A DNA stretch of 64,000 nucleotides from Calliopsis andreniformis. Taxonomy: Eukaryota > Arthropoda > Insecta > Hymenoptera > Andrenidae. Made by a program: the position numbers and the translations under genes. Positions 1 through 64,000 of this stretch are shown piece by piece. Under the pieces are notes generated by a model that was not told the origin of the DNA, did no database searches, and saw nothing but the letters and a program-made list of their open reading frames with translations. The DNA lies in assembly GCF_051401765.1 (NCBI RefSeq), contig NW_027480507.1:806001-870000 (forward strand), written 5' to 3'. Within the stretch, counting starts at the first letter, position 1. Each line of letters starts with the position of its first letter.

Positions 1-460
1 CCTCAATACTCAATCCTCAATCCTCAATCCTCAATCCTCAATCGTCAGTCTTCAATCCTCAATACTCAATCTTCAATCCTCAATACTCAATCCTCAATCC
101 TCAATCCTCAATCCTCATTCTCCAATCCTCAATACTCAATCCTCAATCTTCAATCCTCAATCCTCAATCCTCAATTCTCAATCCTCAATCCTCAGTCCTC
201 AGTCCTCAAACCTCAATCCTCAACCCTCAGCCCTCATCCTCAATCCTCAATCCTCAATCCTCAGTCCTCAAGCCTCAATCCTCAATTCTCAATCCTCAAT
301 CCTCGATCCTCGGACCTCAAACATCAATACTCAACCCTCAGTCATCGTCCTCAATCCACAACCCTCAATCCTCTATCCTCAATCTTCAATCATCAATATA
401 CAACCTTCAGTCCTCAATCCTCAATACACAATCCTCAATCCCCAATCCTTAATGTTCAAT

Positions 461-468
461 CCGCGATA
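461..468 (+). repeat. CCGCGATA marker heptads, first of about 47
   Basis: TTCAATCCGCGATACCCAAT is the one recurrent CpG-dense variant. Positions of CCGCG: 461, 943, 3947, 4366, 5058, 9670, 13651, 14161, 17919, 18966, 19455, 20906, 21513, 24880, 26983, 28030, 28512, 29963, 30570, 32686, 33168, 33650, 34703, 35255, 36308, 36790, 37865, 38354, 39332, 39814, 42286, 42719, 44675, 46352, 49187, 49620, 51910, 53587, 55123, 55389, 58160, 59836, 61365 and 61631. The copies at 45,150, 52,385 and 58,635 read CCCCGATA. Those at 42,286, 44,675, 49,187, 51,910 and 58,160 read CGCGAAACC. The spacing 482 or 489 recurs, which suggests an old unit of that size. Confidence 0.8.
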
Positions 469-664
469 CCCAATCCTCAATGTTCAATCCTCAATACACA
501 ATCCTCAATCCTCAATCCTCAATCCTCAATCCTCAATCCTCAATCCTCAGTCCCCAAACCTCAATCCTCAATCTTCAGTCCTCAATACTCAATCTTCAAT
601 CCTCAGTCTTCAATACTCAATCCTCAATCCACAATCCTCAATCGTCAATCTTCAATCCTCAATA

Positions 665-1797
665 CTCAATCTTCAATCCTCAATCCTCAATCCTCAATCC
701 TCAATCCTCATTCTTCAATCCTCAATACCCAATCCTAAATCTTCAATCCTCAATCCTCAATCCTCAGTTCTCAATTCTCAATCCTCGATCCTCAGACCTC
801 AAACATCAATACTCAACCCTCAGACCTCGTCCTCAATCCACAACCCTCAATCCTCAATCCTCAATCTTCAATCATCAATATACAACCTTCAGTCCTCAAT
901 CCTCAATAATCAATTCTCAGTCCTCAATCCTCAATGTTCAATCCGCGATACCCAATCCTCAGTGTTCAATCCTCAATGCTCAATCCTCACTCCACAATCC
1001 TCAGTCCTCAATCCTCAGTCCTCAATCCTCAGTCCCCAAACCTCAATCCTCAATGCCCAATCCTCAATCCTCAATCCTGAGTCCTCAATCCTCAATCCTC
1101 AATCCTCAAACCTCAATCCTCAACCGTCAGTCCTCGTGCTCAATCCTCAACCCTCAATCCTCAATCCTCTATCGTCAATCCTCAATACTCAATCTTCAAT
1201 CCTCAATCCTCAATCCTCAACCCTCAATCCTCAATCCTCAATCCCCAATCTTCAATCCTCAATACCCAATCCTCAATCTTCAATCCTCAACCCTCAATCC
1301 TCAATTCTCAATCCTCAATCCTCAGTCCTCAGTCCTCTAGCCTCAATCCTGAACCCTCAGCCCTCATCCTCAATCCTCAATTCTCAATCCTCATTCCTCA
1401 ATCTTCAATCCTCAATACTCAATCTTCAATCCTCAATCCTCAGTCCTCAAACCTCAATTCTGTATCCTCAATCCTGAATCCTCAATCTTCAGCCCTCAGT
1501 CCTCAACAATCCGATGTCAACCCTCAATCCTCAACAGAATATCCTCATTTCACAGTTTTCAATACTCAATACTCAATCTGCAATCTTCAAATCTCTATCC
1601 ACAAACATCAATTCTCATTATCAACCCTCAACACTCTGTCCTCAACGTTCAATCCTCAATCCTCAATTCTCAATCTTCAACACTCAATACTGAATCTTCA
1701 ATCCTCAATCCTCAGTCCTCAATCCTCAATCCTCAACCCTCAATCCTCAATCCTCAATTTTCAATCCTCAATACTCAATCTTCAATCCTCAATCCTC
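665..1797 (+). repeat. Copy 1 of 1.1 kb direct repeat (offset 4,115)
   Basis: This segment recurs at about 4,780-5,912. Anchors keep one constant offset: marker 943 pairs with 5,058, CCGATGTC 1,511 with 5,626, block A1 with A2, and AATTTTC 1,756 with 5,871. The content is degenerate heptads only. A visible difference is CTCTG (near 1,634) against CTCAG at the end of block A. Confidence 0.8.
1536..1638 (+). repeat. Type A degenerate block, first of nine
   Basis: This is a 103-bp block of diverged heptads, recognisable by AGAATATCCTCATTTCACAG, CTGCAAT and CATTATCAACC. It divides into 7-bp units with one 6-bp unit near its right end (around ATCAAC), which makes it one base shorter than types B, C and D. 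Copies lie at 1,536-1,638; 5,651-5,753; 20,286-20,388; 29,343-29,445; 43,565-43,667; 46,918-47,020; 50,800-50,902; 54,153-54,255 and 60,402-60,504. The 20,286 copy has ACAAT in place of AGAAT. All copies lie at offsets explained by the larger duplications. I see no coding or regulatory role; the block serves as a lineage marker. Confidence 0.85.
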
Positions 1798-1960
1798 AAT
1801 CCTCAAACCTCAATCGTCAACCCTCAGCCCTCATCCTCAATCCTCAATCCTCCATCTTCAATCCTCAATCCTCAATCCCCAATCCTCAATCTTCAATCCT
1901 CAGTACTCAATCTTCAGACCTCAGACCTCAACAATCAGTCGACAATCCTCAATCCTCAAT

Positions 1961-2064
1961 AGAATAACCTCAATTCACAGCTTTCACTACTCAATACTCA
2001 ATCTGCAATCTTCAAACCTCTATCCACAAACATCAATTCTCATCACTCAACTCTCAACACTCAG
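1961..2064 (+). repeat. Type B degenerate block, first of seventeen
   Basis: This 104-bp block is 14 full heptads plus 6 bases. It is marked by TTTCACTACTCAAT, CTTCAAACC and ACTCAGACCCC, and is preceded by CAGTCGACAATCC, which carries a GTCGAC palindrome not seen in the other block types; the copies at 34,200, 35,805 and 37,320 read AAGTCGAC. Copies start at 1,961; 18,428; 23,091; 27,492; 32,148; 34,200; 35,805; 37,320; 38,794; 40,951; 45,702; 47,852; 50,178; 52,937; 54,585; 59,186 and 60,827, each 104 bp. Most have ATCCACAATTC; those at 1,961, 38,794, 54,585 and 60,827 have CCTCAATTC. Those at 45,702 and 52,937 share AGTAGAAT. Confidence 0.85.
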
Positions 2065-2177
2065 ACCCTAATCCTCAATCTTCAATCCTCAATCCTCAAC
2101 ACTCAGTCCCCAATCCTCAATCTTCAATCCTCAATACTCAATCTTCAATACTCAATCCTCAATCCTCAATCCTCAAT

Positions 2178-2303
2178 CTTCATTCCTCAATCCTCAATCC
2201 TCTATCCTCAATCCTCATTCTTCATTCCTCAATCCTCAATCCTCTATCCTCAATCCTCATTCTTCATTCCTCAATCCTCAATCCTCTATCCTCAATCCTC
2301 ATT
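2178..2303 (+). repeat. 42-bp six-heptad unit in tandem, first of nine three-copy loci
   Basis: The unit is six heptads in fixed order: CTTCATT, CCTCAAT, CCTCAAT, CCTCTAT, CCTCAAT, CCTCATT. Three tandem copies occur at 2,178-2,303; 4,632-4,757; 5,951-6,076; 7,636-7,761; 41,175-41,300; 45,926-46,051; 48,076-48,201; 53,161-53,286 and 59,410-59,535. Two copies occur at 18,652-18,735; 27,716-27,799; 54,809-54,892 and 61,051-61,134. Single variants replace one heptad in places (for example CCACATT near 45,961). Confidence 0.82.
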
Positions 2304-2695
2304 CTTCAATCCTCAATACCCAATCCTCAATCTTCAATCCTCAATCCTCAATCCTCAATCCTCAATCCTCATTCTTCAATCCTCAATACCCAATCCTAAA
2401 TCTTCAATCCTCAATCCTCAATCCTCAATCCCCAATCTTCAATCCTCAATACGCAATCCTCAATCTTCAATCCTCAACCCTCAATCCTCAATCCTCAGTC
2501 CTCAATTCTCAATCCTCAGTCCTCAATCCTCAATCCTCAATCCTCAATCTTCGATCCTCAATACTCAATCTTCAATCCTCAATCCTCAATCCTCAGTACT
2601 CAATCTTCAATCCTCAAACCTCAATCCTCAATCCTGAATCCTCAATCTTCAGCACTCAGTCCTCAACAATTAGTTGTCAATCCTCAATCCTCAAT

Positions 2696-2799
2696 AGAAT
2701 ATCATCAATTCACAGCTTTCAATACTCAATACTCAATCTGCAATCTTCAAATCTCTATCGACAAACATCAATACTCATCACTCAACCCTCAACACTCAG
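2696..2799 (+). repeat. Type C degenerate block, first of nine (C and C')
   Basis: This 104-bp block begins AGAATATCATCAATTCACAG. Type C has CGACAAACATC, with copies starting at 2,696; 3,458; 41,797 and 48,698. C' has CACAGTTTTC, CAAGTCTC and CCACAAACATC, with copies starting at 6,517; 8,202; 12,057; 16,325 and 25,389. The 12,057 copy reads CATAAAGTC instead of CTTCAAGTC, a private change. All copies keep the 7-bp register. The 41,797 and 48,698 copies share ATCATTAATTC and a CGGCAAT variant. Confidence 0.85.
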
Positions 2800-3177
2800 T
2801 CCCAAATCCTCAATCTTCAATCCTCAATCCTCAATCCTCAATCCTCAATCCTCAATCTTCAATCCTCAATACTCAATCTTCAATCCTCAATCCTCAATCC
2901 TCAATCCTCAATCTTCATTCCTCAATCCTCAATCCCCAATCTTCAATCCTCAATACCCAATCCTCAATCTTCAATCCTCAACCCTCAATCCTCAATCCTC
3001 AGTCCTCAATTCTCAATCCTCAGTCCTCAATCCTCAGTCCTCAGTCCTCAAACCACAATCCTCAACCCTCAGCCCTCATCCTCAATCCTCAATCCTCAAT
3101 CTTCAATCCTCAATCCTCAATCCTCTATACTCAATCTTCAATCCTCAGTCCTCAGACCTCAAACCTCAATTCTGAAT

Positions 3178-3187
3178 CTTCTATCCA
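3178..3187 (+). repeat. CTTCTATCCA marker, first of five
   Basis: CTTCTATCCAG is a rare variant inside a longer shared phrase that runs on through AAACCCCAATCC and ATCTTTAGTCC. Copies lie at 3,178; 40,421; 44,179; 47,322 and 51,414. The last four pair by the offsets of the 6.9-7.2 kb duplication (40,421 with 47,322; 44,179 with 51,414). The first copy links the left edge of the window to 40 kb. Confidence 0.8.
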
Positions 3188-3691
3188 GAATCCTCAATCT
3201 TCAATCCTCAAACCCCAATCCTCAATCTTTAGTCCTCAATCCTCAATACTCAATCCTCAATGCTCAATCTTCAATCCTCGATCCTGAATCCTCAATCCTC
3301 AGTCCCAAATACTCAATCTTCAATCCTCAATCCTCAACCCTCAATCTTCAATCCTCAGTACTCAATCTTCAATCCTCAAACCTCAATCCTCAATCCTGAA
3401 TCCTCAATCTTCAGCACTCAGTCCTCAACAATTAGTTGTCAATCCTCAATCCTCAATAGAATATCATCAATTCACAGCTTTCAATACTCAATACTCAATC
3501 TGCAATCTTCAAATCTCTATCGACAAACATCAATACTCATCACTCAACCCTCAACACTCAGTCCCAAATCCTCAATCTTCAATCCCCAATCCTCAATCCT
3601 CAATCCTCAATACTCAATCTTCAATCCTCAGTAATCAATCTTCAATCCTCAATCCTCAATCCTCAATCCTCAATCTTCATTCCTCAATCCT

Positions 3692-4110
3692 CAATCGTCA
3701 ATCCTCAATCCTCATTCTTCAATCCTCAATACCCAATCCTCTATCTTCAATCCTCAATCCTCAATCCTCAATTCTCAAACCTCAATCCCCGATCCTCGGA
3801 CCTCAAACATCAATACTCAAACCTCAGACCTCGTCCTCAATCCACAACCCTCAATCCTCAATCCTCAATCTTCAATCATCAATATACAATCTTCAGTCCT
3901 CAATCCTCAATACTCAATCCTCAATCCTCAATCCTTAATGTTCAATCCGCGATACCCAATCCTCAATGTTCAATCCTCAATACTCAATCCTCAATCCTCA
4001 ATCCTCAATCCTCAATCCTCAGTGCCCAAACCTCAATCCTCAATCTTCAATCCTCAATACTCAATCTTCAATCCTTAATCTTCAATACTCAATCCTCAAT
4101 CCACAATCCT
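3692..4110 (+). repeat. 419-bp tandem duplication, copy 1
   Basis: The segment starts at CAATCGTCAATCC and repeats immediately at 4,111. Markers 3,947 and 4,366 and the following ATGTTC at 3,966 and 4,385 keep the 419-bp offset. 419 is 60 heptads minus one base, matching one 6-bp CCTCGT unit inside. Confidence 0.85.
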
Positions 4111-4529
4111 CAATCGTCAATCCTCAATCCTCATTCTTCAATCCTCAATACCCAATCCTCTATCTTCAATCCTCAATCCTCAATCCTCAATTCTCAATCC
4201 TCAATCCCCGATCCTCGGACCTCAAACATCAATACTCAAACCTCAGACCTCGTCCTCAATCCACAACCCTCAATCCTCAATCCTCAATCTTCAATCATCA
4301 ATATACAATCTTCAGTCCTCAATCCTCAATACTCAATCCTCAATCCTCAATCCTTAATGTTCAATCCGCGATACCCAATCCTCAATGTTCAATCCTCAAT
4401 ACTCAATCCTCAATCCTCAATCCTCAATCCTCAATCCTCAGTGCCCAAACCTCAATCCTCAATCTTCAATCCTCAATACTCAATCTTCAATCCTTAATCT
4501 TCAATACTCAATCCTCAATCCACAATCCT
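4111..4529 (+). repeat. 419-bp tandem duplication, copy 2
   Basis: This is the direct neighbour and near-identical partner of 3,692-4,110. It ends where CAATCGTCAAGC begins at 4,530. The abutting copies with no intervening DNA fit a single unequal exchange. Confidence 0.85.
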
Positions 4530-4779
4530 CAATCGTCAAGCTTCAATCCTCAATACTCAATCTTCAATACTCTTTACTCAATCTTCAATCCTCAACCCTC
4601 AATACTCAATCCTCAATCCTCAATCCTCAATCTTCATTCCTCAATCCTCAATCCTCTATCCTCAATCCTCATTCTTCATTCCTCAATCCTCAATCCTCTA
4701 TCCTCAATCCTCATTCTTCATTCCTCAACCCTCAATCCTCTATCCTCAATCCTCATTCTTCAATCCTCAATACCCAATC

Positions 4780-5912
4780 CTCAATCTTCAATCCTCAATC
4801 CTCAATCCTCAATCCTCAATCCTCATTCTTCAATCCTCAATACCCAATCCTAAATCTTCAATCCTCAATCCTCAATCCTCAGTTCTCAATTCTCAATCCT
4901 AGATCCTCAGACCTCAAACATCAACACTCAACCCTCAGACCTCGTCCTCAATCCACAACCCTCAATCCTCAATCCTCAATCTTCAATCATCAATATACAA
5001 CCTTCAGTCCTCAATCCTCAATACTCAATTCTCAATCCTCAATCCTCAATGTTCAATCCGCGATACCCAATCCTCAGTGTTCAATCCTCAATGCTCAATC
5101 CTCACTCCTCAATCCTCAGTCCTCAATCCTCAGTCCTCAATCCTCAGTCCCCAAACCACAATCCTCAATGCTCAATCCTCAATCCTCAATCCTGAGTCCT
5201 CAATCCTCAATCCTCAATCCTCAAACCTCAATCCTCAACCGTCAGTCCTCGTGCTCAATCCTCAACCCTCAATCCTCAATCCTCTATCGTCAATCCTCAA
5301 TACTCAATCTTCAATCCTCAATCCTCAATCCTCAGCCCTCAATCCTCAATCCTCAATCCCCAATCTTCAATCCTCAATACCCAATCCTCAATCTTCAATC
5401 CTCAACCCTCAATCCTCAATTCTCAATCCTCAATCCTCAGTCCTCAGTCCTCTAACCTCAATCCTGAGCCCTCAGCCCTCATCCTCAATCCTCAATTCTC
5501 AATCCTCATTCCTCAATCTTCAATCCTCAATACTCAATCTTCAATCCTCAATCCTCAGTCCTCAAACCTCAATTCTGTATCCTCAATCCTGAATCCTCAA
5601 TCTTCAGCCCTCAGTCCTCAACAATCCGATGTCAACCCTCAATCCTCAACAGAATATCCTCATTTCACAGTTTTCAATACTCAATACTCAATCTGCAATC
5701 TTCAAATCTCTATCCACAAACATCAATTCTCATTATCAACCCTCAACACTCAGTCCTCAACGTTCAATCCTCAATCCTCAATTCTCAATCTTCAACACTC
5801 AATACTGAATCTTCAATCCTCAATCCTCAATCCTCAATCCTCATTCCTCAACCCTCAATCCTCAATCCTCAATTTTCAATCCTCAATACTCAATCTTCAA
5901 TCCTCAATCCTC
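4780..5912 (+). repeat. Copy 2 of 1.1 kb direct repeat (offset 4,115)
   Basis: This is the partner of about 665-1,797. It carries marker 5,058 and block A2. Its right part, from about 5,810, is also the left edge of the 1,685 bp-offset duplication, so two duplications overlap here. Confidence 0.8.
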
Positions 5913-7290
5913 AACCCTCAATACTCAATCCTCAATCCTCAATCCTCAATCTTCATTCCCCAATCCTCAATCCTCTATCCTCAATCCTCATTCTTCATTC
6001 CTCAATCCTCAATCCTCTATCCTCAATCCTCATTCTTCATTCCTCAATACTCAATCCTCTATCCTCAATCCTCATTCTTCAATCCTCAATACCCAATCCT
6101 CAATCCTCAATCCCCAATCCTCAATCCTCAATCCTCAATATTCAATCCTCGATACGCAGTCTTCAATCCTCAATCTTCAATCCTCAATCCTCAATCCTCA
6201 TTCTTCAATCCTCAATACCCAATCCTCATACTTCAATTCTCAATACCTAATCCTCAATCTTCAATCCTCAATCCTCAATCCTCAACTCTCAATCCTCGGT
6301 CCTCAGTCCTCAGTCCTCAAACCTCAATCCCCAACCCTCAGCCCTCATCCTCAATCCTCAATCCTCCATCTTCAATCCTCAATCCTCAATCCTCAAGCCT
6401 CAGTCCTCAACCTTCAATCCTCAGTCCTCAAACCTCAATCCTGAATCCTCAATCCTGAATCCTCAATCTTCAGACATCAGACCTCAACTATCAGACGTCA
6501 ATCCTCAATCCTCAATAGAATATCATCAATTCACAGTTTTCAATACTCAATACTCAATCTGCAATCTTCAAGTCTCTATCCACAAACATCAATTGTCATC
6601 ACTCAACCCTCAACACTCAGTCCCCAATCCCAAATCTTCAGTCCTCAATCCTCAATCCGCAATCCTCAATCCTCAATCTTCAATCCTCAATCTTTAATCC
6701 TCAATCCTCAATCCCCAATCATCAACCTTCAATCCTCAATACTCAACCTTCAATCCTCAATCTTCAATCCTCAATACTCAATCTTCAAACCTCAATCCTC
6801 AATCCTCAATCCTCAATCCTCATTCTTCAATCCTCAATACCCAATCCTCAATCTTCAATCCTGAATCCTCAATCCTCAATCCTCATTCTTCAATCCTCAG
6901 TACCCAATCCTCAATCTTCAATCCTCAATCCTCAATCCTCAATTCTCAGTCCTCAATCCTCACTCCTCAGTCCTCGAACCTCAATCCTCAATCCTCAGCC
7001 CTCATCCTCAATCCTCAATCCTCAACCCTCAATCCTCAACCTTCAATCCCCAATACTCAGTCTTCAATCCTCAATCCTCAGTCCTCAAACCTCAATTCTG
7101 AATCCTCAATCCTGAATCCTCAATCTTCGGCCCTCAGTCCTCATCAATCAGTTGTCAATCCTCAATCCTCAATAGAATATCCTCAGTTCAGAGCTTTCAA
7201 GACGCAATACTCAATCTGCAATCTTCAAATCTCTATCGAGAAACATCAATACTCATCACTCAACCCTCAACACTCAGTCGCCAATCCTCA
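5810..7290 (+). repeat. 1.5 kb direct repeat copy 1 (offset 1,685)
   Basis: The anchors AATTTTC (5,871/7,556), block C' (6,517/8,202), block D (7,174/8,859) and the 42-bp tandem (5,951/7,636) all keep the 1,685-bp offset. The left edge is blurred by surrounding similarity. The right edge is where ACTCAGTCG in this copy meets ACTCAGTCC in the other, just after block D. Confidence 0.82.
7174..7277 (+). repeat. Type D degenerate block, first of thirteen (D, D', D'')
   Basis: This 104-bp block is marked by CCTCAGTTCAGAGC and ACGCAAT. Type D has TTTCAAGACG and CGAGAAACATC, with copies starting at 7,174; 8,859; 12,840; 17,108; 24,069 and 26,172. D' has AGAATAGCC and CGACAAAC, with copies starting at 9,083; 13,064; 17,332; 24,293 and 26,396. 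D'' has AGAATATCC with CGACAAAC, with copies starting at 22,072 and 31,129. D and D' usually occur as a pair about 224 bp apart, a sign that a D-D' dimer is carried along by the larger duplications. Confidence 0.85.
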
Positions 7291-7494
7291 ATCTTCAATC
7301 CTCAATGTTCAATCCTCAGTACTCAATCCTCAATCCTCAATCCTCAATCCTCAATCCTCAATCCTCAGTGCCCAAACCTCAATCCTCAATCTTCAATCCT
7401 CAATACTCAATCTTCAATCCTTAATCTTCAATACTCAATCCTCAATCCACAATCCTCAATCGTCAAACTTCAATCCTCAATACTCAATCTTCAA

Positions 7495-8975
7495 TCCTCA
7501 ATCCTCAATCCTCAATCCTCAATCCTCATTCTTCAACCCTCAATCCTCAATCCTCAATTTTCAATCCTCAATACTCAATCTTCAATCCTCAATCCTCAAC
7601 CCTCAATACTCAATCCTCAATCCTCAATCCTCAATCTTCATTCCCCAATCCTCAATCCTCTATCCTCAATCCTCATTCTTCATTCCTCAATCCTCAATCC
7701 TCTATCCTCAATCCTCATTCTTCATTCCTCAATACTCAATCCTCTATCCTCAATCCTCATTCTTCAATCCTCAATACCCAATCCTCAATCCTCAATCCCC
7801 AATCCTCAATCCTCAATCCTCAATATTCAATCCTCGATACGCAGTCTTCAATCCTCAATCTTCAATCCTCAATCCTCAATCCTCATTCTTCAATCCTCAA
7901 TACCCAATCCTCATACTTCAATTCTCAATACCTAATCCTCAATCTTCAATCCTCAATCCTCAATCCTCAACTCTCAATCCTCGGTCCTCAGTCCTCAGTC
8001 CTCAAACCTCAATCCCCAACCCTCAGCCCTCATCCTCAATCCTCAATCCTCCATCTTCAATCCTCAATCCTCAATCCTCAAGCCTCAGTCCTCAACCTTC
8101 AATCCTCAGTCCTCAAACCTCAATCCTGAATCCTCAATCCTGAATCCTCAATCTTCAGACATCAGACCTCAACTATCAGACGTCAATCCTCAATCCTCAA
8201 TAGAATATCATCAATTCACAGTTTTCAATACTCAATACTCAATCTGCAATCTTCAAGTCTCTATCCACAAACATCAATTGTCATCACTCAACCCTCAACA
8301 CTCAGTCCCCAATCCCAAATCTTCAGTCCTCAATCCTCAATCCGCAATCCTCAATCCTCAATCTTCAATCCTCAATCTTTAATCCTCAATCCTCAATCCC
8401 CAATCATCAACCTTCAATCCTCAATACTCAACCTTCAATCCTCAATCTTCAATCCTCAATACTCAATCTTCAAACCTCAATCCTCAATCCTCAATCCTCA
8501 ATCCTCATTCTTCAATCCTCAATACCCAATCCTCAATCTTCAATCCTGAATCCTCAATCCTCAATCCTCATTCTTCAATCCTCAGTACCCAATCCTCAAT
8601 CTTCAATCCTCAATCCTCAATCCTCAATTCTCAGTCCTCAATCCTCACTCCTCAGTCCTCGAACCTCAATCCTCAATCCTCAGCCCTCATCCTCAATCCT
8701 CAATCCTCAACCCTCAATCCTCAACCTTCAATCCCCAATACTCAGTCTTCAATCCTCAATCCTCAGTCCTCAAACCTCAATTCTGAATCCTCAATCCTGA
8801 ATCCTCAATCTTCGGCCCTCAGTCCTCATCAATCAGTTGTCAATCCTCAATCCTCAATAGAATATCCTCAGTTCAGAGCTTTCAAGACGCAATACTCAAT
8901 CTGCAATCTTCAAATCTCTATCGAGAAACATCAATACTCATCACTCAACCCTCAACACTCAGTCCCCAATCCTCA
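7495..8975 (+). repeat. 1.5 kb direct repeat copy 2 (offset 1,685)
   Basis: This is the partner of 5,810-7,290, with only a few visible differences. Between the two copies, about 7,272-7,500 holds a segment that itself recurs at about 9,181-9,410 (offset 1,909; CAGTG 7,366 pairs with 9,275). The order is therefore X, Y, X, D', Y. Confidence 0.82.
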
Positions 8976-11900
8976 ATCCTCAATCCTCAGTCCTCAAACC
9001 TCAATCCTGAATCCTCAATCCTGAATCCTCAATCTTCGGCCCTCAGTCCTCAACAATCAGGTGTCAATCCTCAATCCTCAATAGAATAGCCTCAGTTCAG
9101 AGCTTTCAATACGCAATACTCAACCTGCAATCTTCAAATCTCTATCGACAAACATCAATACTCATCACTCAACCCTCAACACTCAGTCGCCAATCCTCAA
9201 TCTTCAATCCTCAATGTTCAATCCTCAGTACTCAATCCTCAATCCTCAATCCTCAATCCTCAATCCTCAATCCTCAGTGCCCAAACCTCAATCCTCAATC
9301 TTCAATCCTCAATACTCAATCTTCAATCCTTAATCTTCAATACTCAATCCTCAATCCACAATCCTCAATCGTCAAACTTCAATCCTCAATACTCAATCTT
9401 CAATCCTCAATCCTCAATCCTCAATCCTCAATCCTCATTCTTCAATCCTCAATACCCAATCCTAAATCTTCAATCCTCAATCCTCAATCCTCAATTCTCA
9501 ATTCTCAATCCTCGATCCTCAGACCTCAAACATCAATACTCAGCCCTCAGACCTTGTCCTCAATACACAACCCTCAATCCTCAATCCTCAATCTTCAATC
9601 ATCAATATACAATCTTCAGTCCTCAATCCTCAATACTCAAACCTCAATCCTCAATCATAAACGTTCAATCCGCGATACCCAATCCTCAATCCTCAGTCCT
9701 CAATCCTCAGTTCCCAAACCTCAATCCTCAATCTTCAATACTCAATACTCAATCTTCAATCCTCAATCCTCAATACTCAATCCTCAATCCTCAATCCTCA
9801 ATCCTCAATCGTCAGTCTTCAATCCTCAATGCTCAATCTTCAATCCTCAATACTCAATCCTCAATCCTCAATCCTCAATCCTCATTCTCCAATCCTCAAT
9901 ACTGAATCCTCAATCTTCAATCCTCAATCCTCAATCCTCAATTCTCAATCCTCAATCCTCAGTCCTCAGTCCTCAGTCCTCAAACCTCAATCCTCAAACC
10001 TCAGCCCTCATCCTCAATCCTCAATCCTCAATCCTCTAACCTCAATCCTCAATCCTCAATTCTCAATCCTCAATACTCAATCTTCAATAATCAATCCTCA
10101 ATTCTCAATTCTCTATACTCAATCCTCAATCGTCAATCCTCAATCCTCAGTCCTCAATCCTCAATCCTCAATCCTCAATCCTCAGTCCTCAGTCCTCAAA
10201 CCTCAATCCTCAAACCTCAGCCCTCATCCTCAATCCTCAATCCTCAATCCTCTAACCTCAATCCTCAATCCTCAATTCTCAATCCTCAATACTCAATCTT
10301 CAATAATCAATCCTCAATTCTCAATTCTCTATACTCAATCCTCAATCGTCAATCCTCAATCCCCAATCCTCAATCCTCAATCCTCAATCCTCAATCGTCA
10401 ATCCTCAATCCTCAATCTTCATTCCTCAATCCTCAAACCTCAGCCCTCATCCTCAATCCTCAATCCTCAATCCTCTAACCTCAATCCTCAGTCCTCAATT
10501 CTCAATCCTCAATACTCAATCTTCAATAATCAATCCTCAATTCTCAATTCTCTATACTCAATCCTCAATCGTCAATCCTCAATCCCCAATCCTCAATCCT
10601 CAATCCTCAATCCTCAATCGTCAATCCTCAATCCTCAATCTTCATTCCTCAATAATCAATCCTCAATCCTCAATCCTCAATCCTCAATCCTCAGTCCTCA
10701 GTCCTCAAACCTCAATCCTCAAACCTCAGCCCTCATCCTCAATCCTCAATCCTCAATCCTCTAACCTCAATCCTCAATCCTCAATTCTCAATCCTCAATA
10801 CTCAATCTTCAATAATCAATCCTCAATTCTCAATCCTCTATACTCAATCCTCAATCGTCAATCCTCAATCCCCAATCCTCAATCCTCAATCCTCAATCCT
10901 CAATCCTCAATCCTCAATCCTCAATCTTCATTCCTCAATAATCAATCCTCAATCCTCAATCCTCAATCCTCAATCCCCAATACTCAACCCTCATTCTTCA
11001 ATCCTCAATACCCAATCCTCATACTTCAATTCTCAATACCTAATCCTCAATCTTCAATCCTCAATCCTCAGTCCTCAATCCTCAGTCCTCAATCCTCAGT
11101 CCCCAAACCTCAATCCTCAATGCTCGATCCTCAATCCTCAATCCTGAGTCCTCAATCCTCAATCCTCAATCCTCAAACCTCAATCCTCAACCGTCAGTCC
11201 TCGTGCTCAATCCTCAACCCTCAATCCTCAATCCCCTATCGTCAATCCTCAATACTCAATCTTCAATAGTCAATCCTCAATTCTCATTCCTCAATACTCA
11301 ATCCTCAATCGTCAGTCTTGAATCCTCAATCCTCATTCTTGAATCCTCAATACCCAATCCTCAATCTTCAATCCTCAATCATCAATCCTCAATCTTCAAT
11401 CCTCAGTCCCAAATCCTCAATCTTCAATGCTCAATCCTCAATCCTCAATCTTCAATCCTCAATACTCAATCTTCGAACCTCAATCCTCAATCCTCAATCC
11501 TCAATCCTCATTCTTCAATCCTCAATACCCAATCCTCAATCTTCAATCCTCAACCCTCAATCCTCAATTCTCAATCCTCAATCCTCAGTCCTCAGTCCTC
11601 TAACCTCAATCCTGAACCCTCAGCCCTCATCCTCAATCCTCAATTCTCAATCCGCATTCCTCAATCTTCAATCCTCAATATTCAATCCTCGATACGCAGT
11701 CTTCAATCCTCAATCCTCAATCCTCAATCCTCAACCCTCATTCTTCAATCCTCAATACCCAATCCTCATACTTCAATTCTCAATACCTAATCCTCAATCT
11801 TCAATCCTCAATCCTCAATCCTCAACTCTCAATCCTCGATCCTCAGTCCTCAGTCCTCAAACCTCAATCCTCAACCCTCAGCCCTCATCCTCAATCCTCA

Positions 11901-12549
11901 ATCCTCCATCTTCAATCCTCAATCCTCAATCCTCAAGCCTCAGTCCTGAACCTTCAATCCTCAGTCCTCAAACCTCAGTCCTGAATCCTCAATCCTGAAT
12001 CCTCAATCTTCAGACATCAGATCTCAACTATCAGACGTCAATCCTCAATCCTCAATAGAATATCATCAATTCACAGTTTTCAATACTCAATACTCAATCT
12101 GCAATCATAAAGTCTCTATCCACAAACATCAATTCTCATCACTCAACCCTCAACACTCAGTTCCCAATCCCCAATCTTCAGTCCTCAATCCTCAATCCGC
12201 AATCCTCAATCCTCAATCTTCAATCCTCAATCTTTAATCCTCAATCCTCAATCCTCAATCCCCAATCATCAACCTTCAATCCTCAATACTCAACCTTCAA
12301 TCCTCAATCTTCAATCCTCAATACTCAATCTTCAAACCTCAATCCTCAATCCTCAATCCTCAATCCTCATTCTTCAATCCTCAACACCCAATCCTCAATC
12401 TTCAATCCTGAATCCTCAATCCTCATTTCTCAATCCTCAATCCTCAGTCCTCAGTCCTCTAACCTCAACCCTCATCCCTCAATCCTCAATGTTCAACCCT
12501 CAATACCCAATCCTCAATCCTCAATCCTCAATCCTCAATCCTCAATCCT
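8569..12549 (+). repeat. About 4 kb higher-order unit I
   Basis: This is the first of three consecutive related units. Its pairing to unit II shows offsets 3,981 (8,569 to about 9,930), then 4,491, then 4,268. The steps are explained by a 510-bp tandem duplication in unit II and a 223-bp extra subunit in unit I. It contains D2 (8,859), D' (9,083), the subunit cluster marked by TCTAACC (10,035-10,950) and C' (12,057). There is no gene. Confidence 0.78.
10035..10950 (+). repeat. Four-copy TCTAACC subunit cluster
   Basis: The phrase beginning TCTAACCTCAATCC recurs at 10,035, 10,251, 10,474 and 10,760, with spacings of 216, 223 and 286. Each equals a multiple of seven minus one, and each subunit has one CCCTCATCC slip. 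The related cluster in unit II has three copies, at 14,526, 14,742 and 15,028 (spacings 216 and 286), so the 223-bp subunit was gained here or lost there. Confidence 0.82.
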
Positions 12550-13417
12550 CATTCTTCAATCCTCAATACCCAATCCTCAATCTTCAATCCTCAATCCTCA
12601 ATCCTCAATTCTCAGTCCTCAATCCTCACTCCTCAGTCCTCAAACCTCAATCCTCAACCCTCAGCCCTCATCCTCAATCCTCAATCCTCAACCCTCAATC
12701 CTCAACCTTCAATCCCCAATACTCAGTCTTCAATCCTCAATCCTCAGTCCTCAAACCTCAATTCTGAATCCTCAATCCTGAATCCTCAACCTTCGGCCGT
12801 CAGTCCTCATCAATCAGTTGTCAATCCTCAATCCTCAATAGAATATCCTCAGTTCAGAGCTTTCAAGACGCAATACTCAATCTGCAATCTTCAAATCTCT
12901 ATCGAGAAACATCAATACTCATCACTCAACCCTCAACACTCAGTCCCCAATCCTCAATCCTCAATCCTCAGTCCTCAAACCTCAATCCTGAATCCTCAAT
13001 CCTGAATCCTCAATCTTCGGCCCTCAGTCCTCAACAATCAGTTGTCAATCCTCAATCCTCAATAGAATAGCCTCAGTTCAGAGATTTCAATACGCAATAC
13101 TCAATCTGCAATCTTCAAATCTCTATCGACAAACATCAATACTCATCACTCAACCCTCAACACTCAGTCCCCAATCCTCAATCTTCAATCCTCAATGTTC
13201 AATCCTCAATACTCAATCCTCAATCCTCAATCCTCAATCCTCAATCCTCAATCCTCAGTGCCCAAACCTCAATCCTCAATCTTCAATCCTCAATACTCAA
13301 TCTTCAATCCTTAATCTTCAATACTCAATCCTCAATCCACAATCCTCAATCGTCAAACTTCAATCCTCAATACTCAATCTTCAATCCTCAATCCTCAATC
13401 CTCAATCCTCAATCCTC

Positions 13418-13927
13418 ATTCTTCAATCCTCAATACCCAATCCTAAATCTTCAATCCTCAATCCTCAATCCTCAATTCTCAATTCTCAATCCTCGATCCT
13501 CAGACCTCAAACATCAATACTCAGCCCTCAGACCTTGTCATCAATACACAACCCTCAATCCTCAATCCTCAATCTTCAATCATCAATATACAATCTTCAG
13601 TCCTCAATCCTCAATACTCAAACCTCAATCCTCAATCATAAACGTTCAATCCGCGATACCCAATCCTCAATCCTCAGTCCTCAATCCTCAGTTCCCAAAC
13701 CTCAATCCTCAATCTTCAATACTCAATACTCAATCTTCAATCCTCAATCCTCAATACTCAATCCTCAATCCCCAATCCTCAATCCTCAATCGTCAGTCTT
13801 CAATCCTCAATACTCAATCTTCAATCCTCAATACTCAATCCTCAATCCTCAATCCTCAATCCTCATTCTCCAATCCTCAATACTCAATCCTCAATCTTCA
13901 ATCCTCAATCCTCAATCCTCAATTCTC
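13418..13927 (+). repeat. 510-bp tandem duplication, copy 1
   Basis: The segment starts at CATTCTTCAATCC and repeats directly at 13,928. Markers 13,651 and 14,161 pair. 510 is 73 heptads minus one, matching the single CCTTGT six-base unit inside. Units I and III have only one copy, so the duplication is private to unit II. Confidence 0.85.
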
Positions 13928-14437
13928 ATTCTTCAATCCTCAATACCCAATCCTAAATCTTCAATCCTCAATCCTCAATCCTCAATTCTCAATTCTCAAT
14001 CCTCGATCCTCAGACCTCAAACATCAATACTCAGCCCTCAGACCTTGTCCTCAATACACAACCCTCAATCCTCAATCCTCAATCTTCAAACATCAATATA
14101 CAATCTTCAGTCCTCAATCCTCAATACTCAAACCTCAATCCTCAATCATAAACGTTCAATCCGCGATACCCAATCCTCAATCCTCAGTCCTCAATCCTCA
14201 GTTCCCAAACCTCAATCCTCAATCTTCAATACTCAATACTCAATCTTCAATCCTCAATCCTCAATACTCAATCCTCAATCCTCAATCCTCAATCCTCAAT
14301 CGTCAGTCTTCAATCCTCAATGCTCAATCTTCAATCCTCAATACTCAATCCTCAATCCTCAATCCTCAATCCTCATTCTCCAATCCTCAATACTGAATCC
14401 TCAATCTTCAATCCTCAATCCTCAATCCTCAATTCTC
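13928..14437 (+). repeat. 510-bp tandem duplication, copy 2
   Basis: This is the adjacent partner of 13,418-13,927. Differences include CTTCAAACATC near 14,084 against CTTCAATCATC, and TTGTCC at 14,044 against TTGTCA at 13,535. It ends where unit-I-like sequence resumes. Confidence 0.85.
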
Positions 14438-16305
14438 AATCCTCAATCCTCAGTCCTCAGCCCTCAGTCCTCAAACCTCAATCCTCAAACCTCAGCCCTC
14501 ATCCTCAATCCTCAATCCTCAATCCTCTAACCTCAATCCTCAATCCTCAATTCTCAATCCTCAATACTCAATCTTCAATAATCAATCCTCAATTCTCAAT
14601 TCTCTATACTCAATCCTCAATCGTCAATCCTCAATCCTCAGTCCTCAATCCTCAATCCTCAATCCTCAATCCTCAGTCCTCAGTCCTCAAACCTCAATCC
14701 TCAAACCTCAGCCCTCATCCTCAATCCTCAATCCTCAATCCTCTAACCTCAATCCTCAATCCTCAATTCTCAATCCTCAATACTCAATCTTCAATAATCA
14801 ATCCTCAATTCTCAATTCTCTATACTCAATCCTCAATCGTCAATCCTCAATCCCCAATCCTCAATCCTCAATCCTCAATCCTCAATCGTCAATCCTCAAT
14901 CCTCAATCTTCATTCCTCAATAATCAATCCTCAATCCTCAATCCTCAATCCTCAATCCTCAGTCCTCAGTCCTCAAACCTCAATCCTCAAACCTCAGCCC
15001 TCATCCTCAATCCTCAATCCTCAATCCGCTAACCTCAATCCTCAATCCTCAATTCTCAATCCTCAATACTCAATCTTCAATAATCAATCCTCAATTCTCA
15101 ATCCTCTATACTCAATCCTCAATCGTCAATCCTCAATCCCCAATCCTCAATCCTCAATCCTCAATCCTCAATCCTCAATCCTCAATCCTCAATCTTCATT
15201 CCTCAATAATCAATCCTCAATCCTCAATCCTCAATCCTCAATCCCCAATCCTCAACCCTCATTCTTCAATCCTCAATACCCAATCCTCATACTTCAATTC
15301 TCAATACCTAATCCTCAATCTTCAATCCTCAATCCTCAGTCCTCAATCCTCAGTCCTCAATCCTCAGTCCCCAAACCTCAATCCTCAATGCTCGATCCTC
15401 AATCCTCAATCCTGAGTCCTCAATCCTCAATCCTCAATCCTCAAACCTCAATCCTCAACCGTCAGTCCTCGTGCTCAATCCTCAACCCTCAATCCTCAAT
15501 CCCCTATCGTCAATCCTCAATACTCAATCTTCAATAGTCAATCCTCAATTCTCATTCCTCAATACTCAATCCTCAATCGTCAGTCTTGAATCCTCAATCC
15601 TCATTCTTCAATCCTCAATACCCAATCCTCAATCTTCAATCCTCAATCATCAATCCTCAATCTTCAATCCTCAGTCCCAAATCCTCAATCTTCAATGCTC
15701 AATCCTCAATCCTCAATCTTCAATCCTCAATACTCAATCTTCGAACCTCAATCCTCAATCCTCAATCCTCAATCCTCATTCTTCAATCCTCAATACCCAA
15801 TCCTCAATCTTCAATCCTCAACCCTCAATCCTCAATTCTCAATCCTCAATCCTCAGTCCTCAGTCCTCTAACCTCAATCCTGAACCCTCAGCCCTCATCC
15901 TCAATCCTCAATTCTCAATCCGCATTCCTCAATCTTCAATCCTCAATATTCAATCCTCGATACGCAGTCTTCAATCCTCAATCCTCAATCCTCAATCCTC
16001 AACCCTCATTCTTCAATCCTCAATACCCAATCCTCATACTTCAATTCTCAATACCTAATCCTCAATCTTCAATCCTCAATCCTCAATCCTCAACTCTCAA
16101 TCCTCGATCCTCAGTCCTCAGTCCTCAAACCTCAATCCTCAACCCTCAGCCCTCATCCTCAATCCTCAATCCTCCATCTTCAATCCTCAATCCTCAATCC
16201 TCAAGCCTCAGTCCTGAACCTTCAATCCTCAGTCCTCAAACCTCAGTCCTGAATCCTCAATCCTGAATCCTCAATCTTCAGACATCAGATCTCAACTATC
16301 AGACG

Positions 16306-19300
16306 TCAATCCTCAATCCTCAATAGAATATCATCAATTCACAGTTTTCAATACTCAATACTCAATCTGCAATCTTCAAGTCTCTATCCACAAACATCAA
16401 TTCTCATCACTCAACCCTCAACACTCAGTTCCCAATCCCCAATCTTCAGTCCTCAATCCTCAATCCGCAATCCTCAATCCTCAATCTTCAATCCTCAATC
16501 TTTAATCCTCAATCCTCAATCCTCAATCCCCAATCATCAACCTTCAATCCTCAATACTCAACCTTCAATCCTCAATCTTCAATCCTCAATACTCAATCTT
16601 CAAACCTCAATCCTCAATCCTCAATCCTCAATCCTCATTCTTCAATCCTCAACACCCAATCCTCAATCTTCAATCCTGAATCCTCAATCCTCAATTCTCA
16701 ATCCTCAATCCTCAGTCCTCAGTCCTCTAACCTCAACCCTCATCCCTCAATCCTCAATGTTCAACCCTCAATACCCAATCCTCAATCCTCAAACCTCAAT
16801 CCTCAATCCTCAATCCTCATTCTTCAATCCTCAATACCCAATCCTCAATCTTCAATCCTCAATCCTCAATCCTCAATTCTCAGTCCTCAATCCTCACTCC
16901 TCAGTCCTCAAACCTCAATCCTCAACCCTCAGCCCTCATCCTCAATCCTCAATCCTCAACCCTCAATCCTCAACCTTCAATCCCCAATACTCAGTCTTCA
17001 ATCCTCAATCCTCAGTCCTCAAACCTCAATTCTGAATCCTCAATCCTGAATCCTCAACCTTCGGCCGTCAGTCCTCATCAATCAGTTGTCAATCCTCAAT
17101 CCTCAATAGAATATCCTCAGTTCAGAGCTTTCAAGACGCAATACTCAATCTGCAATCTTCAAATCTCTATCGAGAAACATCAATACTCATCACTCAACCC
17201 TCAACACTCAGTCCCCAATCCTCAATCCTCAATCCTCAGTCCTCAAACCTCAATCCTGAATCCTCAATCCTGAATCCTCAATCTTCGGCCCTCAGTCCTC
17301 AACAATCAGTTGTCAATCCTCAATCCTCAATAGAATAGCCTCAGTTCAGAGCTTTCAATACGCAATACTCAATCTGCAATCTTCAAATCTCTATCGACAA
17401 ACATCAATACTCATCACTCAACCCTCAACACTCAGTCCCCAATCCTCAATCTTCAATCCTCAATGTTCAATCCTCAATACTCAATCCTCAATCCTCAATC
17501 CTCAATCCTCAATCCTCAATCCTCAGTGCCCAAACCTCAATCCTCAATCTTCAATCCTCAATACTCAATCTTCAATCCTTAATCTCCAATACTCAATCCT
17601 CAATCCACAATCCTCAATCGTCAAACTTCAATCCTCAATACTCAATCTTCAATCCTCAATCCTCAATCCTCAATCCTCAATCCTCATTCTTCAATCCTCA
17701 ATACCCAATCCTAAATCTTCAATCCTCAATCCTCAATCCTCAATTCTCAATTCTCAATCCTCGATCCTCAGACCTCAAACATCAATACTCAGCCCTCAGA
17801 CCTTGTCATCAATACACAACCCTCAATCCTCAATCCTCAATCTTCAATCATCAATATACAATCTTCAGTCCTCAATCCTCAATACTCAAACCTCAATCCT
17901 CAATCATAAACGTTCAATCCGCGATACCCAATCCTCAATCCTCAGTCCTCAATCCTCAGTTCCCAAACCTCAATCCTCAATCTTCAATACTCAATACTCA
18001 ATCTTCAATCCTCAATCCTCAATACTCAATCCTCAATCCCCAATCCTCAATCCTCAATCGTCAGTCTTCAATCCTCAATACTCAATCTTCAATCCTCAAT
18101 ACTCAATCCTCAATCCTCAATCCTCAATCCTCATTCTCCAATCCTCAATACTCAATCCTCAATCTTCAATCCTCAATCCTCAATCCTCAATTCTCAATCC
18201 TCAATCCTCAGTCCTCAGTCCTCAAACCTCAATCCTCAACCCTCAGCCCTCATCCTCAATCCTCAATCCTCAATCCTCAGTCCTCAAATTTCAATCCTCA
18301 ACCCTCAGCCCTCATCCTCAATCCTCAATCCTCAATCCTCAATCCCCAATCCTCAATCTTCAATCCTCAGTACTCAATCTTCAGACCTCAGACCTCAACA
18401 ATCAGTCGACAATCCTCAATCCTCAATAGAATATCCACAATTCACAGCTTTCACTACTCAATACTCAATCTGCAATCTTCAAACCTCTATCCACAAACAT
18501 CAATTCTCATCACTCAACTCTCAACACTCAGACCCCAATCCTCAATCGTCAATCCTCAATCCTCAACACTCAGTCCCCAATCCTCAATCTTCAATCCTCA
18601 ATACTCAATCTTCAATCCTCAATCCTCAATCCTCAATCCTCAATCCTCAATCTTCATTCTTCAATCCTCAATCCTCTATCCTCAATCCTCATTCTTCATT
18701 CCTCAATCCTCAATCCTCTATCCTCAATCCTCATTCTTCAATCCTCAATACCCAATCCTCAATCTTCAATCCTCAATCCTCAATCCTCAATTCTCAATCC
18801 TCAATCCTCGATCCTCGGACCTCAAACATCAATACTCAACCCTCAGTCATCGTCCTCAACCCACAACCCTCAATTCTCTACCCTCAATCTACAGTCATCA
18901 ATATACAACCTTCAGTCCTCAATCCTCAATACACAATCCTCAATCCTCAATCCTTAATGTTCAATCCGCGATACCCAATCCTCAATGTTCAATCCTCAAT
19001 ACTCAATCCTCAATCCTCAATCCTCAATCCTCAATCCTCAATCCTCAATCCTCAATCCTCAGTCCCCAAACCTCAATCCTCAATCTTCAATCCTCAATAC
19101 TCAATCTTCAATCCTCAGTCTTCAATACTCAATCCTCAATCCACAATCCTCAATCGTCAATCTTCAATCCTCAATCCTCAATCTTCAATCCTCAATCCTC
19201 AATCCTCAATCCTCAATTCTCATTCTTCAATCCTCAATACCCAATCCTTAATCTTCAATCCTCAATCCTCAATCCTCAGTTCTCAATTCTCAATCCTAGA

Positions 19301-22300
19301 TCCTCAGACCTCAAACATCAACACTCAACCCTCAGACCTCGTCCTCAATCCACAACCATCAATCCTCAATCCTCAATCTTCAATCATCAATATACAACCT
19401 TCAGTCCTCAATCCTCAATACTCAATTCTCAATCCTCAATCCTCAATGCTCAATCCGCGATACCCAATCCTCAATGTTCAATCCTCAATCCTCAATCCTC
19501 ACTCCTCAATCCTCAGTCCTCAATCCTCAGTCCTCAATCCTCAGTCCCCAAACCTCAATCCTCAATGCTCGATCCTCAATCCTCAATCCTGAGTCCTCAA
19601 TCCTCAATCCTCAATCCTCAAACCTCAATCCTCAACCGTCAGTCCTCGTGCTCAATCCTCAACCCTCAATCCTCAATCCTCTATCGTCAATCCTCAATAC
19701 TCAATCTTCAATAATCAATCCTCAATTCTCATTCCTCAATACTCAATCCTCAATCGTCAATCTTGAATCCCCAATCCTCAATCTTCAATCCTCAATCCTC
19801 AATCCTCAATCCTCAATCCTCATTCTTCAATCCTCAATACCCAATCCTCAATCTTCAATCCTCAATCATCAATCCTCAATCTTCAATCCTCAGTCCCAAA
19901 TCCTCAATCTTCAATGCTCAATCCTCAATCCTCAATCTTCAATCCTCAATACTCAATCTTCAAACCTCAATCCTCAATCCTCAATCCTCAATCCTCATTC
20001 TTCAATCCTCAATACCCAATCCTCAATCTTCAATCCTCAGCCCTCAATCCTCAATTCTCAATCCTCAATCCTCAGTCCTCAGTCCTCTAACCTCAATCCT
20101 GAACCCTCAGCCCTCATCCTCAATCCTCAATTCTCAATCCGCATTCCTCAATCTTCAATCCTCAATAGTCAAACTTCAATCCTCAATCCTCAGTCCTCAA
20201 ACCTCAATTCTGTATCCTCAATCCTGAATCCTCAATCTGCAGCCCTCAGTCCTCAACAATCCAATGTCAACCCTCAATCCTCAACACAATATCCTCATTT
20301 CACAGTTTTCAATACTCAATACTCAATCTGCAATCTTCAAATCTCTATCCACAAACATCAATTCTCATTATCAACCCTCAACACTCAGTCCTCAACGTTC
20401 AATCCTCAATCCTCAATTCTCAATCTTCAACACTGAATACTGAATCTTCAATCCTCAATCCTCAATCCTCAATCCTCAATCCTCAATCTTCAATCCTCAA
20501 TCCTCAATCCTCAATCCTCAATCCTCATTCTTCAATCCTCAATACCCAATCCTCAATCTTCAATCCTCAATCCTCAATCCTCAATTCTCAATCCTCAATC
20601 CCCGATCCTCGGACCTCAAACATCAATACTCAACCCTCAGTCCTCGTCCTCAATCCACAACCCTCAATCCTCAATCCTCAATCTTCAATCATCAATATAC
20701 AATCTTCAGTCCTCAATCCTCAATACTCAATCCTCAATCCTCAATCCCCGATCCTCGGACCTCAAACATCAATACTCAACCCTCAGTCCTCGTCCTCAAT
20801 CCACAACCCTCAATCCTCAATCCTCAATCTTCAATCATCAATATACAATCTTCAGTCCTCAGTCCACAATACTCAATCCTCAATCCTCAATCCTTAATGT
20901 TCAATCCGCGATACCCAATCCTCAATGTTCAATCCTCAATACTCAATCCTCAATCCTCAATCCTCAATCTTCAAACCTCAATGCTCAATCCTGAATTCTC
21001 AATCCTCAATCCTCTGTCCTCAGTCCTCAATCCTCAATCCCCGATCCTCGGACCTCAAACATCAATACTCAACCCTCAGTCCTCGTCCTCAATCCACAAC
21101 CCTCAATGCTCAATCCTCAATCTTCAATCATCAATATACAATCTTCAATCCTCAATCCTGAATCCTCAATCCTCAATCCTCAATCTTCAATCCTCAATAC
21201 TCAATCTTCAATCCTCAATCCACAATCCTCAATCCTCAGTCTTCATTCCTCAATCCTCAATCCTCAATCCTCAATCCTCATTCTTCAATCCTCAATACCC
21301 AATCCTCAATCTTCAATCCTCAATCCTCAATCCTCAATTCTCAATCCTCCATCCCCGATCCTCGGACCTCAAACATCAATACTCAACCCTCAGTCCTCGT
21401 CCTCAATCCACAACCCTCAATCCTCAATCCTCAATCTTCAATCATCAATATACAATCTTCAGTCCTCAATCCTCAATACTCAATCCTCAATCCTCAATCC
21501 TTAATGTTCAATCCGCGATACCCAATCCTCAATGATCAATCCTCAATACTCAATCCTCAATCCTCAGTCCTCAATCCTCAATCCTCAATCCTCAGTGCCC
21601 AAACCTCAATCCTCAATCTTCAATCCTCAATACTCAATCTTCAATCCTCAATCCTCAATCCTCGATCCTCAATCCTCAATCTTCAATCGTCAATCTCCTA
21701 TCCTGAATACTCAATCTTCAATCCTCAGTCCTCAATACTCAATCCTCAATCCTCATTCTTCAATCCTCAATACCCAATCCTCAATCTTCAAACCTCAATG
21801 CTCAATCCTGAATTCTCAATCCTCAATCCTCAGTCCTCAGTCCTCAAACCACAATCCTCAACCCTCAGCCCTCATTCTCAATCCTCAATCCTCAATCCTC
21901 AATCCTCAACCTTCAATCCTCAATCCTCAATCTTCCATCCCCAATCCTCAATCCTCAATCCTCAATCCTCAATCCTCAGTCCTCAAACCTCAATCCTGAA
22001 TCCTCAATTCTGAATCCTCAATCTTCGGCCCTCAGTCCTCAACAATCAGTTGTCAATCCTCAATCCTCAATAGAATATCCTCAGTTCAGAGCTTTCAATA
22101 CGCAATACTCAATCTGCAATCTTCAAATCTCTATCGACAAACATCAATACTCATCACTCAACCCTCAACACTCAGTCCCCAATCCTCAATCTTCAATCCT
22201 CAATGTTCAATCCTCAATACTCAATCCTCAATCCTCAATCCTCAATCCTCAATCCTCAATCCTCAATCCTCAGTGCCCAAACCTCAATCCTCAACCTTCA

Positions 22301-23311
22301 ATCCTCAATACTCAATCTTCAATCCTTAATCTTCAATACTCAATCTTCAATCCACAATCCTCAATCGTCAAACTTCAATCCTCAATACTCAATCTTCAAT
22401 CCTCAATCCTCAATCCTCAATCCTCAATCCCCATTCTTCAATCCTCAATACCCAATCCTAAATCTTCAATCCTCAATCCTCAATCCTCAATTCTCAATTC
22501 TCAATCCTCGATCCTCAGACATCAAACATCAATACTCAGCCCTCAGACCTCGTCCTCAATACACAACCCTCAATCCTCAATCCTCAATCTTCAATCATCA
22601 ATATACAATCTCCAGTCCTCAATCCTCAATACTCAAACCTCAATCCTCAATCTTCAATACTCAATACTCAATCTCTAATCCTCAATCCTCAATACTCAAT
22701 CCTCAATCCTCAATCCTCAATCGTCAGTCTTCAATCCTCAATACTCAATCATCAATCCTCAATACTCAATCCTCAATCCTCAATCCTCAATCCTCATTCT
22801 CCAATCCTCAGTACTCAATCCTCAATCTTCAATCCTCAATCCTCAATCCTCAATTCTCAATCCTCAATCCTCAGTCCTCAGTCCTCAAACCTCAATCCTC
22901 AACCCTCAGCCCTCATCCTCAATCCTCAATCCTCAATCCTCAGTCCTCAAACTTCAATCCTCAACCCTCAGCCCTCATCCTCAATCCTCAATCCTGAATC
23001 CTCAATCCCCAATCCTCAATCTTCAATCCTCAGTACTCAATCTTCAGACCTCAGATCTCAACAATCAGTCGACAATCCTCAATCCTCAATAGAATATCCA
23101 CAATTCACAGCTTTCACTACTCAATACTCAATCTGCAATCTTCAAACCCCTATCCACAAACATCAATTATCATCACTCAACTCTCAACACTCAGACCCCA
23201 ATCCTCAATCTTCAATCCTCAATCCTCAACACTCAGTCCCCAATCCTCAATCTTCAATCCTCAATACTCAATCTTCAATCCTCAATCCTCAATCCTCAAT
23301 CCTCAATCCTC
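16306..23311 (+). repeat. 7.0 kb segment, copy 1 (offset 9,064 then 9,057)
   Basis: This segment recurs at about 25,370-32,368. Pairs include C' 16,325/25,389, D 17,108/26,172, B2 18,428/27,492, marker 18,966/28,030, A3 20,286/29,343, marker 21,513/30,570, D'' 22,072/31,129 and B3 23,091/32,148. The offset drops by exactly one heptad between 18,966 and 19,455. Visible point differences are few, for example ACAAT against AGAAT at 20,286/29,343. The content is all degenerate heptads with no gene. Its left part, to 18,429, is also unit III of the 4 kb series. Confidence 0.88.
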
Positions 23312-25388
23312 ATTCTTCAATCCTCAATACCCAATCCTCAATCTTCAATCCTCAACCCTCAATCCTCAACTCTCAATCCTCGATCCTCAGTCCTCAGTCC
23401 TCAAACCTCAATCCTCAACCCTCAGCCCTCATCCTCAATCCTCAATCCTCCATCTTCAATCCTCAATCCTCAATCCTCAAGCCTCAATCCCCAATCATCA
23501 ACCTTCAATCCTCAATACTCAACCTTCAATCCTCAATCTTCAATCCTCAATACTCAATCTTCAAACCTCAATCCTCAATCCTCAATCCTCAATCCTCATT
23601 CTTCAATCCTCAACACCCAATCCTCAATCTTCAATCCTGAATCCTCAATCCTCAATTCTCAATCCTCAATCCTCAGTCCTCAGTCCTCTAACCTCAACCC
23701 TCATCCCTCAATCCTCAATGTTCAACCCTCAATACCCAATCCTCAATCCTCAATCCTCAATCCTCAATCCTCAATCCTCATTCTTCAATCCTCAATACCC
23801 AATCCTCAATCTTCAATCCTCAATCCTCAATCCTCAATTCTCAGTCCTCAATCCTCACTCCTCAGTCCTCAAACCTCAATCCTCAACCCTCAGCCCTCAT
23901 CCTCAATCCTCAATCCTCAACCCTCAATCCTCAACCTTCAATCCCCAATACTCAGTCTTCAATCCTCAATCCTCAGTCCTCAAACCTCAATTCTGAATCC
24001 TCAATCCTGAATCCTCAACCTTCGGCCGTCAGTCCTCATCAATCAGTTGTCAATCCTCAATCCTCAATAGAATATCCTCAGTTCAGAGCTTTCAAGACGC
24101 AATACTCAATCTGCAATCTTCAAATCTCTATCGAGAAACATCAATACTCATCACTCAACCCTCAACACTCAGTCCCCAATCCTCAATCCTCAATCCTCAG
24201 TCCTCAAACCTCAATCCTGAATCCTCAATCCTGAATCCTCAATCTTCGGCCCTCAGTCCTCAACAATCAGTTGTCAATCCTCAATCCTCAATAGAATAGC
24301 CTCAGTTCAGAGCTTTCAATACGCAATACTCAATCTGCAATCTTCAAATCTCTATCGACAAACATCAATACTCATCACTCAACCCTCAACACTCAGTCCC
24401 CAATCCTCAATCTTCAATCCTCAATGTTCAATCCTCAATACTCAATCCTCAATCCTCAATCCTCAATCCTCAATCCTCAATCCTCAGTGCCCAAACCTCA
24501 ATCCTCAATCTTCAATCCTCAATACTCAATCTTCAATCCTTAATCTTCAATACTCAATCCTCAATCCACAATCCTCAATCGTCAAACTTCAATCCTCAAT
24601 ACTCAATCTTCAATCCTCAATCCTCAATCCTCAATCCTCAATCCTCATTCTTCAATCCTCAATACCCAATCCTAAATCTTCAATCCTCAATCCTCAATCC
24701 TCAATTCTCAATTCTCAATCCTCGATCCTCAGACCTCAAACATCAATACTCAGCCCTCAGACCTTGTCATCAATACACAACCCTCAATCCTCAATCCTCA
24801 ATCTTCAATCATCAATATACAATCTTCAGTCCTCAATCCTCAATACTCAAACCTCAATCCTCAATCATAAACGTTCAATCCGCGATACCCAATCCTCAAT
24901 CCTCAGTCCTCAATCCTCAGTTCCCAAACCTCAATCCTCAATCTTCAATACTCAATACTCAATCTTCAATCCTCAATCCTCAATACTCAATCCTCAATCC
25001 CCAATCCTCAATCCTCAATCGTCAGTCTTCAATCCTCAATACTCAATCTTCAATCCTCAATACTCAATCCTCAATCCTCAATCCTCAATCCTCATTCTCC
25101 AATCCTCAATACTCAATCCTCAATCTTCAATCCTCAATCCTCAATCCTCAATTCTCAATCCTCAATCCTCAGTCCTCAGTCCTCAAACCTCAATCCTCAA
25201 CCCTCAGCCCTCATCCTCAATCCTCAATCCTCAATCCTCAGTCCTCAAATTTCAATCCTCAACCCTCAGCCCTCATCCTCAATCCTCAATCCTCAATCCT
25301 CAATCCCCAATCCTCAATCTTCAATCCTCAGTACTCAATCTTCAGACCTCAGACCTCAACAATCAGTCGACAATCCTCAATCCTCAAT
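23312..25388 (+). repeat. About 2.1 kb unit between the two 7.0 kb copies
   Basis: From about 23,488 this unit pairs with 16,527-18,427 (offset 6,961) and with 25,591-27,491 (offset 2,103), so it is a third copy of that stretch. It holds D5 (24,069), D' (24,293) and marker 24,880. At its right end the B-type lead-in (CAGTCGACAATCC) runs directly into a C' block at 25,389, a chimeric join. Confidence 0.85.
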
Positions 25389-28300
25389 AGAATATCATCA
25401 ATTCACAGTTTTCAATACTCAATACTCAATCTGCAATCTTCAAGTCTCTATCCACAAACATCAATTCTCATCACTCAACCCTCAACACTCAGTTCCCAAT
25501 CCCCAATCTTCAGTCCTCAATCCTCAATCCGCAATCCTCAATCCTCAATCTTCAATCCTCAATCTTTAATCCTCAATCCTCAATCCTCAATCCCCAATCA
25601 TCAACCTTCAATCCTCAATACTCAACCTTCAATCCTCAATCTTCAATCCTCAATACTCAATCTTCAAACCTCAATCCTCAATCCTCAATCCTCAATCCTC
25701 ATTCTTCAATCCTCAACACCCAATCCTCAATCTTCAATCCTGAATCCTCAATCCTCAATTCTCAATCCTCAATCCTCAGTCCTCAGTCCTCTAACCTCAA
25801 CCCTCATCCCTCAATCCTCAATGTTCAACCCTCAATACCCAATCCTCAATCCTCAATCCTCAATCCTCAATCCTCAATCCTCATTCTTCAATCCTCAATA
25901 CCCAATCCTCAATCTTCAATCCTCAATCCTCAATCCTCAATTCTCAGTCCTCAATCCTCACTCCTCAGTCCTCAAACCTCAATCCTCAACCCTCAGCCCT
26001 CATCCTCAATCCTCAATCCTCAACCCTCAATCCTCAACCTTCAATCCCCAATACTCAGTCTTCAATCCTCAATCCTCAGTCCTCAAACCTCAATTCTGAA
26101 TCCTCAATCCTGAATCCTCAACCTTCGGCCGTCAGTCCTCATCAATCAGTTGTCAATCCTCAATCCTCAATAGAATATCCTCAGTTCAGAGCTTTCAAGA
26201 CGCAATACTCAATCTGCAATCTTCAAATCTCTATCGAGAAACATCAATACTCATCACTCAACCCTCAACACTCAGTCCCCAATCCTCAATCCTCAATCCT
26301 CAGTCCTCAAACCTCAATCCTGAATCCTCAATCCTGAATCCTCAATCTTCGGCCCTCAGTCCTCAACAATCAGTTGTCAATCCTCAATCCTCAATAGAAT
26401 AGCCTCAGTTCAGAGCTTTCAATACGCAATACTCAATCTGCAATCTTCAAATCTCTATCGACAAACATCAATACTCATCACTCAACCCTCAACACTCAGT
26501 CCCCAATCCTCAATCTTCAATCCTCAATGTTCAATCCTCAATACTCAATCCTCAATCCTCAATCCTCAATCCTCAATCCTCAATCCTCAGTGCCCAAACC
26601 TCAATCCTCAATCTTCAATCCTCAATACTCAATCTTCAATCCTTAATCTTCAATACTCAATCCTCAATCCACAATCCTCAATCGTCAAACTTCAATCCTC
26701 AATACTCAATCTTCAATCCTCAATCCTCAATCCTCAATCCTCAATCCTCATTCTTCAATCCTCAATACCCAATCCTAAATCTTCAATCCTCAATCCTCAA
26801 TCCTCAATTCTCAATTCTCAATCCTCGATCCTCAGACCTCAAACATCAATACTCAGCCCTCAGACCTTGTCATCAATACACAACCCTCAATCCTCAATCC
26901 TCAATCTTCAATCATCAATATACAATCTTCAGTCCTCAATCCTCAATACTCAAACCTCAATCCTCAATCATAAACGTTCAATCCGCGATACCCAATCCTC
27001 AATCCTCAGTCCTCAATCCTCAGTTCCCAAACCTCAATCCTCAATCTTCAATACTCAATACTCAATCTTCAATCCTCAATCCTCAATACTCAATCCTCAA
27101 TCCCCAATCCTCAATCCTCAATCGTCAGTCTTCAATCCTCAATACTCAATCTTCAATCCTCAATACTCAATCCTCAATCCTCAATCCTCAATCCTCATTC
27201 TCCAATCCTCAATACTCAATCCTCAATCTTCAATCCTCAATCCTCAATCCTCAATTCTCAATCCTCAATCCTCAGTCCTCAGTCCTCAAACCTCAATCCT
27301 CAACCCTCAGCCCTCATCCTCAATCCTCAATCCTCAATCCTCAGTCCTCAAATTTCAATCCTCAACCCTCAGCCCTCATCCTCAATCCTCAATCCTCAAT
27401 CCTCAATCCCCAATCCTCAATCTTCAATCCTCAGTACTCAATCTTCAGACCTCAGACCTCAACAATCAGTCGACAATCCTCAATCCTCAATAGAATATCC
27501 ACAATTCACAGCTTTCACTACTCAATACTCAATCTGCAATCTTCAAACCTCTATCCACAAACATCAATTCTCATCACTCAACTCTCAACACTCAGACCCC
27601 AATCCTCAATCGTCAATCCTCAATCCTCAACACTCAGTCCCCAATCCTCAATCTTCAATCCTCAATACTCAATCTTCAATCCTCAATCCTCAATCCTCAA
27701 TCCTCAATCCTCAATCTTCATTCTTCAATCCTCAATCCTCTATCCTCAATCCTCATTCTTCATTCCTCAATCCTCAATCCTCTATCCTCAATCCTCATTC
27801 TTCAATCCTCAATACCCAATCCTCAATCTTCAATCCTCAATCCTCAATCCTCAATTCTCAATCCTCAATCCTCGATCCTCGGACCTCAAACATCAATACT
27901 CAACCCTCAGTCATCGTCCTCAACCCACAACCCTCAATTCTCTACCCTCAATCTACAGTCATCAATATACAACCTTCAGTCCTCAATCCTCAATACACAA
28001 TCCTCAATCCTCAATCCTTAATGTTCAATCCGCGATACCCAATCCTCAATGTTCAATCCTCAATACTCAATCCTCAATCCTCAATCCTCAATCCTCAATC
28101 CTCAATCCTCAATCCTCAGTCCCCAAACCTCAATCCTCAATCTTCAATCCTCAATACTCAATCTTCAATCCTCAGTCTTCAATACTCAATCCTCAATCCA
28201 CAATCCTCAATCGTCAATCTTCAATCCTCAATCCTCAATCTTCAATCCTCAATCCTCAATCCTCAATCCTCAATTCTCATTCTTCAATCCTCAATACCCA

Positions 28301-31300
28301 ATCCTTAATCTTCAATCCTCAATCCTCAATCCTCAGTTCTCAATTCTCAATCCTAGATCCTCAGACCTCAAACATCAACACTCAACCCTCAGACCTCGTC
28401 CTCAATCCACAACCATCAATCCTCAATCCTCAATCTTCAATCATCAATATACAACCTTCAGTCCTCAATCCTCAATACTCAATTCTCAATCCTCAATCCT
28501 CAATGCTCAATCCGCGATACCCAATCCTCAATGTTCAATCCTCAATCCTCAATCCTCACTCCTCAATCCTCAGTCCTCAATCCTCAGTCCTCAATCCTCA
28601 GTCCCCAAACCTCAATCCTCAATGCTCGATCCTCAATCCTCAATCCTGAGTCCTCAATCCTCAATCCTCAATCCTCAAACCTCAATCCTCAACCGTCAGT
28701 CCTCGTGCTCAATCCTCAACCCTCAATCCTCAATCCTCTATCGTCAATCCTCAATACTCAATCTTCAATAATCAATCCTCAATTCTCATTCCTCAATACT
28801 CAATCCTCAATCGTCAATCTTGAATCCCCAATCCTCAATCTTCAATCCTCAATCCTCAATCCTCAATCCTCAATCCTCATTCTTCAATCCTCAATACCCA
28901 ATCCTCAATCTTCAATCCTCAATCATCAATCCTCAATCTTCAATCCTCAGTCCCAAATCCTCAATCTTCAATGCTCAATCCTCAATCCTCAATCTTCAAT
29001 CCTCAATACTCAATCTTCAAACCTCAATCCTCAATCCTCAATCCTCAATCCTCATTCTTCAATCCTCAATACCCAATCCTCAATCTTCAATCCTCAGCCC
29101 TCAATCCTCAATTCTCAATCCTCAATCCTCAGTCCTCAGTCCTCTAACCTCAATCCTGAACCCTCAGCCCTCATCCTCAATCCTCAATTCTCAATCCGCA
29201 TTCCTCAATCTTCAATCCTCAATAGTCAAACTTCAATCCTCAATCCTCAGTCCTCAAACCTCAATTCTGTATCCTCAATCCTGAATCCTCAATCTGCAGC
29301 CCTCAGTCCTCAACAATCCAATGTCAACCCTCAATCCTCAACAGAATATCCTCATTTCACAGTTTTCAATACTCAATACTCAATCTGCAATCTTCAAATC
29401 TCTATCCACAAACATCAATTCTCATTATCAACCCTCAACACTCAGTCCTCAACGTTCAATCCTCAATCCTCAATTCTCAATCTTCAACACTGAATACTGA
29501 ATCTTCAATCCTCAATCCTCAATCCTCAATCCTCAATCCTCAATCTTCAATCCTCAATCCTCAATCCTCAATCCTCAATCCTCATTCTTCAATCCTCAAT
29601 ACCCAATCCTCAATCTTCAATCCTCAATCCTCAATCCTCAATTCTCAATCCTCAATCCCCGATCCTCGGACCTCAAACATCAATACTCAACCCTCAGTCC
29701 TCGTCCTCAATCCACAACCCTCAATCCTCAATCCTCAATCTTCAATCATCAATATACAATCTTCAGTCCTCAATCCTCAATACTCAATCCTCAATCCTCA
29801 ATCCCCGATCCTCGGACCTCAAACATCAATACTCAACCCTCAGTCCTCGTCCTCAATCCACAACCCTCAATCCTCAATCCTCAATCTTCAATCATCAATA
29901 TACAATCTTCAGTCCTCAGTCCACAATACTCAATCCTCAATCCTCAATCCTTAATGTTCAATCCGCGATACCCAATCCTCAATGTTCAATCCTCAATACT
30001 CAATCCTCAATCCTCAATCCTCAATCTTCAAACCTCAATGCTCAATCCTGAATTCTCAATCCTCAATCCTCTGTCCTCAGTCCTCAATCCTCAATCCCCG
30101 ATCCTCGGACCTCAAACATCAATACTCAACCCTCAGTCCTCGTCCTCAATCCACAACCCTCAATGCTCAATCCTCAATCTTCAATCATCAATATACAATC
30201 TTCAATCCTCAATCCTGAATCCTCAATCCTCAATCCTCAATCTTCAATCCTCAATACTCAATCTTCAATCCTCAATCCACAATCCTCAATCCTCAGTCTT
30301 CATTCCTCAATCCTCAATCCTCAATCCTCAATCCTCATTCTTCAATCCTCAATACCCAATCCTCAATCTTCAATCCTCAATCCTCAATCCTCAATTCTCA
30401 ATCCTCCATCCCCGATCCTCGGACCTCAAACATCAATACTCAACCCTCAGTCCTCGTCCTCAATCCACAACCCTCAATCCTCAATCCTCAATCTTCAATC
30501 ATCAATATACAATCTTCAGTCCTCAATCCTCAATACTCAATCCTCAATCCTCAATCCTTAATGTTCAATCCGCGATACCCAATCCTCAATGATCAATCCT
30601 CAATACTCAATCCTCAATCCTCAGTCCTCAATCCTCAATCCTCAATCCTCAGTGCCCAAACCTCAATCCTCAATCTTCAATCCTCAATACTCAATCTTCA
30701 ATCCTCAATCCTCAATCCTCGATCCTCAATCCTCAATCCTCAATCGTCAATCTCCTATCCTGAATACTCAATCTTCAATCCTCAGTCCTCAATACTCAAT
30801 CCTCAATCCTCATTCTTCAATCCTCAATACCCAATCCTCAATCTTCAAACCTCAATGCTCAATCCTGAATTCTCAATCCTCAATCCTCAGTCCTCAGTCC
30901 TCAAACCACAATCCTCAACCCTCAGCCCTCATTCTCAATCCTCAATCCTCAATCCTCAATCCTCAACCTTCAATCCTCAATCCTCAATCTTCCATCCCCA
31001 ATCCTCAATCCTCAATCCTCAATCCTCAATCCTCAGTCCTCAAACCTCAATCCTGAATCCTCAATTCTGAATCCTCAATCTTCGGCCCTCAGTCCTCAAC
31101 AATCAGTTGTCAATCCTCAATCCTCAATAGAATATCCTCAGTTCAGAGCTTTCAATACGCAATACTCAATCTGCAATCTTCAAATCTCTATCGACAAACA
31201 TCAATACTCATCACTCAACCCTCAACACTCAGTCCCCAATCCTCAATCTTCAATCCTCAATGTTCAATCCTCAATACTCAATCCTCAATCCTCAATCCTC

Positions 31301-32368
31301 AATCCTCAATCCTCAATCCTCAATCCTCAGTGCCCAAACCTCAATCCTCAACCTTCAATCCTCAATACTCAATCTTCAATCCTTAATCTTCAATACTCAA
31401 TCTTCAATCCACAATCCTCAATCGTCAAACTTCAATCCTCAATACTCAATCTTCAATCCTCAATCCTCAATCCTCAATCCTCAATCCTCATTCTTCAATC
31501 CTCAATACCCAATCCTAAATCTTCAATCCTCAATCCTCAATCCTCAATTCTCAATTCTCAATCCTCGATCCTCAGACATCAAACATCAATACTCAGCCCT
31601 CAGACCTCGTCCTCAATACACAACCCTCAATCCTCAATCCTCAATCTTCAATCATCAATATACAATCTTCAGTCCTCAATCCTCAATACTCAAACCTCAA
31701 TCCTCAATCTTCAATACTCAATACTCAATCTTTAATCCTCAATCCTCAATACTCAATCCTCAATCCTCAATCCTCAATCGTCAGTCTTCAATCCTCAATA
31801 CTCAATCATCAATCCTCAATACTCAATCCTCAATCCTCAATCCTCAATCCTCATTCTCCAATCCTCAGTACTCAATCCTCAATCTTCAATCCTCAATCCT
31901 CAATCCTCAATTCTCAATCCTCAATCCTCAGTCCTCAGTCCTCAAACCTCAATCCTCAACCCTCAGCCCTCATCCTCAATCCTCAATCCTCAATCCTCAG
32001 TCCTCAAACTTCAATCCTCAACCCTCAGCCCTCATCCTCAATCCTCAATCCTGAATCCTCAATCCCCAATCCTCAATCTTCAATCCTCAGTACTCAATCT
32101 TCAGACCTCAGACCTCAACAATCAGTCGACAATCCTCAATCCTCAATAGAATATCCACAATTCACAGCTTTCACTACTCAATACTCAATCTGCAATCTTC
32201 AAACCCCTATCCACAAACATCAATTATCATCACTCAACTCTCAACACTCAGACCCCAATCCTCAATCTTCAATCCTCAATCCTCAACACTCAGTCCCCAA
32301 TCCTCAATCTTCAATCCTCAATACTCAATCTTCAATCCTCAATCCTCAATCCTCAATCCTCAATCCTC
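25370..32368 (+). repeat. 7.0 kb segment, copy 2
   Basis: This is the near-identical partner of 16,306-23,311, in the same orientation. The left edge lies in the shared CAATCCTCAATCCTCAATAG just before C' at 25,389. The right edge is at about 32,368, where this copy reads CAATCTTAATTCC and copy 1 has already diverged (CATTCTTCAATCC). It contains C', D, D', B4, A4, D'' and B5 in the same order as copy 1. Confidence 0.88.
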
Positions 32369-33384
32369 AATCTTAATTCCTCAATCCTCAATCCTCTATC
32401 CTCAATCCTCATTCTTCATTCCTCAATCCTCAATCCTCTATCCTCAATCCTCATTCTTCAATCCTCAATACCCAATCCTCAATCTTCAATCCTCAATCCT
32501 CAATCCTCAATTCTCAATCCTCAATCCTCGATCCTCGGACCTCAAACATCAATACTCAACCCTCAGTTATCGTCCTCAATCCACAACCCTCAATCCTCTA
32601 CACTCAATCTACAATCATCAATATACAACCTTCAGTCCTCAATCCTCAATACACAATCCTCAATCCTCAATCCTTAATGTTCAATCCGCGATACCCAATC
32701 CTCAATGTTCAATCCTCAATACTCAATCCTCAATCCTCAATCCTCAATCCTCAATCCTCCATCCTCAATCCTCAGTCCCCAAACCTCAATCCTCAATATT
32801 CAATCCTCAATACTCAATCTTCAATCCTCAGTCTTCAATACTCAATCCTCAATCCACAATCCTCAATCGTCAATCTTCAATCCTAATTCCTCAATCTTCA
32901 ATCCTCAATCCTCAAGCCTCAATCTTCAATCCTCATTCTTCAATCCTCAATACCCAATCTTAAATCTTCAATCCGCAATCCTCAATCCTCAGTTCTCAAT
33001 TCTCAATCCTAGATCCTCAGACCTCAAACATCAACACTCAACCCTCAGACCTCGTCCTCAATCCACAACCCTCAATCCTCAATCCTCAATCTTCAATCAT
33101 CGATATACAACCTTCAGTCCTCAATCCTCAATACTCAATTCTCAATCCTCAATCCTCAATGTTCAATCCGCGATACCCAATCCTCAATGTTCAATTCTCA
33201 ATCCTCAATCCTCACTCCTCAATCCTCAGTCCTCAATCCTCAGACCTCAATCCTCAGTCCCCAAACCTCAATCCTCAACCTTCAATCCTCAATACTCAAT
33301 CTTCAAACCTTAATCTTCAATACTCAATCTTCAATCCACAATCCTCAATCGTCAAACTTCAATCCTCAATACTCAATCTTCAAT

Positions 33385-34989
33385 CCTCAATCCTCAATCC
33401 TCAATCCTCAATCCTCATTCTTCAATCCTCAATACCCAATCCTAAATCTTCAATCCTCAATCCTCAATCCTCAATTCTCAATTCTCAATCATCGATCCTC
33501 AGACCTCAAACATCAATACTCAGCCCTCAGACCTCGTCCTCAATACACAACCCTCAATCCTCAATCCTCAATCTTCAATCATCAATATACAATCTTCAGT
33601 CCTCAATCCTCAATACTCAAACCTCAATCCTCAATCATAAATGTTCAATCCGCGATACCCAATCCTCAATGTTCAATCCTCAACCTCAATCCTCAATCCT
33701 CAATCCTCAATCCTCAATCCTCAGTCCTCAATCCTCAGTTCCCAAACCTCAATCCTCAATCTTCAATACTCAATACTCAATCTTCAATCCTCAATCCTCA
33801 ATACTCAATCCTCAATCCTCAATCCTCAATCGTCAGTCTTCAATCCTCAATACTCAATCATCAATCCTCAATACTCAATCCTCAATCCTCAATACTCAAT
33901 CCTCATTCTCCAATCCTCAGTACTCAATCCTCAATCTTCAATCCTCAATCCTCAATCCTCAATTCTCAATCCTCAATCCTCAGTCCTCAGTCCTCAAACC
34001 TCAATCCTCAACCCTCAGCCCTCATCCTCAATCCTCAATCCTCAATCCTCAGTCCTCAAACTTCAATCCTCAACCCTCAGCCCTCATCCTCAATCCTCAA
34101 TCCTCAATCCTCAATCCCCAATCCTCCATCTTCAATCCTCAGTACTCAATCTTCAGATCTCAGACCTCAACAATAAGTCGACAATCCTCAATCCTCAATA
34201 GAATATCCACAATTCACAGCTTTCACTACTCAATACTCAATCTGCAATCTTCAAACCCCTATCCACAAACATCAATTATCATCACTCAACCTTCAACACT
34301 CAGACCCCAATCCTCAATCTTCAATCCTCAATCCTCAACACTCAGTCCTCAATCCTCAATCCTCAACCCTCAATCCTCAATCTTCATTCCTCAATCCTCA
34401 ATCCTCTATCCTCTATCCTCAATCCTCATTCTTCATTCCTCAATCCTCAATCCTCTATCCTCAATCCTCATTCTTCAATCCTCAATACCCAATCCTCAAT
34501 CTTCAATCCTCAATCCTCAATCCTCAATTCTCAATCCTCAATCCTCGATCCTCGGACCTCAAACATCAATACTCATCCCTCAGTTATCGTCCTCAATCCA
34601 CAACCCTCAATCCTCTACCCTCAATCTACAATCATCAATATACAACCTTCAGTCCTCAATCCTCAATACACAATCCTCAATCCTCAATCCTTAATGTTCA
34701 ATCCGCGATACCCAATCCTCAATGTTCAATCCTCAATACTCAATCCTCAATCCTCAATCCTCAATCCTCAATCCTCCATCCTCAATCCTCAGTCCCCAAA
34801 CCTCAATCCTCAATATTCAATCCTCAATACTCAATCTTCAATCCTCAGTCTTCAATACTCAATCCTCAATCCACAATCCTCAATCGTCAATCTTCAATCC
34901 TCAATCCTCAATCTTCAATCCTCAATCCTCAATCCTCAATCCTCAATCCTCATTCTTCAATCCTCAATACCCAATCCTAAATCTTCAAT
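33385..34989 (+). repeat. 1,605-bp tandem duplication, copy 1
   Basis: Pairs with the next copy are marker 33,650/35,255, B6/B7 (34,200/35,805) and marker 34,703/36,308. One visible difference is TTTCACTAC in this copy against TTTCGCTAC at about 35,829. Confidence 0.83.
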
Positions 34990-36609
34990 CCGCAATCCTC
35001 AATCCTCAATCCTCAATCCTCATTCTTCAATCCTCAATACCCAATCCTAAATCTTCAATCCTCAATCCTCAATCCTCAATTCTCAATTCTCAATCATCGA
35101 TCCTCAGACCTCAAACATCAATACTCAGCCCTCAGACCTCGTCCTCAATACACAACCCTCAATCCTCAATCCTCAATCTTCAATCATCAATATACAATCT
35201 TCAGTCCTCAATCCTCAATACTCAAACCTCAATCCTCAATCATAAATGTTCAATCCGCGATACCCAATCCTCAATGTTCAATCCTCAACCTCAATCCTCA
35301 ATCCTCAATCCCCAATCCTCAATCCTCAGTCCTCAATCCTCAGTTCCCAAACCTCAATCCTCAATCTTCAATACTCAATACTCAATCTTCAATCCTCAAT
35401 CCTCAATACTCAATCCTCAATCCTCAATCCTCAATCGTCAGTCTTCAATCCTCAATACTCAATCATCAATCCTCAATACTCAATCCTCAATCCTCAATAC
35501 TCAATCCTCATTCTCCAATCCTCAGTACTCAATCCTCAATCTTCAATCCTCAATCCTCAATCCTCAATTCTCAATCCTCAATCCTCAGTCCTCAGTCCTC
35601 AAACCTCAATCCTCAACCCTCAGCCCTCATCCTCAATCCTCAATCCTCAATCCTCAGTCCTCAAACTTCAATCCTCAACCCTCAGCCCTCATCCTCAATC
35701 CTCAATCCTCAATCCTCAATCCCCAATCCTCCATCTTCAATCCTCAGTACTCAATCTTCAGATCTCAGACCTCAACAATAAGTCGACAATCCTCAATCCT
35801 CAATAGAATATCCACAATTCACAGCTTTCGCTACTCAATACTCAATCTGCAATCTTCAAACCCCTATCCACAAACATCAATTATCATCACTCAACCTTCA
35901 ACACTCAGACCCCAATCCTCAATCTTCAATCCTCAATCCTCAACACTCAGTCCTCAATCCTCAATCCTCAACCCTCAATCCTCAATCTTCATTCCTCAAT
36001 CCTCAATCCTCTATCCTCTATCCTCAATCCTCATTCTTCATTCCTCAATCCTCAATCCTCTATCCTCAATCCTCATTCTTCAATCCTCAATACCCAATCC
36101 TCAATCTTCAATCCTCAATCCTCAATCCTCAATTCTCAATCCTCAATCCTCGATCCTCGGACCTCAAACATCAATACTCATCCCTCAGTTATCGTCCTCA
36201 ATCCACAACCCTCAATCCTCTACCCTCAATCTACAATCATCAATATACAACCTTCAGTCCTCAATCCTCAATACACAATCCTCAATCCTCAATCCTTAAT
36301 GTTCAATCCGCGATACCCAATCCTCAATGTTCAATCCTCAATACTCAATCCTCAATCCTCAATCCTCAATCCTCAATCCTCCATCCTCAATCCTCAGTCC
36401 CCAAACCTCAATCCTCAATATTCAATCCTCAATACTCAATCTTCAATCCTCAGTCTTCAATACTCAATCCTCAATCCACAATCCTCAATCGTCAATCTTC
36501 AATCCTCAATCCTCAATCTTCAATCCTCAATCCTCAATCCTCAATCCTCAATCCTCATTCTTCAATCCTCAATACCCAATCCTAAATCTTCAATCCGCAA
36601 TCCTCAATC
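34990..36609 (+). repeat. 1,605-bp tandem duplication, copy 2
   Basis: This is the adjacent partner of 33,385-34,989. At the junction the left copy's AATCCGCAATCC context leads straight into a new CATTCTTCAATCC phrase near 35,020, as expected for an exchange between similar heptad runs. Confidence 0.83.
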
Positions 36610-38750
36610 CTCAGTTCTCAATTCTCAATCCTAGATCCTCAGACCTCAAACATCAACACTCAACCCTCAGACCTCGTCCTCAATCCACAACCCTCAATCC
36701 TCCATCCTCAATCTTCAATCATCAATATACAACCTTCAGTCCTCAATCCTCAATACTCAATTCTCAATCCTCAATCCTCAATGTTCAATCCGCGATACCC
36801 AATCCTCAATGTTCAATCCTCAATCCTCAATCCTCACTCCTCAATCCTCAGTCCTCAATCCTCAGACCTCAATCCTCAGTCCCCAAACCTCAATCCTCAA
36901 TGCTCAATCCTCAATCCTCAATCCTGAGTCCTCAATCCTCAATCCTCAATCCTCAAACCTCAATCCTCAATCATCAATCCTCAATCCTCAATCCTCAATC
37001 CTCAATCCTCAATCCTCAATCCTCAATTTTCAATCCTCAATACTCAATCTTCAATCCTCAATCCTCAATCCTCAATCCTCAATTCTCAATCCTCAATCCT
37101 CAGTCCTCAGTCCTCAAACCTCAATCCTCAACCCTCAGCCCTCATCCTCAATCCTCAATCCTCAATCCTCAGTCCTCAAACTTCAATCCTCAACCCTCAG
37201 CCCTCATCCTCAATCCTCAATCCTCAATCCTCAATCCCCAATCCTCAATCTTCAATCCTCAGTACTCAATCTTCAGACCTCAGACCTCAACAATAAGTCG
37301 ACAATCCTCAATCCTCAATAGAATATCCACAATTCACAGCTTTCACTACTCAATACTCAATCTGCAATCTTCAAACCCCTATCCACAAACATCAATTATC
37401 ATCACTCAACCTTCAACACTCAGACCCCAATCCTCAATCTTCAATCCTCAATCCTCAACACTCAGTCCCCAATCCTCAATCTTCAATCCTCAATACTCAA
37501 TCTTCAATCCTCAATCCTCAATCCTCAACCCTCAATCCTCAATCTTCATTCCTCAATCCTCAATCCTCTATCCTCTATCCTCAATCCTCATTCTTCATTA
37601 CTCAATCCTCAATCCTCTATCCTCAATCCTCATTCTTCAATCCTCAATACCCAATCCTCAATCTTCAATCCTCAATCCTCAATCCTCAATTCTCAATCCT
37701 CAATCCTCGATCCTCGGACCTCAAACATCAATACTCATCCCTCAGTTATCGTCCTCAATCCACAACCCTCAATCCTCTACCCTCAATCTACAATCATCAA
37801 TATACAACCTTCAGTCCTCAATCCTCAATACACAATCCTCAATCCTCAATCCTTAATGTTCAATCCGCGATACCCAATCCTCAATGTTCAATCCTCAATA
37901 CTCAATCCTCAATCCTCAATCCTCAATCCTCAATCCTCCATCCTCAATCCTCAGTCCCCAAACCTCAATCCTCAATATTCAATCCTCAATACTCAATCTT
38001 CAATCCTCAGTCTTCAATACTCAATCCTCAATCCTCAATCCACAATCCTCAATCGTCAATCTTCAATCCTCAATCCTCAATCTTCAATCCTCAATCCTCA
38101 ATCCTCAATCCTCAATCCTCATTCTTCAATCCTCAATACCCAATCCTAAATCTTCAATCCGCAATCCTCAATCCTCAGTTCTCAATTCTCAATCCTAGAT
38201 CCTCAGACCTCAAACATCAACACTCAACCCTCAGACCTCGTCCTCAATCCACAACCCTCAATCCTCCATCCTCAATCTTCAATCATCAATATACAACCTT
38301 CAGTCCTCAATCCTCAATACTCAATTCTCAATCCTCAATCCTCAATGTTCAATCCGCGATACCCAATCCTCAATGTTCAATCCTCAATCCTCAATCCTCT
38401 CTCCTCAATCCTCAGTCCTCAATCCTCAGACCTCAATCCTCAGTCCCCAAACCTCAATCCTCAATGCTCAATCCTCAATCCTCAATCCTGAGTCCTCAAT
38501 CCTCAATCCTCAATCCTCAAACCTCAATCCTCAATCATCAATCCTCAATCCTCAATCCTCAATCCTCAATCCTCAATCCTCAATCCTCAATTTTCAATCC
38601 TCAATACTCAATCTTCAATCCTCAATCCTCTATCCTCAAACCTCAATCCTCAACCCTCAGCCCTCATGCTCAATCCTCAATCCTCCATCTTCAATCCTCA
38701 ATCCTCAATCCCCAATCCTCAATCTTCAATCCTGAGTACTCAATCTTCAG

Positions 38751-40300
38751 ACCTCAGACCTCAACAATCAGTCGACAATCCTCAATCCTCAATAGAATAT
38801 CCTCAATTCACAGCTTTCACTACTCAATACTCAATCTGCAATCTTCAAACCTCTATCCACAAACATCAATTCTCATCACTCAACTCTCAACACTCAGACC
38901 CCAATCCTCAATCTTCAATCCTCAATCCTCAACACTCAGTACCCAATCCTCAATCTTCAATCCTCAATACTCAATCTTCAATCCTCAATCCTCAATACCA
39001 AATCCTCAATCCTCAATCTTCATTCCTCAATCCTCAATCCTCTATCGGCAATCCTCATTCTTCATTCCTCTATCCTCAATCCTCTATCCTCAATCCTCAT
39101 TCTTCAATCCTCAATACCCAATCCTCAATCTTCAATCCTCAATCCTCAATCCTCAATTCTCGATCCTCAATTCTCGATCCTCGGACCTCAAACATCAATA
39201 CTCAACCCTCAGTCATCGTCCTCAATCCACAACCCTCAATCCTCTATCCTCAATCTTCAATCATCAATATACAACCTTCAGTCCTCAATCCTCAATACAC
39301 AATCCTCAATCCTCAATCCTTAATGTTCAATCCGCGATACCCAATCCTCAATGTTCAATCCTCAATACACAATCCTCAATCCTCAAACCTCAATCCTCAA
39401 TCCTCAATCCTCAATCCTCAGTCCCCAAACCTCAATCCTCAATCTTCAGTCCTCAATACTCAATCTTCAATCCTCAGTCTTCAATACTCAATCCTCAATC
39501 CACAATCCTCAATCGTCAATCTTCAATCCTCAATACTCAATCTTCAATCCTCAATCCTCAATCCTCAATCCTCAATCCTCATTCTTCAATCCTCAATACC
39601 CAATCCTAAATCTTCAATCCTCAATCCTCAATCCCCAGTTCTCAATTCTCAATCCTCGATCCTCAGACCTCAAACATCAATACTCAACCCTCAGACATCG
39701 TCCTCAATCCACAACCCTCAATCCTCAATCCTCAATCTTCAATCATCAATATACAACCTTCAGTCCTCAATCCTCAATAATCAATTCTCAGCCCTCAATC
39801 CTCAATGTTCAATCCGCGATACCCAATCCTCAATGTTCAATCCTCAATCCTCAATCCTCACTCCTCAATCCTCAGTCCTCAATCCTCAATCCTCAATCCT
39901 CAGTCCTCAATCATCAATCTTCAATCCTCAATCCTCAATCCCCAAACCTCAATCCTCATCCTTCAATCCTCAATACCCAATTCTCAATCCTCAATCTTTA
40001 ATCCTCAATCCTCAATCCTCAATTCTCAATCCTCAATCCTCAACCCTCAGCCCTCATCCTCAATCCTCAATCCTCAATCTTCAATCCTCAATTCTCAATC
40101 CTCAATACTCAATCTTCAATACTCAATCGTCAGTCTTCAATCCTCAATACTCAATATTCAGTCCTCAATCCTCAGTCTTCAATCGTTAATCCTCATTCTT
40201 CAATCATCAATACCCAATCCTCAATCTTCAATCCTCAATCCTCAATCCTCAATTCTCAATCCTCAGTCCTCAATCCTCAGTCCTCAGTCCTCAAACCACA
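38751..40300 (+). repeat. Array segment resembling the window start
   Basis: About 39,146-39,886 resembles 275-1,015 at a constant offset of 38,871. Markers 39,332 and 39,814 pair with 461 and 943, and both places have CAATAATCAATTCTCAG. Block B9 is at 38,794. The rest is heptad array without other landmarks. Confidence 0.75.
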
Positions 40301-43300
40301 ATCCTCAACCCTCAGCCCTCATCCTCAATCCTCAATCCTCAATCTTCAATCCTCAATCCTCAATCCTCAATACTCAATCTTCAATCCTCAGTCCTCAGTC
40401 CTCAAACCTCAATTCTGAATCTTCTATCCAGAATCCTCAATCTTCAATCCTCAAACCCCAATCCTCAATCTTTAGTCCTCAATCCTCTATACTCAATCCT
40501 CAATGCTCAATCTTCAATCCTCGATCCTCAATCCTCAATCCTCAGTCCCAAATCCTCAATATTCAATCCTCAATCCTCAATCGTCAGTCTTCAATGCTCA
40601 ATACTCAATCTTCAATCCTCAATACTCAATCCTCAATCCTTAATCCTCAATCCTCATTCTCCAATCCTCAGTACTCAATCCTCAATCTTCAATCCTCAAT
40701 CCTCAATCCTCAATTCTCAGTCCTCAATCCTCAGTCCTCAGTCCTCAAACCTCAATCCTCAACCCTCAGCCCTCATCCTCAATCCTCAATCCTCAATCCT
40801 CAGTCCTCAAACTTCAATCCTCAACCCTCAGCCCTCATCCTCAATCCTCAATCCTCAATCCTCAATCCCCAATCCTCAATCTTCAATCCTCAGTACTCAA
40901 TCTTCAGACCTCAGACCTCAACAATCAGTCGACAATCCTCAATCCTCAATAGAATATCCACAATTCACAGCTTTCACTACTCAATACTCAATCTGCAATC
41001 TTCAAACCCCTATCCACAAACATCAATTCTCATCACTCAACTCTCAACACTCAGACCCCAATCCTCAATCTTCAATCCTCAACCCTCAACACTCAGTCCC
41101 CAATCATCAATCTTCAATCCTCAATACTCAATCTTCAATCCTCAATCCTCAATCCTCAATCCTCAATCCTCAATCTTCATTCCTCAATCCTCAATCCTCT
41201 ATCCTCAATCCTCATTCTTCATTCCTCAATCCTCAATCCTCTATCCTCAATCCTCATTCTTCATTCCTCAATCCTCAATCCTCTATCCTCAATCCTCATT
41301 CTTCAATCCTCAATACCCAATCCTCAATCTTCAATCCTCAATCCTCAATCCTCAATCCTCAATCCTCAATCCTCAATTCTCAATCCCCAATCCTCAATCC
41401 TCAATCCTCAATCCTCAATCCTCAATACTCAATCCTCAATCGTCAGTCTTCAACCCTCAATACTCAATCTTCAGTCCTCAATCCTCAGTCTTCAATCGTT
41501 AATCCTCATTCTTCAATCATCAATAACCAATCCTCAATCTTCAATCCTCAATCCTCAATCCTCAGTTCTCAATCCTCAGTCCTCAATCCTCAGTCCTCAG
41601 TCCTCAAACCACAATCCTCAACCCTCAGCCCTCATCCTCAATCCTCAATCCTCAATCTTCAATCCTCAATCCTCAATCCTCAATACTCAATCCTCAGTAC
41701 TCAATCTTCAATCCTCAAACCTCAATCCTCAATCCTGAATCCTCAATCTTCAGCACCCTGTCCTCAACAATCAGTTGTCAATCCTCAATCCTCAATAGAA
41801 TATCATTAATTCACAGCTTTCAATACTCAATACTCAATCGGCAATCTTCAAATCTCTATCGACAAACATCAATACTCATCACTCAACCCTCGACACTCAG
41901 TCCCAAATCCTCAATCTTCAATCCTCAATCCTCAATCCTCAATCCTCAAACCTCAATCTTCAATCCTCAATACTCAATCTTCAATTCTCAATCCTCAATC
42001 CTCAATCCTCAATCTTCATTCCTCAATCCTCAATCGTCAATCCTCAATCCTCATTCTTCAATCCTCAGTACCCAATCCTCTATCTTCAATCCTCAATCCT
42101 CAATCCTCAATTCTCAATCCTCAATCCCCGATCCTCGGACCTCAAACGTCAATACTCAACCCTCAGACCTCGTCCTCAATCCACAAGCCTCAATCCTCAA
42201 TCCTCAATCTTCAATCATCAATATACAATCTTCAGTCCTCAATCCTCAATACTCAATCCTCAATCCTCAATCCTTAATGTTCAATCCGCGAAACCCAATC
42301 CTCAATGTTCAATCCTCAATCCTCAGTGCCCAAACCTCAATCCTCAATCTTCAATCCTCAATACTCAATCTTCAATCCTTAATCTTCAATACTCAATCCT
42401 CAATCCACAATCCTCAATCGTCAAACTTCAATCCTCAATACTCAATCTTCAATCCTCAATCCTCAATCCTCAATCCTCAATCCTCATTCTTCAATCCTCA
42501 ATACCCAATCCTAAATCTTCAATCCTCAATCCTCAATCCTCAATTCTCAATTCTCAATCCTCGATCCTCAGACCTCAAACGTCAATACTCAGCCCTTAGA
42601 CCTCGTCCTCAATACACAACCCTCAATCCTCAATCCTCAATCTTCAATCATCAATATACAATCTTCAGTCCTCAATCCTCAATACTCAAACCTCAATCCT
42701 CAATCATAAATGTTCAATCCGCGATACCCAATCCTCAATGTTCAATCCTCAATCCTCAATCCTCAATCCTCAATCCTCAATCCTCAATCCTCAGTCCTCA
42801 ATCCTCAGTTCCCAAACCTCAATACTCAATCTTCAATACTCAATACTCAATCTTCAATCCTCAATCCTCAATACTCAATCCTCAATCCTCAATCCTCAAT
42901 CGTCAGTCTTCAATGCTCAATACTCAATCTTCAATCCTCAATACTCAATCCTCAATCCTCAATCCTCAATCCTCATTCTCCAATCCTCAGTACTCAATCC
43001 TCAATCTTCAATCCTCAATCCTCAATCCTCAATTCTCAATCCTCAATCCTCAGTCCTCAGTCCTCAAACCTCAATCCTCAACACTCAGTCCCCAATCATC
43101 AATCTTCAATCCTCAATACTCAATCTTCAATCCTCAATCCTCAATCCTCAATCCTCAATCCTCAATCTTCATTCCTCAATCCTCAATCCTCTATCCTCAA
43201 TCCTCAATCCTCAATCCTCAATCCTCATTCTTCAATCCTCAATACCCAATCCTAAAACTTCAATCCTCAATCCTCAATCCTCAATTCTCAATCCTCAATC

Positions 43301-46300
43301 CTCGATCCTCGGACCTCAAACATCAATACTCAACCCTCAGTCATCGTCCTCAATCCACAACCCTCAATCCTCTATCCTCAATCTTCAATCATCAATATAC
43401 AACCTTCAGTCCTCAATCCTCAATACACAATCCTCAATCCTCAATAATCAATCTTCAATCCTCAATCCTCAGTCCTCAAACCTCAATTCTGTATCCTCAA
43501 TCCTGAATCCTCAATCTTCAGCCCTCAGTCCTCAACAATCCGATGTCAACCCTCAATCCTCAACAGAATATCCTCATTTCACAGTCTTCAATACTCAATA
43601 CTCAATCTGCAATCTACAAATCTCTATCCACAAACATCAATTCTCATTATCAACCCTCAACACTCAGTCCTCAACGTTCAATCCTCAATCCTCAATTCCC
43701 AATCTTCAACACTCAATACTGAATCTTCAATCCTCAATCCTCAATCCTCAATCCTCAATCCTCAATCCTCAATCCTCAATCTTCAATCCTCAATACTCAA
43801 TCCTCAATCCGCAATCCTCAATTCTCAATCCCCAATCCTCAATCCTCAATCCTCAATCCTCAATCCTCAATACTCAATCCTCAATCGTCAGTCTTCAATC
43901 CTCAATACTCAATCTTCAGTCCTCAATCCTCAGTCTTCAATCGTTAATCCTCATTCTTCAATCATCTATAACCAATCCTCAATCTTCAATCCTCAATCCT
44001 CAATCCTCAGTTCTCAATCCTCAGTCCTCAATCCTCAGTCCTCAGTCCTCAAACCACAATCCTCAACCCTCAGCCCTCATCCTCAATCCTCAATCCACAA
44101 TCTTCAATCCTCAATCCTCAATCCTCAATACTCAATCTTCAATCCTCAGTCCTCAGTCCTCAAACCTCAATTCTGAATCTTCTATCCAGAATCCTCAATC
44201 TTCAATCCTCAAACCCCAATCCTCAATCTTTAGTCCTCAATCCTCAATACTCAATCCTCAATGCTCAATCTTCAATCCTCGATCCTCAATCCTCAATCCT
44301 CAGTCCCAAATCCTCAATCTTCAATCCTCAATCCTCAATCCTCAATCTTCAATCCTCAATACTCAATCTTCAATCCTCAATCCTCAATCCTCAATCCTCA
44401 ATCTTCATTCCTCAATCCTCAATCGTCAATCCTCAATCCTCATTCTTCAATCCTCAATACCCAATCCTCTATCTTCAATCCTCAATCCTCAATCCTCAAT
44501 TCTCAATCCTCAATCCCCGATCCTCGGACCTCAAACGTCAATACTCAACCCTCAGACCTCGTCCTCAATCCACAAGCCTCAATCCTCAATCCTCAATCTT
44601 CAATCATCAATATACAATCTTCAGTCCTCAATCCTCAATACTCAATCCTCAATCCTCAATCCTTAATGTTCAATCCGCGAAACCCAATCCTCAATGTTCA
44701 ATCCTCAATACTCAATCCTCAATCCTCAATCCTCAATCCTCAATCCTCAATCCTCAGTGCCCAAACCTCAATCCTCAATCTTCAATCCTCAATACTCAAT
44801 CTTCAATCCTTAATCTTCAATACTCAATCCTCAATCCACAATCCTCAATCGTCAAACTTCAATCCTCAATACTCAATCTTCAATCCTCAATCCTCAATCC
44901 TCAATCCTCAATCCTCATTCTTCAATCCTCAATACCCAATCCTAAATCTTCAATCCTCAATCCTCAATCCTCAATTCTCAATTCTCAATCCTCGATCCTC
45001 AGACCTCAAACATCAATACTCAGCCCTTAGACCTCGTCCTCAATACACAACCCTCAATCCTCAATCCTCAATCTTCAATCATCAATATACAATCTTCAGT
45101 CCTTAATCCTCAATACTCAAACCTCAATCCTCAATCATAAATGTTCAATCCCCGATACCCAATCCTCAATGTTCAATCCTCAATCCTCAATCCTCAATCC
45201 TCAATCCTCAATCCTCAATCCTCAGTCCTCAATCCTCAGTTCCCAAACCTCAATCCTCAATCTTCAATACTCAATACTCAATCTTCAATCCTCAATCCTC
45301 AATACTCAATCCTCAATCCTCAATCCTCAATCGTCAGACTTCAATGCTCAATACTCAATCTTCAATCCTCAATACTCAATCCTCAATCCTCAATCCTCAA
45401 TCCTCATTCTCCAATCCTCAGTACTCAATCCTCAATCTTCAATCCTCAATCCTCAATCCTCAATTCTCAATCCTCAATCCTCAGTCCTCAGTCCTCAAAC
45501 CTCAATCCTCAACCCTCAGCCCTCATCCTCAATCCTCAATCCTCAATCCTCAGTCCTCAAACCTTCAATCCTCAACCCTCAGCCCTCATCCTCAATCCTC
45601 AATCCTCAATCCTCAATCCCCAATCCTCAATCTTCAATCCTCAGTACTCAATCTTCAGACCTCAGACCTCAACAATCAGTCGACAATCCTCAATCCTCAG
45701 TAGAATATCCACAATTCACAGCTTTCACTACTCAATACTCAATCTACAATCTTCAAACCCCTATCCACAAACATCAGTTCTCATCACTCAACTCTCAACA
45801 CTCAGACCCCAATCCTCAATCTTCAATCCTCAATCCTCAACACTCAGTCCCCAATCCTCAATCTTCAATCCTCAATACTCAATCTTCAATCCTCAATCCT
45901 CAATCCTCAATCCTCAATCCTCAATCTTCATTCCTCAATCCTCAATCCTCTATCCTCAATCCACATTCTTCATTCCTCAATCCTCAATCCTCTATCCTCA
46001 ATCCTCATTCTTCATTCCTCAATCCTCAATCCTCTATCCTCAATCCTCATTCTTCAATCCTCAATACCCAATCCTCAATCTTCAATCGTCAATCCTCAAT
46101 CCTCAATCCTCAATCCTCATTCTTCAATCCTCAATACCCAATCCTAAATCTTCAATCCTCAATCCTCAATCCTCAATTCTCAATCCTCAATCCTCGATCC
46201 TCGGACCTCAAACATCAATACTCAACCCTCAGTCATCGTCCTCAATCCACAACCCTCAATCCTCTATCCTCAATCTTCAATCATCAATATACAACCTTCA

Positions 46301-47235
46301 GTCCTCAATCCACAATACACAATCCTCAATCCTCAATCCTTAATGTTCAATCCGCGATACCCAATCCTCAATGTTCAATCCTCAATACACAATCCTCAAT
46401 CCTCAATCCTCAGTCCCCAAACCTCAATCCTCAATCTTCAATCCTAAATACTCAATCTTCAATCCTCAGTCTTCAATACTCAATCCTCAATCCACAATCC
46501 TCAATCGTCAATCTTCAACCCTCAATCCTCAACCCTCAATCCTCAATCCTCTATCGTGAATCCTCAATACTCAATCTTCAACCCTCAATCCTCAATTCTC
46601 AACCCTCAATCCTCAATCCTCAATCCCCAAGCTTCAATCCTCAATACCCAATCCTCAATCTTCAATCCTCAACCCTCAATCCTCAATTCTCAATCCTCAA
46701 TCCTCAGTCCTCAGTCCTCTAACCTCAATCCTGAACCCTCAGCCCTCATCCTCAATCCTCAATTCTCAATCCTCATTCCTCAATCTTCAATCCTCAATAC
46801 TCAATCTTCAATCCTCAATCCTCAGTCCTCAAACCTCAATTCTGTATCCTCAATTCTGAATCCTCAATCTTCAGCCCTCAGTCCTCAACAATCCGATGTC
46901 AACCCTCAATCCTCAACAGAATATCCTCATTTCACAGTTTTCAATACTCAATACTCAATCTGCAATCTTCAAATCTCTATCCACAAACATCAATTCTCAT
47001 TATCAACCCTCAACACTCAGTCCTCAACGTTCAATCCTCAATCCTCAATTCTCAATCTTCAACACTCAAAACTGAATCTTCAATCCTCAATCCTCAATCC
47101 TCAATCCTCAATCCTCAATCCTCAATCCTCAATCCTCAATCCTCAATTTTCAATCCTCAATACTCAATCTTCAATCCTCAATCCTCAATCCTCAAACCTC
47201 AATCCTCAACCCTCAGCCCTCATCCTCAATCCTCA
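40300..47235 (+). repeat. About 6.9 kb tandem duplication, copy 1
   Basis: This pairs with 47,200-54,470. The offset is 6,901 up to about 43,080 (B10 40,951/47,852; C3 41,797/48,698; markers 42,286/49,187 and 42,719/49,620). It is then 7,235 (A5 43,565/50,800; marker 44,675/51,910; B11 45,702/52,937; A6 46,918/54,153). The 334-bp step is a segment present only in copy 2. It contains the longest perfect run I found (47,085-47,147). There is no gene. Confidence 0.88.
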
Positions 47236-50200
47236 ATCCTCAATCTTCAATCCTCAATCCTCAATCCTCAATACTCAATCTTCAATCCTCAGTCCTCAGT
47301 CCTCAAACCTCAATTCTGAATCTTCTATCCAGAATCCTCAATCTTCAATCCTCAAACCCCAATCCTCAATCTTTAGTCCTCAATCCTCTATACTCAATCC
47401 TCAATGCTCAATCTTCAATCCTCGATCCTCAATCCTCAATCCTCAGTCCCAAATCCTCAATATTCAATCCTCAATCCTCAATCGTCAGTCTTCAATGCTC
47501 AATACTCAATCTTCAATCCTCAATACTCAATCCTCAATCCTTAATCCTCAATCCTCATTCTCCAATCCTCAGTACTCAATCCTCAATCTTCAATCCTCAA
47601 TCCTCAATCCTCAATTCTCAGTCCTCAATCCTCAGTCCTCAGTCCTCAAACCTCAATCCTCAACCCTCAGCCCTCATCCTCAATCCTCAATCCTCAATCC
47701 TCAGTCCTCAAACTTCAATCCTCAACCCTCAGCCCTCATCCTCAATCCTCAATCCTCAATCCTCAATCCCCAATCCTCAATCTTCAATCCTCAGTACTCA
47801 ATCTTCAGACCTCAGACCTCAACAATCAGTCGACAATCCTCAATCCTCAATAGAATATCCACAATTCACAGCTTTCACTACTCAATACTCAATCTGCAAT
47901 CTTCAAACCCCTATCCACAAACATCAATTCTCATCACTCAACTCTCAACACTCAGACCCCAATCCTCAATCTTCAATCCTCAACCCTCAACACTCAGTCC
48001 CCAATCATCAATCTTCAATCCTCAATACTCAATCTTCAATCCTCAATCCTCAATCCTCAATCCTCAATCCTCAATCTTCATTCCTCAATCCTCAATCCTC
48101 TATCCTCAATCCTCATTCTTCATTCCTCAATCCTCAATCCTCTATCCTCAATCCTCATTCTTCATTCCTCAATCCTCAATCCTCTATCCTCAATCCTCAT
48201 TCTTCAATCCTCAATACCCAATCCTCAATCTTCAATCCTCAATCCTCAATCCTCAATCCTCAATCCTCAATCCTCAATTCTCAATCCCCAATCCTCAATC
48301 CTCAATCCTCAATCCTCAATCCTCAATACTCAATCCTCAATCGTCAGTCTTCAACCCTCAATACTCAATCTTCAGTCCTCAATCCTCAGTCTTCAATCGT
48401 TAATCCTCATTCTTCAATCATCAATAACCAATCCTCAATCTTCAATCCTCAATCCTCAATCCTCAGTTCTCAATCCTCAGTCCTCAATCCTCAGTCCTCA
48501 GTCCTCAAACCACAATCCTCAACCCTCAGCCCTCATCCTCAATCCTCAATCCTCAATCTTCAATCCTCAATCCTCAATCCTCAATACTCAATCCTCAGTA
48601 CTCAATCTTCAATCCTCAAACCTCAATCCTCAATCCTGAATCCTCAATCTTCAGCACCCTGTCCTCAACAATCAGTTGTCAATCCTCAATCCTCAATAGA
48701 ATATCATTAATTCACAGCTTTCAATACTCAATACTCAATCGGCAATCTTCAAATCTCTATCGACAAACATCAATACTCATCACTCAACCCTCGACACTCA
48801 GTCCCAAATCCTCAATCTTCAATCCTCAATCCTCAATCCTCAATCCTCAAACCTCAATCTTCAATCCTCAATACTCAATCTTCAATTCTCAATCCTCAAT
48901 CCTCAATCCTCAATCTTCATTCCTCAATCCTCAATCGTCAATCCTCAATCCTCATTCTTCAATCCTCAGTACCCAATCCTCTATCTTCAATCCTCAATCC
49001 TCAATCCTCAATTCTCAATCCTCAATCCCCGATCCTCGGACCTCAAACGTCAATACTCAACCCTCAGACCTCGTCCTCAATCCACAAGCCTCAATCCTCA
49101 ATCCTCAATCTTCAATCATCAATATACAATCTTCAGTCCTCAATCCTCAATACTCAATCCTCAATCCTCAATCCTTATTGTTCAATCCGCGAAACCCAAT
49201 CCTCAATGTTCAATCCTCAATCCTCAGTGCCCAAACCTCAATCCTCAATCTTCAATCCTCAATACTCAATCTTCAATCCTTAATCTTCAATACTCAATCC
49301 TCAATCGACAATCCTCAATCGTCAAACTTCAATCCTCAATACTCAATCTTCAATCCTCAATCCTCAATCCTCAATCCTCAATCCTCATTCTTCAATCCTC
49401 AATACCCAATCCTAAATCTTCAATCCTCAATCCTCAATCCTCAATTCTCAATTCTCAATCCTCGATCCTCAGACCTCAAACGTCAATACTCAGCCCTTAG
49501 ACCTCGTCCTCAATACACAACCCTCAATCCTCAATCCTCAATCTTCAATCATCAATATACAATCTTCAGTCCTCAATCCTCAATACTCAAACCTCAATCC
49601 TCAATCATAAATGTTCAATCCGCGATACCCAATCCTCAATGTTCAATCCTCAATCCTCAATCCTCAATCCTCAATCCTCAATCCTCAATCCTCAGTCCTC
49701 AATCCTCAGTTCCCAAACCTCAATACTCAATCTTCAATACTCAATACTCAATCTTCAATCCTCAATCCTCAATACTCAATCCTCAATCCTCAATCCTCAA
49801 TCGTCAGTCTTCAATGCTCAATACTCAATCTTCAATCCTCAATACTCAATCCTCAATCCTCAATCCTCAATCCTCATTCTCCAATCCTCAGTACTCAATC
49901 CTCAATCTTCAATCCTCAATCCTCAATCCTCAATTCTCAATCCTCAATCCTCAGTCCTCAGTCCTCAAACCTCAATCCTCAACCCTCAGCCCTCAGCCCT
50001 CATCCTCAATCCTCAATCCTCAATCCTCAGTCCTCAAACTTCAATCCTCAACCCTCAGCCCTCATCCTCAATCCTCAATCCTCAATCCTCAATCCCCAAT
50101 CCTCAATCTTCAATCCTCAGTACTCAATCTTCAGACCTCAGACCTCAACAATCAGTCGACAATCCTCAATCCTCAATAGAATATCCACAATTCACAGCTC

Positions 50201-53200
50201 TCACTACTCAATACTCAATCTGCAATCTTCAAACCCCTATCCACAAACATCAATTCTCATCACTCAACTCTCAACACTCAGACCCCAATCCTCAATCTTC
50301 AATCCTCAATCCTCAACACTCAGTCCCCAATCATCAATCTTCAATCCTCAATACTCAATCTTCAATCCTCAATCCTCAATCCTCAATCCTCAATCCTCAA
50401 TCTTCATTCCTCAATCCTCAATCCTCTATCCTCAATCCTCAATCCTCAATCCTCAATCCTCATTCTTCAATCCTCAATACCCAATCCTAAAACTTCAATC
50501 CTCAATCCTCAATCCTCAATTCTCAATCCTCAATCCTCGATCCTCGGACCTCAAACATCAATACTCAACCCTCAGTCATCGTCCTCAATCCACAACCCTC
50601 AATCCTCTATCCTCAATCTTCAATCATCAATATACAACCTTCAGTCCTCAATCCTCAATACACAATCCTCAATCCTCAATAATCAATCTTCAATCCTCAA
50701 TCCTCAGTCCTCAAACCTCAATTCTGTATCCTCAATCCTGAATCCTCAATCTTCAGCCCTCAGTCCTCAACAATCCGATGTCAACCCTCAATCCTCAACA
50801 GAATATCCTCATTTCACAGTCTTCAATACTCAATACTCAATCTGCAATCTTCAAATCTCTATCCACAAACATCAATTCTCATTATCAACCCTCAACACTC
50901 AGTCCTCAACGTTCAATCCTCAATCCTCAATTCCCAATCTTCAACACTCAATACTGAATCTTCAATCCTCAATCCTCAATCCTCAATCCTCAATCCTCAA
51001 TCCTCAATCCTCAATCTTCAATCCTCAATACTCAATCCTCAATCCGCAATCCTCAATTCTCAATCCCCAATCCTCAATCCTCAATCCTCAATCCTCAATC
51101 CTCAATACTCAATCCTCAATCGTCAGTCTTCAATCCTCAATACTCAATCTTCAGTCCTCAATCCTCAGTCTTCAATCGTTAATCCTCATTCTTCAATCAT
51201 CTATAACCAATCCTCAATCTTCAATCCTCAATCCTCAATCCTCAGTTCTCAATCCTCAGTCCTCAATCCTCAGTCCTCAGTCCTCAAACCACAATCCTCA
51301 ACCCTCAGCCCTCATCCTCAATCCTCAATCCACAATCTTCAATCCTCAATCCTCAATCCTCAATACTCAATCTTCAATCCTCAGTCCTCAGTCCTCAAAC
51401 CTCAATTCTGAATCTTCTATCCAGAATCCTCAATCTTCAATCCTCAAACCCCAATCCTCAATCTTTAGTCCTCAATCCTCAATACTCAATCCTCAATGCT
51501 CAATCTTCAATCCTCGATCCTCAATCCTCAATCCTCAGTCCCAAATCCTCAATCTTCAATCCTCAATCCTCAATCCTCAATCTTCAATCCTCAATACTCA
51601 ATCTTCAATCCTCAATCCTCAATCCTCAATCCTCAATCTTCATTCCTCAATCCTCAATCGTCAATCCTCAATCCTCATTCTTCAATCCTCAATACCCAAT
51701 CCTCTATCTTCAATCCTCAATCCTCAATCCTCAATTCTCAATCCTCAATCCCCGATCCTCGGACCTCAAACGTCAATACTCAACCCTCAGACCTCGTCCT
51801 CAATCCACAAGCCTCAATCCTCAATCCTCAATCTTCAATCATCAATATACAATCTTCAGTCCTCAATCCTCAATACTCAATCCTCAATCCTCAATCCTTA
51901 ATGTTCAATCCGCGAAACCCAATCCTCAATGTTCAATCCTCAATACTCAATCCTCAATCCTCAATCCTCAATCCTCAATCCTCAATCCTCAGTGCCCAAA
52001 CCTCAATCCTCAATCTTCAATCCTCAATACTCAATCTTCAATCCTTAATCTTCAATACTCAATCCTCAATCCACAATCCTCAATCGTCAAACTTCAATCC
52101 TCAATACTCAATCTTCAATCCTCAATCCTCAATCCTCAATCCTCAATCCTCATTCTTCAATCCTCAATACCCAATCCTAAATCTTCAATCCTCAATCCTC
52201 AATCCTCAATTCTCAATTCTCAATCCTCGATCCTCAGACCTCAAACATCAATACTCAGCCCTTAGACCTCGTCCTCAATACACAACCCTCAATCCTCAAT
52301 CCTCAATCTTCAATCATCAATATACAATCTTCAGTCCTTAATCCTCAATACTCAAACCTCAATCCTCAATCATAAATGTTCAATCCCCGATACCCAATCC
52401 TCAATGTTCAATCCTCAATCCTCAATCCTCAATCCTCAATCCTCAATCCTCAATCCTCAGTCCTCAATCCTCAGTTCCCAAACCTCAATCCTCAATCTTC
52501 AATACTCAATACTCAATCTTCAATCCTCAATCCTCAATACTCAATCCTCAATCCTCAATCCTCAATCGTCAGACTTCAATGCTCAATACTCAATCTTCAA
52601 TCCTCAATACTCAATCCTCAATCCTCAATCCTCAATCCTCATTCTCCAATCCTCAGTACTCAATCCTCAATCTTCAATCCTCAATCCTCAATCCTCAATT
52701 CTCAATCCTCAATCCTCAGTCCTCAGTCCTCAAACCTCAATCCTCAACCCTCAGCCCTCATCCTCAATCCTCAATCCTCAATCCTCAGTCCTCAAACCTT
52801 CAATCCTCAACCCTCAGCCCTCATCCTCAATCCTCAATCCTCAATCCTCAATCCCCAATCCTCAATCTTCAATCCTCAGTACTCAATCTTCAGACCTCAG
52901 ACCTCAACAATCAGTCGACAATCCTCAATCCTCAGTAGAATATCCACAATTCACAGCTTTCACTACTCAATACTCAATCTACAATCTTCAAACCCCTATC
53001 CACAAACATCAGTTCTCATCACTCAACTCTCAACACTCAGACCCCAATCCTCAATCTTCAATCCTCAATCCTCAACACTCAGTCCCCAATCCTCAATCTT
53101 CAATCCTCAATACTCAATCTTCAATCCTCAATCCTCAATCCTCAATCCTCAATCCTCAATCTTCATTCCTCAATCCTCAATCCTCTATCCTCAATCCACA

Positions 53201-54470
53201 TTCTTCATTCCTCAATCCTCAATCCTCTATCCTCAATCCTCATTCTTCATTCCTCAATCCTCAATCCTCTATCCTCAATCCTCATTCTTCAATCCTCAAT
53301 ACCCAATCCTCAATCTTCAATCCTCAATCCTCAATCCTCAATCCTCAATCCTCATTCTTCAATCCTCAATACCCAATCCTAAATCTTCAATCCTCAATCC
53401 TCAATCCTCAATTCTCAATCCTCAATCCTCGATCCTCGGACCTCAAACATCAATACTCAACCCTCAGTCATCGTCCTCAATCCACAACCCTCAATCCTCT
53501 ATCCTCAATCTTCAATCATCAATATACAACCTTCAGTCCTCAATCCTCAATACACAATCCTCAATCCTCAATCCTTAATGTTCAATCCGCGATACCCAAT
53601 CCTCAATGTTCAATCCTCAATACACAATCCTCAATCCTCAATCCTCAGTCCCCAAACCTCAATCCTCAATCTTCAATCCTAAATACTCAATCTTCAATCC
53701 TCAGTCTTCAATACTCAATCCTCAATCCACAATCCTCAATCGTCAATCTTCAACCCTCAATCCTCAACCCTCAATCCTCAATCCTCTATCGTGAATCCTC
53801 AATACTCAATCTTCAACCCTCAATCCTCAATTCTCAACCCTCAATCCTCAATCCTCAATCCCCAAGCTTCAATCCTCAATACCCAATCCTCAATCTTCAA
53901 CCCTCAACCCTCAATCCTCAATTCTCAATCCTCAATCCTCAGTCCTCAGTCCTCTAACCTCAATCCTGAACCCTCAGCCCTCATCCTCAATCCTCAATTC
54001 TCAATCCTCATTCCTCAATCTTCAATCCTCAATACTCAATCTTCAATCCTCAATCCTCAGTCCTCAAACCTCAATTCTGTATCCTCAATTCTGAATCCTC
54101 AATCTTCAGCCCTCAGTCCTCAACAATCCGATGTCAACCCTCAATCCTCAACAGAATATCCTCATTTCACAGTTTTCAATACTCAATACTCAATCTGCAA
54201 TCTTCAAATCTCTATCCACAAACATCAATTCTCATTATCAACCCTCAACACTCAGTCCTCAACGTTCAATCCTCAATCCTCAATTCTCAATCTTCAACAC
54301 TCAAAACTGAATCTTCAATCCTCAATCCTCAATCCTCAATCCTCAATCCTCAATACTCAATCCTCAATCCTCAATCCTCAATTTTCAATCCTCAATACTC
54401 AATCTTCAATCCTCAATCCTCAATCCTCAAACCTCAATCCTCAACCCTCAGCCCTCATCCTCAATCCTCA
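47200..54470 (+). repeat. About 7.2 kb tandem duplication, copy 2
   Basis: This is the partner of 40,300-47,235, directly adjacent and in the same orientation. It carries an extra 334 bp at about 49,982-50,315 that includes block B13. The right edge is where CAATCCTCCATCTTC here replaces CAATCCTCAATCTTC of copy 1. Its last 2.9 kb is also the left part of the 6.2 kb duplication. Confidence 0.88.
49982..50315 (+). other. 334-bp segment present in copy 2, absent from copy 1
   Basis: At 43,080 copy 1 goes from CTCAATCCTCAA straight to CACTCAGTCCCC. Copy 2 carries 334 extra bases between the same points, including two CCCTCATCC slip units and block B13 (50,178-50,281). 334 is 48 heptads minus two, matching the two slips. 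The ends share ATCCTCAAC, so a deletion in copy 1 by exchange between short matches is the simplest reading, since B blocks normally occupy this place in related segments. Confidence 0.82.
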
Positions 54471-55560
54471 ATCCTCCATCTTCAATCCTCAATCCTCAAT
54501 CCCCAATCCTCAATCTTCAATCCTCAGTACTCAATCTTCAGACCTCAGACCTCAACAATCAGTCGACAATCCTCAATCCTCAATAGAATATCCTCAATTC
54601 ACAGCTTTCACTACTCAATACTCAATCTGCAATCTTCAAAGCTCTATCCACAAACATCAATTCTCATCACTCAACTCTCAACACTCAGACCCCAATCCTC
54701 AATCTTCAATCCTCAATCCTCAACACTCAGTCCCCAATCCTCAATCTTCAATCCTCAAAACTCAATCTGCAATCCTCAATCCTCAATCCTCAAGCCTCAA
54801 TCCTCAATCTTCATTCCTCAATCCTCAATCCTCTATCCGCAATACTCATTCTTCATTCCTCAATCCTCAATCCTCTATCCTCAATCCTCATTCTTCAATC
54901 CTCAATACCCAATCCTCAATCTTCAATCCTCAAACCTCAATCCTCAATTCTCAATCCTCAATCCTCGATCCTCGGACCTCCAACATCAATACTCAACCCT
55001 CAGTCATCGTCCTCAATCCACAACCCTCAATCCTCTATCCTCAATCTTCAATCATCAATATACAACCTTCAGTCCTCAATCCTCAATACACAATCCTCAA
55101 TCCTCAATCCTTAATGTTCAATCCGCGATACCCAATCCTCAATGTTCAATCCTCAATACACAATCCTCAATCCTCAATCCTCAGTCCCCAAACCTCAATC
55201 CTCAATCTTCAATCCTCAATACTCAATCTTCAAGCCTCAGTCTTCAATACTCAATCCTCAATCCACAATCCTCAATCGTCAATCGTCAACGCTCAATCCT
55301 CAATCCTCAATCTTCAATCATCAATATACAACCTTCAGTCCTCAATCCTCAATACTCAATTCTCAATCCTCAATCCCCAATGCTCAATCCGCGATACCCA
55401 ATCCTCAATGTTCAATCCTCAATCCTCAATCCTCACTCCTCAATCCTCAGTCCTCAATCCTCACTCCTCAATCCTCAGTCCCCAAACCTCAATCCTCAAT
55501 GCTCAATCCTCAATCCTCAATCCTGAGTCCTCAATCCTCAATCCTCAATCCTCAAACCTC

Positions 55561-55734
55561 AATACTCAACCGTCAGTCCTCGTGCTCAATCCTCAACCCT
55601 CAATCCTCAATCCTCTATCGTCAATCCTCAATACTCAATCTTCAATAATCAATCCTCAATTCTCAATCCTCAATACTCAATCCTCAATCGTCAATCTTGA
55701 ATCCCCAATCCTCAATCTTCAATACTCAATCCTC
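55561..55734 (+). repeat. 174-bp tandem duplication, copy 1
   Basis: The unit starts AATACTCAACCGTCAG and contains CCTCGTGCTCAATCC and CAATCTTGAATCC. It repeats directly at 55,735. 174 is 25 heptads minus one, matching the single CTCAAT six-base unit after CCTCGTG. The 6.2 kb partner has a single copy near 61,803. Confidence 0.87.
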
Positions 55735-55908
55735 AATACTCAACCGTCAGTCCTCGTGCTCAATCCTCAACCCTCAATCCTCAATCCTCTATCGTCAATC
55801 CTCAATACTCAATCTTCAATAATCAATCCTCAATTCTCAATCCTCAATACTCAATCCTCAATCGTCAATCTTGAATCCCCAATCCTCAATCTTCAATCCT
55901 CAATCCTC
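55735..55908 (+). repeat. 174-bp tandem duplication, copy 2
   Basis: This is the adjacent partner of 55,561-55,734. It accounts exactly for the offset step from 6,242 to 6,068 between the two 6.2 kb copies. Confidence 0.87.
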
Positions 55909-57849
55909 AATCCTCAATCCTCAATCCTCAATCTTCAATCCTCAATACTCAATCTTCAATGCTCAATCCTCAATCCTCAATCCTCAATCCGCAATCCTCG
56001 ATCCTCAATATTCAATCCTCGATACTCAGTCTTCAATCCTCAATCCTCAATCCTCAATCCTCAATCCTCATTCTTCAAGCCTCAATACCCAATCCTCATA
56101 CTTCAATCCTCAATACCTAATCCTCAATCTTCAATCCTCAATCCTCAATCCTCAACTCTCAATCCTCGATCCTCAGTCCTCAGTCCTCAAACCTGAATCC
56201 TCAACCCTTAGCCATCATCCTCATGCCTCAATCCTCCATCTTCAATCCTCAATCCTCAATCCTCAAGCCTCAACCCTCAATCCTCAATCCTCAGTCCTCA
56301 AACCTCAATCCTGAATCCTCAATCCTGAATCCTCAATCTTCAGACATCAGACCTCAACGATCAGACGTCAATCCTCAATCCCCAATCCTCAATCTTATAT
56401 CCTCAATACTCAATCTTCAATCCTCAATCCTCAATTGTCAATCCTCAATCCTCAATCCGCAATCCTCAATCCTCTATCCTCAATCCTCAATCGTCAGTCT
56501 TCAATCCTCAATCCTCAATCATCCATATACAATCTTCAGTCCTCAATCCTCAATACTCAATCCTCAATCCTCAATCCTCAATCCTCAATCCACAATCCTC
56601 AATCCTCAATACTCAATCTTCAATCCTCAATCCTCAATCCTCAACACTCAATCCTCATTCTTTAATCCTCAATACCAAATCCTCAATCTTCAATCCTCAA
56701 TCCTCAATCCTCAATTCTCAGTCCTCAATCCTCGATCCTCAGACCTCAAACATCAATACTCAACCCTCAGTCCTCGTCCTCAATCCACAACCCTCAATCC
56801 TCAATCCTCAACCTTCAATCATCAATATACAATCTTCAGTCCTCAATACTCAATACTCAATCCTGAATCCTCAGTCCTCAATGTTCAATCCTCAATCCTC
56901 AATCCTCAATCCTCAATCGTCAATCTTCAATCCTCAATACTCAATTTTCAATCCTCAATCCTCAACCCTCAATCCTCAATCCTCATTCCTCAATCCTCAA
57001 TACCCAATCCTCAATCTACAATCCTCAATCCTCAATCCTCAATCCTCAATCCTCAATTCTTAATCTTCAATCCTCAATCCTCAGACCTCAAACATCAATA
57101 CACAACCCTCAGTCCTCGTCCTCAATTCACAACCCTCAATCCTCGATCCTCTATCTTCAATACTCAATACTCAATATTCAATCCTCAATCCTCGATCCTC
57201 AATCCCCAATCTTCAATCCTCAATCCTCAATCCTCAATCCTCAATCCTCATTCTTCAATCCTCAATACCCAATCCTCAATCTTCAATCCTCAATCCTCAA
57301 TCCTCAATTCTCAATCCTCAATCCTCAGTCCTCAGTCCTCAAACCTCAATCCTCAAACCTCAGCCCTCATCCTCAATCCTCAATCCTCAATCCTCAATTT
57401 TCAATCCTCAATACTCAATCTTCAATCCTCAATCCTCAATCCTCAATCCTCAATCCTCAGTCGTTAGTCTTCAATCCTGAATACTCAATCTTGAATCCTC
57501 AATCCTCAGTCCTCAATCCTCAATCCTCAAACCTCAATCCTCCATCTTCAATCCTCAAAACTCAATCTGCAGTATTCAATCCTCAATCCTCAATCCTCAA
57601 TCCTCACACTTCAATCCTCAATACGCAATCCTCAATCTTCAATCCTCAATCATCAATCCTCAATTCTCAATCCTCAATCCTCAATCCTCAGACCTCAAAC
57701 ATCAATATTCAACCCTCAGTCCTCGTCCTCAATCCACAACCCTCAATCCTCAACCCTCAATCTTCAATCATCAATTTTCAATCTTTAATCCTCAATCCTC
57801 AATCCTCAATATTCAATCCTCAATCCTCAATCCTCAATCTTTAATCCAC

Positions 57850-60800
57850 AATCTTCAATCCTCAATCCTCAATCCTCAATCCTCAATCTTCATTCCTCAA
57901 TCCTCAATCGTCAATCCTCAATCCTCATTCTTCAATCCTCAATACCCAATCCTCTATCTTCAATCCTCAATCCTCAATCCTCAATTCTCAATCCTCAATC
58001 CCCGATCCTCGGACCTCAAACGTCAATACTCAACCCTCAGACCTCGTCCTCAATCCACAAGCCTCAATCCTCAATCCTCAATCTTCAATCATCAATATAC
58101 AATCTTCAGTCCTCAATCCTCAATACTCAATCCTCAATCCTCAATCCTTAATGTTCAATCCGCGAAACCCAATCCTCAATGTTCAATCCTCAATACTCAA
58201 TCCTCAATCCTCAATCCTCAATCCTCAATCCTCAATCCTCAGTGCCCAAACCTCAATCCTCAATCTTCAATCCTCAATACTCAATCTTCAATCCTTAATC
58301 TTCAATACTCAATCCTCAATCCACAATCCTCAATCGTCAAACTTCAATCCTCAATACTCAATCTTCAATCCTCAATCCTCAATCCTCAATCCTCAATCCT
58401 CATTCTTCAATCCTCAATACCCAATCCTAAATCTTCAATCCTCAATCCTCAATCCTCAATTCTCAATTCTCAATCCTCGATCCTCAGACCTCAAACATCA
58501 ATACTCAGCCCTTAGACCTCGTCCTCAATACACAACCCTCAATCCTCAATCCTCAATCTTCAATCATCAATATACAATCTTCAGTCCTTAATCCTCAATA
58601 CTCAAACCTCAATCCTCAATCATAAATGTTCAATCCCCGATACCCAATCCTCAATGTTCAATCCTCAATCCTCAATCCTCAATCCTCAATCCTCAATCCT
58701 CAATCCTCAGTCCTCAATCCTCAGTTCCCAAACCTCAATCCTCAATCTTCAATACTCAATACTCAATCTTCAATCCTCAATCCTCAATACTCAATCCTCA
58801 ATCCTCAATCCTCAATCGTCAGACTTCAATGCTCAATACTCAATCTTCAATCCTCAATACTCAATCCTCAATCCTCAATCCTCAATCCTCATTCTCCAAA
58901 CCTCAGTACTCAATCCTCAATCTTCAATCCTCAATCCTCAATCCTCAATTCTCAATCCTCAATCCTCAGTCCTCAGTCCTCAAACCTCAATCCTCAACCC
59001 TCAGCCCTCATCCTCAATCCTCAATCCTCAATCCTCAGTCCTCAAACTTCAATCCTCAACCCTCAGCCCTCATCCTCAATCCTCATTCCTCAATCCTCAA
59101 TCCCCAATCCTCAATCTTCAATCCTCAGTACTCAATCTTCAGACCTCAGACCTCAACAATCAGTCGACAATCCTCAATCCTCAATAGAATATCCACAATT
59201 CACAGCTTTCACTACTCAATACTCAATCTACAATCTTCAAACCCCCATCCACAAACATCAGTTCTCATCACTCAACTCTCAACACTCAGACCCCAATCCT
59301 CAATCTTGAATCCTCAATCCTCAACACTCAGTCCCCAATCCTCAATCTTCAATCCTCAATACTCAATCTTCAATCCTAAATCCTCAATCCTCAATCCTCA
59401 ATCCTCAATCTTCATTCCTCAATCCTCAATCCTCTATCCTCAATCCACATTCTTCATTCCTCAATCCTCAATCCTCTATCCTCAATCCTCATTCTTCATT
59501 CCTCAATCCTCAATCCTCTATCCTCAATCCTCATTCTTCAATCCTCAATACCCAATCCTCAATCTTCAATCCTCAATCCTCAATCCTCAATCCTCAATCC
59601 TCATTCTTCAATCCTCAATACCCAATCCTAAATCTTCAATCCTCAATCCTCAATCCTCAATTCTCAATCCTCAATCCTCGATCCTCGGACCTCAAACATC
59701 AATACTCAACCCTCAGTCATCGTCCTCAATCCACAACCCTCAATCCTCTATCCTCAATCTTCAATCATCAATATACAACCTTCAGTCCTCAATCCTCAAT
59801 ACACAATCCTCAATCCTCAATCCTTAATGTTCAATCCGCGATACCCAATCCTCAATGTTCAATCCTCAATACACAATCCTCAATCCTCAATCCTCAGTCC
59901 CCAAACCTCAATCCTGAATCTTCAATCCTAAATACTCAATCTTCAATCCTCAGTCTTCAATACTCAATCCTCAATCCACAATCCTCAATCGTCAATCTTC
60001 AACCCTCAATCCTCAACCCTCAATCCTCAATCCTCTATCGTGAATCCTCAATACTCAATCTTCAACCCTCAATCCTCAATTCTCAACCCTCAATCCTCAA
60101 TCCTCAATCCCCAAGCTTCAATCCTCAATACCCAATCCTCAATCTTCAATCCTCAACCCTCAATCCTCAATTCTCAATCCTCAATCCTCTGTCCTCAGTC
60201 CTCTAACCTCAATCCTGAACCCTCAGCCCTCATCCTCAATCCTCAATTCTCAATCCTCATTCCTCAATCTTCAATCCTCAATACTCAATCTTCAATCCTC
60301 AATCCTCAGTCCTCAAACCTCAATTCTGTATCCTCAATTCTGAATCCTCAATCTTCAGCCCTCAGTCCTCAACAATCCGATGTCAACCCTCAATCCTCAA
60401 CAGAATATCCTCATTTCACAGTTTTCAATACTCAATACTCAATCTGCAATCTTCAAATCTCTATCCACAAACATCAATTCTCATTATCAACCCTCAACAC
60501 TCAGTCCTCAACGTTCAATCCTCAATCCTCAATTCTCAACCTTCAACACTCAATACTGAATCTTCAATCCTCAATCCTCAATCCTCAATCCTCAATCCTC
60601 AATCCTCAATCCTCAATCCTCAATTTTCAATCCTCAATACTCAATCTTCAATCCTCAATCCTCAATCCTCAAACCTCAATCCTCAACCCTCAGCCCTCAT
60701 CCTCAATCCTCAATCCTCCATCTTCAATCCTCAATCCTCAATCCCCAATCCTCAATCTTCAATCCTCAGTACTCAATCTTCAGACCTCAGACCTCAACAA

Positions 60801-63800
60801 TCAGTCGACAATCCTCAATCCTCAATAGAATATCCTCAATTCACAGCTTTCACTACTCAATACTCAATCTGCAATCTTCAAAGCTCTATCCACAAACATC
60901 AATTCTCATCACTCAACTCTCAACACTCAGACCCCAATCCTCAATCTTCAATCCTCAATCCTCAACACTCAGTCCCCAATCCTCAATCTTCAATCCTCAA
61001 AACTCAATCTGCAATCCTCAATCCTCAATCCTCAAGCCTCAATCCTCAATCTTCATTCCTCAATCCTCAATCCTCTATCCGCAATACTCATTCTTCATTC
61101 CTCAATCCTCAATCCTCTATCCTCAATCCTCATTCTTCAATCCTCAATACCCAATCCTCAATCTTCAATCCTCAAACCTCAATCCTCAATTCTCAATCCT
61201 CAATCCTCGATCCTCGGACCTCAAACATCAATACTCAACCCTCAGTCATCGTCCTCAATCCACAACCCTCAATCCTCTATCCTCAATCTTCAATCATCAA
61301 TATACAACCTTCAGTCCTCAATCCTCAATACACAATCCTCAATCCTCAATCCTTAATGTTCAATCCGCGATACCCAATCCTCAATGTTCAATCCTCAATA
61401 CACAATCCTCAATCCTCAATCCTCAGTCCCCAAACCTCAATCCTCAATCTTCAATCCTCAATACTCAATCTTCAATCCTCAGTCTTCAATACTCAATCCT
61501 CAATCCACAATCCTCAATCGTCAATCGTCAACGCTCAATCCTCAATCCTCAATCTTCAATCATCAATATACAACCTTCAGTCCTCAATCCTCAATACTCA
61601 ATTCTCAATCCTCAATCCCCAATGCTCAATCCGCGATACCCAATCCTCAATGTTCAATCCTCAATCCTCAATCCTCACTCCTCAATCCTCAGTCCTCAAT
61701 CCTCACTCCTCAATCCTCAGTCCCCAAACCTCAATCCTCAATGCTCAATCCTCAATCCTCAATCCTGAGTCCTCATTCCTCAATCCTCAATCCTCAAACC
61801 TCAATACTCAACCGTCAGTCCTCGTGCTCAATCCTCAACCCTCAATCCTCAATCCTCTATCGTCAATCCTCAATACTCAATCTTCAATAATCAATCCTCA
61901 ATTCTCAATCCTCAATACTCAATCCTCAATCGTCAATCTTGAATCCCCAATCCTCAATCTTCAATCCTCAATCCTCAATCCTCAATCCTCAATCCTCAAT
62001 CTTCAATCCTCAATACTCAATCTTCAATGCTCAATCCTCAATCCTCAATCCTCAATCCGCAATCCTCGATCCTCAATATTCAATCCTCGATACTCAGTCT
62101 TCAATCCTCAATCCTCAATCCTCAATCCTCAATCCTCATTCTTCAATCCTCAATACCCAATCCTCATACTTCAATCCTCAATACCTAATCCTCAATCTTC
62201 AATCCTCAATCCTCAATCCTCAACTCTCAATCCTCGATCCTCAGTCCTCAGTCCTCAAACCTGAATCCTCAACCCTTAGCCATCATCCTCATGCCTCAAT
62301 CCTCCATCTTCAATCCTCAATCCTCAATCCTCAAGCCTCAACCCTCAATCCTCAATCCTCAGTCCTCAAACCTCAATCCTGAATCCTCAATCCTGAATCC
62401 TCAATCTTCAGACATCAGACCTCAACGATCAGACGTCAATCCTCAATCCCCAATCCTCAATCTTATATCCTCAATACTCAATCTTCAATCCTCAATCCTC
62501 AATTGTCAATCCTCAATCCTCAATCCTCAATCCTCAATCCTCTATCCTCAATCCTCAATCGTCAGTCTTCAATCCTCAATCCTCAATCATCCATATACAA
62601 TCTTCAGTCCTCAATCCTCAATACTCAATCCTCAATCCTCAATCCTCAATCCTCAATCCACAATCCTCAATCCTCAATACTCAATCTTCAATCCTCAATC
62701 CTCAATCCTCAACACTCAATCCTCATTCTTTAATCCTCAATACCAAATCCTCAATCTTCAATCCTCAATCCTCAATCCTCAATTCTCAGTCCTCAATCCT
62801 CGATCCTCAGACCTCAAACATCAATACTCAACCCTCAGTCCTCGTCCTCAATCCACAACCCTCAATCCTCAATCCTCAACCTTCAATCATCAATATACAA
62901 TCTTCAGTCCTCAATACTCAATACTCAATCCTGAATCCTCAGTCCTCAATGTTCAATCCTCAATCCTCAATCCTCAATCCTCAATCGTCAATCTTCAATC
63001 CTCAATACTCAATTTTCAATCCTCAATCCGCAACCCTCAATCCTCAATCCTCATTCCTCAATCCTCAATACCCAATCCTCAATCTACAATCCTCAATCCT
63101 CAATCCTCAATCCTCAATCCTCAATTCTTAATCTTCAATCCTCAATCCTCAGACCTCAAACATCAATACACAACCCTCAGTCCTCGTCCTCAATTCACAA
63201 CCCTCAATCCTCGATCCTCTATCTTCAATACTCAATACTCAATATTCAATCCTCAATCCTCGATCCTCAATCCCCAATCTTCAATCCTCAATCCTCAATC
63301 CTCAATCCTCAATCCTCATTCTTCAATCCTCAATACCCAATCCTCAATCTTCAATCCACAATCCTCAATCCTCAATTCTCAATCCTCAATCCTCAGTCCT
63401 CAGTCCTCAAACCTCAATCCTCAAACCTCAGCCCTCATCCTCAATCCTCAATCCTCAATCCTCAATTTTCAATCCTCAATACTCAATCTTCAATCCTCAA
63501 TCCTCAATCCTCAATCCTCAATCCTCAGTCGTTAGTCTTCAATCCTGAATACTCAATCTTGAATCCTCAATCCTCAGTCCTCAATCCTCAATCCTCAAAC
63601 CTCAATCCTCCATCTTCAATCCTCAAAACTCAATCTGCAGTATTCAATCCTCAATCCTCAATCCTCAATCCTCACACTTCAATCCTCATTACGCAATCCT
63701 CAATCTTCAATCCTCAATCATCAATCCTCAATTCTCAATCCTCAATCATCAATCCTCAGACCTCAAACATCAATATTCAACCCTCAGTCCTCGTCCTCAA

Positions 63801-63918
63801 TCCACAACCCTCAATCCTCAACCCTCAATCTTCAATCATCAATTTTCAATCTTTAATCCTCAATCCTCAATCCTCAATATTCAATCCTCAATCCTCAATC
63901 CTCAATCTTTAATCCACA
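57850..63918 (+). repeat. About 6.1 kb tandem duplication, copy 2
   Basis: This is the partner of 51,600-57,849. The left edge is where CCACAATCTTCAATCC leads into the copied phrase. The right edge is at TTAATCCACAATCC (63,909 on), after which sequence diverges. It carries markers 58,160, 58,635 (CCCC form), 59,836, 61,365 and 61,631, and blocks B16, A9 and B17. It lacks a one-base insertion and one heptad that the copies at 45.5 and 52.8 kb share. Confidence 0.88.
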
Positions 63919-64000
63919 ATCCTCAATCCTCAATCCTCGATCCTCAATTCTCAATACCCAATCCTCAATCTTCAATCCTCAATCCTCAATAATCAACTCT
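63919..64000 (+). repeat. Array tail at window edge
   Basis: Ordinary heptads continue to the last base. No landmark is present, and nothing suggests that the array ends here. Confidence 0.8.

What the first reader, a model, noticed from the sequence alone, without database searches (positions are those of the whole stretch)
1..64000. Gene-free heptanucleotide array of at least 64 kb, all in one orientation
Every stretch I read is CCTCAAT or a variant of it, with no inverted segment, no transposon and no unique DNA. Long satellites commonly carry inserted elements; their absence suggests active turnover by repeated duplication. A pure heptamer array of this length would be exceptional in a prokaryote and notable in a eukaryote.
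Basis: partly seen in the sequence, partly recalled or inferred. Interest (0 to 1): 0.75.

Follow-up and report, generated by a model that had tools for sequence, protein, structure and literature searches.

The report
Giant seven-base satellite in a bee
The window is a slice of a seven-letter DNA repeat that seems to fill about two fifths of a one-gigabase insect (probably bee) genome, and its near-identical blocks of up to seven thousand letters suggest that it grows by copying stretches to nearby places.

Summary
All 64 kb is a one-orientation tandem array of CCTCAAT (TRF 1-63990, 9163 copies); no gene, inserted element or inverted segment was seen. It is neither prokaryotic nor 'pure'. The window lies in a 2.16-Mb contig of a 1.019-Gb genome; 17 of 17 samples of that contig are the same array in the same direction. 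The genome has 4.68 million exact (CCTCAAT)x3 places. Three thin estimates put the satellite at 385-413 Mb, about 38-41% of the assembly; C28 (8.3 Mb) is array in 11 of 11 samples. Telomeres (TTAGGTCTGGG)n and mitochondrial COX1 point to an aculeate hymenopteran, a bee near Andrena (inference). Bases match the unit at 87%; a diverged ~70-bp marker recurs 48 times, and near-identical blocks of 0.66-7 kb, 1.6-17 kb apart, cover 87% of the window. In the samples compared, such blocks were shared only with the nearest ~40 kb. So recent growth looks local: multi-kilobase duplication, whole-monomer gain or loss, and rare inversions. It works like the 7-bp satellites of Drosophila virilis (~40% of that genome) but differs by at least 3 of 7 bases. 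A new, unusually large and well-assembled member of a known kind.

The parts
1..64000 (+). CCTCAAT satellite array, uninterrupted; part of a contig that is array in every sample taken (C98, 2,157,616 bp; window = 806001-870000)
1536..60896 (+). 48 copies of a diverged ~70-bp marker (inside a ~210-bp conserved segment) at 1536, 1961, 2696, 3458, 5651 ... 60402, 60827; spacing 224-4601 bp, 6 of 47 spacings multiples of 7
   Evidence: exact 33-nt core: 2,422 forward + 2,775 reverse places genome-wide
16307..32377 (+). largest near-identical duplication: ~16307-23313 copied at ~25371-32377 (7,006-column core, 8 mismatches, one 7-bp gap, shift 9064)
23482..27500 (+). 1,915-bp core at 23482 copied at 25585 (shift 2103, 0 mismatches); the same block also at 16521 (shift 6961, 2 mismatches)
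10424..18197 (+). 3,505-bp core at 10424 copied at 14692 (shift 4268, 10 mismatches)
43069..54477 (+). 4,173-bp core at 43069 copied at 50304 (shift 7235, 5 mismatches)
51599..61974 (+). 4,125-column core at 51599 copied at 57849 (shift 6250, 14 mismatches, gaps of 1 and 7)
40299..49984 (+). 2,784-bp core at 40299 copied at 47200 (shift 6901, 2 mismatches)
55731..63922 (+). 2,123-bp core at 55731 copied at 61799 (shift 6068, 6 mismatches)
33388..36614 (+). directly tandem duplication, 1,621-bp core, shift 1605 (2 mismatches)
5848..8965 (+). 1,432-bp core at 5848 copied at 7533 (shift 1685, 0 mismatches)

Best explanation
This is the dominant satellite DNA found in a large-genome aculeate hymenopteran, probably a bee: a 7-bp unit (CCTCAAT/ATTGAGG) carrying kilobase-scale higher-order structure, probably the bulk of long heterochromatic chromosome arms. 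It has no coding function. Shown: array, extent as sampled, abundance, higher-order structure, local near-identity, orientation switches. Inferred: it grows and turns over by local duplication of multi-kilobase blocks, in direct orientation, most simply by unequal sister-chromatid exchange (or a replication-based equivalent) followed by further rearrangement; single 7-bp units are gained or lost by slippage or short exchange; rare inversions split the field into large orientation domains. Also inferred: it persists because heterochromatin tolerates it, with short old copies left in chromosome-like contigs.
For: Array and extent. Abundance: 4,682,935 exact places (reversed control 0) give 385 Mb by the density in the C98 samples and 413 Mb by that in 66 other array samples; contig interpolation gives 397 Mb for C13-C489 (it counted one all-N sample, C470, as array). 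Of 60 contigs sampled once each (chosen by number, not at random) 34 are array, 17 per strand. Local duplication: 87% of the window lies in near-identical cores (27 cores of 657-7006 columns, shifts 1557-17313); over the window and the 15 ten-kb C98 samples there are 61 cores, 86,736 columns, 237 mismatches, and 16 of 20 gaps are exactly 7 bp. Locality: blocks >=97% over >=150 bp shared with the window cover 89% and 34% of the two adjoining 10-kb samples, 4% of one 30 kb away, and 0 of 12 C98 samples 96-1130 kb away, nor any of 8 stretches on 6 other contigs (needs an exact 100-bp word). Evenly spaced markers elsewhere, e.g. C10 1796433/1798756/1801079 (2323 twice) and C11 1220373/1222140/1223907 (1767 twice), look like tandem kilobase units. 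Inversion: C10 switches strand near 3,365,100 with no inserted DNA, at a 9-bp inverted repeat.
Against: No reads, Hi-C or cytology were available, so chromosomal position and read support are not shown. Only 2 of 61 cores are as long as their shift, so most copies do not abut and simple clean tandem duplication is not what is seen; other array DNA lies between them. The one array end that I followed (C10 ~4,442,860) runs into 100 N (a scaffold gap or a withheld stretch) beside another simple repeat, so no sequence-resolved junction of a large array with other DNA was seen. Unit positions C4 and A5 are unusually conserved (4.4% and 4.6% divergent against 20-23% at C1/C2), which a purely neutral uniform model does not explain.
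Confidence: 0.75

Rival explanations
1. Assembly artefact: the long array is invented or greatly expanded by the assembler from shorter real arrays.
For: No read data could be checked. In the bee assembly of PMC11589580 the k-mer genome-size estimate (672 Mb) was well below the assembled 1.02 Gb, so over-assembly of satellites is a live worry for such genomes. C10 has 100 N at the array edge.
Against: Copies differ by substitutions (237) and mostly 7-bp gaps (16 of 20) rather than scattered indels; contigs of 2-8 Mb are array in every sample, C28 11 of 11, C29 6 of 6, C98 17 of 17; 4.68 million places in near-equal orientation.
Confidence: 0.08
2. Long-range copying (rolling-circle reinsertion of excised circles, or gene conversion among distant arrays) makes the near-identical blocks.
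For: The same unit and marker occur on many contigs and both strands, so the family did spread at some time. Most copies in the window do not abut, as reinsertion would allow.
Against: Near-identical blocks were found only in the nearest samples, none in 12 C98 samples 96-1130 kb away or in 8 stretches of 6 other contigs. Only sparse samples were compared.
Confidence: 0.12
3. The array is kept by selection as a binding platform for a sequence-specific satellite-binding protein that reads the TCA core (unit positions 3-5).
For: C4 and A5 diverge 4.4% and 4.6%, other positions 9-23%. The unit positions of 224 recent substitutions differ from those of old ones (chi-square p=3.6e-5), and C4+A5 are 39 of 224 recent against 10.3% of old divergence, as if changes there are lost over time.
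Against: Recent substitutions are not uniform either (p=0.0016), so mutation bias or templated exchange may explain part; one mutation can be counted in more than one pair, so the p-values are too small; drift in which variants got amplified gives the same pattern.
Confidence: 0.15
4. A translated repeat: CCTCAAT is open in all three forward frames (PQSSILN repeats), so it could code for a giant repetitive protein.
For: Forward stop-to-stop ORFs reach 837 aa. There are 377 forward stops, against 404 (sd 3.9) when observed monomers are shuffled and 1285 (sd 33) in a position-free mutation model, so stops are fewer than in both nulls.
Against: The three frames have nearly the same number of stops (131, 121, 125) and the longest ORF is shorter than the mean of shuffled monomers (837 against 1035). 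The two longest ORFs match no Pfam family. The large deficit follows from the conserved C4, the only unit position where a single change makes a forward stop (checked by hand); the small one may reflect duplicated, non-independent monomers.
Confidence: 0.01
5. A telomere-type or prokaryotic short-repeat array.
For: Short CCTCAAT runs occur in many bacterial genomes.
Against: Telomeric ends seen here are (TTAGGTCTGGG)n at C4 end, C5 start, C7 end and C10 end.
Confidence: 0.01

Closest known systems
Drosophila virilis 7-bp satellites 1-3 (ACAAACT, ATAAACT, ACAAATT), ~40% of a ~400-Mb genome (PMC6922343, passages read)
   Same: Unit length of 7 bp, one-base variants, about 40% of the genome, long arrays, abundance hard to measure by sequencing.
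   Different: Different unit: at least 3 of 7 bases differ over all rotations and both strands. One degenerate family with a marker segment and kilobase-scale repeats; about 400 Mb instead of about 160 Mb (40% of 400); assembled in contigs of several Mb.
Satellite-rich bee genomes: Xylocopa violacea (1.02 Gb, 74% unclassified repeats; PMC11589580, abstract, passages and part 1 of 2 of the Results); Frieseomelitta varia (PMC11764717, abstract)
   Same: Bee with a large, repeat-rich genome or much heterochromatin; in X. violacea, chromosome-scale units plus many unplaced scaffolds and a proposal of pseudo-acrocentric heterochromatic arms.
   Different: X. violacea: reported units are a 109-mer/217-mer and a 95-mer, telomere given as TTAGG (a string also contained in TTAGGTCTGGG, so a weak difference), 1300 scaffolds with a maximum of 71 Mb; here 7-bp, 118-bp, 166-bp and 374-bp units and 489 contigs, the longest seen 41 Mb. 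F. varia: main satellite named FvarSat01-306, all satellites 11.2% of the fraction analysed.
[quoted passage not shown]
   Same: A few satellite families inflate an insect genome and build heterochromatin.
   Different: 160 families and no single heptamer named in the abstract; a bug, not a bee.

Membership tests
Satellite DNA (heterochromatic tandem repeat) | Head-to-tail tandem repeat in long arrays (>100 kb) | tested here: met
   array in every sample of C98 (17 of 17), C28 (11 of 11) and C29 (6 of 6)
Satellite DNA (heterochromatic tandem repeat) | Non-coding | tested here: met
   frames equivalent, no frame-specific stop avoidance, though total stops are slightly below the monomer shuffle, 377 against 404; the two longest ORFs match no Pfam family
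Satellite DNA (heterochromatic tandem repeat) | Located in constitutive heterochromatin | not testable with these tools
   no cytology or chromatin data; the samples of array contigs are wholly array
Simple 7-bp satellites of the Drosophila virilis kind | 7-bp unit making up tens of percent of the genome | tested here: met
   385-413 Mb of 1019 Mb
Simple 7-bp satellites of the Drosophila virilis kind | Unit related to ACAAACT, ATAAACT or ACAAATT by one or two substitutions | tested here: not met
   smallest distances 3, 4 and 4 of 7 over all rotations and both strands; works alike, not the same family
Telomeric repeat | Unit found at chromosome ends as the terminal repeat | tested here: not met
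   telomeric ends seen are (TTAGGTCTGGG)n: C4 end, C5 start, C7 end, C10 end; only some contig ends were read
Prokaryotic short tandem repeats | Prokaryotic genome, tracts of tens to hundreds of bp | tested here: not met
   genome 1.02 Gb; longest tract in the 126 viral and prokaryotic loci fetched is 421 bp
Assembly artefact | No read support or abnormal depth | not testable with these tools
   no reads held; indirect evidence

The most novel reading that the evidence does not exclude
A single heptamer satellite of ~400 Mb that evolves almost wholly by local multi-kilobase duplication, without genome-wide homogenisation, while its TCA core is held by selection as the binding site of a dedicated satellite-binding protein, so that the array is a structural arm of the chromosome rather than inert filler.
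Probability: 0.12. Interest if true: 0.7.

Novelty: new member of a known kind. Interest (0 to 1): 0.45.

Why it matters
How simple satellites grow to a large part of a genome is hard to study because sequencing under-represents them; the D. virilis paper describes that problem (12% recovered against ~40% expected). Here a heptamer field sits in contigs of 2-8 Mb with enough variant monomers to trace duplications, so duplication size, locality, slippage and inversion can be measured directly. It also adds a probable bee to the insects in which satellites dominate genome size.

Tried and rejected
This assembly being the published Xylocopa violacea one: rejected because scaffold counts, longest scaffold and reported units differ; the telomere difference is weak. 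Coding function: rejected. Telomere repeat: rejected.

Own errors corrected. (1) Self-BLAST identities and coverage, and the substitution and gap counts (recent pairs), were contaminated by alignments running past the true duplication ends; one search showed mismatches piled at the ends in most pairs, so the figures used are those of the trimmed cores. (2) labelled the C470 sample as array; it is 300 N and is excluded from the class counts, though not from the 397-Mb interpolation. (3) The first extrapolation (491 Mb) used the window's own lower hit density and was replaced by 385-413 Mb.

Literature (open-access library only): searches for CCTCAAT, ATTGAGG, doubled units and AATCCTC listed no paper on a satellite of this unit; of these only PMC2212658 was opened (passages; the letters are in a probe tag), and I saw 20 titles of 169. 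Xylocopa with satellite DNA and heterochromatin: 0 papers. PMC8977481 held none of four terms. PMC12287282 was seen only in a listing. BLAST of window 22000-23400 gave no phage record and one Paraburkholderia plasmid record (7 places; best 160 bp at 79%; low-complexity filter on). A 42-nt marker pattern has no exact match in viral contigs.
Full report
WHAT IS IN THE WINDOW. Tandem Repeats Finder reports one array over 1-63990, period 7, CCTCAAT, 9163 copies, 77% matches. Aligned to an endless CCTCAAT, 55,716 of 64,000 bases match, with 8,197 mismatches, 87 inserted and 238 missing single bases. Lag-7 identity is 0.70-0.84 in all 64 one-kb bins, against 0.324 in one first-order Markov control. 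The strand is strongly asymmetric (38% C, 3.2% G; counts). There are no shared inverted 12-mers or 14-mers. The 156 stop-to-stop ORFs of 150 aa or more are on the + strand, as expected, because the unit is open in the three forward frames and carries TGA in reverse (longest reverse frame 29 codons). The two longest ORFs match no Pfam family.

NOT PURE. 9,149 monomers fall into 216 types; the exact consensus is 3,582 of them. A diverged ~70-bp marker occurs 48 times, in a ~210-bp segment whose columns average 92-93% agreement, at spacings of 224-4601 bp, of which 6 of 47 are multiples of 7. With alignments trimmed to near-identical cores, 87% of the window is inside duplicated cores: 27 cores of 657-7006 columns with shifts of 1557-17313 bp. 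The largest has 8 mismatches and one 7-bp gap. Over the window and the 15 ten-kb C98 samples there are 61 cores, 86,736 aligned columns and 237 mismatches; of 20 gaps 16 are 7 bp and 4 are 1 bp (overlapping pairs can count one event more than once). Only 2 of the 61 cores are as long as their shift, so most copies are near each other but do not abut.

HOW FAR IT GOES. The window is C98:806001-870000 of a genome with 1,019,246,659 bases in 489 contigs. C98 is array in 17 of 17 samples from first to last base, all +. C28 (8.30 Mb) is array in 11 of 11 samples, all -; C29 (8.00 Mb) in 6 of 6, all +; C53 changes strand (1 of 4 +, 3 of 4 -). Of 60 contigs sampled once each, chosen by number, 34 are array (17 per strand), 15 a 166-bp satellite, 3 a 374-bp satellite, 7 other and 1 all N (periods). 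Exact (CCTCAAT)x3 places number 2,319,996 forward and 2,362,939 reverse; the reversed control has none. With the density in the C98 samples (12.2 per kb) this is 385 Mb; with that in 66 other array samples (11.3 per kb; 20,480 bases) it is 413 Mb. Giving every contig C13-C489 the class of its nearest sampled neighbour yields 397 Mb, with interpolated lengths summing to 1020.05 Mb for the whole assembly against the true 1019.25. These samples are thin and some come from the same contig; about 38-41% of the assembly is the working figure.

WHERE IT ENDS AND TURNS. C10 is array in 35 of 35 short samples between base 1 and 4.442 Mb, in one sequence up to ~4,442,860, and has a telomere at its far end. 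Strand switches near 3,365,100 with no inserted DNA, at a perfect 9-bp inverted repeat around a 5-nt loop (read); the two sides are not a long palindrome (the 12 longest of 755 matches are 82-89% identical). The array end runs into 100 N, a scaffold gap or a withheld stretch, followed by an AT-rich simple repeat, then ORFs with a double-jelly-roll-like domain and a reverse transcriptase domain. So a sequence-resolved junction of a large array with other DNA was not seen. Short arrays with non-repeat flanks exist on C4 and C5 (about 0.4 kb each) and, with the left flank only seen, on C7 (at least ~2.3 kb, with marker-like segments).

HOST. Contig ends carry (TTAGGTCTGGG)n, which PMC10632776 (passages) gives for many aculeates. 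A COX1 reading frame on C89, perhaps a nuclear copy, is 86% identical to a hymenopteran entry and 83-85% to Andrena entries, above Rediviva and Colletes at 82% (best 120 of 7,999 listed). I infer a bee of or near Andrenidae. Xylocopa violacea has the same assembly size but different reported units and scaffold counts.

HOW IT WORKS. Near-identical blocks are shared only with neighbours: >=97% blocks cover 89% and 34% of the two adjoining 10-kb samples, 4% of one 30 kb away, and none of 12 C98 samples 96-1130 kb away, nor any of 8 stretches from 6 other contigs (an exact 100-bp word was needed to start a match). Copies are in direct orientation, one pair in the window is directly tandem (shift 1605), and elsewhere markers recur at exact kilobase steps (C10 2323 bp twice, C11 1767 bp twice, first places only). 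This fits local duplication, most simply unequal sister-chromatid exchange or a replication-based equivalent followed by further rearrangement, with single-unit gain or loss and rare inversion. The biochemical route is inferred. The family reached many contigs earlier: the exact 33-nt marker core has 5,197 places.

WHAT IS NOT EXPLAINED. Unit positions C4 and A5 diverge 4.4% and 4.6%, other positions 9-23% (all-array divergence only). Among 224 recent substitutions C4 and A5 have 39; the distribution differs from old divergence (p=3.6e-5) and from uniform (p=0.0016). Mutation bias, exchange with older variants, chance amplification or selection for a protein-binding core could each contribute. 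Stop avoidance is an unlikely reason: frames are nearly equal and changes at A5 make no stop; but total stops (377) are a little below the monomer-shuffle null (404, sd 3.9).

COMPARISON. Drosophila virilis carries three 7-bp satellites at ~40% of ~400 Mb by density gradients, though sequencing recovers ~12% (PMC6922343, passages). The present satellite is the same kind of thing by size of unit and share of genome, not by sequence (at least 3 of 7 bases differ). Differences are its degeneracy, its kilobase-scale structure, its larger absolute size and its assembly into megabase contigs.

Noticed in passing
G000 contigs C276, C304, C364, C374, C381: Partial COX1 (profile about 158-433) repeats at ~11,610-bp steps in long tandem series, as in tandem nuclear copies of mitochondrial DNA; 96 of 308 candidate places were scored. 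Longer COX1 copies, most with one or two TAA, lie on C11, C17, C35, C86, C89, C111, C119, C153 and others, several as oppositely oriented pairs about 39-74 kb apart. Mitochondrial concatemer contigs were not excluded.
   Followed up: partly
G000 C13-C22, C25-C27, C11:7-18 Mb (L162, L173-L181, L184-L186, L245-L248): A 166-bp satellite is in the single samples of the largest unplaced contigs (up to 41 Mb) and four samples of C11, in both orientations: a second genome-scale satellite.
   Followed up: partly
G000 contig ends C1, C2, C3, C4, C5, C9 (L150-L153, L156, L161): A 118-bp satellite lies at one end of these contigs; on C4 and C5 the other end is telomere, so it may mark a centromere or arm boundary.
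   Followed up: no
G000 C150, C200, C400 and others (L165, L166, L168): A 374-bp satellite; neighbouring copies 90%, 99.5% and 100% identical in the three samples, with internal 44-bp repeats in L166 and L168.
   Followed up: no
G000:C10:4442861-4452000 (L310, L311): Beside the array: 100 N, ~4 kb of an AT-rich ATAATC/ATAACC-type repeat, a fragment with a double-jelly-roll-like domain (PF21738) and a reverse transcriptase (PF00078) in GC-rich DNA.
   Followed up: partly
   Followed up: no
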